From assembly GCF_964355755.1 (NCBI RefSeq), contig NC_092673.1, positions 14,885,001 through 14,949,000 on the forward strand: a stretch of 64,000 nucleotides of DNA, given 5' to 3'. This document shows positions 1 through 64,000 of this stretch, piece after piece (position 1 is the first letter of the stretch; the number at the start of each line of letters is the position of its first letter). Made by a program: the position numbers and the translations under genes. Source of the stretch: Antedon mediterranea. Lineage: Eukaryota > Echinodermata > Crinoidea > Comatulida > Antedonidae. The notes under the pieces were generated by a model. The model worked only from the letters and a program-made list of their open reading frames with translations, made no database searches and was not told the origin of the DNA.

Positions 1-2
1 TT

Positions 3-809
3 ATTAATCAATCATTATGGGGTAATGAGTTTATATGTATTAAAAAGAAGCCGTTATATAACTGTAACTGGATTTGTTCAGGGTTTTTAAAAATATATGA
101 TGTAATAAATAATAATGTGTTTAAGCCTGCGATAGAGATAAAAAGAAGGTTAAGATGTACACAAAATTGGATCAGTGAATATTCATGTATATTGAAAGCC
201 ATTCCAAAAGAATGGAAATGTATTTTAAAATCAACACATGACATTAATGTAAATGATATACCTATTACAAACAATAAGGTCTTAAATATGACGTCTAGAC
301 AATTATATAGATTCATAATAGATGCTCAATATATTACACCTACGGCACAGGTTAAGTGGGAATCCATATTTGGTAATATGCCATGGACAAAAATATGGGT
401 TAAGAAAGTTTCTGGTCTTAAAGAAAAAAAACTGGCACATTTTAATTTTAAATTGTTGCACAGAATATTGCCAACAAATGAAAGATTACATAGGTGGAGA
501 CTTGTAAATTCCCCATGTTGTGACACATGCAATGTTATTGAGAATGATAAACATATGTTAGTAGAGTGCATAACAGTAAAATGTTTATGGAGAGAGATAA
601 ACGAAATAATTAGAGCAGTAAGCATACATATTCCTGTTTTTTCTTTCAAAAGACTTTTATTTGAAACTGACAATAATTACGTAAATAAATTATACACTTT
701 AGGAGCATTTTGTATTTATAAAGTAAAGATATTAAGTTTATTGGAAAAAGAAAAAAAAATCAATCTCCTACAAATGTTTAAATCTGAAAAAAAGATAAGA
801 AATATGTAA
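3..809 (+). CDS. L1/Tx1-like LINE ORF2, C-terminal fragment
   Basis: The frame is open from the left window edge to a stop at 809, so only the C-terminal ~268 residues are present and no start is expected. It reads like the region after the reverse transcriptase of L1/Tx1-type LINE ORF2: a tryptophan-rich stretch, then FKLLHRILPTNERLHRW followed by a C-x2-C ... H ... C knuckle (about 516-570) and CLW, the usual ORF2 C-terminal zinc knuckle. The first ~420 bases recur almost identically at 24018-24437, so this is a dispersed repeat. Family assignment rests on motif memory; the exact clade is not resolved. Confidence 0.75.
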   Translation: MNQSLWGNEFICIKKKPLYNCNWICSGFLKIYDVINNNVFKPAIEIKRRLRCTQNWISEYSCILKAIPKEWKCILKSTHDINVNDIPITNNKVLNMTSRQLYRFIIDAQYITPTAQVKWESIFGNMPWTKIWVKKVSGLKEKKLAHFNFKLLHRILPTNERLHRWRLVNSPCCDTCNVIENDKHMLVECITVKCLWREINEIIRAVSIHIPVFSFKRLLFETDNNYVNKLYTLGAFCIYKVKILSLLEKEKKINLLQMFKSEKKIRNM

Positions 810-891
810 ATCTGCAGGTATACTGTATATGCTCAACCAGATTAAGGAAGAAAATATGTAAATGAGATACCATGAATGATGAATCTATTAT

Positions 892-892
<1 letters not shown>

Positions 893-927
<35 letters not shown>
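893..927. repeat. Homopolymer T run, 35 nt
   Basis: An uninterrupted run of about 35 T lies 84 bases past the LINE ORF stop. On this strand it is not a poly(A) tail of that LINE. It may be the A-tail of a minus-strand retrotransposed piece, or simply a homopolymer. Confidence 0.9.
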
Positions 928-1220
928 CTTGCTACTATACTGTATGTTTTGTAAACATGTATACCTTGATGATTTGAAAACAAAAAGACAAAATGTGAAA
1001 AGCTTTTTATAGATTGATGATAAAAAAAAAATGATGAAGGATAAGAAGGTTTAGGTTTAAGTGGGGAAGTGTTTTCATCAAAGCTTTCATATTATAGGTA
1101 TATACCGTATATATGTAATTTGCACATTCTTACTGCATGTGGAATTTTGAAATGATAAAATGGTTAAAAAGAAAAAAAAGAATGTCTAATTTTTTTAATG
1201 GATCATTAAACACAAATGTT

Positions 1221-2085
1221 GTTAAATGATAATGTATGTATAAAAAAATAATAGAATAAATAATAAGTAAAAAAAAATAATTGAATGAACCCACATAGGA
1301 AAAAAAAAAGTTAAATGAAACTTTGATGGGTTATACTGTAGATGCAAAAAAGGATAATCTGTTGGAAATAAATTTTGTAAACATTTAAAGATCAAAAAAA
1401 TCAATGTTAAAGGATGAGGAAAATATAATGTTAACAGTAAAAAGTTAGTAAGTAATTAGTATAACAGAGAATATGCATTGTTTAAATGAAAATATGTTTG
1501 CCTAGATAAATCCAAAGAAAAATAAAATGGGACAAACCCATGGGATGGATTTATTAAACATAAACGTATTATAATTGTATGAAATAAATATGCATGTAGA
1601 TGAAAAAAAAAACAAAAACAACTATGTAAGAAAAAATAAGCTTTGTTAATGAAAATGTGTTATAGATAATATGTATAAAAAGAGGAAACTATGTAATCAA
1701 TGTGGTTAAATGATAATGTATGTATAAACAAAATAATATATGGAAATAGTTTTTTTTTTTAAAGAAAATAAGTAAAAAAAAAAAAAAAAGTGGAATGAAT
1801 CCACATAAGAGAAGAAAGTAAAAAAGTTAAATGAAAATTTAAGAAGTTATAGATGCAAAAAAGGATCTGCTGGTTTTGTAAACATTAAAGAACAAAAATA
1901 TTAATATTAATGTTAAAGGATGAGAACAATATTATGTTAACAGTAAACATGTAGTAAGTAATGAGTATAACAGAGAATATGCATTGTTAAATGAAAATGT
2001 GGTAGATGAAAAAATCAAAAACAACTATGTAAGAAAAAAAAATAAGCTTGTTAATGAAAATGTGTTACAGATAATATGTTTAAGC
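1221..2085. repeat. AT-rich direct duplication (~480 bp period)
   Basis: Sequence from 1221 to about 1690 is repeated, diverged, from about 1705 to 2085. Shared landmarks in the same order are gttaaatgataatgtatg, ccacata, gatgcaaaaaaggat, tataacagagaatatgcatt and caactatgtaag. About 100 bases of the first copy are missing from the second. A third partial match (gatgaacccacataaga) is near 2210. No coding potential is seen. It may be 3' untranslated sequence of the preceding LINE. Confidence 0.65.
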
Positions 2086-2774
2086 AATGTGATAATATGT
2101 AAACAAATGAATAAATAAGTATATGTATACAGATGATTAAACAAACATTGTAACTATAATGATATGTGAAAAATATATGTAAAGAGAACAGTGGTTTGGA
2201 AATAAAAGTGGGATGAACCCACATAAGATAAAAAAAAAAAGTAATTCATGTAACCCAGCTTATGTTGTTTCATTTATAATCATTATAATATAATGTGTGT
2301 AGATTTTGTATTTTGTATACTGTTTTAGAGTAATGGTTTTACTTACTTTGCATCAGGCACATTCTCTGCCATCACTTGCAAAAGGTATGCCGAAATATCA
2401 TCAATCTATGTTTTAAAAAAATGTAAAAAGTATATGGATCAGCATGGATTTATGACATAATAATTATTTTATATTTTCTGTATTGTGTGCGTGAGGATTA
2501 GCCTGACAGAGAAGCCTGATTCCCAACGGGCCAAAGGCCATGCACGCAAAGCTATATAGATAACCTTTGTGGGGTCGGGAAAGCTTCGATATTAGGATTT
2601 CAAAGGTACTATAGTGTAGTCATCCTGGGGAGTAGACAAACTCAGTTAGGTATTGTTTTATTTTTATCACAACATTTATTACTTTTTCTCCCCGATAATA
2701 ATAAAAAGTGTATAATGAAATTAGTAGGCCTAATTACTGTAACCTTGGATTGAAAGGCAGGCTAAACCGAGGAG
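2086..2774. other. AT-rich stretch without recognisable gene
   Basis: No convincing ORF or RNA gene is seen. A less AT-rich patch at about 2485-2600 (ctgattcccaacgggccaaa, ggggtcgggaaagcttcg) looks like part of a dispersed repeat but is not identified. Confidence 0.5.
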
Positions 2775-2777
2775 TTG

Positions 2778-2855
2778 AGTTGTGGCTTGGTGGTTATGAT
2801 GCTTGGCTACCACTCCAAGGGTCCTGGGTTCAAGTCCCGTCACATGTCAGGATTT
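2778..2855 (+). repeat. tRNA-like SINE head or tRNA pseudogene
   Basis: A tRNA-like segment with an A-box-like tggcttggtgg at 2783 and a good B box ggttcaagtcc at 2827, 44 bases apart, followed by a T run at about 2852. The A box has G where the consensus has A. It does not fold into a full cloverleaf by eye, so a SINE head or pseudogene is more likely than a functional tRNA. Confidence 0.45.
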
Positions 2856-3080
2856 TTTCTAAAAAAGACTTGTAATAAGACTTTGTTTATGTAGAGCATC
2901 AGAAAATGAGTTGGTTTTTAATATTTTGTAGCTGAAATTACCTGTTCATCAATGTCTTTGGTAGTTATTATGGTGTTGCCATTTTGTTGTTGTTGTGCAT
3001 CCTAAAAAAAAACCGTATACATTATTTGTTATTGGTTAGTGTAGAGGAGGAGAATTTTATGCCACTGATGTAGTGATATT

Positions 3081-6000
3081 TCATTTGTTTCTTTCCATTT
3101 CGTCTTGTAGCCAACTTAACTGGCCATTATTGTCTTCAATTGTGTTCTCCCGTTTGTTTACGTGTGCTTCCTGGAAAAAAATGTTAGGACTTACTGTTTG
3201 CCCGACCTTTTCGGCTGCGGCGTAGTGCAGCCCTTCTATGTAGGCCAGATACATTTTTGGCAGTGTCTTGCCTATGGTACAAGGGGGCTCGATTGTTCTG
3301 GTCATAGAAGCTGAAACTATTTCAATGTTTGTCTGAAGCATCCAGGCTGCAGCTGTTAATGCAATCTGATCACCCCATACACCAGGAGTTTTCACTCGTT
3401 CGATATATGAATCCCAGCTAATGTTTAAATCATGGATGTCATGTGCTGCTCTTTCCTGTTAAAATGGGCAAAAGAACAAAATATAATAAACCAAAATTGT
3501 TGAATTGGATTCAGAATTTGATTTTAGTGCTGAGTGTTTTGTGATTAAGCTAATGTTGTTTTTAATGAACATAAGTAAAAATAACATAATTCCGCACCTC
3601 CCATTCTTCCCTATGTTCTACGAGGAAATCGGCAACTGCATTTCGTATGTCTGCTTGCGTTATTCCATGCCAATTTAACACAGTGTTGCACTGATGTGCA
3701 AGGGCATGGTACAAGCAGTTTCCATCTCCAGGTGTTGGAGGTTCACATAATTGAAGTTCGGCATTGTGTAATTTCTTAAGCAACAAGTTGTACCTTTGTT
3801 CTTGGTTATGAGACATTTCCATCGACTCATTTAATGCATCTAACAGTGTCAAAGATTCAGCGACGTATGCTTAAATAATTAATAATAATTAGACAAGGGA
3901 ATTAATTGGTTGTCAAAGGTTACCTAAACTAAATTATTTCTCTTTTCAAAGTACATAACATTATATCAATCTAAATGCATTGTTATGAAAAAAGGCGAAA
4001 GCATCGATAAAGACATAATGTTTGTAAAGGTTGTAATTTAATGTTTACGCCCATTGAATACATTAAATGTATTCAATGGGCGTCACATTGTTACTGAGAA
4101 CAAGTATTATTCATTTACCTCTAAAAGTTACGATTATATTTTTTGTTATAAATACAGTTACCAGTAAAAGGTTGGTTAAGAAACTATACAGACAAGACAT
4201 ACATACCATTCATTTCCTCTGTCCATTTTTCTGGGAGTAAGTGGACAATTGGACGTGGTGAAGTGGTATTAAGACCTTTAAAATAAAATAAAAAATGAGA
4301 AAGTTTGTCTTACGCGTTGAACAGTCTATAATATACAGTATATTATATCACCAGTCTCTCCCCCTTCCCCATCCGCCACCCAATGAGCCTTGACGATGTT
4401 TATGGGAGAAATAATGATACTTGCAGAAAACAATAAAACATCATACTGCGTGTGCTCAGTTAAGGATTGAAAGAGCCTACCTCAATATTAACCGTTACAA
4501 CATTAAAAACAGTGTTGCAATTATTTATAATAGGTCTACGTTTTTTTATATTGTACCTTCTTACCTTCATGCAAGCTCACTAAAATTTGGGCAATCTCTC
4601 TTTTTTTAGGCCTATCATCAGAATCTGTAAATGTGGGGATAAAAAAACGTATACAAAAATATACATTGGAGTGGATTGGTGGGTATTAGAACACACGTGT
4701 ACGCCTACCGTACCGTGCCGTTAATTTAAACAGATGACTATAAAAGTATTACATATTCCTACCAGCTTCTGGCTGCATAAAAACATCCTCCTCTTCTGGG
4801 ACATTGGAGACAGTTTCTTCAACAGTAGCCATATCGCTTGTATCTGCAAATGTGAGGATAAAAAAAACCATCACAACACGAAAGTATACACTCATTGGCG
4901 GCATTCACTAACTGCAATTTTTGCACAATAATTGTTATAAATAGTAAGTTTTTGACCGTATGTGGATTTGTGTGTAGTAATACGCCGCACATTTCATTTA
5001 AACGGATGACTATAAAAATACGTTTGCCCTACCATTTTATAGATTTAGAAGGGTTCTTCAAAAGTAATTTCGTCGGAAATTGATGTTTTTGAAACAAATA
5101 ACTTACAAGCCACTGTAACTATCAAGAAACTAGTACTTTCACAGAAGGGCGGGTTAGTATAAAGTAAAGCATGATTTAAAATCCGAATAGTCTAATATTA
5201 AATGAAACATGTTAAATACCTGTATCAAACGCTCTTCTAACATAAGGCCTGATATGTGCAAGAGAGCATTTACTTGTTTTCCCATCCTTAGTTAGATGAG
5301 CAGATTGTTTTATAATCTCCGTTATTGTAAATGGTCCAATCCACTTTGGTTGTAGCGCATGACTCTTTCTGTGAATTCTTCTGCTATTTAATTTCAAAAC
5401 TTTCATTCCTTTTGTGTACTCAATTTTTTTGATTTTTTTACCCATCCTTTTCTGGTATTGCTTCTTCTGGTTTTTTTTGCAACTTTGTTGTTTGTGTTTG
5501 CCTGTAAAAAGTAAAAAATGCATACCTTATTTTCCTAACAGTATGGTGAAACCATTAAAAATATTTGAATATTAATTTTAAAATGTTAATTACGATTTTG
5601 CTTAGCTCCTGTGTTTGTTTCCTCAGCCGTTCTAGGTGGTCGTTGGAACAAGGATTTACAATGACATCAGTAGGCCTATCCTCATCGCGTATTTCGGAAA
5701 AAAAACGGGGTTCGCGTCCGAACAGTAACAAGTACGGGGACATTTTCGTCGACTCATTGAAACTGCACCTTAGTGCCCACAATGCTTTGTCAAGATGGTC
5801 ATCCCAGTCTGATTGCTTGTCATTACAGAACTGGAAATTAATTGAAAAACATGATTATTGATTATAATTTAAAAATATCAACAACATTGCTAGGAAAGAT
5901 GCAACAACTTGTATGTACGCTATCGTTCGTCTCTTGGGTATAGGACCTTGAAACAGTATAATTACCCACCCAGAAACGATGATGTTGATGATGATAATAA

Positions 6001-9000
6001 TAATGATGACGATGATGATGATGTTGACGATAATGATGATGATGATTGATGATTATGATGTTGACGAGGATGATGATGGTGATGACGATGATGAGGATAA
6101 TGAAGATAATGATGGTGATGATGATGAGGGCGATGATGATGATGATTATTGTTACTTGCCTTCGTCAATGTCCGCTTTAAACTTCCGTTCGTTCGTTCGT
6201 CCTGGCCATTTGTTTGTGGATGGTACGCTGCTGTGACTGAGTGCTTAACTTTCCATTTTTGGAACAACAGGTCATTCAGCAACTGTAATAATTAAAACTG
6301 ATTAGTACTCCTTTGTTAGATTTTTTCTTACTACCAATGAAGACTATAAATAATGAAATGCCTTATTTCAAAAATATTGTTACAGGATAATTACAGAATT
6401 TTAATTTTTTATTTCGTTCCTTTATAAACAGGTAATAATTAGGCATATGAAACGAACCTTGTTGTTAAATTCTTTCCCCTGGTCTGTAATTATCCTTACC
6501 GGGGCACCATGCCGGTAGTACCATTTTTCAATGGCCTTAAATACAGATTTCGCTGATTTATCTTTAACTGGCTCTGCTTCTGTCCATTTCGTAAACAGGT
6601 CTGTCGACGTGACAACATATTTGTTACCATGTTCGGTTGTAGACATTGGCCCAAACAGGTCTATCCCCCAGACCTTCATTGCCTCCTCAACCTATCATTT
6701 CAATCATTGAATAAGATATTGGTAATTGATATTGACAATAATTCAAAAAGCGTATACCAAATAAAATGTGGTTTTTTTTTGTGAAAAATTCTCTGTTAAT
6801 AAAAAAACAAAACAGAACCGTATAATTGTATAAATTTCAATACGGTAGTACTTACAACTATAGGTTTTAATTCTGGCACAACTGTTGTCAGTTTAGTGGT
6901 CTTCTGGCATGAATGACATGAAGTGATCTATAATGTTAATAAAGTGATAAAATCGCATGTCGTAACGATTCTGGTTAAATTATTCTCTTTAGATTACAAT
7001 ATCCAACAGTATATATGTAACCCGAGTTTCTAGCAAGAAACTAAAATTTCCAAGAAGTATTAAATAATCAAATCAAGGAAAACGCCTTATAAATTAAAAG
7101 GTAGATTTATTCCTTTGACATCAACTTGTCGGAATTTACATAAAACCAATATTATTTGTTCACAAGATAAAACATTAAAGTGTCCACAAAACTAAAAGTT
7201 TATATTAAAATTGAGTCTTCAGTTGAAACAATTCCGACTTGAAAGTTTCCACAGTAGAGTAAATGTTATCAACGAAATGTTCCGACCAATGGTGTAATAA
7301 TTGCAATAATGATTCGTAAATTTCAAAAGTAGTGTTTTCTCATCTAAGAAAAGAGAAAATATATACATAATACTATATTATAACTATAAAACAATTTAAA
7401 TCAAATATCATTTGGTACATAATTAAAATACCACAATGTTTGCAAAATAACCTAGGCTGTGATAGACAATTAAACAAAATAAAACATAATCCGTCAATAC
7501 CGCCAGGTTCGATTAACACTGATTGGTATATGATTATTCACACTACTCATTAAAACAATAGTTACATTTTATAGTTAGAGGTACTTCGTTTGGTAAGTAT
7601 GCTAATACTTGATACCAATATAACTACATTGCAACGCAATGGATAATAGCAATAGCTATTCAAACGTGTGTCTATCAACATATTAACCTGACTATTATAA
7701 ACTCAGGATGGTTAATGCATCCATTCAATAAACTAAATTATAAACTAAAAGGTAATTAAATGTATAAAAATAAATGTCGCATAAAGCGGAAATCAAAAAT
7801 AAGTGTAAAATACAATAGTCTCAATTCTACAATCACACTCCAATTGTCTCTAGGTCAATCAATACCGAGAGTGTACTGCCATCTAGTAAATGACCCACAT
7901 TTACCAGAATCGTCCTGATACACTCATAAAATTAAAAGTATTTTAGCAAAAGCAAGTTAATCACTTCAAGACCCTTTAACTTAAAACAGGAGAGAACAAT
8001 GTGTGATTGCAGAACCTTACTTTACAGTAACATAAATTACCAAGCGCAATTGCAAATGGTATCACAAAAGTTATAAAATATAATCAAAGTTAAGTATCAC
8101 ATAACTAATCTAAAGCATTGAGCCAATGCAAACATAATGCATAAACCTATCTTCATAAGCTTAAATCTCAAATTAAGTTATATTAACAAACTTGTTAAAC
8201 ATAAAATAATATAATTGATAGTTCTTACCTAAGAAAAGAGCCAAAATATGAAAAAGTGACTTCCTTTAAAGTTGTTAAAAATGTATAGATGTTTCTTGTG
8301 AGCAGGCACAAGTGGAAGTGAGGTATAATCATCAGAAATGAAGATAATCACCTTAGTTGCCTAGCAACTTGGCAAAACACATTCCTTACTTCCCAAACAG
8401 TGGTCACTTTGACCCACTTGGGGTAACCTTTGTTGCAATTAAGCTGCATTCTTTTCTACTGACCTATAAACTATATTTATATACATTGTAAAAACAGATA
8501 CATTCAAATAAATAAAATCAAACAGAAAGATATAAGAAAGATATAAATGGTAAAAATATATTCATAAAAATCATAGGGTTACATATATATATTTACCCAT
8601 TCATTAACATCCTTGGTAATAGACAACCAGTAGAATCTACTGCTAATGTTTTTAAGTGCACGACGAATTCCTATATGTGGCCCACCTTCCTCATCTCCAT
8701 GCACCTCTTTTAGCACGCCTGACACCTCTTCTTGAGTCATAAGAACCTTTCTTTTTTTTTCATTCCCAAGCGTGTACCACATTGTGTCGCCTAAAACATA
8801 AAACAGGGTGAAGCTATAGGCTATGTACAACAACAGAATTTAAACAATATTTCGCATGCAGATAGATTTTGTTTAAAAATGTCAAATCGACCGTTAATCT
8901 ATTATACTAAATCAAATCAAATTAAAATTGTGCACGGGAAAACGCTATACAAAATAAACGCACGCACGCGCGAATTATTTGACACAAAAATGGATTCTGT

Positions 9001-9659
9001 CATTCATTGCGTAACTCTTTATTGTGGCTTTGCTTTTTTGCCACGTGCAAGTTCAGTGATATTGGCGAACGTTCAACTAATATTATTACAATTTTTACTG
9101 TTCTTGTATTGTGTAATTAACAGTGCAAAGTGGTCTAACTTATATTAAAGTAAACAAGTAAAAAACACATAGGCCTACCGTCTAATGTGAACGCTTTTGC
9201 TTTGCGTTTTAATGATTTTATCCTGTTCGTCATTTTTCGTTTTTCACTAAAACAGTCTATCAAGAAATCAGGAGATATTTTTCCGCTTTTTAAATATTCC
9301 TTTATGTACACAAGTTGAATCCCTTCCTTGACCATGATGAATTATATTAAAGTATTAGTACAAAAACAAATGATTTTAAGAAATTTAAGAAACCACGTCA
9401 GCCTTCATCTCTTTCTTCCAACACGTGTGGGTGCCAGCGGAGAAATTAATATGAACGAGAGCGCATGTGCGAAAGTTCTTTGCAAGTTTATATTAATTTT
9501 CAAAAATTTTACTAGAAGATATATTTTATTTTCATCCAATACTGTTTCCAACATCTCTCGGCATCTAATGTCAGTTGTACTGTATGTTGAAATGAAGTGA
9601 TTGCCACTATAATACCAGACCTCATATTTTTTAGACATACCACCGTACCTATCATACAT
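3081..9659 (-). CDS. Multi-exon gypsy-type integrase plus OTU protease gene (Ginger-like)
   Basis: Exons, in transcript order: 9659-9513, 9326-9179, 8790-8597, 6927-6856, 6691-6458, 6282-6160, 5830-5602, 5501-5220, 4843-4763, 4624-4565, 4275-4207, 3869-3598, 3455-3081. They join in phase into 2286 bases (761 codons plus stop). Exons 3-4 carry an H2C2 zinc finger (EVHGDEEGGPH ... CHSC). Exons 5-6 carry the integrase core: D about 198 (GIDLFGP), D about 257 (ITDQGKEF), E about 294 (HPQTNGQDER), spacing 36. Exon 8 has the GPY/F module (PKWIGPF). Exons 12-13 have an OTU domain: GDGNCLYHAL with D and C about 595 and 598, and EGLHY with H about 713. Most introns are GT-AG. The intron after 6160 has a textbook GC donor (AAG|GCAAGT). 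The one after 5602 needs a weak GC donor; the GT donor at 5594 would break frame. Known: GPY/F integrases occur in Gypsy elements, Ginger DNA transposons and domesticated derivatives. Inference: a Ginger-like or domesticated gene. The first exon is the least certain. Confidence 0.8.
4047..4083. repeat. Near-perfect palindrome, 18-bp arms
   Basis: Left arm ACGCCCATTGAATACATT and right arm AATGTATTCAATGGGCGT are exact reverse complements around one A. It lies inside the intron between the exons ending at 4207 and starting at 3869, and could form a cruciform or an intronic RNA hairpin. Confidence 0.9.
4327..4347. repeat. AT palindrome, 10-bp arms
   Basis: TATAATATAC and GTATATTATA flank a single A, in the neighbouring intron of the same gene. 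AT-only palindromes arise easily, so the significance is low. Confidence 0.75.
5978..6150. repeat. Imperfect (GAT)n microsatellite in intron
   Basis: Runs of GATGAT with interruptions fill the intron between the exons 6282-6160 and 5830-5602. Read on the minus strand the run gives a His-rich ORF, which is an artefact of reading through the GC donor at 6159-6158. Confidence 0.9.
7011..8588. mobile_element. Possible non-autonomous DNA transposon in an intron
   Basis: The 13-mers ATATATGTAACCC (7011) and GGGTTACATATAT (8576) are exact inverted repeats bounding about 1.58 kb of AT-rich sequence inside the largest intron of the integrase-OTU gene. No ORF of note lies between them. Part of the match is simple AT sequence, so only GTAACCC is informative. 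A TA or ATAT target duplication is possible but cannot be proved here. Alternatively this is ordinary intron sequence. Confidence 0.35.
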
Positions 9660-10040
9660 TTATTTTCATACAGTTTAATATTTCTGAAACTGTCGCTGTT
9701 TCCAACACCTACTACACTAGACCAATAAAAGAATATTTAATATTAGCTTTATTGTGACTGTTGAAGCACCATGTATTAATTAATTTGTTAAATGTACTTA
9801 TTGCATGCTGTATTTTTAATGATAATATTAATAATGCCCATTACAGATGTCGTTTAAACCAGTTGCTACGTAGCCATGCACTTAAGTCAATCAAACAATT
9901 CCAAGAGGGTTACGTGTATATAACCTCTAGACCTTTTGCATCGTAAAAAAAACTAAGATGACAGCTTTTAGCTACTGATTTGACAGAAATATCTTTTAAA
10001 ACATCAACCTCAACTTTAATGCGATAGCCAAATTGTTCAT
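9660..10040. other. No gene recognised
   Basis: AT-rich sequence upstream of the first exon of the minus-strand integrase-OTU gene. It should hold that gene's promoter, but no clear core element was identified. Confidence 0.4.
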
Positions 10041-10197
10041 GTCAATTACCTAATTAGGTTTCGTTACTGTGTAGGCCTATTTATATTATTACAATATGAT
10101 CAAGAACACTCAATAATGTAACGCACGCGAATATAACTCATTGTTATTTTGCAAAATTAGATTCCATTGCTGTGTATTTATGTTATATTGTTATTTA
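10041..10197. repeat. Satellite of ~190 bp, left part
   Basis: Carries the unit landmarks atgatcaagaacactc, acgcacgcgaatataactca and gcaaaattag, matching the array at 13379-14300. The array is interrupted by the LINE at 10198-13378. Confidence 0.75.
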
Positions 10198-13100
10198 ATA
10201 ATAATAATAAATGAAGACTTATATAGCGCCGGTATCCTCCACCCATGTGGCGCTCATGGCGCTTTGTGCATTAACAACGTGCGAGAACATCAGCGAATAG
10301 CGACGTCTTTAGGTTGGTCTTGAAACTGTTTTGACTAGTTGAGCATTTAACTGTTGCTGGTAAGCTGTTCCATACACTTGCGGCCGCAACGTAAAAAGAT
10401 CTCTGACCCCACTGATTTTTCGCTCTACGCTCTTGAAGAAGGTTTTGTGACAATGATCGTAGGCCTCTGCGGGATGATTCGTAACGATCCACAAGGTCAG
10501 ATAAATAATCAGGAGCACTGTCATTTAGGATCTTGAATACAAACAACGCAAGTTTGTACTTAATACGTTGTTGAACAGGCAACCAATGCAAATCCATCAG
10601 GACAGGAGTTATGTGAGCGTTTGATTTTGTATAAGTTACAATTCTAGCTGCCATATTTTGCAAGCGCTGCAAACGTTGTATTTGAGATTTTGGTATGCCA
10701 AACAACAAGGCATTACCAATGTCAATTTTAGAAGTGACAAATGAGTGTACAATCAATTCAGCTGTTTTCTTGTTAAGATTACCGCGAATACGACCAAGGT
10801 TCCTAATCGATATGCATGCTGCTTTGGATACAGTTGTTATTTGTGCTTCCATAGTGAGATTACTATCCAGCATGATTCCCAGATTCCGGACCACCGATGA
10901 GGGAGCGATGTTAGAGTTTCCGATTCTGATATGTGTGATGTTGATTTTGGAGATGTTACATTTAGACCCGACGATAATAAACTCTGTCTTTCCATCATTC
11001 AACTTTAGGTAATTTGTTGTCATCCAATTGCGAACATCTTCTATACAGGCTTCCATCTTACTGATTGCTGCAGCAACATCCCTTTGCACTGGATTTACTG
11101 ACACATAAATCTGTGTATCATCTGCATAGAAATGGAAATGTAGACTGTGTTTGCGAATAATGTCACCAAGGGGAAGCGTATAAATGGAAAACTGGCCAGG
11201 CCCAATTACTGACCCCTGTGGTACACCATATTCCAGGCAAACTTCATCTGAGAATGCATCATTGATACAGACTAGCTGACGTCTTCCTGTAAGATATGAC
11301 TGGAACCAGTTAAGAGCAACACCATTTATGCCAATGCGATTTCTCAGACGGGTTATCAGTCTTTGGTGATCAACTGTATCAAACGCTGCTGACAAATCCA
11401 ACAACACCAATAGCGTTATTTTCCCATCATTCATTCCTTGTAACAAATCATTCTGTACCTTTAAAAGGGAACTCTCCGTGCTATGACATGCACGATATGC
11501 CGACTGGTAATTCTCATTTAAATTATGCTTTTGAAGATATGGAGTAATGCGTGATGTCACTACACGCTCCAGAGTCTTTCCAAGAAAAGAAAGATTCGAC
11601 ACCGGGCGGTAATTTTTCAGCGTGTTATGATCCAAGTTTTGCTTTTTTATTAAAGGACGAACGTGAGCAATTTTCAGTTCATCTGGCACTATGCCGGTAT
11701 TAAGAGAATGGTTAATGATTTCCGTTATTATTGGAACGACTGCGTCTATACACTTCTTCAGTATAGAAGTAGGAACTGGATCTAACCTGCATGATTTTGT
11801 TGGTGATTTCATCAGAATGTTGCGGATCTCATCTTGAGATGCTGGTGTAAATGTTGTGAGATGCTGATGAACAGCTGTCACAGGCTCATTTAATGACATG
11901 TCATCAATCTTGAAGTCGTCTCTGATGATCTTGATCTTGTCTGTGAAAAACTGACAGAACCTGTTCGCAAGATCTAAGTCAGAAAGACTATCTGGGAGAG
12001 GTGATACCTGGCGATGATGAAGGAGTTGGTTAACAATTTTAAAAAGTCCTTTCTGATCTGCTGCATGTTCTTCACACAAGCCAATGTAGTAGTTGGCCTT
12101 TGCCTTTCTTACCATGGAATTTACATTCCTCTTCTGTGCAATGTAAGCTTGACGATCTATTTCCAGATGAGAGATTCTCCATTTCTTTTCAAGCTTACGC
12201 TTTGTTCTTTTCTCAGCATAGATGTCACTGTTATACCAACTAGTGTTTGGTCGGACCTTTACTGTTCTCTTTTTCGGTGGTGCGTGTTTGTCAAGAAGTT
12301 CACTCAAAGTGGTGACATATAGTCGTACTTTACTTGATAAATCAAGATTTGAGAGCGAAGTTCCGAGATCAGACTGTGTGATATCTTTACATAATGTCTC
12401 AAAATTTATAGCATTCCAATGACGAGTTTCGATGGATTTAGTGATTACGGGTGGCTTCTTGATAAGGAGATTACATGTGATTGCATAGTGATCTGATATA
12501 CCATCAATGACATTAAGGTTTGAGAAAACAGGAGGATCAGATGAACGAGTGATCAGCAAGTCTAATGTATGACCATGTCGGTGTGTAGGTGTAGACACAT
12601 GCTGTTGAAGACTGCTTGCTACAAGTAGATTCCGAAAATGAATTGCATCTGCATCATTTGGCATATCCACATGGATGTTAAAGTCTCCAACAAATAGTAT
12701 GGGAGCCGGCTTCAATACATAGTGATCAACCAAAGTTGAGAATTCTTCAGTGAAAACATTTAGACTGCAACCCGTTGATTTGCTTTGAGGACGATATACT
12801 GCTACGAGGAAAACTGAGGATGCATTGCTGACTATTTCCACATTTAGCAGTTCAAATGATTTTGGTAATAATCCCGTGTCATAACATTTAACCGCTATGC
12901 TTTCTTTGTAAAGAAGTGCAACTCCACCACCTCTTTTAGTACCAGCACGGGGAGCATGTTTGAGAGAGTATCCGTTGGGTGTAATATTTCCTATAACTGA
13001 TGTGTCTTCTGGTTTAAGCCACGTTTCCGAAAGGGCAACAACATCCAGATTATGTTCGATAACGAAATCCACAAATTCTGTTGTTTTGTTCCGAACGGAT

Positions 13101-13378
13101 CTTGTATTAATACTGCAAAATTTAATATTGTTTTTAGATAAGAGAGAGTTTGATGATAAGTCCGGAAATGATAGATTGTTTTTAGTGTGTTTGTCACGCC
13201 CAGCTCTTGTACCACGCCTGGTTTTTCTTTTTGGCCTCCTTGGTAATAGGTGGATACTACAGCTACTGGAGTTCAACTTAAAAGATTGTATAATTAAGCA
13301 AGATTCTTCAGGAAGTTCACAACTGTTATTGTTGTTGGTTACACAGCCCTGTAAACCATGAAGAAACTCAGAGCTATA
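10198..13378 (-). mobile_element. Near full-length L2-clade LINE
   Basis: It has one large ORF, a short 3' UTR containing ggcgctatataagtcttcat and an (ATT)n tail on the minus strand, the 3' signature I associate with the L2 clade. Both ends fall inside one unit of the ~190 bp satellite: the left flank stops after ttgttattta and the right flank resumes at ctataatgttaaatg. It is therefore a relatively young insertion into the satellite. Less than 110 bases lie upstream of the ORF, so a short 5' UTR or slight 5' truncation is possible. Confidence 0.85.
10271..13276 (-). CDS. L2-type LINE polyprotein: AP endonuclease and reverse transcriptase
   Basis: Intact 1001-codon ORF. The N-terminal third is an AP-like endonuclease: SINTRSV about residue 55, the catalytic-type SETWL about 82, GDFNIH about 197, and a SDHY near the domain end. 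The reverse transcriptase follows: NYRPVSNLS, LDLSAAFDTVDH, GVPQGSVIGPGQFSIYT and the catalytic FYADD about 730. The order and the phrase YTLPLGDIIRKH are typical of L2. The C-terminal region with SVWNSLP and SFKTNLKTSLF is the usual LINE end. No stop or frameshift is seen, so the protein may be competent, although no separate ORF1 is present. Start chosen as the first ATG; no splice sites are needed. Confidence 0.92.
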   Translation of the reverse strand: MNSSSCSIHLLPRRPKRKTRRGTRAGRDKHTKNNLSFPDLSSNSLLSKNNIKFCSINTRSVRNKTTEFVDFVIEHNLDVVALSETWLKPEDTSVIGNITPNGYSLKHAPRAGTKRGGGVALLYKESIAVKCYDTGLLPKSFELLNVEIVSNASSVFLVAVYRPQSKSTGCSLNVFTEEFSTLVDHYVLKPAPILFVGDFNIHVDMPNDADAIHFRNLLVASSLQQHVSTPTHRHGHTLDLLITRSSDPPVFSNLNVIDGISDHYAITCNLLIKKPPVITKSIETRHWNAINFETLCKDITQSDLGTSLSNLDLSSKVRLYVTTLSELLDKHAPPKKRTVKVRPNTSWYNSDIYAEKRTKRKLEKKWRISHLEIDRQAYIAQKRNVNSMVRKAKANYYIGLCEEHAADQKGLFKIVNQLLHHRQVSPLPDSLSDLDLANRFCQFFTDKIKIIRDDFKIDDMSLNEPVTAVHQHLTTFTPASQDEIRNILMKSPTKSCRLDPVPTSILKKCIDAVVPIITEIINHSLNTGIVPDELKIAHVRPLIKKQNLDHNTLKNYRPVSNLSFLGKTLERVVTSRITPYLQKHNLNENYQSAYRACHSTESSLLKVQNDLLQGMNDGKITLLVLLDLSAAFDTVDHQRLITRLRNRIGINGVALNWFQSYLTGRRQLVCINDAFSDEVCLEYGVPQGSVIGPGQFSIYTLPLGDIIRKHSLHFHFYADDTQIYVSVNPVQRDVAAAISKMEACIEDVRNWMTTNYLKLNDGKTEFIIVGSKCNISKINITHIRIGNSNIAPSSVVRNLGIMLDSNLTMEAQITTVSKAACISIRNLGRIRGNLNKKTAELIVHSFVTSKIDIGNALLFGIPKSQIQRLQRLQNMAARIVTYTKSNAHITPVLMDLHWLPVQQRIKYKLALFVFKILNDSAPDYLSDLVDRYESSRRGLRSLSQNLLQERRAKNQWGQRSFYVAAASVWNSLPATVKCSTSQNSFKTNLKTSLFADVLARC

Positions 13379-14300
13379 AGCTATAATGTTAAATGTAACA
13401 GCTTGAATTGTTTCTTACCTCCTCCCCCTACTTGCCACAGTTTAGGCCTAAACCAAATACGAACTATAATTATGTATAGCGAGACGATCAAGAACAAAAG
13501 ATAACGTAACGTACTTTAACATAACTCATGTTTATTGCAAAATTAGGTTCCATTTCTGTGTATTTATGTTATATTGATAATAAATTTTATGTATTGGCCA
13601 GCTTCACTAAACTTTTTCTATACCCCTAACCTTCTAAATTTATTAAGTTTGCATCATATATAGACAAACAACATGATCAAGAACACTCGATATAATGGTC
13701 GCACAATATAACTCATCATGGTAATTGCAAAATTAGGTTCCATTCCTGTGTATTTATGTAATGTTGGTAATGAATGTTATGCATTGAACAGCTTGACTAA
13801 CTTATCCCTTACCCCTCTCCAACCCTCCTAACATTAATTAACTTTGCATCATAATATAGACAAATGATCAAGAACACTCGATATGTAACGCACGCGAATA
13901 TAACTCATTGTTATTTTGCAAAATTAGGTTCCATTACTGTGTATTATGTTATATTGTTATTTAAGCTAATGTTAAATGTAACAGCTTGACTAGAATTTTT
14001 CTTACCTCCTCCCCCCACTTGCTACAGTTTATACCAAATACGAACTATGTATAGCGAGACGATCAAGAACAAAAGGTAACGTAACGTACTTTAACATAAC
14101 TCATGTTTATTGCAAAATTGGTTCTTTTACTGTTTATGTTTATTTTTTATACAGTATGTAACAACTAGACTTTCCATTACCCCTCCACCTTTGACTTGCT
14201 ACAGTTTGTACCATATAAACAAGATGATAAAGAACAAAAGATGTTAACGTAACGCACGTGAATATAACTAATTATTAAAAGGTTTAATGTATTATTAATG
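13379..14300. repeat. Satellite of ~190 bp, right part
   Basis: The landmark gatcaagaac recurs at about 13488, 13674, 13867 and 14060, with a variant near 14226 (spacings about 186, 193, 193, 166). Each unit also carries acataactcatg-like, gcaaaattaggttcc, a C/T-rich cctcctccccc stretch and accaaatacgaact. Units differ by many substitutions, so this is an old array. Confidence 0.8.
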
Positions 14301-14314
14301 GTTCTCAAGTTTAA

Positions 14315-14540
14315 CTGGAAACTGAGGAAATTCGAATCCAGCAGTGCAGCGTCTACCAGATCGGCACACCGGGAGATCCCCTACTCTTTTCGAATAGTGG
14401 ACTGTAGCAAGTTCTGTTAAGTACACGGGACCAACGGCTTTACATCCCATCCTAAAGACGAGGCAATGAGAGTAGCGCGTCTTGCCTAAGGATGCAATTA
14501 GTATGGTACAGATAACCTCGACCCATGCCTATCACATTCT
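14315..14540 (-). repeat. Dispersed repeat with tRNA-like head (SINE candidate)
   Basis: On the minus strand a B-box-like ggattcgaatttcc lies at about 14331-14344, downstream of gatctggtagac, which resembles a degenerate A box. The neighbouring plus-strand text gggaccaacggctttacatc is a phrase I have seen in interspersed repeats of marine invertebrates. Repeat identity is from memory and not verified. Confidence 0.3.
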
Positions 14541-15890
14541 AGTCCGATATTATTAGTACACCATCACTCTCCAGTATATACAGCACCCGCCGCTAGGAAA
14601 TAAAATCCATCGGTGAATATTGAAGATCTTGACCAAAAAATTCCCTTCTTGCTAAATTTGCACTGTGCGAACAAAAATTCAAACAGAGGATTACTGTACT
14701 AAACGGTACTGTAAGATGTAACGTATAGGCCTCCAACCATAATCTATATTTAAATAAAAAAAAAGTTTAAATAAGTTATACATTAACAATAAATTACATT
14801 GAAAACACATAAAATAAAATGAAACGGAACTGACATCAAAATAAAGTTTATAAACAATGAATCACTAAACCAAAATACCACAACAATGACAGGTAAATGA
14901 TGGTGGTCTAGATATCTTACAACTGGAAAAACTACATGTCATGCTGATTAATGGGTGTAAATGCTTTCGGACAATTCAATCGGGCACTTGTTTAGCTCGA
15001 TTAGGAATTTGTATCTATCATGCCAGTTCACTATACTTTTAGGTTAAATGTCACCATCATTCAAAAAGGGTACTCAGGGAAACAACCCGTATTATTATTA
15101 TATATAAAACTAGGCAACAGGCTACATAGATGTTCGAAAGATTGACAGTGACCTATTTTGCTTTTCCATCCCTTCCTAACCAATTTTTAATCAGTGACTC
15201 TCGTGTAATATTGGAGTGGCATAGTTCAACAATTTTACCCCAATAACAATGGTTACAGTGCACACACACAGTATGCATTTAAGATTATACACACTCAACG
15301 AGATTAATTCCCTATGCTAGCGCCACACATGCACATGTTGATAGGATCTCAAAAATAAGACGAATTACATTGTACAGTATAACCTAAAGGTTTTATTTAT
15401 GTAATATATATTGCAGAATAACGTCACCTATATACAATGTTCTGCAGTGTTATAATATAAATGTAGACATTAAATATAAAAATACAAAGCAAAGAGATGG
15501 ATAGTAAATTTGACCCGCGGGAATTCCAAAAAATGTCTCGGCAAAATAAATGAGTAAAACCATTCGGCTAAAACATTTATTTTAGGGCGTATATAATTAA
15601 AAACAGACAAAAAGATGTAAATCATAAAAACAGGAAATAATTGAAATATTACGTTTAAGTTTGCGCGTCAGGCAGATTTTAAAAATTATTTGGGTTCGAA
15701 TCTAACCACTAGCCATCAGCACAAGCTAGTTCGGTGGAAATTACAAAGTACAAATTACGTGAGAGTAGGGCAAAACATAAAACACAATATACCAACTTAT
15801 TCGAATACAACTACACTAGGCTTATAATTATAAATTAATGTCAAATAATTATCTTGGAGGACTCGAGTATGAACATATTTGGAGTCTAAA
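14541..15890. other. No gene recognised
   Basis: AT-rich sequence with a short CA run near 15262 and no ORF or RNA gene I can support. Confidence 0.5.
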
Positions 15891-15891
15891 A

Positions 15892-15953
15892 ACACGTCCG
15901 CATATAAAAAACTATTCGTTCTATAGTGTCAAAGGTTAAATGTGCGGACGTGT
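15892..15953. repeat. Inverted repeat, 11-bp arms
   Basis: ACACGTCCGCA (15892) and TGCGGACGTGT (15943) are exact reverse complements around a 40-base loop. The loop contains the motif ctattcgttctatagtg, which has an inverted partner near 22740. Confidence 0.8.
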
Positions 15954-15999
15954 CTTCAGTGAATATATTCCTAACACATAACCCTTGGCCATAGTTGCC

Positions 16000-16110
16000 A
16001 TTTCTGGCATTATTATGCTTTTTGGCATTATTTGGAGGCCCACGGCATCTGGCATAATGCCGCGGCATTATTTAGCCGTTTTTAGCATAATCTGGCATAA
16101 TTTTGTGTTT
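16000..16110. repeat. Clustered GGCATTATT / GGCATAAT motifs
   Basis: Six or so copies of ggcattatt or ggcataat occur within 110 bases. The same motif cluster reappears at 22655-22710, on the other side of the LINE block. Confidence 0.6.
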
Positions 16111-16399
16111 TTTGAACAACCAAAAAAATAATATACCACAGAACAAAAATAAAATATTTAGTTTATAAATCTTGCAATTTAATACATATTATCACCTTAG
16201 GCTTATACAATATCATATCGTACAAAACAGATCTGTTCGGGTTTTCCGTACAATAGTTCTTCCATCCTTTAGTTTCGGACTTAATCGACTCTTCGGATAG
16301 GAAGGCTGCTTGAAAACTACCGTGTGTGCGATATAGGCAGTACAACAAATCCGAAGAGGCTAGCTATTGGCCAATTATGTTGCTCTATTTCAGAGATCA

Positions 16400-19300
16400 T
16401 GCAGGTTATTGGATCCCCACGGGTGTATGATATTTATTCACCTTAATGTTAGAAGTTTACGTAACAAAATCGATCAAATTCGAGATATTGCAAAAATACG
16501 AACGCATCAGTCATTGCAATAAGTGAGACGTGGCTCGATGATTCAATCAATGATGCTGAAATAAAAATTGAAAATTTCTCAATAGAAAGGAAAGACAGAA
16601 ATGGAAAAGGGGGTGGAGTGTGTTTATATATACGCAATACTATTTCATACTCAGTCAGAAATGATTTGGACAGCGAGGATATCGAATGCAAATGGATTGA
16701 TATAATTTTGCCAAAGTCGAAGCCAATTTTAACCGGTGTTTGCTATCGCCCACCAAAACAAGGTACATTTTTTAACTGTTTAGAAAACCTGCTTATGACT
16801 GTTGGAAACTTCATTGCTCAAGAAATTATTATTCTTGGAGACTTTAATGTAAATGTTTTAAATTGTAATCGTAACAACTATGAGTCGGTGACTAACTTCT
16901 GTAATATTTTCGGTCTTGAACAACTTATCACTGAACCAACTAGGATCAGTGATAACAATAGCTCAGCAATAGATTTGATCTTTGCCAGTGATCCTTTAAA
17001 AATTAAGGCCAGTGGAGTAATTCCTATTGGACTAAGTGATCACTTTTTAACGTTTTGTAGACGAAAACGGACTAATATCATTTCTGGCATACACAGAACA
17101 ATTGATGTTAGATCAATGAAAAATTACAGTTCTGATTCACTGACTCATATGCTTAATAGTATTGACTGGTCAGATTGTATTAGTTTAACTTGTGTTCAAT
17201 CTTCATGGGATACATTTAAAGATAAGTTTCTGCGTATAATTGATTTAATTGCTCCTAAAAAAAAAGTTAGGGTTAAAGTAAAAGATCAACCATGGTTTGA
17301 CTCCGAATTAAGAGATCTTATTAGGCAAAGAGACAAAATGTTAATTAGATATCGTAGTACAAAGGATGTGATGCATCTCAAAGGTTTTAGAAAACTCCGA
17401 AATAGTGTAAATTATAAAATTAAAAAAGCTAAAGTAAATTTTTATTCTGAACAACTTCAAGAAAATAAATACAAACCAAAACAATTATGGAAAGTTCTTA
17501 AAGGTCTTGGAACCTCTAAATCAAATAATAATGAAAAGAAACAGGTTTGTCTTGAGATCAACAATGAATATGTTCATGATAAGAAAGAAGTTGCTGAAGA
17601 GTTTAATTCGTACTTCACCAACGTTGCTGGAGAGCTAGTAAACAAACTTGACCCTCCTAGTAATACTTATAACTTGGAACATGTCAATGTCTTTTACAGT
17701 AGCAAAGGTGTCTTTCCTAATGATTTTTCTTTCATAGAATTATCTGAAGATAATGTTCTTAAAGCTTTGACACAATTATCGACGAGTAAAGCTACCGGAA
17801 TAGATACTCTACCAGCCAAATTCTTCAAAGATGGGGCTTCTGCAATAGCAAAACCATTAACTCATATTATTAAGTTGTCCTTCACATCCGGTATTGTACC
17901 CAAAGAATGGAAATTAGCGAGAGTCATCCCAATTCACAAAAAGGGTAGTAAAATGGTGGTAGGTAACTATCGTCCGGTGTCTATACTCTCGGCTTTTTCT
18001 AAAGTTGTTGAAAGACTAGTACATGACCAATTGATGGAATACCTTAATTCTAAATCACTTATCTATGATTTCCAATGTGGGTTCCGAGCAAATTTTTCGA
18101 CAGATCTTTGTTTAATTCACCTAACTGACCATATTAAAAAGAATTGGGATAAAGGTAATTTAACAGGTATGATAGTCTTAGACCTACAAAAGGCTTTCGA
18201 TACTGTAGACCATCAGATTTTACTAGGCAAAATGAGAGCATTAGGATTGTCCCAAACAGTAATAGGTTGGTTTAAATCATATTTAACAGATAGATGGCAG
18301 GTAGTTGATAATTGTGGTACTCTTTCAACGTGGAAAAAAATAACATGTGGGGTCCCTCAGGGGTCAATATTGGGCCCACTGTTGTTCTTAATGTATGTGA
18401 ATGATATGGAATCTGCATTGAGTTGTAAACTGCTCCTTTATGCCGATGATTCAGCTATAGTTGTATCTGATAAAAGTGTCGCCAATATACAAAATGTATT
18501 GTCAAAAGAATTAAAATCTATTAATTCTTGGTTATTAGATAATAGATTGTCATTGCATCTAGGCAAAACGTATTCAATTCTATTTGGATCTAAACGTAAA
18601 CTCAGAAATCAACAAGAATTGAAAGTTACATGCAATGATTATATAATCACAAACAAACCTACAGTAAGTTATCTAGGACTTGAACTCGATAACAATCTAA
18701 CTGGAGATTATATAGGTAAATCAGTTATAAAGAAAGTAAACTCAAGGGTAAAATTTTTATATAGAAATAGAAAGTACTTAACTTTCAGAGATCTTAAGTT
18801 ACTAGCAAATAGTTTGGTGTTATGCCTTTATGATTATGCTTGTAGCGTGTGGTACTCTGGATTAAAAAAAACATTAAAAGTTAAATTGCAAACTGCACAA
18901 AATAAGACGGTCAGATGTATTCTTGGTCTTGAACCAAGAGATCACATTGGGGCTAATGAATTAAACAAACTGAATTGGCTCCCAGTAGACTTAAGAGTTA
19001 AACAGATAAAACTTTGTCACATGTATCGTATTATTAATGGATTAAGCCCTACGTTTATGAATGATGGTATTAGTAGAGCAAATGTAATTCACCAGTACAA
19101 TACTAGATTTGCAACTCAATCAATTTATAGACCATATATAGGTAACCACTCCCAAACAACCTTTGTTAACACGGCAATAACGTCATGGAATCACCTGCCA
19201 AAATTGATACAGTGTTCAGAAACCATCAATCAATTCAAAAGAAATATCAGGAAACATCTCAAAGAGGTTATGCTTGAAAGATTATAATTTATATTTATAT

Positions 19301-19483
19301 TGTTACTACATGTGTTATTGTTTATTGTAAATGTTTATTCTTATGGTGTTTTTATCCTTAAGGGCCACAATGGAAATAAGTTTGACCTTTGGTTACTTTT
19401 TTGTGTTACCCTGAATTCATTCTTTGTATTTTGTTTTATGTTGTGTTTTTTTATGAATTCGAATAAAGAAATGAAATGAAATG
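16400..19483 (+). mobile_element. Jockey-superfamily LINE with GAAAT-type tail
   Basis: The endonuclease and reverse transcriptase reading is followed by a ~200 base 3' UTR ending in gaataaagaaatgaaatgaa, a simple AAATG repeat serving as the tail. The 5' end is approximate; recognisable coding begins at about 16430. The clade within the CR1/jockey group is not resolved. Confidence 0.75.
16618..19287 (+). CDS. LINE endonuclease-reverse transcriptase, N-terminus frameshifted
   Basis: 889 codons are open from an internal ATG. The protein really begins upstream: about 16430-16490 reads HLNVRSLRNKIDQIRDI in another frame, and SETWLDD at about 16525 is back in the main frame. A one-base indel near 16490-16500 therefore breaks the endonuclease domain. 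Downstream motifs: GDFNVNV, SDHFLTF, the RT blocks NYRPVSILS, LDLQKAFDTVDH, GVPQGSILGPLLF and the catalytic LLYADDSA, then a standard C-terminal LINE region. Because of the frameshift this copy is probably not autonomous, although the RT is intact. Confidence 0.85.
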   Translation: MCLYIRNTISYSVRNDLDSEDIECKWIDIILPKSKPILTGVCYRPPKQGTFFNCLENLLMTVGNFIAQEIIILGDFNVNVLNCNRNNYESVTNFCNIFGLEQLITEPTRISDNNSSAIDLIFASDPLKIKASGVIPIGLSDHFLTFCRRKRTNIISGIHRTIDVRSMKNYSSDSLTHMLNSIDWSDCISLTCVQSSWDTFKDKFLRIIDLIAPKKKVRVKVKDQPWFDSELRDLIRQRDKMLIRYRSTKDVMHLKGFRKLRNSVNYKIKKAKVNFYSEQLQENKYKPKQLWKVLKGLGTSKSNNNEKKQVCLEINNEYVHDKKEVAEEFNSYFTNVAGELVNKLDPPSNTYNLEHVNVFYSSKGVFPNDFSFIELSEDNVLKALTQLSTSKATGIDTLPAKFFKDGASAIAKPLTHIIKLSFTSGIVPKEWKLARVIPIHKKGSKMVVGNYRPVSILSAFSKVVERLVHDQLMEYLNSKSLIYDFQCGFRANFSTDLCLIHLTDHIKKNWDKGNLTGMIVLDLQKAFDTVDHQILLGKMRALGLSQTVIGWFKSYLTDRWQVVDNCGTLSTWKKITCGVPQGSILGPLLFLMYVNDMESALSCKLLLYADDSAIVVSDKSVANIQNVLSKELKSINSWLLDNRLSLHLGKTYSILFGSKRKLRNQQELKVTCNDYIITNKPTVSYLGLELDNNLTGDYIGKSVIKKVNSRVKFLYRNRKYLTFRDLKLLANSLVLCLYDYACSVWYSGLKKTLKVKLQTAQNKTVRCILGLEPRDHIGANELNKLNWLPVDLRVKQIKLCHMYRIINGLSPTFMNDGISRANVIHQYNTRFATQSIYRPYIGNHSQTTFVNTAITSWNHLPKLIQCSETINQFKRNIRKHLKEVMLERL

Positions 19484-19639
19484 TAGAGACAGCTGAACGA
19501 AAACATTATGAAAGGGGTTTTGTTTTTTCAGTTCATAATTATAAGTGGCCGCACCCCTACCACAACCCTTAAAATGGCAATTTCCGATAACTTGGAAGCT
19601 CTAATTTTAAAAAGAAATTCTTCTAGAGAATTTGTTTTC

Positions 19640-20128
19640 CATATTAGGCCTATTTCAAATTATGTTCCATTTGCATCGTCGTAGCAACCCTATTTTCCCA
19701 AATGTTCTTCACCTCTCAGCCCCAGTAGTGACCATAGTGTGCGAGGTAATTTTTATTTCAAATTAAGTGCCATTTCCGCCCATCGAGCAGCTCTATTTTT
19801 CCATTTTTTTTTTTACCACAGCCCCAACCATGGTGGGGCTGAGGTCCTGGAGACACTTAATATATATTTTTATTTCCTATTTTAAATTTTAATTGCCATT
19901 TTCAAAACTATAATGGGCTAAGATCCTGAAGGTACTAATAAATATATTTTTATTTCATATTTGAAATTAAGTGCCATTTCCGGCCATCAGCATTTTCCCC
20001 AAATTTTCTTATCAACCATGGTGGGGCTGAGGTCCTGGAGACACAATTAATAAATATATATTTTCATTTCCTATTTTAAATTATAATTGCCATTTTCTAA
20101 TTATGGTGGGTTAAGATCCTTTCATATT
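19640..20128. repeat. Dimeric tandem repeat (188 bp, ~94 bp half-units)
   Basis: The landmark accatggtggggctgaggtc occurs at 19827 and 20015, a period of 188. Between these lie related half-units (ctaagatcctgaaggtac, ggttaagatcc) with the same following atttttatttc and attgccatttt text. The structure is therefore an alternating two-type array of ~94 bp monomers, about five in all. Confidence 0.75.
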
Positions 20129-22560
20129 TGAAATTCAATTCAATTCAATTCAACGTAAACATTTATTTTCTTTCTTTCAATCAATAATAAAACAAATGAA
20201 TAAGGTATTAAAAAAAAGTAAGTACGAGTTACAAATAATACATTTCATTAATATAATATATAAACACGACAGGCAAAGAACATTAGTTCTAAACCGCCCG
20301 GTGATATACTGAAATTTTAATTAATTAATTTGAAACGATAAAGATGAGGAAATATAATATAAATATATAGCCTATATAGACTATTTTTAGTTACACACAT
20401 ATATAAATATACATATTTATATATATAAACAAATCAGGCAAAGAACATTAACATTAATTTAATTATTTTATCTATTTATATATATATGTATATATGTACA
20501 CACACACATATATGTATATATATATATATATATACATACACATACACACATATACATATATACATACATACATACACACAAACTCATAAGACAATAGACA
20601 TTAATTCTAAACAGCCCGGCGATATACTGAAATGTTAATTAATTAATTTGAAACGATAAAGATGAGGAAATATAATATAAATATATAGCCTATATAGACT
20701 ATTTTCAGTTACATATATATATATAAATATACAATATTTATATATAAACAAATCAGGCAAAGAACATATAAATATATATATACAAATATATATAAATCCA
20801 AAGGCAAATTACAGAAAAAATGACAATGCTGTGGGTATCAGTGGCTGGATCTCAATGGAGATACAAAAAAAGCGAAAAACTAAATCAAAACGATAAAGTA
20901 AACAGCCAGAAAAGTAAGCAGAGCTATATACATACACACACATACATATATACAAATCAATTGTGTTGCATAGCACTGTGTAAATTATATATAAATAAAT
21001 AAATAATTTAATTTTTTTTAATATATTGATAGCATCAAATAATACCTTATATAAAAAGAACAGCAACATGTGGAAAAAAAGATGGCAATCCACGAAAGGC
21101 AAGCCTGTGATGTGGAAGCCCACACAATGAAGTAATAAATAAGTTAGACAGAACAACAAACACACAGGTACAGAACAAACTTACAGGACACGAATCACAA
21201 CACAAACAGACATCAACAAACAGAACATGCACAGACACACCCGAACACACATCACCAGGGGAAAACATTAATATTTAGAAATGAGGAAAGATTTGAATGT
21301 TTTATTAAATAAAAATTTAGTAGCCGAATGTTTAATTTGAAAAGGAATTTTATTCCAATTCATGGGACCAGTATATCTGATTGAATGTTTAAAGGCAGTG
21401 AGTCTTGGTTTTGGCAAATGTAGGTCTTGTGCAATACGAGTATTATAATTATGAACTTCGTGATTAAATTTGAAAAGATGAGATGAAGGAGAATCAGCTG
21501 TCAAAGAGTCATAAATAAATGACATTTGTTGAAAAAGATTGATATCAGCTAATTTAAGAAAATTATGTACGGAAAAAATAGGGGAAGTATGAGAAAGACG
21601 ATTCGAATGGGTAATAAGCCTAATGGCCTTTTTTTTGTAAAATAATAAGTCTATCAATAGATGTCTTGTAATTATTAGCCCAAACAATATTGCAATAATT
21701 TAGGTAGGGCAAAATAAGAGAGCAATATAATAAACGCAAAATTGTTAAAGGGATATAGTGAGAAAGCCTATAGATAATTCCTATATTTTTTTAAACCTTC
21801 GAAGCAACCGAATCAATATGACATTTCCATGTTAATTTAGAGTCAAGAAAAACTCCAAGAAACTGGACGGTATCAGTGAGCGGAATATTAATATTATTTA
21901 ACAAAATTAAGTTATTTCCAAGAATGAAGGATTTGTTAGGACTGTGAAAAATAATAGCACTGCATTTTTTAAAGTTTACCGAAAGTTTATTAGCTGAAAA
22001 ATATTTTAAAACAGACTTAAGTTCGTTGTTAACAACATCAAATAGTGTATTAATGTCACTATGCGAATATAAAATAGTGGTGTCATCAGCATATAAGAAA
22101 GACGAGAGAATGGAGGAATTATAAAAATCATTAATATATATTATGAATAATAGAGGGCCAAGCAATGACCCTTGTGGAACGCCACACGAGATGGATCGGA
22201 AATCCGATGTATTATTATTGAATTTTTTGCACTGAGTGCGGTCAAGAAGATAGCTCTTGAATAAATCAAGTGAAATCCCTCTAACGCCATAGTGAGAAAG
22301 CTTAGATAACAAGATGTTGTGGTCAATGGTGTCAAAAGCTTTCGATAAATCAATCAAAATTCCCATGGATAATTTATTTTCTTCAAAAGAATCTAAAATA
22401 TAGTTAGTCAGCTCAATAAGTGCCATTGAGGTGGAGTAGCCTTTTCTAAATCCAAACTGATGCTGAAAGAAGAGGACATTATTCTTTTGAAGAAAGGAAT
22501 AAGTTCGATCATATAATGCGTTCAAATAATTTCGAAAAAATAGGGGGTGGTGGGGGACGT
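20129..22560 (-). mobile_element. 5'-truncated, decayed jockey-superfamily LINE
   Basis: Minus-strand element with a long AT-rich 3' UTR and a simple TTGAA-type tail (attcaattcaattcaattc on the plus strand at 20131). The coding part begins inside the reverse transcriptase, so the endonuclease is absent and the element is 5'-truncated near 22550. The tail abuts the dimeric tandem repeat. Confidence 0.75.
20268..20770. repeat. Duplicated ~185 bp blocks around a TA/CA microsatellite
   Basis: The block at 20268-20455 recurs at 20588-20770 with few differences; both contain gcccggtgatatactgaaa (g/c variant), acgataaagatgaggaaat and aaatcaggcaaagaac. Between them 20465-20582 is a TA, TATG and CACA microsatellite. 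The duplication lies in the 3' UTR of the minus-strand LINE. Confidence 0.8.
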
Positions 22561-22579
22561 GGGTTGGTGTTGGTTTCAT
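21268..22579 (-). pseudogene. LINE reverse transcriptase, broken ORF
   Basis: 22579-21791 encodes an RT core (FGFRKGYST, LIDLSKAFDTIDH, GVPQGSLLGPLLF, catalytic FLYADDTT). It then meets an in-frame stop at 21791. Coding resemblance continues in the gap (LPYLNYCNIVW at about 21700) and in another frame at 21687-21268, which carries the C-terminal LINE region (NYNTR, NWNKIP, FKSFL). The frame change falls in an A-rich run near 21630. At least one stop and one indel make this a pseudogene. Confidence 0.8.
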
Positions 22580-23480
22580 TTGAAATTTGGGGTTTTACAA
22601 ACGTTTATAAGACATACAACCGTTGGTGGCGCTGTTTAGGGCCACATTTTGGAGATCTGGCATTATTTTTCCCAATCTGGCATTATTTGAGACAGGATAC
22701 GGCATAATTTAAATTTTATCGCTGGCAACGCTGCCCTTGGCACTATAGGACGAATAGTCTTTTTTCCAGCTGCTAAAAGGTAGTTTTAGTCTTCCCATCA
22801 TGCATGTCGAGTTTTCCATATTTTTCCTCAGAAGTGCATTCGTTTTTTGTAACATTAAACTGGAGTTTTACGTAAATTTATAACTTTAAATAGTTTGATT
22901 TTAAATCCTGAGTAAAGATTATTAGGTTAGAAATATTCTGGTGTTACAATTTGCATTATGTGTTTATTTGGAAATAAATAATATCAACATTTTAATAATT
23001 TTATTAACTCGTAAGAACGTGCTGCCAAATTAAGTGACCTAGCCTTGTGCGATACAGACCACGCGCACCTCATTTGGCAATGTCACTTCATTTGGCGTTA
23101 CAGGGCCTGTCACGCCAAACCGGATCGATTTTGGTCGCCAAAACTGGTCCGGTCGGATCGATTTTGGCGTTGAACAGCCGCTAAAACAGGTCCGGCTAGG
23201 CCAAAACTGGTCCGGCCTTTAAAATCGCTTATTTATTCTTTAAAATGTGTCAAGAAGCCTGCAAACAGTTCAAATGGTTAAAGTAAACTATGCTTAAAGT
23301 AAATATACTAAATATTACCGTACAAACGAAAAGAAATTTTCGAAACACTAATTAAAGTAACTCTAATCGGATTTTGGGATATTCTATTGTTCAGTTCGTT
23401 TGAAACTAATAGCGCCCTCTAGTAATTTTATATTATGTCCAAAGATCTTATAAGTATATAAGATCTTTGTTATGTCTTAG
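22580..23480. other. No gene recognised; short repeat motifs
   Basis: 22655-22765 carries GGCATTATT motifs and the inverted partner of the 15906 sequence. A GC-richer patch at 23095-23225 repeats ccaaaactggtccggyc and ggatcgattttgg two to three times. No ORF of interest. Confidence 0.5.
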
Positions 23481-23539
23481 ATATTATGTACAAACTGAAT
23501 ACGTCTTGGTCGTATTCAATAATGAAAATATAAACCCTA

Positions 23540-24437
23540 AAAACATGGAAGAAAAGACACCTCACTTTTTTTGGAAGAATTACTATTGTAAAAACATTAG
23601 CGCTCTCAAAAATTATATACAATTCCAGCATTTTGCTAGTACCAGAAAAAGTAATAAAAGAGATGGATAAATTAATTTTTAAATTCATTTGGGAAACTAA
23701 GAAAGAGAAAATAAAAAGAAAAACCATGTGTGCCAATTACAGTCAAGGTGGTCTAAAAATGGTAGAATTCAGATCTCAGGTAATATCTTTTCCAAGTTAA
23801 ATGGTACAGGAGACTGTATGAAAACGATGATGCCAAATGGAAATATTTACCTACATTTTATATAGAAAAAATAGGCCCAAAATCATTAACCTCAAATTTA
23901 TCAAAAGTTCCGTGTAATATATCCGTACCACCATTTTACCTCTCAGTTATTAAGTCTATAGCAGTAGCTAATGCTTGTAATAATAGATTAAATAAGGAAC
24001 CAATAAGCTATGATGACATTATTAATCAATCATTATGGGGTAATGAGTTTATATGTATTAAAAAGAAGCCGTTATATAACTGTAACTGGATTAGATCAGG
24101 GTTTTTAAAAATATATGATGTAATAAATAATATGTGTTTAAGCCTGCGATAGAGATAAAAAGAAGGTTAAGATGTACACAAAATTGGATCAGTGAATATT
24201 CATGTATATTGAAAGCCATTCCAAAAGAATGGAAATGTATTTTAAAATCAACACATGACATTAATGTAAATGATATACCTATTACAAACAATAAGGTCTT
24301 AAATATGACGTCTAGACAATTATACAGATTCATAATAGATGCTCAATATATTACACCTACGGAACAGGTTAAGTGGGAATCCATATTTGGTAATATGCCA
24401 TGGACAAAAATATGGGTTAAGAAAGTTTCTGGTCTTG
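23540..24437 (+). pseudogene. L1/Tx1-like LINE ORF2 fragment
   Basis: Around 23620-23800 one frame reads LIFKFIWETKKEKIKRKTM and then a GGLKM block, the conserved region after the RT of L1/Tx1 ORF2. The reading continues with frame changes (near 23800 and near 24130). From 24018 it is nearly identical to 1-421. It stops abruptly at 24437, where copy 1 goes on into its zinc knuckle but this copy switches to unrelated sequence. It is broken by frameshifts and truncated. Confidence 0.75.
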
Positions 24438-25213
24438 AAAGCATTCAATATTTGAAACAACTAATTAATGAACATTTATCTAACTTCAAAGTGTTATTTC
24501 CAGATGTAAATATTACACCAAAACAACATTATCTTATCCATATTCCTTCCGCAATAAAAGCTTTAGGACCAATGGTTCGTTCATCTTGTTTCAGTTTTGA
24601 ATCTGCGCATAACTATTTTAAAATAGTAGCTAGAAAACAAAATTTTAAAAATTTGACAATGTCACTGGCTAAACGACACCAATTAAACGACTGTTGTATA
24701 TTTTGGGTGTAATGAACCTGCTGACTTGCACCCACTGTTTTCAAGTGAGATTGCATATGGAGTTGTAACGACACTAGATAAAGTAAGCACTGATAGCTTG
24801 CAGAATATGTTTAACGAATCAGGACTGTTACCTGGAATCAAGTTGGAAAACGTTTTCGAAACAAGTTGGCTAAAATTGTATTGCACAACCTACAAAAAGA
24901 GAGCCGTAATTGCTGTTGGAACTGTTGGAAATCCAGATAAGTTTTTGGTTTTATATCAAAAATATGGTCAATAAGTGAATACGTGTATTTTGGAGTAGAT
25001 TTATTGAAATCTGTCAACTTTGATTATACCCATCAAGCCTACCTGGTTAGATTTATTGATCATTTTTCAATTTACTCAACTGAAAGGTTAGTTGACTACA
25101 ACGTATTCCATGTAAAAAAGGATAGATTTGAAAATAAATATGTTCCTGTAAAGAAAGACATTGATGACATCATGGAAGAGTATGCCGAGGGAAGGAGTTA
25201 TATGAACATATAA
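24438..25213 (+). pseudogene. C-terminal remnant of an unidentified transposon-type protein
   Basis: Directly after the LINE break the frame reads PKQHYLIHIPSAIKALGP, then a FESAHNYFK block and LAKRHQL. This combination is familiar from the C-terminal part of large, poorly characterised invertebrate proteins that I take to be of DNA-transposon origin. A stop at 24710 is followed by a continuation in another frame (24726-24974) and, after another shift near 24950, a last segment (24983-25213) ending RSYMNI. Three frames are needed, so it is a pseudogene. Function and family are not established. Confidence 0.55.
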
Positions 25214-26159
25214 ACTTTTGTGTAAATTGCAACATTGTAAAAAGTAGGAATGCAATATTTTAATATTTATTTAATATTTATTTTATATTTAAAAATATTT
25301 CACACTGATTTATTTTTACTGTCATAATTGTGTACATTGAACATTTCTTTACATTGAAAATTGTGTTCATACATGATTATGTATTGTAATAATAATTTAA
25401 ATTTGTAGCATATTGCATTGGTTTTTCAAGACTATTCCATAACCTAGCGCCACGGTTTGGGTTTTATTATCCAATTTTAATATCCTTTGATAGTCTATTG
25501 TATGTATCTATTTTGGGTGTAGTTATATAATATTGTGGCACTCAAGGTTTATTCAGTTTAAGTTTTGCAGGGCTTGTGTATTGGAGTCATATTTCCTTGT
25601 TTATGTAAATATTTTGGCTACTCTGTTTTGTAGCATTTGTAGTGTATTTTTTTATTTTTGATCTGCCCCACACAATATTACAATTAGTTAAACTGTGGGG
25701 AGATAAATCTATTATACATTAGAACAAGGCCAACAGCCATAAGTCGCGTGCTAAAAGGCATAGTGATACCGGACCGACAGACAGACCGACAGACCGACCA
25801 ACCGACATAGTGAACTATTGAGTCGCGTCCACGCGACAAAAAATACATGTTTTGGAACAAGACTTTTTTAAAAGTAGTACAAGCCTGGCAATACTTTATT
25901 TTAACATTATCTATTTGTTTATCACAAAGATTTATCTACTGTAGATTTTTAATTTTTGCAGCCGAACAGAATTGTCTATGTTTAATAATAACAATTTATT
26001 TGGAAGTTACAATTTTGAAACAGTGAATTTAGATCAAGCCTTTATTGGGTTGTTGTGTTTTATTAGGCTATGTTTTTTAATTGCTAGACATGTTTTGATA
26101 AGGATATTATGATATTAACATCTTATTTTAAGTAAAATATTTCTCAAAATAAGTATTTA
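25214..26159. other. AT-rich, no gene; GACCGACA microrepeat and hairpin
   Basis: 25771-25806 is a short tandem of gaccgaca and gacagacc. Just after it GTCGCG-tcca-CGCGAC (25822-25837) forms a perfect 6-bp stem followed by six A. This combination looks like the 3' end of a dispersed repeat that may start near 25690. No coding sequence is seen. Confidence 0.5.
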
Positions 26160-26274
26160 CAAGAATATCGTGATTCTTGATTCTCAAACTATTATATATA
26201 TTTATCGCAACAATACTGGTGACAATATGAAGATTAATAAAATATCTACTGGTTTTGTGCAATATTGTATATAT

Positions 26275-26347
26275 GGGGAACTAGCTCAGATGGTAGAGCG
26301 CTCGCTTCGCATGTGAGAGGTACAGGGATCAATGCCCGGGTTCTCCA
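26275..26347 (+). tRNA. tRNA-Ala(CGC), copy 1
   Basis: Loop TTCGCAT. One T-stem change (CAGGG instead of CCGGG) weakens the T arm; the rest is intact. Confidence 0.75.
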
Positions 26348-26486
26348 ATAATGGTGGTTAAAGTTTATTTCCGGTACTGTCAAATTTTTTGAGATTTTAA
26401 ACTATTTTATATATTTTATCGCAACAATACTGGTGACAATATGAAAATTAATAAAATATCTACTGGTTTCGTGCAATTGTATAGAA

Positions 26487-26559
26487 GGGGAACTAGCTCA
26501 GATGGTAGAGCGCTCGCTTTGCACGTGAGAGGTACCGGGATCAATGCCCGGGTTCTCCA
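26487..26559 (+). tRNA. tRNA-Ala(TGC), copy 2
   Basis: All four stems pair. The anticodon loop is TTTGCAC, with C at position 38. Confidence 0.88.
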
Positions 26560-26703
26560 ATAATGTTGGTTAAAGTTTATTTCCTGTATTGTTACATTTT
26601 TTGCTGAGATTTTTAACTATACTATATATATTTTATCGCAACAATACTGGTGACAACATGAACAGTAACAAAATAGCTACTGGATTCGTATAATTGTATA
26701 GAT

Positions 26704-26776
26704 GGGGAACTAGCTCAGATGGTAGAGCGCTCGCTTAGCATGTGAGAGGTACCGGGATCAATGCCCGGGTTCTCCA
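26704..26776 (+). tRNA. tRNA-Ala(AGC), copy 3
   Basis: Fully paired cloverleaf; loop TTAGCAT. Confidence 0.93.
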
Positions 26777-26925
26777 ATAATGTTGGTTAAAGTTTATTTC
26801 AGGTACTGTCAAATTTTTTGAGATTTTAAACTAGTGTATATATTTTATCGCAACAATACTGGTGAAAATATGAACAGTAATAAAATAGTTACTGGTTTCT
26901 TGTAATTCTACATACGGGAAACTAG

Positions 26926-26998
26926 CTCAGACGGTAGAGCGTTCGCTTAGCATATGAGAGGTACCGTGATCAATGCCCGGGTTCTCCAATAACGTTGG
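26926..26998 (+). tRNA. tRNA-Ala(AGC), copy 4, degenerate
   Basis: Acceptor GGGAAAC has an A4 mismatch, and the T stem reads CCGTG. It shares GACGG and TTCGC changes with copy 22, so the two are sister copies. Confidence 0.55.
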
Positions 26999-27132
26999 TT
27001 AAAGTTTATTTTCGGTACCGTTCCATTTTTTGAGATTTCAAACTACTGTATATATTTTATCTAAAAAATACTGGTGACAATATGAAGATTAATAAAATAT
27101 CTACTGGTTTCGTGCAATTGTATATAAATTAT

Positions 27133-27205
27133 GGGGAACTAGCTCAGATGGTAGAGCGCTCGCTTCGCATGTGAGAGGTACCGGGATCAATGCCCGGGTT
27201 CTCAA
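27133..27205 (+). tRNA. tRNA-Ala(CGC), copy 5
   Basis: Intact except that position 72 is A, so the first acceptor pair is lost. Confidence 0.7.
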
Positions 27206-27348
27206 ATATGTTGGTTAAAGTGTATTATCGGTACCGTTACATTTTTTTTGATGAGATTTTTAACTAATGTATATATTTCATCGTAATAATACTGGTGACA
27301 ATATGAACAGTAATAAAATAGTTACTGGTTTCTTGTAATTCTACATAC

Positions 27349-27421
27349 GGGGAAATAGCTCAGAGGGTAGAGCGCTCGATTAGAATGTGAGAGGTACCGG
27401 GATCAATGCCCGTGTTCTCCA
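27349..27421 (+). pseudogene. tRNA-Ala-like copy 6 with anticodon AGA
   Basis: The loop TTAGAAT places AGA (a serine anticodon) in an alanine body that keeps G3:U70. A7, A31 and a T-stem T break three stems, so it is probably a pseudogene. Confidence 0.65.
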
Positions 27422-27550
27422 ATAATGTTGGTTAAAGTTTATTTCCGGTACTGTGAGATTTTAAACTACTGTATATATTTTATCGCATCAATACTGGTGA
27501 CAATATGAAGATTAATAAAATATCTACTGGTTTCGTGCAATTGTATATAT

Positions 27551-27623
27551 TGGGAACTAGCTCAGATGGTAGAGCGCTCGCTTCGCATTTGAGAGGTACC
27601 GGAATGAATGCCCGGGTTCTCCA
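27551..27623 (+). pseudogene. tRNA-Ala(CGC)-like copy 7
   Basis: Starts TGGG, so pair 1:72 is lost. Anticodon stem TTGAG and a disrupted B box (AATGAATG). Confidence 0.6.
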
Positions 27624-27766
27624 ATAATGTTGGTTAAAGTTTGTTATCGTTACCGTTACATTTTTTTGATGAGATTTTTAACTAATGTATATATTTCATC
27701 GTAATAATACTGGTGACAATATGAACAGTAACAAAATAGCTACTGGATTCGTGTAATTGTATAGAT

Positions 27767-27839
27767 GGGGAACTAGCTCAGATGGTAGAGCGCTCGCTTT
27801 GCATGAGAGAGGTACCGGGATCAATGCCCGGGTTCTCCA
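27767..27839 (+). tRNA. tRNA-Ala(TGC), copy 8
   Basis: A single anticodon-stem mismatch (GAGAG instead of GTGAG); otherwise intact. Confidence 0.78.
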
Positions 27840-27982
27840 ATAATGTTGGTTAAAGTTTATTACCGGTATTGTTACATTTTTTTGATGAGATTTTTAACTA
27901 ATGTATATATTTCATCGTAATAATACTGGTGACAATATGAACAGTAATGAAATAGTTACTGGTTTCTTGTAACTCTACATAC

Positions 27983-28055
27983 GGGGAACTAGCTCAGATG
28001 GTAGAGCGCTCGATTAGCATGTGAGAGGTACCGGGATCAATGCCCGTGTTCTCCA
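27983..28055 (+). tRNA. tRNA-Ala(AGC), copy 9
   Basis: A31 mismatch in the anticodon stem and a T-stem CCCGT; borderline. Confidence 0.6.
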
Positions 28056-28198
28056 ACAATGTTGGTTAAAGTTTATTTCCGGTATTGTTACATTTTTTTG
28101 ATGAGATTTTTAACTACTAAATATATTTTTTCGCAACAATACTGGTGACAATATGAACAGTAACAAAATAGCTACTGGAATCGTGTAATTGTCTAGAT

Positions 28199-28271
28199 GT
28201 GGAACTAGCTCAGATGGTAGAGCGCTCGCTTAGCATGTGAGAGGTACCGAGATCAATGCCGGGGTTCTCCA
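28199..28271 (+). tRNA. tRNA-Ala(AGC), copy 10, degenerate
   Basis: Acceptor GTGGAAC (mismatch at pair 2:71) and altered T stem (CCGAG/CCGGG). Confidence 0.55.
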
Positions 28272-28410
28272 ATAATGTTGGTTAAAGTTTATTCCCGGTA
28301 CTGTAAAATTGTTTGAGATTTTAAACTACTGTATATATTTTATCGCATCAATACTGGTGAAAATATGAAGATTAATAAAATATCTACTGGTTTCGTGCAA
28401 TTGTATATAT

Positions 28411-28483
28411 GGGGAACTAGCTCAGATGGTAGAGCGCTCGCTTCGCATTTGAGAGGTACCTGGATAAATGCCCGGGTTCTCCA
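28411..28483 (+). pseudogene. tRNA-Ala(CGC)-like copy 11
   Basis: Anticodon stem TTGAG and T loop ATAAATG, which removes the invariant C56 of the B box. The same two lesions mark copies 15, 20, 27 and 29. Confidence 0.62.
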
Positions 28484-28626
28484 ATAATGTTGGTTAAAGT
28501 TTATTATCGGTACCGTTACATTTTTTTGATGAGATTTTTAAATAATGTATATATTTCATCGTAATAATACTGGTGACAATATGAACAGTAATAAAATAGT
28601 TACTGGTTTCTTGTAAATCTACATAC

Positions 28627-28699
28627 GGGGAACTAGCTCAGATGGTAGAGCGCTCGCTTCGCATGTGAGAGGTACCGGGATCAATGCCCGGGTTCTCCA
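28627..28699 (+). tRNA. tRNA-Ala(CGC), copy 12
   Basis: Fully paired; loop TTCGCAT. Confidence 0.93.
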
Positions 28700-28838
28700 A
28701 TAATGTTGGTTAAAGTTTATTATCGGTACTGTCAAATTTTTTGAGATTTTAAACTACTGTATATATTTTATCGCATCAATACCGGTGACAATATGAAGAT
28801 TAATAAAATATCTACTGGTTTCGTGCAATTGTATATAT

Positions 28839-28911
28839 GGGGAACTAGCTCAGATGGTAGAGCGCTCGCTTTGCATGTGAGAGGTACCGGGATCAATGCT
28901 GGGGTTCTCCA
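28839..28911 (+). tRNA. tRNA-Ala(TGC), copy 13
   Basis: One T-stem change (CTGGG), tolerable as a G-U pair; otherwise intact. Confidence 0.8.
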
Positions 28912-28933
28912 ATAATGTTGGTTAAAGTTTATT

Positions 28934-29187
28934 TTATTTTTTTAAATTTTATTTCATCATCACCCTACAGTGACCAAACGTCACCATTAACAGGGCTGAA
29001 AGTCGTAAAATATAACATATAATATACAAGCAAAAATCAACAGATAACAAGACAACATTTAAATATTACTGACATTAGACAAAACCTTGTGACGGAAACA
29101 AGCAAGGGAATCAAAAAAAATATCAACAGATCCATCAATTTTACATAGTGAATGGTATAACTTAGGCAAACGATTAACAAAACCATT
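28934..29187 (-). mobile_element. 3'-terminal LINE fragment inserted in a tRNA spacer
   Basis: About 254 bases interrupt one spacer, which is otherwise continuous (gttaaagtttatt | accggtactg). TTTATT is present on both sides and fits a target-site duplication. On the minus strand the insert encodes a LINE-like C-terminus (FVNRLPKLYHSL, then FDSLACFRHKVL) and ends in a gatgatgaaat-type tail, so it is a strongly 5'-truncated retrotransposition event. Confidence 0.75.
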
Positions 29188-29314
29188 TTTATTACCGGTA
29201 CTGTTACATTTTTTTGATGAGATTTTTAACTACTAAATATATTTTATCGCAACAATACTGGTGACAATATGAACAGTAACAAAATAGCTACTGGATTCGT
29301 GTAATTGTATAGAT

Positions 29315-29387
29315 GGGGAACTAGCTCAGATGGTAGAGTGCTCGCTTAGCATGTGAGAGGTACCGGGATCAATGCCCGGGTTCTCCA
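29315..29387 (+). tRNA. tRNA-Ala(AGC), copy 14
   Basis: One D-stem change gives a G-U pair; otherwise intact. Confidence 0.87.
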
Positions 29388-29526
29388 ATAATGTTGGTTA
29401 AAGTTTATTTCCGGTACTGTCAAATTTTTTGAGATTTTAAACTACTGTATATATTTTATCGCATCAATACTGGTGACAATATGAAGATTAATAAAATATC
29501 TACTGGTTTCGTGCAATTGTATATAT

Positions 29527-29599
29527 TGGGAACTAGCTCAGATGGTAGAGCGCTCGCTTCGCATTTGAGAGGTACCGGGATAAATGTCCGGGTTCTCCA
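29527..29599 (+). pseudogene. tRNA-Ala(CGC)-like copy 15
   Basis: TGGG start, TTGAG anticodon stem, ATAAATG T loop and a T-stem change. Confidence 0.62.
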
Positions 29600-29742
29600 G
29601 TAATGTTGGTTAAAGTTTATTATCGTTACCGTTACATTTTTTTGATGAGATTTTTAACTAATGTATATATTTCATCGTAATAATACTGGTGACAATATGA
29701 ACAGTAACAAAATAGCTACTGGATTCGTGTAATTGTATAGAT

Positions 29743-29815
29743 GGGGAACTAGCTCAGATGGTAGAGCGCTCGCTTTGCATGTGAGAGGTACCGGGATCAA
29801 TGCCCGGGTTCTCCA
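29743..29815 (+). tRNA. tRNA-Ala(TGC), copy 16
   Basis: Fully paired; loop TTTGCAT. Confidence 0.93.
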
Positions 29816-29960
29816 ATAATGTTGGTTAAAGTTTATTACCGGTACTGTCAAATTTTTTGAGATTTTAAACTACTGTATATATTTTATCGCATCAATACCG
29901 GTGACAATATGAAGATTAATAAAATATCTACTGGTTTCGTGCAATTGTAGGCCTATATAT

Positions 29961-30033
29961 GGGGAACTAGCTCAGATGGTAGAGCGCTCGCTTTGCATGT
30001 GAGAGGTACCGGGATCAATGCCCGGGTTCTCCA
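29961..30033 (+). tRNA. tRNA-Ala(TGC), copy 17
   Basis: Fully paired. A taggcctata insertion lies just upstream. Confidence 0.93.
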
Positions 30034-30394
30034 ATAATGTCGGTTAAAGTTTATTACCGGTATCGTTACATTTTTTTGCTGAGATTTTTAACTAATGTAT
30101 ATATTTCATTGTAATAATACTGGTTACAATATGAACAGTAACACTAGACATGTAACTCGTCACTTTGACGAGTTTGGTTATCCGCCGCGCAAGTGGTGCA
30201 ACATTAACATTAAGGGGATAGGTTGAGGACAAAAGGAAGTGTTCACGTTGGCATTATGACCTGAACTGAAGAATATGATATGTTGTTATTGCTGAATTTT
30301 ATTATTTAAATTCATATATAGTATACACAGTCTAATCTGTATCCATATCACATACAGTGTAGAATAGGTGAAATTACGGGACCCGCTATTTATT

Positions 30395-31105
30395 GCAATT
30401 TTTAACATGTTGACGGTTTTAAAATGAAACGCGAAGGTAGCAATTCTGAAAGTAAATTATCTCAGCAACAACGTATTAGCGTGTAGAAGAAATTTGAATA
30501 CGTGAAATATTGATGCGCGCTCTTTTAAATGTAATGAATTATGACGCAAAAGATGAAAATACGACCTTTTTTATTTAACTGGCCATATGATGACGTCACA
30601 ACATCCGATTGGCAACATTTTAACATAATTTCGTATCTACAATCCAATAGCTTCCAGAAAAAGTTTTAATCGTGATTATCACATTTTATTCTTACGAGCT
30701 ATAACAGATTAAAATTTACTGTAAAGATGAAATTGATGCCACACGTGATTTCAATTTTTAGGCATGATGACGTCATAAAAATTAAAATATTTTTCACTCA
30801 TGCGAAAGATAGTTGATTGACCTAGACAATATCAAAATCGGGGTGAAAATGGAAAACGGATAAGTGGAGATGCGCTCTATTCAATGTGATGAGCTATGAC
30901 GAAAGATACAAAAATCCTAAATTTTATATTCGCGTGGCCATACGATGACGTCACAATGTCCGGTTAGCCATATTAATACCTGATCCGATATCTACAACTC
31001 ATCTACTTCCAGAATATGCCATCCACAAAAAGTTGACCGTTTAGTTTAGAAATTACGACTGTTTAAAAAAAGGCATATTTTAAACGAATTTTTTAACCTT
31101 TTCAT
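30395..31105. repeat. Internal ~355 bp tandem duplication within each element
   Basis: Within copy 1 the segment from about 30395 (gcaatttttaacatgttgac) is repeated, diverged, from about 30749 (tcaatttttaggcatgatga). Paired landmarks are gatgcgcgctctt / gatgcgctctatt, ggccatatgatgacgtcac / ggccatacgatgacgtcac, and cttccagaaa / cttccagaat. The element core is therefore an old dimer. The same arrangement is seen in the other copies, including the diverged copy 10. Confidence 0.7.
30591..30953. promoter_or_regulatory. Three CRE-type palindromes TGACGTCA in copy 1
   Basis: Perfect TGACGTCA occurs at 30591, 30768 and 30946. This is the consensus site of CREB/ATF factors in animals. Most copies keep two or three, so the block holds several tens of them; a few are mutated (e.g. 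tacgtcac in copy 3). Whether any are bound is unknown. Confidence 0.45.
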
Positions 31106-31665
31106 AAAAAACGCGCGCAAATTGTCCAATTCGACGTGCTCGTATGACGTATCTTTAAGTCGAAATTGTTAAAAATTTGGTAAAATTACATGAAAAGGCT
31201 GGAAAAACATAAATCACGCGAAAAAAATACGTTTTCAATGCTACGTGCGCACCGCACACGTAAAAATGTGCGCACGCGTGGGAATTTTTTACATGCTTAA
31301 AACGACATGAAACGCGTAGAAAGTTGATTATAAATTAGTTTCGCGCATTTTGAAATTTTAAATGCACGTGCGCGCGTAACTTTGTGTAAAACACGCAATT
31401 TTTTTTCAACAGAAAGTTAGCGCATGATATAAATTAAACTTTTGCAAAGTTTCAAGTTGAAATGTTATTTGGTTTTCGACATATGTTAAATACGAGAAAA
31501 TCGTTAAATCGCGCGTACGTCACGTTGCGCAATTGTAAACATCATGAAAAGCTTCGCTTGACGACGTTACATAAATGTCAAAATGTTAACATAGTTAACA
31601 AAATGTTATGTTTGCAAGTTTCAGAGAAAAGCGTTACACAAAAATCATACAGAAAGAAAGAAGAA

Positions 31666-33201
31666 CTAGACATGTAACTCGTCACTTTGACGAGTTTGGT
31701 TATCCGCCGCGCAAGTGGTGCAACATTAACATTAAGGGGATAGGTTGAGGACAAAAGGAAGTGTTCACGTTGGCATTATGACCTGAACTGAAGAATATGA
31801 TCTGTTGTTATTGCTGAATTTTATTATTTAAATTCATATATAGTATACACAGTATAATCTGTATCCATATCACATACAGTGTAGAATAGGTGAAATTACG
31901 GGACCCGCTATTTATTGCAATTTTTAACATGTTGACGGTTTTAAAATGAAACGCGAAGTTAGCAATTCCGAAAGGAAATTATCTCAGCAACAACGTATTA
32001 GCGTGTAGAAGAAATTTGAATACGTTAAATATTGATGCGCGCTCTTTTAAATGTAATGAATTATGACGCAAAAGATGAAAATACGACCTTTTTTATTTAA
32101 CTGGCCATATGATGACGTCACAACATCCGATTGGCAACATTTTTACATAATTTCGTATCTACAATCCAATAGCTTCCAGAAAAAGTTTTAATCGTGATTA
32201 TCACATTTTATTCTTACGAGCTATAACAGATTAAAATTTACTGTAAAGATGAAATTAATGCCACACGTGATTTCAATTTTTAGGCATGATGACGTCATAA
32301 AAATTAAAATATTTTTAACTCATGCGAAAGATAGTTGATAGACATAGACAATATCAAAATCGGGGTGAAAATGAAAAACGGATAAGTGGAGATGCGCTCT
32401 ATTCAATGTGATGAGCTATGACGAAAGATACAAAAATCCTAAATTTTATGTTCGCGTGGCCATACGATGACGTCACAATGTCCGGTTAGCCATATTAATA
32501 CCTGATCCGATATCTACAACTCATCTACTTCCAGAATATGTCATCCACAAAAATTTGACCGTCTAGTTTAGAAATTACGACTGTTTAAAAAAAGGCATAT
32601 TTTAAACGAATTTTTTAACCTTTTCATAAAAAACGCGCGCAAATTGTCCAATTCGACGTGCTCGTATGACGTATCTTTAAGTCGAAATTGTTTAAAATTT
32701 GGTAAAATTACTAGAAAATGCCTGAAAAACATAAATCACGCGAAAAAAATACGTTTTCAATGCTACGTGCGCACCGCACACGTAGAAATGTGCGCACACG
32801 TGGGAATTTTTGACATGCTTAAAACGACATGAAACGCGTAGAAAGTTGATTATAAATTAATTTTGCGCATTTTGAAATTTTAAATGCGCGTGCGCGCGTA
32901 ACTTTGTGTAAAACACGCAATTTTTTTTCAACAGAAAGTTAGCGCATGATATAAATTAAACTTTTGCAAAGTTTCATTTTAAAATGTTATTTGGTTTTCG
33001 ACATATGTTAAATACGAGAAAATCGTTAAATCGCGCGTACGTCACGTTGCGCGATTGTAAACATCATGAAAAGCTTCGCTTGACGACGTTACATAAATGT
33101 CAAAATGTTAACATAGTTAACAAAATGTTATGTTTGCAAGTTTTAGAGAAAAGCGTTACACAAAAATCATACAGAAAGAAAGAAGATTAAGAAAAAGATG
33201 A
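31666..33201 (-). mobile_element. Element copy 2, 3' portion
   Basis: The body ends agattaagaaaaagatga. Its 5' remainder, tgatgatttcg..., is at 34796-34851, after copy 3. Rejoined total 1592 bp. Confidence 0.75.
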
Positions 33202-34795
33202 CTAGACATGTAACTCGTCACTTTGACGAGTTTGGTTATCCGCCGCGCAAGTGGTGCAACATTAACATTAAGGGGATAGGTTGAGGACAAAAGGAAGTGT
33301 TCACGTTGGCATTATGACCTGAACTGAAGAATATGATATGTTGTTATTGCTGAATTTTATTATTTAAATTCATATATAGTATACACAGTATAATCTGTAT
33401 CCATATCACATACAGTGTAGAATAGGTGAAATTACGGGACCCGCTATTTATTGCAATTTTTTAACATGTTGACGGTTTTAAAATGAAACGCGAAGGTACC
33501 AATTCCGAAAGGAAATTATCTCAGCAACAACGTATTAGCGTGTAGAAGAAATTTGAATACGTGAAATATTGATGCGCGCTCTTTTAAATGTAATGAATTA
33601 TGACGCAAAAGATGAAAATACGACCTTTTTTATTTAACTGGCCATATGATTACGTCACAACATCCGATTGGCAACATTTTTACATAATTTCGTATCTACA
33701 GTCCAATAGCTTCCAGAAAAAGTTTTAATCGTGATTATCACATTTTATTCTTACGAGCTATAACAGATTAAAATTTACTGTAAAGATGAAATTAATGCCA
33801 CACGTGATTTAAATTTTTAAGCACGATGACGTAAAAAAAATTAAAATATTTTTAACTCATGCGAAAGATAGTTGATTGACCTAGACAATATCAAAATCGG
33901 GGTGAAAATGGAAAACGGATAAGTGGAGATGCGCTCTATTCAATGTGATGAGCTATGACGAAAGATACAAAATCCTAAATTTTATATTTGCGTGGCCATA
34001 CGATGACATCACAATGTCCGGTTAGCCATATTAATACCTGATCCAATATCTACAACTCATCTACTTCCAGAAAATGACATCCACAAAAAGTTGACCGTTT
34101 AGTTTAGAAATTACGACTGTTTTAAAAAAGGCATATTTTAAACGAATTTTTTAACGTTTTCATAAAAAACGCGCGCAAATTGTCCAATTCGACGTGCTCG
34201 TATGACGTATCTTTAAGTCAAAATTGTTTAAAATTTGGTAAAATTACTAGAAAAGGCTGGAAAATCATAAATCACGCGAAAAAAATACGTTTTCAATGCT
34301 ACGTGCGCTCCGCACACGTAAAATTGTGCGCATGCGTGGGAATTTTTGACATGCTTAAACCGACATGAAACGCGTAGAAAGTTGATTAGAAATTAATTTT
34401 GCGCATTTTGAAATTTTAAATGCGCGTGCGCGCGTAACTTTGTGTAAAACACGCAATTTTTTTCAACAGAAGGTTAGCGCATGATATAAATTAAACTTTT
34501 GCAAAGTTTCACTTTTAAATGTTATTTGGTTTTCGACATATGTTAAATACGAGAAAATCGTTAAATCGCGCGTACGTCACATTGCGCGATTGTAAACATC
34601 ATGAAAAGCTTCGCTTGACGACGTTACATAAATGTCAAAATGTTAACATAGTTAACAAAATGTTATGTTTGCAAGTTTTAGAGAAAAGCGTTACACAAAA
34701 ATCATACAGAAAGAAAGAAGATTAAGAAAAAGATGATGATGATGATTTCGTACAATCACAAGAGGTTATCCTGCAACTTCGTTGCGGATAACCAA
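33202..34795 (-). mobile_element. Element copy 3, complete, nested in copy 2
   Basis: Continuous from CTAG to the 5' terminal hairpin, 1594 bp, with no insertion. Confidence 0.8.
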
Positions 34796-34851
34796 TGATG
34801 ATTTCGTACAATCACAAGAGGTTATCCTGCAACTTCGTTGCGGATAACCAA

Positions 34852-36389
34852 CTAGACATGTAACTCGTCACTTTGACGAGTTTGGTTATCCGCCGCGCAA
34901 GTGGTGCAACATTAACATTAAGGGGATAGGTTGAGGACAAAAGGAAGTGTTCACGTTGGCATTATGATCTGAACTGAAGAATATGATATGTTGTTATTGC
35001 TGAATTTTATTATTTAAATTCATATATAGTATACACAGTATATTCTGTATCCATATCACATACAGTGACATACAGTGTAGAATAGGTGAAATTACGGGAC
35101 CTGCTATTTATTGCAATTTTTAACATGTTGACGGTTTTAAAATAAAACGCGAAGGTAGCAATTCCGAAAGGAAATTATCTCAGCAACAACGTATTAGCGT
35201 GTAGAAGAAATTTGAATACGTGAAATATTGATGCGCGCTCTTTTAAATGTAATGAATTATGACGCAAAAGATGAAAATACGACCTTTTTCATTTAACTGG
35301 CCATATGATGACGTCACAACATCCGATTGGCAACATTTTTACATAATTTCGTATCTACAATCCAATAGCTTCCAGAAAAAGTTTTAATCGTGATTATCAC
35401 ATTTTATTCTTACGAGCTATAACAGATTAAAATTTACTGTAAAGATGAAATTGATGCCACACGTGATTTAAATTTTTAGGCATGATGACGTCAAAAAAAT
35501 TAAAATATTTTTAACTCATGCGAAAGATAGTTGATTGACCTAGACAATATCAAAATCAGGGTGAAAATGGAAAACGAATAGGTGGAGATGCGCTCTATTC
35601 AATGTGATGAGTTATGACGAAAGATACAAAAATCCTAAATTTTATATTCGCGTGGCCATACGATGACGTCACAATGTCCGGTTAGCCATATTAATACCTG
35701 ATCCGATATCTACAACTCATCTACTTCCAGAATATGTCATTCACAAAAAGTTGACCGTCTAGTTTAGAAATTACGACTGTTTAAAAAAAGGCATATTTTA
35801 AACGAATTTTTTGACCTTTTCATAAAAAACGCGCGCAAATTGTCCAATTCGACGTGCTCGTATGACGTATCTTTAAGTCGAAATTGTTTAAAATTTGGTA
35901 AAATTACTAGAAAAGGCTGGAAAAACATAAATCACGCGAAAAAAATACGTTTTCAATGCTACGTGCGCACCGCACACGTAAAAATGTGCGCACGCGTGGG
36001 AATTTTTGACATGCTTAAAACGACATAAAACGCGTAGAAAGTTGATTATAAATTAATTTTGCGCATTTTGAAATTTTAAATACGCGTGCGCGCGTAACTT
36101 TGTGTAAAACACGCAATTTTTTTTCAACAGAAAGTTAGCGCATGATATAAATTAAACTTTTGCAAAGTTTCACTTTAAAATGTTATTTGGTTTTCGACAT
36201 ATGTTAGATACGAGAAAATCGTTAAATCGCGCGTACGTCACGTTGCGCAATTGTAAACATCATGAAAAGCTTCGCTTGACGACGTTACATAAATGTCAAA
36301 ATGTTAACATAGTTACCGAAATGTTATGTTTGCGAGTTTTAGAGAAAAGCGTTACACAAAAATCATACAGAAAGAAAGAAGAAGAATAA
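34852..36389 (-). mobile_element. Element copy 4, 3' portion
   Basis: The body ends agaagaagaataa. The 5' remainder, aaagttgatg..., is at 37997-38075, so the join is exact (agaataa + aaagttg). Total 1617 bp. It carries the duplicated gacatacagt marker shared with copies 8 and 15. Confidence 0.75.
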
Positions 36390-37996
36390 CTAGACATGTA
36401 ACTCGTCACTTTGACGAGTTTGGTTATCCGCCGCGCAAGTGGTGCAACATTAACATTAAGGGGATAGGTTGAGGACAAAAGGAAGTGTTCACGTTGGCAT
36501 TATGACCTGAACTGAAGAATATGATCTGTTGTTATTGCTGAATTTTATTATTTAAATTCATATATAGTATACACAGTATAATCTGTATCCATATCACATA
36601 CAGTGTAGAATAGGTGAAATTACGGGACCCGCTATTTATTGCAATTTTTAACATGTTGATGGTTTTAAAATGAAACGCGAAGTTAGCAATTCCGAAAGCA
36701 AATTATCTCAGCAACAACGTATTAGCGTGTAGAAGAAATTTGAATACGTTAAATATTGATGCGCGCTCTTTTAAATGTAATGAATTATGACGAAAAAGAT
36801 GAAAATACGACCTTTTTTATTTAACTGGCCATATGATGACGTCACAACATCCGATTGGCAACATTTTTACATAATTTCATATCTACAATCCAATAGCTTC
36901 CAGAAAAAGTTTTAATCGTGATTATCACATTTTATTCTTACGAGCTATAACAGATTAAAATTTACTGTAAAGATGAAATTGATGCCACACGTGATTTAAA
37001 TTTTTAGGCATGATGACGTCAAAAAAATTAAAAGATTTTTAACTCATGCGAAAGATAGTTGATTGACCTAGACAATATCAAAATCGGGGTGAAAATGGAA
37101 AACGGATAAGTGGAGATGCGCTCTATTCAATGTGATGAGCTATGACGAAAGATACAAAAATACTAAATTTTATATTCGCGTGGCCATACGATGACGTCAC
37201 AATGTCCGGTTAGCCATATTAATACCTGATCCGATATCTAAAACTCATCTACTTCCAGAATATGTCATCCACAAAAATTTGACCGTCTAGTTTAGAAATT
37301 ACGACTGTTTAAAAAAAGGCATATTTTAAACGAATTTTTTAACCTTTTCATAAAAAACGCGCGCAAATTGTCCAATTCGACGTGCTCGTATGACGTATCT
37401 TTAAGTCGAAATTGTTTAAAATTTGGTAAAATTACTAGAAAAGGCTGGAAAAACATAAATCACGCGAAAAAAATACGTTTTCAATGCTACGTGCGCACCG
37501 CACACGTAGAAATGTGCGCACGCGTGGGAATTTTTGACATGCTTAAAACGACATGAAACGCGTAGAAAGTTAATTATAAATTAATTTTGCGCATTTTGAA
37601 ATTTTAAATGTGCGTGCGCGCGTAACTTTGTGTAAAACACGCAATTTTTTTTCAACAGAAATTTAGCGCATGATATAAATTAAACTTTTGCAAAGTTTCA
37701 CTTTAAAATGTTATTTGGTTTTCGACATATGTTAAATACGATAAAATCGTTAAATCGCGCGTACGTCACGTTGCGCAATTGTAAACATCATGAAAAGCTT
37801 CGCTTGACGACGTTACATAAATGTCAAAATGTTGACATAGTTAACAAAATGTTATGTTTGCGAGTTTTAGAGAAAAGCGTTACACAAAAATCATACAGAA
37901 AGAAAGAAGAAGAATAAAAAGTTGATGATGATGATGATGATGATGATTTCGTACAATCACAAGAGGTTATCCTGCAACTTCGTTGCGGATAACCAA
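36390..37996 (-). mobile_element. Element copy 5, complete, nested in copy 4
   Basis: 1607 bp, continuous from CTAG to the 5' hairpin. Shares private variants with copy 9 (gttgatggttttaaaatg, gaagttagc). Confidence 0.8.
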
Positions 37997-38075
37997 AAAG
38001 TTGATGATGATGATGATGATGATGATTTCGTACAATCACAAGAGGTTATCCTGCAACTTCGTTGCGGATAACCAA

Positions 38076-39608
38076 CTAGACATGTAACTCGTCACTTTGA
38101 CGAGTTTGGTTATCCGCCGCGCAAGTGGTGCAACATTAACATTAAGGGGATAGGTTGAGGACAAAAGGAAGTGTTCACGTTGGCATTATGACCTGAACTG
38201 AAGAATATGATATGTTGTTATTGCTGAATTTTATTATTTAAATTCATATATAGTATACACAGTATAATCTGTATCCATATCACATACAGTGTAGAATAGG
38301 TGAAATTACGGGACCCGCTATTTATTGCAATTTTTAACATGTTGACGGTTTTAAAATGAAACGCGAAGGTAGCAATTCCGAAAGGAAATTATCTCAGCAA
38401 CAACGTATTAGCGTGTAGAAGAAATTTGAATACGTGAAATATTGATGCGCGCTCTTTTAAATGTAATGAATTTTGACGCAAAAGATGAAAATACGACCTT
38501 TTTTATGTAACTGGCCATATGATGACGTCACAACATCCGATTGGCAACATTTTTACATAATTTCGTATCTACAATCCAATAGCTTCCAGAAAAAGTTTTA
38601 ATCGTAATTATCACATTTTATTCTTACGAGCCATAACAGATTAAAATTTACTGTAAAGATGAAATTGATGCCACACGTGATTTAAATTTTTAGGCATGAT
38701 GACGTCAAAAAAATTAAAATATTTTTAACTCATGCGAAAGATAGTTGATTGACCTAGACAATATCAAAATCGGGGTGAAAATAGAAAACGGATAAGTGGA
38801 GATGCGCTCTATTCAATGTGATGAGCTATGACGAAAGATACAAAAATCCTAAATTTTATATTCGCGTGGCCATACGATGACGTCACAATGTCCGGTTAGC
38901 CATATTAATACCTGATCCGATATCTACAACTCATTTACTTCTAGAATATGTCATCCACAAAAATTTGACCGTCTACTTTAGAAATTACGACTGTTTAAAA
39001 AAAGGCATATTTTAAACGATTTTTTTAACCTTTTCATAAGAAACGCGCGCAAATTGTCCAATTCGACGTGCTCGTATGACGTATCTTTAAGTCGAAATTG
39101 TTTAAAATTTGGTAACATTACTAGAAAAGGCTGGAACAAAATAAATCACGCGAAAAAAATACGTTTTCAATGCTACGTGCGCACCGCACACGTAAAAATG
39201 TGCGCACGCGTGGGAATTTTTGACATGCTTAAAACGACATGAAACGCGTAGAAAGTTGATTAAAAATTAATTTTGCGCATTTTGAAATTTTAAATGCGCG
39301 TGCGCGCGTAACTTTGTATAAAACACGCAATTTTTTTTCAACAGAAAGTTAGCGCATGATATAAATTAAACTTTTGCAAAGTTTCACTTTTAAATGTTAT
39401 TTGGTTTTCGACATTTGTTAAATACGAGAAAATCGTTAAATCGCGCGTACGTCACGTTGCGCAATTGTAAACATCATGAAAAGCTTCGCTTGACGACGTT
39501 ACATAAATGTCAAAATGTTAACATAGTTAACAAAATGTTATGTTTGCAAGTTTTAGAGAAAAGCGTTACACAAAAATCATACAGAAAGAAAGAAGATTAA
39601 GAAAAAGA
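38076..39608 (-). mobile_element. Element copy 6, 3' portion
   Basis: The body ends agattaagaaaaaga. The remainder is one of the two tgatgat... modules at 46196-46310, giving about 1590 bp. Confidence 0.7.
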
Positions 39609-41133
39609 CTAGACATGTAACTCGTCACTTTGACGAGTTTGGTTATCCGCAGCGCAAGTGGTGCAACATTAACATTAAGGGGATAGGTTGAGGACAAAAG
39701 GAAGTGTTCACGTTGGCATTATGACCTGAACTGAAGAATATGATATGTTGTTATTGCTGAATTTTATTATTTAAATTCATATATAGTATACACAGTATAA
39801 TCTGTATCCATATCACATACAGTGTAGAATAGGTGAAATTACGGGACCCGCTATTTATTGCAATTTTTAACATGTTGACGGTTTTAAAATGAAACGCGAA
39901 GGTAGCAATTCCGAAAGGAAATTATCTCAGCAACAACGTATTAGCGTGTAGAAGAAATTTGAATACGTGAAATATTGATGTGCGCTCTTTTAAATGTAAT
40001 GAATTATGACGCAAAAGATGAAAATACGACCTTTTTTATTTAACTGGCCATATGATGACGTCACAACATCCGATTGGCAACATTTTAACATAATTTCGTA
40101 TCTACAATCCAATAGCTTCCAGAAAAAGTTTTAATCGTGATTATCACATTTTATTCTTACGAGCTATAACAGATTAAAATTTACTGTAAAGATGAAATTG
40201 ATGCCACACGTGATTTCAATTTTTAGGCATGATGACGTCATAAAAATTAAAATATTTTTAACTCATGCGAAAGATAGTTGATTGAACTAGACAATATCAA
40301 AATCGGGGTGAAAATGGAAAACGGATAAGTGGAGATGCGCTCTATTCAATGTGATGAGCTATGACGAAAGATACAAAAATCCTAAATTTTATATTCGCGT
40401 GGCCATACGATAACGTCACAATGTCCGGTTAGCCATATTAATACCTGATCCGATATCTACAACTCATCTACTTCCAGAATATGCCATCCACAAAAAGTTG
40501 ACCTTCTAGTTTAGAAATTACGACTGTTTAAAAAAAGGCATATTTTAAACGAATTTTTTAACCTTTTCATAAAAAACGCGCGCAAATTGTCCAATTCGAC
40601 GTGCTCGTATGACGTATCTTTAAGTCGAAATTGTTAAAAATTTGGTAAAATTACATGAAAAGGCTGGAAAAACATAAATCACGCGAAAAAAATACGTTTT
40701 CAATGCTACGTGCGCACCGCACACGTAAAAATGTGCGCACGCGTGGGAATTTTTGACATGCTTAAAACGACATGAAACACGTAGAAAGTTGATTATAAAT
40801 TAATTTCGTGCATTTTGAAATTTTAAATGCGCGTGCGCGCGTAACTTTGTGTAAAACACGCAATTTTTTTTCAACAGAAAGTTAGCGCATGATATAAATT
40901 AAACTTTTGCAAAGTTTCACTTTAAAATGTTATTTGGTTTTCGACATATGTTAAATACGAGAAAATCGTTAAATCGCGCGTACGTCACGTTGCGCAATTG
41001 TAAACATCATGAAAAGCTTCGCTTGACGACGTTACATAAATGTCAAAATGTTAACATAGTTAACAAAATGTTATGTTTGCAAGTTTCAGAGAAAAGCGTT
41101 ACACAAAAATCATACAGAAAGAAAGAAGAAAAA
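39609..41133 (-). mobile_element. Element copy 7, 3' portion
   Basis: The body ends agaagaaaaa. The best-matching remainder is the taaaaagttg... module at 46108-46195 (total about 1613 bp), although strict nesting order would place it one module later. Confidence 0.65.
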
Positions 41134-44100
41134 CTAGACATGTAACTCGTCACTTTGACGAGTTTGGTTATCCGCCGCGCAGTGGTGCAACATTAACATT
41201 AAGGGGATAGGTTGAGGACAAAAGGAAGTGTTCACGTTGGCATTATGACCTGAACTGAAGAATATGATATGTTGTTATTGCTGAATTTTATTATTTAAAT
41301 TCATATATGTGTACAGCCAAATCAAAACCAGGCATTTGTCGTAAATGTGACATTTTGAGTTTTAAAGATATTTGTACAGAGCACATAATTTGCTTCAAAT
41401 ACTGAAAAAATTATTCAATTTGGTCAAGTATTTTTAGAGTTATGATACAATAAGTAAAGAAATACAAGTAAGAATTCATTTTTATTTAGCAGTGAAAAAT
41501 GCATTCAAAGATCAACAATAGTTCAAACAGGAAGTTTAAATGTGCTGGCAGACAGCGACTCATGTTCACCTTGACAACGCTAACTTCTAGTATACCTATG
41601 ACTTTGAAATTTAGCACAAATGTAACTAATACATTTTTCTATAATCATTGAAATTTTCAAAGAATCCAGTAACATTAACATTGTCAAATGAGACTTCAAA
41701 TAACAACATACGTTAGTAAACTTTTTTTACTAAACTTATGTTATGTGTGAGGCTTGTAATAACTATAAATAAGTACTATTAATAAAGTGACAATAAAAAT
41801 ACAAACACATAGAAATGAACCAAAATTAATGATACACAGACAGTTGATTGTGTTTGATGTGTTTAAATTTATTTACAATTGGTACACTTTAAATTATAAC
41901 ATTTTGGTCATTTCAGGCTGCGTGTTACAACAGTATTATCATCTTTTGTGCCGGGTCTTTTAAATACATACATATTTTTCGATACAATTATTTCACGGTT
42001 TTATTCAGGGTTTACGTTGCATAATAGAATACATGTGTCATGTATCATCAGAATCAAAGTCATTTTTGTAAAGTTATATTAAGCACCGTATCACCATTAT
42101 TGGAGTTGTTTGAGAAGAGAAAGTAGCAACAGCATCACCACCACTGTCAAAACTATTGGTATACATTACAGTATTACCAATCAAGATCTGAAAACAGAAT
42201 GAAAAATTAAATTAAACTTTTTTAAACACATTTAAAAATCTTTTTTTTTTTGGGCTAGGCCTAGACCAAGGTATGCTAGGTGGTTTTACTAGGCTAACTT
42301 GAAGTACTAAGCTGGCATACAGTTCATCTCTTATCTTATGCCTAGGCTAGGCCTAATATTTTGATCAAAAGTGTTTCAGTGTTCACCAAACTGAGTGTGT
42401 CGCGCTAGAAAGTCATTTCGTACTTTCTAACCTCTTGTTGTTTATGATTCGCTAGCGAAGCCAATATTTCTACTTTTCATATTATATAAATCATTAAACT
42501 ATTCTATGTTGTTTTATTATTATCTAGGATGCATAAATAGCAAGTATAAATTAATATTGAATGTTTTTTACAGTAAGAATGTTTTGTTAAAACCTTACCG
42601 CTTCCTCAGTGTACTTTGAATAGCTGTTAAAGGCAAATTTAACGCTTCAATGACTTGAGCCACTCTGTTAGCCAATCAAATTGCCTGTTTCAGGATTCCG
42701 TAGCAACAAGACTGGTTTGCTTATACCCAAAAGGTTATTAAAGAATGTGTTTGATTGGCTATACTATTATTTTACATGACCTACAACCTTTATCTTTGGA
42801 AAGATTTTTTCACGAGCTTTCTAAAAATACCACACATTAAGGGGTCTTCTCATAATCAAAGAGGTAAAAGTTGGTTAGAAATAGACACAAATTACAGAAT
42901 AGAACTTGATTTTTTCACCAAAGACGAAAAAGGGGGGTCTCATTAAAATGTTATTTTCATTGATTTATACTTATAATTTCTTTAAAATACATAGATTTTT
43001 GGAATCTACGGTAAATTTTCTGTAAGATTATTTAAAAAACTAAAAATGGTCAAGATATAGGTTTTACACATTCAGAAGCATTTTACAGAAATCCCTTGCT
43101 GCCGACAAACGCCTGGTTTTGGTTTGGCGGTACACATATAGTATACACAGTATAATCTGTATCCATATCACATACAGTGACATACAGTGTAGAATAGGTG
43201 AAATTACGGGACCCGCTATTTATTGCAATTTTTAACATATTGACGGTTTTAAAATGAAACGCGAAGGTAGCAATTCCGAAAGGAAATTATCTCAGCAACA
43301 ACATATTAGTGTGTAGAAGAAATTTGAATGCGGGAAATATTGATGCGCGCTCTTTTAAACGTAATGAATTATGACGCAAAAGATGAAAATACGACCTTTT
43401 TTATTTAACTGACCATATGATGACGTCACAACATCCGATTGGCAAAATTTTTACATAATTTCGTATCTACAATCCAATACCTTCCAGAAAAAGTTTTAAT
43501 CGTGATTATCACATTTTATTCTTACGAGCTATAACAGATTAAAATTTACTGTAAAGATGAAATTGATGCCACACGTGATTTAAATTTTTAGGCATGATGA
43601 CGTAAAAAAAATTAAAATATTTTTAACTCATGCGAAAGATAGTTGATTGACCTAGACAATATCAAAATCGGGGTGAAAATGGAAAACGAATAAGTGGAGA
43701 TGCGCTCTATTCAATGTGATGAGCTATGACGAAAGATACAAAAATCCTAAATTTTATATTCGCGTGGCCATACGATGACGTCACAATGTCCGGTTAGCCA
43801 TATTAATACCTGATCCGATATCTACAACTCATCTACTTCCAGAATATGTCATCCACAAAAAGTTGACCGTCTAGTTTAGAAATTACGACTGTTTAAAAAA
43901 AGGCATATTTTAAACGAATTTTTTAACCTTTTCATAAAAAACGCGCGCAAATTGTCCAATTCGACGTTCTCGTATGACGTATCTTTAAGTCGAAATTGTT
44001 CAAAATTTGGTAAAATTACTAGAAAATGCTGGAAAAACATAAATCACGCGATAAAAATACGTTTTCAATGCTACGTGCGCACCGCACACGTAAAAATGTG

Positions 44101-44506
44101 CGCACGCGTGGGAATTTTTGACATGCTTAAAACGACATGAAACGCGTAGAAAGTTGATTATAAATTAATTTTGCGCATTTTGAAATTTTAAATGCGCGTG
44201 CGCGCGTAACTTTGTGTAAAACACGCAATTTTTTTTCAACAGAAAGTTAGCGCATGATATAAATTAAACTTTTGCAAAGTTTCACTTTAAAATGTTATTT
44301 GGTTTTCGACATATGTTAAATACGAGGAAATCGTTAAATTGCGCGTACGTCACGTTGCGCAATTGTAAACATCATGAAAAGCTTCGCTTGACGACGTTAC
44401 ATAAATGTCAAAATGTTAACATAGTTAACAAAATGTTATGTTTGCAAGTTTTAGAGAAAAGCGTTACACAAAAATCATACAGAAAGAAAGAAGATTAAGA
44501 AAAAGA
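41134..44506 (-). mobile_element. Element copy 8, split by a TIR transposon
   Basis: Without the 1.83 kb insert at 41308-43136 the copy is ordinary. It is almost identical to copy 15 (shared acatattgacgg, gaatgcgggaaat, ccaataccttcc), so the insert is younger than their split. Confidence 0.75.
41308..43136. mobile_element. Non-autonomous DNA transposon with ~26-bp TIRs
   Basis: The left end TGTGTACAGCCAAATC and the right end (reverse complement TGTGTACCGCCAAACC) continue matching through AAAACCAGGC, so the TIRs are about 26 bp with two mismatches. Flanks rejoin to the sister-copy text ttcatatatagtat with TA duplicated. A 4-bp ATAT duplication with slightly shorter TIRs is equally consistent. 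No transposase ORF is seen in the 1.83 kb. TA duplication suggests a Tc1/mariner-like mobiliser, but the TIR is not one I recognise. Confidence 0.8.
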
Positions 44507-46107
44507 CTAGACATGTAACTCGTCACTTTGACGAGTTTGGTTATCCGCCGCGCAAGTGGTGCAACATTAACATTAAGGGGATAGGTTGAGGACAAAAGGA
44601 AGTGTTCACGTTGGCATTATGACCTGAACTGAAGAATATGATCTGTTGTTATTGCTGAAATTTATTATTTAAATTCATATATAGTATACACAGTATAATC
44701 TGTATCCATATCACATACAGTGTAGAATAGGTGAAATTACGGGACCCGCTATTTATTGCAATTTTTAACATGTTGATGGTTTTAAAATGAAACGCGAAGT
44801 TAGCAATTCCGAAAGCAAATTATCTCAGCAACAACGTATTAGCGTGTAGAAGAAATTTGAATACGTTAAATATTGATGCGCGCTCTTTTAAATGTAATGA
44901 ATTATGACGAAAAAGATGAAAATACGACCTTTTTTATTTAACTGGCCATATGATGACGTCACAACATCCGATTGGCAACATTTTTACATAATTTCGTATC
45001 TACAATCCAATAGCTTCCAGAAAAAGTTTTAATCGTGATTATCACATTTTATTCTTATGAGCTATAACAGATTAAAATTTACTGTAAAGATGAAATTGAT
45101 GCCACACGTGATTTAAATTTTTAGGCATGATGACGTCATAAAAATTAAAATATTTTTAACTCATGCGAAAGATAGTTAATTGACCTAGACAATATCAAAA
45201 TCGGGGTGAAAATGGAAAACGGATAAGTGGAGATGCGCTCTATTCAATGTGATGAGCTATGACGAAAGATACAAAAATACTAAATTTTATATTCGCGTGG
45301 CCATACGATGACGTCACAATGTCAGGTTAGCCATATTAATACCTGATCCGATATCTACAACTCATCTACTTCCAGAATATGTCATCCACAAAAATTTGAC
45401 CGTCTAGTTTAGAAATTACGACTGTTTAAAAAAAGGCATATTTTAAACGAATTTTTTAACCTTTTCATAAAAAACGCGCGCAAATTGTCCAATTCGACGT
45501 GCTCGTATGACGTATCTTTAAGTCGAAATTGTTTAAAATTTGGTAAAATTACTAGAAAAGGCTGGAAAAAAATAAATCACGCGAAAAAAATACGTTTTCA
45601 ATGCTACGTGCACACCGCACACGTAGAAATGTGCGCACGCGTGGGAATTTTTGACATGCTTAAAACGACATGAAACTCGTAGAAAGTTGATTATAAATTA
45701 ATTTTGCGCATTTTGAAATTTTAAATGTGCGTGCGTGCGTAACTTTGTGTAAAACACGCAATTTTTTTTCAACAGAAATTTAGCGCATGATATAAATTAA
45801 ACTTTTGCAAAGTTTCACTTTAAAATGTTATTTGGTTTTCGACATATGTTAAATACGATAAAATCGTTAAATCGCGCGTACGTCACGTTGCGCAATTGTA
45901 AACATCATGAAAAGCTTCGCTTGACGACGTTACATAAATGTCAAAATGTTAACATAGTTAACAAAATGTTATGTTTGCGAGTTTTAGAGAAAAGCGTTAC
46001 ACAAAAATCATACAGAAAGAAAGAAGAAGAATAAAAAGTTGATGATGATGATGATGATTTCGTACAATCACAAGAGGTTATCCTGCAACTTCGTTGCGGA
46101 TAACCAA
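44507..46107 (-). mobile_element. Element copy 9, complete
   Basis: 1601 bp, ending in its own 5' hairpin module; sister of copy 5. Confidence 0.78.
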
Positions 46108-46115
46108 TAAAAAGT

Positions 46116-46148
<33 letters not shown>

Positions 46149-46310
46149 CGTACAATCACAAGAGGTTATCCTGCAACTTCGTTGCGGATAACCAATGATG
46201 ATGATTTCGTACAATCACAAGAGGTTATCCTGCAACTTCGTTGCGGATAACCAATGATGATTTCGTACAATCACAAGAGGTTATCCTGCAACTTCGTTGC
46301 GGATAACCAA
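46108..46310 (-). repeat. Three stacked 5' terminal modules
   Basis: Modules 46108-46195, 46196-46254 and 46255-46310 each contain (atg)n, atttcgtacaatcacaag and the ggttatcc...ggataaccaa hairpin. They equal in number the three interrupted copies (6, 7, 8) and are read as their 5' ends. The first begins taaaaagttg, the others tgatgat. Confidence 0.7.
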
Positions 46311-46316
46311 TAAAAA

Positions 46317-47830
46317 CTAGAATTTAATTCGTCACTTTGACGAATTATAGGTGATCATTTTTATCATTTTAATGAAATTAATTTTTTTTTTAAACATGTA
46401 CGTACGTTAACATACGATAGGAAAATGTTGATGTATGCCATCCTATTATACGCTTATAGTGCTGAGTTATGCTTATTATATGCCATATACAATGTACAGT
46501 ATATACTGTATATCTATATACAGTGTAGCATAGGTGAAATTATGGGACACACATCAAGTTCAAATTTTTTGGTATGATGGAATTATCAAAATAAACTCGA
46601 AGATGACAATTTCGAAAGATAATGAATTGAGCAAATAAATATAAGGATTGGAAGAGAATTTGACACGTAGAAGCGCAATGCGCGCTCTTTGAAATTTGTA
46701 TAACTTCGACTAAAGAAATTTAAAAACTACTTTTTAACTTCAACTGGCCATATGATAACATCACAACATCCGATAGGCTTAATTTTGATATGAATTCATA
46801 TCTACATTTCATCAGCTTTCATAATAAATTATAATCTTCAAGGTCACCTTTAATTCTGAGGAGCTATAAGATATTCAAATGTATGGTGTAGCTGAAATTA
46901 CACGACCTAGGTTATTCAAGTTTTTACGCGTGATGACGTCATCACAATAAAAATGTTGACAACTCACGAGAAAGATAATTAATTGAGCAAGCACATACTA
47001 AAATATCTGCAAAAATCGGGCTCAAATAACGGAGATGCGCTCTATTGAATGTGATAACCCACACAAAAAAATAAAAATTACTAATTTTTTAATTCAAGTG
47101 GCCATTTCATGACGTCATACCATTTTGTACGTCTAATATGTATATATATTTATATCTACAACTTATTGGCTTCCATAATAAGTTAAAAAAATTGGGGGTC
47201 ACCTGCCATTCTGAAGAGTTATATTCATTTTTAAAAGGCCTTATTTTTTACCATTTTTAGCACTTTTGTACAATTAATGTGCGCATTTTGTCATTTTTAA
47301 CGTGCTCGTATAGCGTTATTTTAAGTCGGAATGGACTCAAAGTCGGAGAATGTACTAAGGATTGTGAGTAGAATATGATGTATACATCAAATTTTATTTT
47401 TTACCCTTTTTAAAAATCGCGTGCGCAAAAATGTGTTTTTGCGCAGTAATTTTTTGAAACACGCAAATGGCCTATTTCATGCTCTAAATTGATCAAAACT
47501 TAATTTTGAGCTTTTTAAAATTTTAATGCGCGATTTCACGCGCATGACCTTGAAACACGCAATTTTTTATTTGCTAATACTTTTACCTTTGACCTGAAGT
47601 TTACGTGTAGTGAATTTCATTAATATGTGATAATGAATTATGGAGATATGATTGACAATGTGATTTCACAAAATGGCGTATACGCGACGTCATGGATGAG
47701 TGATCACGCTGAAAAGCTTATTAGGACTAAGTTACAGTATTTGAAAGACATTGTAAAATTTTGGTAATCATTTACATTAAACTTTTTGAGATAATTGTTA
47801 CACAAATTTGTACAGAGAGAAATAAATAAC
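46317..47830 (-). mobile_element. Diverged element copy 10
   Basis: Starts CTAGAATTT with a related 3' hairpin (attcgtcactttgacgaat). It aligns along its length with the main family (gatgcgcgctcttt, ctggccatatgat, gatgacgtcat, gatgcgctctattga) but with many substitutions. It lacks the GGATAACC terminal repeat at both ends, so it belongs to an older subfamily. Confidence 0.65.
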
Positions 47831-50228
47831 TAGACATGTAACTCGTCACTTTGACGAGTTTGGTTATCCGCCGCGCAAGTGGTGCAACATTAACATTAAG
47901 GGGATAGGTAGAGGACAAAAGGAAGTGTTCACGTTGGCATTATGACCTGAACTGAAGAATATGATATGTTGTTATTGCTGAATTTTATCTATATATAAAT
48001 TCATATATAGTATACACAGTATAATCTGTATCCATATCACATACAGTGTAGAATATGTGAACTTACGGGACCCGCTATTTATTGCAATTTTTAACATGTT
48101 GACGGTTTTAAAATGAAACGGGAAGGTAGCAATTCCGAAAGGAAATTATCTCAGCAACAACGTATTAGCGTGTAGAAGAAATTTGAATACGTGAAATATT
48201 GATGCGCGCTCTCTTAAATGTAATGAATTATGACGCAAAAGATGAAAATACGACCTTTTTTATTTAACTGGCCATATGATGACGTCACAACATCCGATTG
48301 GCAACATTTTTACATAATTTCGTATCTACAATCCAATAGCTTCCAGAAAAAGTTTTAATCGTGATTATCAAATTTTATTCTTACGAGCTATAAAAGATTA
48401 AAATTTACTGTAAAGATGAAATTGATGCCACACGTGATTTAAATTTTTAGGCATGATGACGTCAAAAAAATTAAAATATTTTTAACTCATGCGAAAGATA
48501 GTTGATTGACCTAGACAATATCAAAATCGGGGTGAAAATGGAAAACGGATAAGTGGAGATGCGCTCTATTCAATGTGATGAGCTATGACGAAAGATACAA
48601 AAATCCTAAATTTTATATTCGCGTGGCCATACGATGACGTCACAAAGTCCGGTTAGCCATATTAATACCTGATCCGATATCTACAACTCATCTACTTCTA
48701 GAAAATGTCATCCAAAAAAATTTGACCGTCTAGTTTAGAAATTACGACTGTTTAAAAAAAGTCATATTTTAAAAGAATTTTTTAACCTTTTCATAAAAAA
48801 CGCGCGTTATTGCTGAATTTTATTATTTAAATTCATATATAGTATACACAGTATAATCTGTATCCATATCACATACAGTGTAGAATAGGTGAAATTACGG
48901 GACCCGCTATTTATTGCAATTTTTAACATGTTGACGGTTTTAAAATGAAACGCGAAGGTAGCAATTCCGAAAGTAAATTATCTCAGCAACAACGTATTAG
49001 CGTGTAGAAGAAATTTGAATACGTGAAATATTGATGCGCGCTCTTTTAAATGTAATGAATTATGACGCAAAAGATGAAAATACGACCTTTTTTATTTAAC
49101 TGGCCATATGATGACGTCACAACATCCGATTGGCAACATTTTAACATAATTTCGTATCTACAATCCAATAGCTTCCAGAAAAAGTTTTAATCGTGATTAT
49201 CACATTTTATTCTTACGAGCTATAACAGATTAAAATTTACTGTAAAGATGAAATTGATGCCACACGTGATTTCAATTTTTAGGCATGATGACGTCATAAA
49301 AATTAAAATATTTTTCACTCATGCGAAAGATAGTTGATTGACCTAGACAATATCAAAATCGGGGTGAAAATGGAAAACGGATAAGTGGAGATGCGCTCTA
49401 TTCAATGTGATGAGCTATGACGAAAGATACAAAAATCCTAAATTTTATATTCGCGTGGCCATACGATGACGTCACAATGTCCGGTTAGCCATATTAATAC
49501 CTGATCCGATATCTACAACTCATCTACTTCCAGAATATGCCATCCACAAAAAGTTGACCGTTTAGTTTAGAAATTACGACTGTTTAAAAAAAGGCATATT
49601 TTAAACGAATTTTTTAACCTTTTCATAAAAAACGAGCGCAAATTGTCCAATTCGACGTGCTCGTATGACGTATCTTTAAGTCGAAATTGTTAAAAATTTG
49701 GTAAAATTACATGAAAAGGCTGGAAAAACATAAATCACGCGAAAAAAATACGTTTTCAATGCTACGTGCGCACCGCACACGTAAAAATGTGCGCACGCGT
49801 GGGAATTTTTGACATGCTTAAAACGACATGAAACGCGTAGAAAGTTGATTAGAAATTAATTTTGCGCATTTTGAAATTTTAAATGCGCGTGCGCGCGTAA
49901 CTTTGTGTAAAACACGGATTTTTTTTTCAACAGAAAGTTAGCGCATGATATAAATTAAACTTTTGCAAAGTTTCAAGTTGAAATGTTATTTGGTTGTCGA
50001 GCTATGTTAAATACGACAAAATCGTTAAATCGCGCGTAAGTCACGTTGCGCAATTGTAAACGTCATGAAAAGCTTCGCTTGACGACGTTACGTAAATGTT
50101 AATATGTTAAGATAGTTACCGAAATGTTATGTTTGCGAGTTTTAGAGAAAAGCGTTACACAAAAATCATACAGAATGATTTCGTACAATCACAAGAGGTT
50201 ATCCTGCAACTTCGTTGCGGATAACCAA
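47831..50228 (-). mobile_element. Element copy 11, fusion of two partial copies
   Basis: 47831-48806 is the first ~976 bases of a copy. At 48806/48807 (aaacgcgcg | ttattgctg) it jumps to about base 150 of a second copy, which runs on to a 5' hairpin at 50228. One further 5' module follows at 50229-50287. A deletion that removed one body end and one CTAG end would explain two 5' modules with one 3' end. Confidence 0.65.
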
Positions 50229-50287
50229 TGATGATGATTTCGTACAATCACAAGAGGTTATCCTGCAACTTCGTTGCGGATAACCAA

Positions 50288-51810
50288 CTAGACATGTAAC
50301 TCGTCACTTTGACGAGTTTGGTTATCCGCCGCACAAGTGGTGAAACATTAACATTAAGGGGATAGGTTGAGGACAAAAGGAAGTGTTCACGTTGGCATTA
50401 TGACCTGAACTGAAGAATATGATATGTTGTTATTGCTGAATTTTATTATTTAAATCCATATATAGTATACACAGTATAATCTGTATCCATATCATACAGT
50501 GTAGAATAGGTGAAATTACGGGACCCGCTATTTATTGCAATTTTTAACATGTTGACGGTTTTAAAATGAAACGCGAAGGTAGTAATTCCGAAAGCAAATT
50601 ATCTCAGCAACAACGTATTAACGTGTAGAAGAAATTTGAATACGTGAAATATTGATGCGCGCTCTTTTAAATGTAATGAATTATGACGCAAAAGATGAAA
50701 ATACGACCTTTTTTATTTAACTGGCCATATGATGACGTCACAACATCCGATTGGCAACATTTTTACATAATTTCGTATCTACAATCCAATAGCTTCCAGA
50801 AAAAGTTTTAATCGTGATTATCACATTTTATTCTTACGAGCTATAACAGATTAAAATTTACTGTAAAGATGAAATTACTGCCACACGTGATATTAATTTT
50901 TAGGCATGATGACGTCAAAAAAATTAAAATATTTTTAACTCATGCGAAAGATAGTTGATTGACCTAGACAATGTCAAAATCGGGGTGAAAATGGAAAACG
51001 GATAAGTGGAGATGCGCTCTATTCAATGTGATGAGCTATGACGAAAGATACAAAAATCCTAAATTTTATATTCGCGTGGCCATACGATGACGTCAAAATG
51101 TCCGGTTAGCCATATTAATACCTGATCCGATATCTACCACTCATCTACTTCCAGAATATCCCATCCACAAAAAGTTGACCTTCTAGTTTAGAAATTACGA
51201 CTGTTTAAAAAAAGGCATATTTTAAACGAATTTTTTAACATTTTCATAAAAAACGCGCGCAAATTGTCCAATTCGACGTGCTCGTATGACGTATCTTTAA
51301 GTCGAAATTGTTTAAAATTTGGTAAAATTACTAGAAAAAGCTGGAAAAACATAAATCACGCGAAAAAAAATCGTTTTCCATGCTACGTGCGCACCGCACA
51401 CGTAAAAATGTGCGCACGCGTGGGAATTTTTGACATGCTTAAAACGACATGAAACGCGTAGAAAGTTGATTATAAATTAATTTTGCGCATTTTGAAATTT
51501 TAAATGCGCGTGCGCGCGTAACTTTGTGTAAAACACGCAATTTTTTTTCAACAGAAAGTTAGCGCATGATATAAATTAAACTTTTGCAAAGTTTCACTTT
51601 AAAATGTTATTTGGTTTTCGACATATGTTAGATACGAGAAAATCGTTAAATCGCGCGTACGTCACGTTGCGCAATTGTAAACATCATGAAAAGCTTCGCT
51701 TGACGACGTTACATAAATGTCAAAATGTTAACATAGGTAACAAAATGTTATGTTTGCAAGTTTTAGAGAAAAGCGTTACACAAAAATCATACAGAAAGAA
51801 AGAAGAAAAA
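50288..51810 (-). mobile_element. Element copy 12, 3' portion
   Basis: The body ends agaagaaaaa. The 5' remainder, taaaaagttgatgttg..., lies at 53426-53495, after copy 13. Rejoined total 1593 bp. Confidence 0.75.
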
Positions 51811-51978
51811 CTAGATCTAAACTCGTCACTTGAGGACGAGTTTGGTTATCCGCCCGCAACAAAACGTATCTTGCGTAATAAAGTACTTCTCAGTTATGAC
51901 TTTTCCAAAAAAAGTTAGCCTATTCAAAATTAAAACTGCCATTTCAGTGTAATAACCAATCCTTTTAATCAATTGTTT

Positions 51979-52052
51979 TCCCGTGATTGGATTCGAACCC
52001 GGTACCTCTGATACCAAAGTCGGTTGCACTACACATCGAGCCATATGAGCAC
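51979..52052 (-). repeat. tRNA-like segment (SINE candidate)
   Basis: On the minus strand a good B box ggttcgaatcc is preceded at tRNA-like distance by tggctcgatgtg, a degenerate A box. It lies inside copy 13 and is not present in the main family. Probably a SINE head or tRNA relic. Confidence 0.4.
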
Positions 52053-52750
52053 CTGCTGAAGAAAATCCGAAGAAAGAGTCCTCGTTCATTCGGTATGTCC
52101 TGAACCCCCCTCGATGCAAGTTGATTATTACATAATGAACTTAAATCATAATTTTTACTATGATGAAATCTTCACAAATTTTAAACAGTTACATATTATG
52201 AGAGTGCATACTTTCTAGTTTTATATATTAACATGTGAAGAAAAAAGATAAGCGTTATGTTTATTGTTTTGCTCTTTGAATATGTTTATGTTTGTTTGAT
52301 GATAATTATTTCAAAAATTACATTTAATATGCAAATAATGTAGCCATCAAACACTTTTTAACATTCAACACTATAATAAATCACACCTATGATTCATACA
52401 CTGCAAGAAAATAAAATAAAAAATGGGGGTAACCTTGCATTCTGATGAACTGTTTCATTTTTAAAAGTAGACATATTTTGCAACATTTTCACAATTTGTT
52501 GACGTATTCGTGCGCAACCTGTCATGTTTAACGTGCTCGTAGAACGCCATTTCAAGTTGAAAAGTGAATAAAATAACGTAAAATTGTTAACCGAAGATTT
52601 AAAAACACAAATAGTGTAAAAGAAATGCTCATACGCGTTCCCTGCGCCGTGCGCGCGTAAAAATGTGCGCACCAGTGGTAATTTTTTAAACGCTTAAAAT
52701 GACCTGAATCGTGCTCTAATTTAATCAGAAATTGATTTGAAGCATTTTAA

Positions 52751-53351
52751 AATTTCAAACGCCATTTACGCGCGCACTTTCTAATGTTACAAATTGCGAT
52801 AGCGTTAAAAAAGTTAACTATTGATGTGAAGCAAACGTGGCTGAAAATGACGTTAAAAAATATTCATTTGTTTCGAAGTTATAACCAATTTAAGATTTTC
52901 AGAAAATCACGCGTACCTTACGCTACGCGGCTCTGACATCGTCAAAAAGCTTGGCTGGACAACTTCAGTAAAATGTCTAAATGCTGAACAAGTTACAACA
53001 TATTATGTTTACACGTTGAAGAGAAACAGCGTGCACAAAATAAGAAGAGTAAAATATTTCAAACGCAATTTACGCGAAAACTTTCTAATCTCCAAAAATT
53101 TGTTAAACATTCCAAAAGTTAGCCATTGATGTGAAGAAAACGTGGCTGAAAATTTCGTTAAAAAATATTTATCGGTTTCGAAGTTATGACCGATTTAAGA
53201 TTTTCAGAAAATCGCGCGTAACTTACGCTACGCGGATCTGATATTGTCAAAAAGCTTGGCAGTACATCTTCAGTTAAATGTCTATATGTTGACGAAGTTA
53301 CAACATGTTATGTTAACACGTTAAAGAGAAAACGCGTGCACAAAATCCGAG
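52751..53351. repeat. ~300 bp tandem duplication in copy 13
   Basis: 52751-53052 and 53053-53351 are diverged copies: both contain tttcaaacgc, ttgatgtgaag, aacgtggctgaaaat, gatttaagattttcagaaaatc-like text and a caaaaagcttgg motif in order. Confidence 0.75.
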
Positions 53352-53495
53352 AAAGAAAGAAGAATAATAAAAAAAAAAAGTAACACTACAATAACAAAGG
53401 TTATCCGCTTGAGGCGGATAACCAATAAAAAGTTGATGTTGATGATTTCGTACAATCACAAGAGGTTATCCTGCAACTTCGTTGCGGATAACCAA

Positions 53496-55023
53496 CTAGA
53501 CATGTAACTCGTCACTTTGACGAGTTTGGTTATCCGCCGCGCAAGTGGTGCAACATTAACATTAAGGGGATAGGTTGAGGACAAAAGGAAGTGTTCACGT
53601 TGGCATTATGACCTGAACTGAAGAATATGATATGTTGTTATTGCTGAATTTTATTGTTTAAATTCATATATAGTATACACAGTATAATCTGTATCCATAT
53701 CACATACAGTGTAGAATAGGTGAAATTACGGGACCCGCTATTTATTGCAATTTTTAACATGTTGACGGTTTTAAAATGAAACGCGAAGGTAGCAATTCCG
53801 AAAGGAAATTATCTCAGCAACAACGTATTAGCGTGTAGAAGAAATTTGAATACGTGAAATATTGATGCGCGCTCTTTTAAATGTAATGAATTATGACGCA
53901 AAAGATGAAAATACGACCTTTTTTATTTAACTGGCCATATGATGACGTCACAACATCCGATTGGCAACATTTTAACATAATTTCGTATCTACAATCCAAT
54001 AGCTTCCAGAAAAAGTTTTAATCGTGATTATCACATTTTATTCTTACGAGCTATAACAGATTAAAATTTACTGTAAAGATGAAATTGATGCCACACGTGA
54101 TTTCAATTTTTAGGCATGATGACGTCATAAAAATTAAAATATTTTTAACTCATGCGAAAGATAGTTGATTGACCTAGACAATATCAAAATCGGGGTGAAA
54201 ATGGAAAACGGATAAGTGGAGATGCGCTCTATTCAATGTGATGACCTATGACGAAAGATACAAAAATCCTAAATTTTATATTCGCGTGGCCATACGATGA
54301 CGTCACAATGTCCGGTTAGCCATATTAATACCTGATCCGATATCTACAACTCATCTACTTCCAGAATATGCCATCCACAAAAAGTTGACCGTCTAGTTTA
54401 GAAATTACGACTGTTTAAAAAAAGGCATATTTTAAACGAATTTTTTAACCTTTTCATAAAAAACGCGCGCAAATTGTCCAATTCGACGTGCTCGTATGAC
54501 GTATCTTTAAGTCGAAATTGTTTAAAATTTGGTAAAATTACATGAAAAGGCTGGAAAAACATAAATCACGCGAAAAAAATACGTTTTCAATGCTACGTGC
54601 GCACCGCACACGTAAAAATGTGCGCACGCGTGGGAATTTTTGACATGCTTAAAACGACATGAAACGCGTAGAAAGTTGATTATAAATTAATTTCGCACAT
54701 TTTGAAATTTTAAATGCGCGTGCGCGCGTAACTTTGTGTAAAGCACGCAATTTTTTTTCAACAGAAAGTTAGCGCATGATATAAATTAAACTTTTGCAAA
54801 GTTTCAAGTTGAAATGTTATTTGGTTTTCGACATATGTTAAATACGAGAAAATCGTTAAATCGCGCGTACGTCACGTTGCGCAATTGTAAACATCATGAA
54901 AAGCTTCGCTTGACGACGTTACATAAATGTCAAAATGTTAACATAGTTAACAAAATGTTATGTTTGCAAGTTTCAGAGAAAAGCGTTACACAAAAATCAT
55001 ACAGAAAGAAAGAAGAAGAATAA
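53496..55023 (-). mobile_element. Element copy 14, 3' portion
   Basis: The body ends agaagaagaataa, then a 7-bp stub CTAGACA (55024-55030), then the CTAG of copy 15. The expected remainder (aaagttg) is not found; the available module at 56633-56691 begins tgatgatgat. Confidence 0.65.
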
Positions 55024-55030
55024 CTAGACA

Positions 55031-56632
55031 CTAGACATGTAACTCGTCACTTTGACGAGTTTGGTTATCCGCCGCGCAAGTGGTGCAACATTAACATTAA
55101 GGGGATAGGTTGAGGACAAAAGGAAGTGTTCACGTTGGCATTATGACCTGAACTGAAGAATATGATATGTTGTTATTGCTGAATTTTATTATTTAAATTC
55201 ATATATAGTATACACAGTATAATCTGTATCCATATCACATACAGTGACATACAGTGTAGAATAGGTGAAATTACGGGACCCGCTATTTATTGCAATTTTT
55301 AACATATTGACGGTTTTAAAATGAAACGCGAAGGTAGCAATTCCGAAAGGAAATTATCTCAGCAACAACGTATTAGTGTGTAGAAGAAATTTGAATGCGG
55401 GAAATATTGATGCGCGCTCTTTTAAACGTAATGAATTATGACGCAAAAGATGAAAATACGACCTTTTTTATTTAACTGACCATATGATGACGTCACAACA
55501 TCCGATTGGCAAAATTTTTACATAATTTCGTATCTACAATCCAATACCTTCCAGAAAAAGTTTTAATCGTGATTATCACATTTTATTCTTACGAGCTATA
55601 ACAGATTAAAATTTACTGTAAAGATGAAATTGATGCCACACGTGATTTAAATTTTTAGGCATGATGACGTAAAAAAAATTAAAATATTTTTAACTCATGC
55701 GAAAGATAGTTGATTGACCTAGACAATATCAAAATCGGGGTGAAAATGGAAAACGAATAAGTGGAGATGCGCTCTATTCAATGTGATGAGCTATGACGAA
55801 AGATACAAAAATCCTAAATTTTATATTCGCGTGGCCATACGATGACGTCACAATGTCCGGTTAGCCATATTAATACCTGATCCGATATCTACAACTCATC
55901 TACTTCCAGAATATGTCATCCACAAAAAGTTGACCGTCTAGTTTAGAAATTACGACTGTTTAAAAAAAGGCATATTTTAAACGAATTTTTTAACCTTTTC
56001 ATAAAAAACGCGCGCAAATTGTCCAATTCGACGTTCTCGTATGACGTATCTTTAAGTCGAAATTGTTCAAAATTTGGTAAAATTACTAGAAAATGCTGGA
56101 AAAACATAAATCACGCGATAAAAATACGTTTTCAATGCTACGTGCGCACCGCACACGTAAAAATGTGCGCACGCGTGGGAATTTTTGACATGCTTAAAAC
56201 GACATGAAACGCGTAGAAAGTTGATTATAAATTAATTTTGCGCATTTTGAAATTTTAAATGCGCGTGCGCGCGTAACTTTGTGTAAAACACGATATTTTT
56301 TTTCAACAGAAAGTTAGCGCATGATATAAATTAAACTTTTGCAAAGTTTCACTTTAAAATGTTATTTGGTTTTCGACATATGTTAAATACGAGGAAATCG
56401 TTAAATTGCGCGTACGTCACGTTGCGCAATTGTAAACATCATGAAAAGCTTCGCTTGACGACGTTACATAAATGTCAAAATGTTAACATAGTTAACAAAA
56501 TGTTATGTTTGCAAGTTTTAGAGAAAAGCGTTACACAAAAATCATACAGAAAGAAAGAAGATTAAGAAAAAGATGATGATGATTTCGTACAATCACAAGA
56601 GGTTATCCTGCAACTTCGTTGCGGATAACCAA
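55031..56632 (-). mobile_element. Element copy 15, complete
   Basis: 1602 bp with its own 5' hairpin; the near-identical sister of copy 8. Confidence 0.78.
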
Positions 56633-56773
56633 TGATGATGATTTCGTACAATCACAAGAGGTTATCCTGCAACTTCGTTGCGGATAACCAAGAATAAAAA
56701 GTTGATGATGATGATGATGATGATTTCGTACAATCACAAGAGGTTATCCTGCAACTTCGTTGCGGATAACCAA
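56633..56773 (-). repeat. Two terminal 5' modules closing the block
   Basis: 56633-56691 is an extra 5' module. 56692-56773 begins gaataaaaagttg and exactly continues the broken end of copy 1. Host tRNA spacer resumes at 56774. Confidence 0.75.
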
Positions 56774-56806
56774 AAATAGCTACTGGATTTGTGTAATTGT
56801 ATAGAT

Positions 56807-56879
56807 GGGGAACTAGCTCAGATGGTAGAGCGGTCGGTTTGCATGTGAGAGGTACCGGGATCAATGCCGGGGTTCTCCA
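56807..56879 (+). tRNA. tRNA-Ala(TGC), copy 18, degenerate
   Basis: Anticodon stem GTCGG no longer pairs with GTGAG, and T-stem CCGGG/CCGGG is unpaired at its centre. Confidence 0.5.
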
Positions 56880-57022
56880 ATAATGTTGGTTAAAGTTTAT
56901 TACCGGTACTGTTACATTTTTTTGATGAGATTTTTAACTACTAAATATATTTTATCGCTACAATACTGGTGACAATATGAACAGTAACAAAATAGCTACT
57001 GGATTCGTGTAATTGTATAGAT

Positions 57023-57095
57023 GGGGAACTAGCTCAGATGGTAGAGCGCTCGCTTAGCATGTGAGAGGTACCGGGATCAATGCCCGGGTTCTCCA
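57023..57095 (+). tRNA. tRNA-Ala(AGC), copy 19
   Basis: Fully paired. Confidence 0.93.
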
Positions 57096-57234
57096 ATAAT
57101 GTTGGTTAAAGTTTATTTCCGGTACTGTAAAAATTTTTGAGATTTTAAACTACTGTATATATTTTATCGCATCAATACTGGTGACAATATGAAGATTAAT
57201 AAAATATCTACTGGTTTCGTGCAATTGTATATAT

Positions 57235-57306
57235 TGGGAACTAGCTCAGATGGTAGAGCGCTCGCTTCACATTTGAGAGGTACGGGATAAATGCCCGGGT
57301 TCTCCA
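57235..57306 (+). pseudogene. tRNA-Ala-like copy 20 with anticodon CAC
   Basis: Loop TTCACAT (a valine anticodon), TGGG start, one base deleted before the T stem, and an ATAAATG T loop. Decayed. Confidence 0.65.
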
Positions 57307-57449
57307 GTAATGTTGGTTAAAGTTTATTATCGTTACCGTTACATTTTTTTGATGAGATTTTTAACTAATGTATATAATTCATCGTAATAATACTGGTAAC
57401 AATATTAACAGTAACAAAATAGCTACTGGATTCGTGTAATTGTATAGAT

Positions 57450-57522
57450 GGGGAACTAGCTCAGATGGTAGAGCGCTCGCTTTGCATGTGAGAGGTACCG
57501 GGATCAATGCCCGGGTTCTCCA
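57450..57522 (+). tRNA. tRNA-Ala(TGC), copy 21
   Basis: Fully paired. Confidence 0.93.
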
Positions 57523-57664
57523 ATAATGTTGGTTAAAGTTTATTTCCGGTAATGTTACATTTTTGCCTGAGATTTTTAACTACTATATATATTTTATCGC
57601 AACAATACTGGTGAAAATATGAACAGTAATAAAATAGTTACTGGTTTCTTGTAATTCTACATAC

Positions 57665-57737
57665 GGGGAACTAGCTCAGACGGTAGAGCGTTCGCTTAGC
57701 ATATGAGAGGTACCGTGATCAATGCCCGGGTTCTCCA
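57665..57737 (+). tRNA. tRNA-Ala(AGC), copy 22
   Basis: Acceptor intact. The GACGG and TTCGC changes and T-stem CCGTG match copy 4. Confidence 0.6.
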
Positions 57738-57876
57738 ATAACGTTGGTTAAAGTTTATTTCCGGTACTGTTACATTTTTTGAGATTTTAAACTACTGTAT
57801 ATATTTCATCGCAACAATACTGGTGACAATATGAACAGCAACAAAATAGCTACTGGATTCGTGTAATTGTATAGAT

Positions 57877-57949
57877 GGGGAACTAGCTCAGATGGTAGAG
57901 CGCTCGCTTCGCATGTGAGAGGTACCGGGATCAATGCCCGGGTTCTCCA
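57877..57949 (+). tRNA. tRNA-Ala(CGC), copy 23
   Basis: Fully paired. Confidence 0.93.
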
Positions 57950-58091
57950 ATATGTTGGTTAAAGTTTATTATCGGTACCGTTACATTTTTTTGATGAGAT
58001 TTTTAAATAATGTATATATTTCATCGTAATAATACTGGTGACAATATGAACAGTAATAAAATAGGTGCTGGTTTCTTGTAATTCTACATAC

Positions 58092-58164
58092 GGGGAACTA
58101 GCTCAGATGGTAGAGCGCTCGCTTAGCATGTGAGAGGTACCAGGATCAATGCCCGTGTTCTCCA
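58092..58164 (+). tRNA. tRNA-Ala(AGC), copy 24
   Basis: T-stem changes CCAGG and CCCGT; other arms intact. Confidence 0.65.
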
Positions 58165-58306
58165 ATAATGTTGGTTAAAGTTTATTTCCGGTATTGTTAC
58201 ATTTTTTTGATGAGATTTTTAACTACTAAATATATTTTATCGCAAAAATACTGGTGACAATATGAACAGTAACAAAATAGCTACTGGATTCGTGTAATTG
58301 TATAGA

Positions 58307-59639
58307 CTAGAGGGTGAGCTCGCTTCGCTCGCTCTCCCTCTAGGAAGAGTAGACGATGGTTCTCGGAATGATAATGTTCTCCTTATACATTTTCTGTCGG
58401 TTACCATTATTGAAAATGCTTGACATTCGTAAAACTAAACTACTTTGTTTCACAGTGTTTTAGATGATTAATAACATTTTAAAGTATAGTTTTTATTGTT
58501 TGGTAGGGCCCTTTGGGGAGGCGGAGGTCATTTGAGGGAGGTGCTTATTCGAGGGATATATGTTAAATGTTTTAGTTCTAATAATATGGTAACATTTATA
58601 ATCAAATGAAATCCTCTCATAGATATGAAAAGTGGTAAAAAAGAATAACAAATGCTTGGTAAATTGCAGATAACAGTGCGGTGAATTCTACTACAAATAG
58701 TATAATTGTGTTATTATAAATATGTGGATGGACGTTTATTAGATAGTTGGGTTGTGGGGGTGGGGGGGGGGGGGGGTTATTATTCAAAGTGATGTTTTAT
58801 TGGAGAGGCGTTTATTCAAATGAATACCATCCTAATAATTATTAATACATTATTTAATTTAATCATCTTTTGAAACTAACTGCCGTGACAGAGTGGGCCC
58901 AAGAAAGAAGACATTACGGCTTGCAACATGGGCAGACATCTCGGTCCTAACGGGACACAGGAAGATAGCCTACAGTTATTCCTGCAAGCTTACTCAATAA
59001 AACAACTCAGCTATCGGGATTTCACTCGAAAAATGTCTTATCAAATCTCCCTATGTAATTTTATAATACTATTCCCCACAATATATTCTGATTCTTTATG
59101 GCGTATATTTAATTTGATCTTTATTAATTTGCAGTATAATTCCTATTATTTAACTACTGTACCTTCACACACGTGTGGTATGTTTTAAAATAAACAAAAA
59201 ACTGAAATGGCTATGATTAATGGCCAATTTTTTTTTCGTCTTCCAAAGGGACACTGTATTGATTGATGGAAAGTGCCTGTTTCCAGTCACCTTTAGGGTC
59301 AAATCTAGTATTTTAACTGCTCCCTTGTGTATAAAAGAGAGAAAATATTTGAAACTAAGGTGAACTTATCTTAAACCCGGAAATTACTTTGACCGGGAAG
59401 AATTGAAATTGAGAGGAAAATCCAATGTTGAAATCATAAATGTTGTTAAAAAACTCTTTATAACATCTTCCTAAGATATAAATATGGACCAATAGCGTCG
59501 GCGTGCACACTAATGTTATCAAATCTACGTTTCGCGGTACATCTCGGATAGATAAGGTAGGTATCCAAGGCGGAGATTTGTACCGAAGTTTTTGCATTGT
59601 GCTCGCCTATGTCAGAATTAACCATAACTTACATATAGA
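58307..59639 (-). mobile_element. Non-autonomous canonical Helitron, 1.33 kb
   Basis: On the minus strand it starts TCTATATGTAAGTTATGG and ends with a GC-rich hairpin (gcgagcgaagcgagc core) and CTAG, inserted between A and T with no duplication: left host tataga, right host t then gtggaactagc. These are the textbook Helitron ends. The 3' end is itself a palindrome, CTAGAGGG...CCCTCTAG. It contains a G run at about 58755-58776 and no Rep/helicase ORF. Confidence 0.82.
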
Positions 59640-59640
59640 T

Positions 59641-59713
59641 GTGGAACTAGCTCAGATGGTAGAGCTCTCGCTTAGCATGTGAGAGGTATCGGGATCAATG
59701 CCCGGGTTCTCCA
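59641..59713 (+). tRNA. tRNA-Ala(AGC), copy 25, degenerate
   Basis: Acceptor GTGGAAC mismatch at 2:71, and T-stem TCGGG. The Helitron end is one base upstream. Confidence 0.6.
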
Positions 59714-59856
59714 ATAATGTTGGTAAAAGTTTATTATCGGTACCGTTACATTTTTTTGATGAGATTTTTAACTACTAAATATATTTTATCGCATCAATAC
59801 CGGTGACAATATGAAGATTAATAAAATATCTACTGGTTTCGTGTAATTGTATAGAT

Positions 59857-59929
59857 GGGGAACTAGCTCAGATGGTAGAGCGCTCGCTTAGCATGTGAGA
59901 GGTACCGGGATCAATGCCCGGGTTCTCCA
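59857..59929 (+). tRNA. tRNA-Ala(AGC), copy 26
   Basis: Fully paired. Confidence 0.93.
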
Positions 59930-60068
59930 ATAATGTTGGTTAAAGTTTATTTCCGGTACTGTAAAATTTTTTGAGATTTTAAACTACTGTATATATTTTA
60001 TCGCATCAATACTGGTGACAATATGAAGATTAATAAAATATCTACTGGTTTCGTGCAATTGTATATAT

Positions 60069-60141
60069 TGGGAACTAGCTCAGATGGTAGAGCGCTCGCT
60101 TCGCATTTGAGAGGTACCGGGATAAATGCCCGGGTTCTCCA
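60069..60141 (+). pseudogene. tRNA-Ala(CGC)-like copy 27
   Basis: TGGG start, TTGAG stem and ATAAATG T loop. Confidence 0.62.
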
Positions 60142-60284
60142 GTTATGTTGGTTAAAGTTTATTATCGTTACCGTTACATTTTTTTGATGAGATTTTTAAA
60201 TAATGTATATATTTCATCGTAATAATACTGGTGACAATATGAACAGTAACAAAATAGCTACAGGATTCGTGTAATTGTATAGAT

Positions 60285-60357
60285 GGGGAACTAGCTCAGA
60301 TGGTAGAGCGCTCGCTTTGCATGTGAGAGGTACCGGGATCAATGCCCGGGTTCTCCA
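60285..60357 (+). tRNA. tRNA-Ala(TGC), copy 28
   Basis: Fully paired. Confidence 0.93.
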
Positions 60358-60497
60358 ATAATGTTGGTTAAAGTTTATTTCCGGTACTGTAAAATTTTTT
60401 GAGATTTTAAACTACTGTATATATTTTATCGCATCAATACTGGTGACAATAATCAAGATTAATAAAATATCTACTGGTTTCGTGCAATTGTATATAT

Positions 60498-60570
60498 TGG
60501 GAAGTAGCTCAGATGGTAGAGCGCTCGCTTCGCATTTGAGAGGTACCGGGATAAATGCCCTGGTTCTCCA
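60498..60570 (+). pseudogene. tRNA-Ala(CGC)-like copy 29
   Basis: TGGGAAG acceptor (two lost pairs), TTGAG stem and ATAAATG T loop. Confidence 0.62.
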
Positions 60571-60713
60571 GTAATGTTGGTTAAAGTTTATTATCGTTAC
60601 CGTTACATTTTTTTGATGAGATTTTTAACTAATGTATTTATTTCATCGTAATAATACTGGTGACAATATGAACAGTAACAAAATAGCTACTGGATTCGTG
60701 TAATTGTATAGAT

Positions 60714-60786
60714 GGGGAACTAGCTCAGATGGTAGAGCGCTCGCTTTGCATGTGAGAGGTACCGGGATCAATGCCCGGGTTCTCCA
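60714..60786 (+). tRNA. tRNA-Ala(TGC), copy 30
   Basis: Fully paired. Confidence 0.93.
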
Positions 60787-60929
60787 ATAATGTTGGTTAA
60801 AGTTTATTACCGGTACTGTTACATTTTTTTTATGAGATTTTTAACTACTATATATATTTTATCGCAACAATACTGGTGACAATATGAAAAATAACAAAAT
60901 AGCTACTGGATTCGTGTAATTGTATAGAT

Positions 60930-60989
60930 GGGGAACTAGCTCAGATGGTAGAGCGCTCGCTTAGCATGTGAGATGTACCGGGTTCTCCA
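60930..60989 (+). pseudogene. tRNA-Ala(AGC) copy 31, T arm deleted
   Basis: Thirteen bases between two ccggg repeats are missing, removing the T loop and B box. Slippage or recombination between the short repeats explains it. Confidence 0.85.
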
Positions 60990-61128
60990 ATAATGTTGGT
61001 TAAAGTTTATTTCCGGTACTGTCAAATTTTTTGAGATTTTAAACTACTGTATATATTTTATCGCATCAATACTGGTGACAATATGAAGATTAATAAAATA
61101 TCTACTGGTTTCGTGCAATTGTATATAT

Positions 61129-61201
61129 GGGGAACTAGCTCAGATGGTAGAGCGCTCGCTTTGCATGTGAGAGGTACCGGGATCAATGCCCGGGTTCTCC
61201 A
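61129..61201 (+). tRNA. tRNA-Ala(TGC), copy 32
   Basis: Fully paired. Confidence 0.93.
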
Positions 61202-61344
61202 ATAATGTTGGTTAAAGTTTATTACCGGTATTGTTACATTTTTTTGCTGAGATTTTTAACTAATGTATATATTTCATTGTAATAATACTGGTTACAATAT
61301 GAACAGTAACAAAATAGCTACTGGATTCGTGTAATTGTATAGAT

Positions 61345-61417
61345 GGGGAACTATCTCAGATGGTAGAGCGCTCGCTTTGCATGTGAGAGGTACCGGGATC
61401 AATGCCGGGGTTCTCCA
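61345..61417 (+). pseudogene. tRNA-Ala(TGC)-like copy 33
   Basis: G10 is T (CTATCTCAG), which damages the A box and D stem, and the T stem has one mismatch. Confidence 0.55.
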
Positions 61418-61560
61418 ATAATGTTGGTTAAAGTTTATTACCGGTACTGTTACATTTTTTTGATGAGATTTTTAACTACTAAATATATTTTATCGCAACA
61501 ATACTGGTGACTATATGAACAGTAACAAAATAGCTACTGGATTCGTGTAATTGTATAGAT

Positions 61561-61633
61561 GGGGAACTAGCTCAGATGGTAGAGCGCTCGCTTAGCATGT
61601 GAGAGGTACCGGGATCAACGCCCGGGTTCTCCA
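61561..61633 (+). tRNA. tRNA-Ala(AGC), copy 34
   Basis: Fully paired; T loop ATCAACG. Confidence 0.9.
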
Positions 61634-61772
61634 ATAATGTTGGTTAAAGTTTATTTCCGGTACTGTAAAATTTTTTGAGATTTTAAACTACTGTATATAT
61701 TTTATCGCATCAATACTGGTGACAATAATGAAGATTAATAAAATATCTACTGGTTTCGTGCAATTGTATATA

Positions 61773-62727
61773 CTAGATGGCACGCTCGCTTCGCTCGCGT
61801 ACCATCTAGGGGTGCTCACAGATGGTTCTCGAATACAGTAGAATCCACGGACGGGGACTTTTTTGGGACACTAAACAAAAACGGAAGTGTCCCCCTCTAA
61901 TTGGGGTATTCAGAAATAGAGACAACAAAACCAATACTGGATTCCATAAAGGACAATTAATTTATGTGGATTAAAGAAATTAGGGAGAAATGGAAATGTA
62001 TGTACGGGAATTGGGCGGCACGTGGTGGTGGTGATGGAACCGCAGTAATAAAGTTGATTGTATTTATATATTATAAGAACCAAACTAAATAAATAGACCT
62101 AGACATTCTGCGAAATGGAAATCGGAAATTCAAGCTCCTATTCAGTGAAAAATTAAACTGTAGTCTACCTAAATATTTAGGGCAAATCATCGGTTGTGGT
62201 GTTGAACTTCCTGTAAACATTTGTGTGAACCAAACTGGGTCGAATTTCTGTCATGAGTACTGATTTGTTGGCCTGTGATTTATGACGCCTAAGGGATCTA
62301 TCTAGACTTATTTTTTAGAATAATGTACGTACCTGTCAGATACAATTGTCTTGTGTCGTATAATAAATAAGTACTGTAATATTTACTGAAGTTACTATTA
62401 CAATCTCGTCAATGAAAACACGAAAATGTATATGCACTTACTTATGAAAACGTATACAGTATTATACTCAGTTATTGAAACAGTAGGTTTAAAAAAGTTT
62501 CGTTTGTCTGTAAAATGATGTAATCAAGCTGTTTACATGAGTCTTAATTTATAAGCACATCAATAATAAAATAGTTTATCTATCCTGTAATTGGCGAGAT
62601 TATGGTCGCTGTTGAATGAAATAAAGCCAATCGGTATCATATTTGTACAGAAACGTTTTCGCGGCCGAAGGGTGTAACCTAAATTCGTTGTATTATCAAG
62701 AACTAACTGTAACTAAACTTACATAGA
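61773..62727 (-). mobile_element. Second Helitron, 3' end certain, 5' end tentative
   Basis: CTAGATGG...CCATCTAG with the same gcgagcgaagcgagcg hairpin core as the Helitron at 58307, so the same family. It is inserted A|T at the same place relative to a tRNA start. On the minus strand a plausible 5' end, TCTATGTAAGTTTAG, lies at 62727, similar to the other copy's TCTATATGTAAG, but the next host base is not the expected one and no tRNA follows. The 5' boundary is therefore uncertain. Confidence 0.6.
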
Positions 62728-62924
62728 AAGTAGGGTATCATAAATTTGGCCTTAGCACTCGGGGGAGTGGCTAAGATGAAGTCCGTGGGACTACTAAATA
62801 TAAATTGTAATGAACCTCGAGGGACATAAATAGGAATATTTCATGTTTCATTATCAATGTATAATAAATGGAAACTGTTTACCGATTCAAATAATAGAAA
62901 TTGGTTTTTAACATTTTCCGAACC
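62728..62924. other. No gene recognised
   Basis: AT-rich, with a short cactcgggggagtggc patch near 62757. It is not tRNA-array sequence. Confidence 0.4.
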
Positions 62925-64000
62925 TATTGCAAGTTTATTCTCAAAGGGCCCATATTTTTACCTACCGTATGTGTTAAACCAAGGGCTCATAAATTTACCT
63001 ACAGTACTTGTGTTAAACCAAACTCTGGCAGACTGAGAGATTGGGATGTTCCATTCATCGCAAATCAATACATTTGTATAATCGTATATTAAATCTATCA
63101 AAATAGTATTTTTTAAAGAAAATCGGCCTGTCTTCAACATTATGATGGTGTACTCTAGCAATCTATCAAAATAGTATTTTTTAAAGAAAATCGGCCTGTC
63201 TTCAACATTATGATGGTGTACTCTAGCTGTTCAACCGGTTTTCAGCTATTAAAAACAATTATCGTAGGAGGAGATAGGAAAATGCGAAGCCTCCTCGCTA
63301 TGTAACATTAGGGTTGAGGGATGGGAAAGCGGATAGGTACAAAGAGGAACAATTTTTAAATATATTCTTTATCCACTGAGTAACGAAATATTTTGTTCAT
63401 GTTTTATAGGCCTATAAATAATATACCTCTAAATACAGTAGGCCTAAAACATTTGCGATTTAATACTTTGTTAAAACTGTCACTGTCATAATCGATTGAA
63501 ATATTAAAGTACATGTCACGATACACCACTACGACGTTTATATTTTTGGTAATTATTAATTAATACAAACGTTGAGAAGGAAATGTCAGTATAAAGTTTA
63601 TTTGTATATCTAACAGTAGAGCCTATCCACAGTCTCAGTAATAACGTTTATTTGAATATATTTTTATATTACATCTAACAGTACGAACATTCACAGTAAG
63701 AAATGTTCGATTCAAATGAAAAATAGTTAATAGGTATTTACAGTATTGTCAAAGTATTGCAAGTTTATTCTCAAAGGGCCCATATATTTACCTACCGTAT
63801 GTGTTAAACCAAGGGCTCATAAATTTACCTACAGTACTTGTGTTAAACCAAACTCTGGCAGACTGAGAGATTGGGATGTTCCATTCATCGCAAATCAATA
63901 CATTTGTATAATCGTATATTAAATCTATCAAAATAGTATTTTTTAAAGAAAATCGGCCTGTCTTCAACATTATGATAGTGTACTCTAGCTGTTCAACCGG
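62925..64000. repeat. Long direct repeat, offset ~831 bp
   Basis: The block from about 62925 (ttgcaagtttattctc) recurs from about 63755 to the window edge with very few differences. In the first copy a 68-bp stretch (63092-63159) is immediately tandemly duplicated (63160-63227); the second copy has it once. Roughly 520 AT-rich bases lie between the copies. It may be a tandem duplication or the ends of a small element. Confidence 0.8.

Follow-up and report, generated by a model that had tools for sequence, protein, structure and literature searches.

A same-orientation nest of HINE-like elements in the crinoid Antedon mediterranea, probably grown by insertion beside resident 5' ends

How does a family of mobile elements come to lie inside itself, copy within copy and all in one orientation? 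We asked this of a block at positions 30144-56773 of the window, by which we mean the whole stretch analysed: 64,000 nt of Antedon mediterranea, NC_092673.1, 14,885,001-14,949,000 of the forward strand. A first-pass annotation had described 15 CTAG 3' ends and 15 5' modules in a single orientation, nested like brackets. A last-in-first-out parse, ahead of which five CTAG matches with unrelated hairpins were removed, bore out these counts and their coordinates: 15 3' ends and 15 5' modules share one orientation, nesting depth returns to 1 after 34851, 38075, 46310, 50287 and 53495 and to 0 at 56773, and the parse ends exactly empty. The implied left-to-right direction had to be corrected. The elements run 5' to 3' on the minus strand, with the CTAG 3' end on the window's left. 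Thirteen of the 3' ends belong to the main family and two to related families (46317 and 51811); 14 of the 5' modules are identical across 43 bp and one, ending at 53425, is a variant. No main-family copy was found on the opposite strand of the block. Chance is excluded by two counts: GGATAACCAA was counted 29 times where 5.0 were expected, and the 32-base 5' module has 555 matches in the genome against 0 for a reversed control. We consider it likely, at a probability of roughly 85%, that the block is a nest of HINEs that grew by repeated same-orientation insertion beside the 5' hairpins of resident copies.

The element and its termini

The element, of about 1.6 kb, fits a non-autonomous Helitron2/Helentron of the HINE type. 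Helitron2 and HINEs are defined, in the published passages available to us, by a pair of inverted repeats, one of them 0-2 bp away from the 5' terminus and the other 20-30 bp short of the 3' terminus. Here the 12-bp repeat TTGGTTATCCGC stands at the 5' terminus and its partner GCGGATAACCAA lies 30 nt from the 3' end. Both ends are predicted to fold into hairpins, as exemplified by the 5' terminal hairpin at 34764-34795 (-11.5 kcal/mol as DNA, z -7.4) and by the 3' end at 33202-33243, where GCGGATAACCAA, a hairpin and CTAG occur together (-8.8 kcal/mol, z -4.5). The target is T-rich, the base after the 3' end being T in 104 of 104 copies, and no target-site duplication was seen at the one host site. 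Most uninterrupted copies have a (TCA)n microsatellite beside the 5' repeat, and some have lost it. Published accounts of DINE-1 and the oyster Cg_HINE, so far as the available portions go, share the pair of inverted repeats, one at the 5' end and the other within the 3' end, the two hairpins, the microsatellite by the 5' repeat, the T-rich target and the lack of a target-site duplication; the Antedon family differs in its CTAG 3' end and in its massive self-nesting at the 5' tract, which those portions do not describe. As for canonical Helitron1, CTAG fits the 3' CTRR, whereas the 5' end is TT rather than TC, and the base before the 5' end is A in 51 of the 104 copies, T in 26, G in 26 and C in 1, rather than the A of a strict A|T target.

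Rejoining the interrupted copies

The outermost resident, copy 1, lies in a tRNA-Ala array, and its body and 3' end (30144-31665) are 25 kb from its 5' module and the first part of its landing tract (56692-56773). When rejoined across the block, the host flanks match 12 uninterrupted units of the array with 1-3 mismatches of 50, and the empty site is restored in exact register, with no gap and no target-site duplication at this one site. Inside copy 1, copy 2 (body and 3' end 31666-33201, 5' module 34796-34851) encloses the uninterrupted copy 3 (33202-34795, 1594 bp), and copy 4 (34852-36389, module 37997-38075) encloses the uninterrupted copy 5 (36390-37996, 1607 bp). Copies 6 (38076-39608), 7 (39609-41133) and 8 (41134-44506, interrupted by foreign DNA at about 41308-43134) are stacked around the uninterrupted copy 9 (44507-46107, 1601 bp), which is innermost, at depth 5; bracket order assigns them the modules at 46255-46310, 46196-46254 and 46108-46195, respectively. 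Copy 10 (46317-47829) comes from a related family, and bracket order alone gives it a main-family module (50229-50287); it encloses copy 11 (47830-50228), which at 2399 bp reads as two copies fused by an internal deletion. Copy 12 (50288-51810, module 53426-53495) contains copy 13 (51811-53425), from another related family and with its own hairpin module, and copy 14 (53496-55030), assigned the module at 56633-56691 by bracket order, contains the uninterrupted copy 15 (55031-56632, 1602 bp).

Lengths had been said to cluster at 1592-1617 bp. They do cluster, but the range, taken as sums of coordinates over residents 1, 2, 4, 6, 7, 10, 12 and 14, is 1572-1617 bp; the uninterrupted main-family copies 3, 5, 9 and 15 measure 1594-1607 bp and copy 13 measures 1615. 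The outliers are copy 8 (3461 bp with its foreign insertion) and the fused copy 11.

Exact rejoining had been claimed for copies 1, 2, 4 and 12. It stands for copies 2, 4 and 12, whose rejoined tracts are known from an uninterrupted copy (for copy 12 by reading), and for copy 1 only when a stray 6 bp is disregarded. By reading of the completed parse, the junction of resident 6 matches save for the number of TCA units, and those of residents 7, 8, 10 and 14 (four of the nine in the window) are unlike any uninterrupted tract; a first parse, lacking one 3' end, had given a match over 20 bp at 2 of 9. The poor pairing of copies 7, 8 and 14 with their modules had been noticed from the start, and it is real: the tract types of 7 and 8 are swapped, and copy 14 has an extra 7 bp beside the 3' end of copy 15. 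A deletion had also been suspected around copies 10 and 11. We would place it inside copy 11, where it would, on our inference, explain the misfits of copies 7 and 10 as well as the stray 6 bp.

Because the modules are identical, a module phylogeny was impossible, and we compared the tract halves instead. We took 52 rejoined junctions from the window, eight regions of contig C1 and ten isolated loci. Of these, 35 are identical over 20 bp to an uninterrupted copy and 17 are not, whereas 500 shuffles of the partners averaged 7.1 matches and never exceeded 15. Outside the window the figure is 33 of 43; the window pairs, here and in the age and nested-pair analyses below, include mis-paired ones (the 3' end of the third family was added later). 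The comparison that the first-pass annotation had proposed thus gave a match at most junctions.

The same grammar recurs in five further clusters on C1, in regions selected for holding clusters. Genome-wide there are 555 exact 5' modules and 546 exact 3' ends, and the large C1 clusters balance at 12/12, 22/22, 13/13 and 28/26. Running depth never falls below zero in the four largest, for which the chance expectation is 0.04-0.11 per cluster, and among the first 100 C1 modules 90 have another module at most 10 kb away. Apparently unmatched brackets, namely 3' ends in region B2 and 5' ends in B3, lie within one 90-kb nest, the one balanced 22/22, and copies of 1650-1725 bp, for a time read as mobile composites that each had two 5' ends, proved nearly all to be ordinary nests with residents of normal length once A-type modules were added. 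Regions B4, B5 and B6, handled separately, are parts of the 28/26 cluster; within these two clusters our reading covered the named regions, B2 and B3 being 30 kb apart and B4, B5 and B6 being separated by gaps.

Landing sites and the origin of the nests

Insertion points are tightly confined. Fifty-one of the 52 inside residents fall 51-88 bp from the resident's 5' end (for example 34707-34744, a (TCA)n and T-rich tract predicted to be unpaired from about +53), a tract that accounts for some 1.9% of all N|T sites in an element and about 11% of the T-rich ones. The one insertion within a body is in the opposite orientation (B3+ 20475). In a further 26 of the 104 copies the insertion is precisely at the 5' T of a resident. 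Insertions fall in parts predicted to be unpaired as single strands, away from the hairpin module, and no broken main-family module was found in the regions read.

It is conceivable, though unlikely, that this reflects plain target preference, with any T-rich or microsatellite site serving, the element's own tract being simply a good one, and no recognition of the 5' end. HINEs favour T-rich sites according to the published descriptions at hand, the landing tract averages 7.3 T in 12 bases, and six insertions lacking a related neighbour in the 25 printed bases on each side (S30, S32, S33, S35, S38 and window copy 1, chosen by eye among 26 without a paired resident) precede a T in DNA that is rich in T or in A+T. 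The window also holds a long tract outside the family, a (GAT)n array at 5978-6146. Yet bodies offer 129.1 equally T-rich sites per copy against 16.2 in the tract (30 copies) and received a single insertion. Moreover, were every T-rich site in the genome an equal target, a main-family tract should receive about 0.02% of insertions (extrapolated from the window flanks), as against the 90 of 100 C1 modules that are clustered, and T-runs do not obviously explain landings precisely on the 5' T of a resident. Separately, we note related-looking 3' ends near S30 and S33.

Less probable still are composite elements, in which a nested pair would move as one piece bounded by the outer 5' end and the inner 3' end, and stacks of 5' modules would travel as units with several 5' termini. 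Such a scheme was proposed for Fusarium Helitrons (PMC5148889) and a related one for maize (PMC3288121), in the parts of those papers available to us, and it could account for the swap of tract types between window copies 7 and 8 as well as for seven 5' modules stacked at a Helentron on contig C8. However, the balance of main-family ends, overall and per cluster, implies that such units should be few, and in none of 1326 comparisons were nested pairs at least 99% alike in both bodies.

We also considered an assembly artefact, or local duplication or gene conversion multiplying a few nested units. Assembly is difficult for 1.6-kb repeats that are about 97% identical, and the most similar copies are too often nest-mates: six of the eight body pairs at least 99.8% alike share a nest against 1.3 expected (3 of 1000 shuffles), as do 16 of the 53 at least 99% alike against 9.1 (24 of 1000 shuffles). 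From this excess we conclude that some copies were made or homogenised locally, and that local copying or gene conversion contributed to the nests. The excess weakens a purely genome-wide pool without local copying, which we had first drawn from the equal mean identities, and it slightly raises the probability of an artefact or local multiplication, which as an account of the nests as a whole is nevertheless very improbable. The five other C1 clusters follow the same grammar, the empty host site is in exact register, nested pairs are not copies of one another, and mean body identity is the same within and between regions (0.918 and 0.920) and likewise by nest (0.913 within, 0.921 between); 10 of 104 pairs yielded no usable body.

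Weakest of all is a rolling-circle concatemer or multimeric circle, in which 3' read-through would lay down head-to-tail copies in one event: the direct CTAG|TTGG or CTAG|TTAG junctions of the 26 copies abutting a resident's first T would suit it, and an identical perfect 3'-to-5' junction is known from Helraiser circles in the part of PMC4778049 we drew on, but body-less stacked 5' modules would not be expected, and none of the 13 testable abutting neighbours are identical (0.852-0.991), which largely refutes it. Since abutting copies differ and no nested pairs are mutual copies, neither concatemers nor block duplication is the main origin. The first-pass preference for serial self-targeted insertion is supported by the exact joins, the equal body identity within and between regions, the unlike abutting copies, the lack of nested pairs alike in both bodies and the balance of 5' and 3' ends.

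Relative ages tell against this reading, since the shorter terminal branches or fewer private changes expected of nested copies did not appear. Among 52 pairs the inner copy was younger in 23 and older in 28 by terminal branch, and younger in 19 and older in 26 by private substitutions; minus the window (44 pairs) the figures were 20 and 23, and 17 and 22. With a median of 2 private changes per copy the test has low power, gene conversion could blur it, and we did not count it for the model.

Candidate Helentrons, a tentative mechanism and known systems

Genes of the Helentron type are present in the genome: the PF14214 profile gives 87 hits, and a Rep, a helicase (PIF1, by sequence) and an AP-like endonuclease (Exo_endo_phos, above cut-off) were found. 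When 50 Helentron-type Rep hits were picked from the 87 by score band (about 119-136 bits), 26 had another within 50 kb against 0.7 expected, and all 19 such pairs are on the same strand. The partly read C8 Helentron, about 18 kb end to end, lies by inspection between a HINE-like body and the 5'-module stack. It combines related ends with a 5' region that is HINE-like, and its 5' module is not identical to that of the main family, the hairpin loop being different.

For the serial insertion described above we offer a mechanism tentatively, at somewhat less than even odds. The Helentron Rep, helicase and endonuclease might recognise a resident 5' hairpin as they would a donor end, and the unpaired DNA flanking it might become the preferred target. 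In the regions read, new copies do land either in the resident's T-rich or (TCA)n tract, 51-88 bp in, or exactly before its first T. CTAG joined to that first T would then be the junction of circle closure, formed between two copies. The 5' end would thus double as a self-target, its protein-bound hairpin marking unpaired flanks, self-integration would amount to circle closure between copies, and Helentrons would in this way build same-orientation nests.

Self-insertion of Helitrons has been published before; the scale and precision of the Antedon nesting look new. The following comparisons draw on the available parts of each paper. In Fusarium FoHeli (PMC5148889), self-insertion was proposed for duplicated 5' pieces under 200 bp, and for one case concatemer and serial insertion were both left open; multiple 5' termini were read there as mobile composites, whereas Antedon ends balance by the hundreds and most junctions rejoin. 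Maize Helitrons (PMC3288121, PMC2267711) likewise nest, giving several termini, and show a G/T junction between abutting elements that could come from canonical insertion at the first element's 5' T. They differ in being canonical Helitron1, in having multiple 3' pseudo-termini and in that no fixed landing tract is described. Helraiser circles (PMC4778049) share the perfect head-to-tail junction, but the abutting neighbours in Antedon differ from each other.

In Antedon a single genome records dozens of separate events whose order, junctions and relationships between copies are legible, and these favour serial insertion beside the 5' hairpin of a resident. They yield a specific and testable model of self-targeting that bears on how Helitrons choose targets and how tandem arrays originate, and they show how a mobile element can accumulate in few places. 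If the self-targeting reading is true, growing nests may spare the remaining host genome.

The nested block and its elements

The assembly comprises 354 Mb in 18 contigs, and the window corresponds to positions 14885001-14949000 of contig C4. Within it, a nested block (30144..56773) splits a run of tandem tRNA-Ala genes (26193-30141 and 56773-61770; unit ~216 bp), whose anticodons are mixed (AGC, TGC, CGC) and several of whose copies are low-scoring. The window also contains two long LINE open frames encoding an endonuclease and a reverse transcriptase, at 10271-13276 (-) and 16618-19287 (+); the protein of the former is 99% identical to an Antedon mediterranea protein over 49% of its length, which makes a feather star of this genus the probable source of the DNA.

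The block is built of ~1.6-kb non-autonomous elements on the minus strand, numbered here as copies 1-15 from left to right. Read 5' to 3' on that strand, each is ordered as a hairpin, a short conserved module, a tract of (TCA)n and T-rich sequence, a ~1.5-kb body, a second hairpin, and CTAG-3'. The 5' terminus, 5'-TTGGTTATCCGC, folds into a hairpin; folding of the 5' end as single-stranded DNA predicts this hairpin at nt 3-32, a weak stem at 38-53, and unpaired sequence beyond. This anatomy agrees with the published definition of Helitron2/HINE and lacks two features of Helitron1, the 5' TC and the strict A|T target.

The first-pass annotation had counted 15 3' ends and 15 5' modules in the block. 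We recovered both counts, a stack parse empties exactly, and the depth profile was reproduced as the annotation gave it. When the whole block is removed, the host flanks rejoin without gap or duplication, and match 12 tRNA-array units of the window with 1-3 mismatches per 50. The claim that several interrupted copies rejoin exactly stood only in part. Our first parse, which missed one 3' end, gave perfect 20-bp junctions for two of the nine interrupted copies. In a copy-by-copy reading of the full parse, the tracts of copies 2, 4 and 12 agree with one seen in an uninterrupted copy, that of copy 6 differs solely in its number of TCA units, and that of copy 1 matches once 6 bp are set aside; those of copies 7, 8, 10 and 14 do not match. 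Copy 11, at 2399 bp, reads as two copies fused, and we infer that a deletion there, from one copy into another, would remove modules needed for pairing copies 7 and 10. A composite element, or bodies that recombined with each other, may also account for copies 7 and 8. Copy 8 also holds a foreign insertion (41308-43134) with inverted ends resembling those of a DNA transposon, and a second TGTCTAG (element strand) follows copy 15 at 55024-55030, as though copying of the 3' end had overrun by 7 bases or the end had been joined a second time.

Clusters across the genome: nesting or concatemer

Exact copies of a 32-base 5' module number 555 in the whole genome and those of a 40-base 3' end 546, with none for either reversed control; these counts need not agree copy for copy, since some related families carry the 3' end without the module and others the reverse. 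In a listed stretch of contig C1, 99 modules and 100 3' ends group into 20 clusters, each confined to one strand. Module and 3'-end counts in the four largest are 12/12, 22/22, 28/26 and 13/13, the second spanning 90 kb and the third 122 kb, and in all four the running depth in the element direction never falls below 0 (chance per cluster 0.07, 0.04, 0.11 and 0.07, respectively). Ten of the 16 smaller clusters are balanced, and in the other six the two counts differ by one or two. Among the first 100 C1 modules, 61 lie no more than 150 bp from another module, and 90 no more than 10 kb. We compiled 104 bracket pairs from the window, 10 isolated copies, and eight C1 regions (184 kb, five clusters) selected for being clusters. 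Less their nested copies, 38 of 42 residents (copies interrupted or abutted by another copy) measure 1572-1617 bp, and the remaining four 1097, 1814, 3461 and 4509 bp.

The annotation had favored serial insertion over a rolling-circle concatemer, and this is supported: junctions mostly rejoin, abutting copies differ, and nested pairs are not copies of each other. Specifically, 35 of 52 rejoined junctions (33 of 43 without the window) have a perfect 10+10 bp match in some uninterrupted copy, whereas 500 shuffles of the right halves averaged 7.1 such matches and never exceeded 15. None of 13 testable abutting neighbors were identical (identity 0.852-0.991, median 0.977). No two nested pairs were at least 99% identical in both bodies in 1326 comparisons, so nested pairs are separate events.

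The 94 usable bodies among the 104 bracket pairs have a mean identity of 0.918 within regions (430 pairs) versus 0.920 between them (3941 pairs), or 0.913 and 0.921 when regions are merged into nests, so most members of a nest stem from the wider family. Pairs of highest identity share a nest in excess, so some copying or homogenizing is local: this is true of six of eight pairs at least 99.8% identical (1.3 with shuffled labels; reached in 3 of 1000 shuffles) and 16 of 53 at 99% or more (9.1 shuffled; 24 of 1000 shuffles reach 16). Of three identical pairs, two lie inside one nest and one joins the window and C1. That inner copies are younger than their residents was not borne out by terminal branches (23 younger, 28 older).

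Landing sites and a possible mechanism

Elements of this family insert serially, in one orientation, adjoining the resident's 5' hairpin. The base after the copy is T in 104/104 cases, and the base before it is A in 51, T in 26, G in 26 and C in 1. Of the 52 insertion points within residents, all but one fall at +51 to +88 bp from the resident's 5' end, the exception being at +270 in a resident carrying extra sequence; a further 26 of the 104 copies sit exactly before the resident's first T. These sites (position 0; from +51) lie at the unpaired flanks of the predicted 5'-end structures. Of hits within an element, the tract would receive 1.9% if all N|T sites of the element were equal, and 11% (16.2 of ~145) if T-rich sites alone (at least 7/12) were used. 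If equally T-rich sites across the whole genome were used, ~0.02% of insertions would fall in a main-family tract, taking the density of such sites from the window flanks. The hairpin module itself is avoided: looking for split main-family modules in the analysed regions yielded none. The only body insertion seen is a nested pair in reverse orientation in another copy's body (C1 region B3+, 20475; C1:3166478-3169681). For four of the ten isolated copies (S29, S31, S34 and S37), the insertion site is inside a related element's 5' end or no more than 4 bp away from it; another, S36, has a related element inside its own tract, itself abutted by another. A 56-unit (GAT)n array (window 5978-6146) resembles the landing tract and contains no main-family element, a single natural control.

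Self-insertion of Helitrons has itself already been described. Examples are Fusarium Helitrons with several 5' termini, each under 200 bp, and three Metarhizium elements in tandem, for which the authors left both insertion and rolling circle as explanations (PMC5148889); nested Helitrons are described in maize (PMC3288121). In a literature search that covered papers in part, we recognised no report of comparably large nests with a fixed landing tract.

A protein that recognises donor ends by their 5' hairpin may carry incoming copies to the resident's hairpin, and would join them at the unpaired T-rich DNA beside it. The incoming strand's 3' inverted repeat, complementary to the resident's 5' repeat, would dock the 3' end immediately 5' of the first T in the resident. 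We regard this docking model as tentative, at somewhat under even odds: the 26 exact boundary insertions fit it, and they also fit an ordinary N|T insertion there, as argued for such a junction in maize (PMC2267711).

Helentron-type elements

Genome-wide, PF14214 (Helitron Rep) is matched 87 times, with 50 matches in one score band; by our count, 39 of these 50 have open frames of at least 2800 codons. One such Helentron, on contig C8, was read in all but 2.7 kb of its interior. Pieces of it show OTU and herpes-tegument-like (PF04843) protease domains, both above cut-off (C8:866001-870800), DUF6570, a Pif1-like helicase called by sequence (its Pfam 2B domain scores below cut-off), and, at the C terminus, an Exo_endo_phos endonuclease; the Helentron layout is Rep, helicase and endonuclease. 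On one side of the element is a CTAG 3' end (near 860557), and on the other are seven stacked hairpin modules, its own included, near 878.7-879.0 kb. The strand that encodes its protein runs against the 5'-to-3' direction of its ends, as reported for some Helitron2 elements (PMC3627910). By eye, a ~340-bp tandem repeat lies within the element upstream of the open frame (C8:862300-864100).

Twenty-six of the 50 Helentron-type hits lie less than 50 kb from another one (0.7 expected by chance), and all 19 such pairs are on the same strand; the large elements therefore cluster like the small ones. Helentron-type elements are likely candidates for the agent that moves the small elements.
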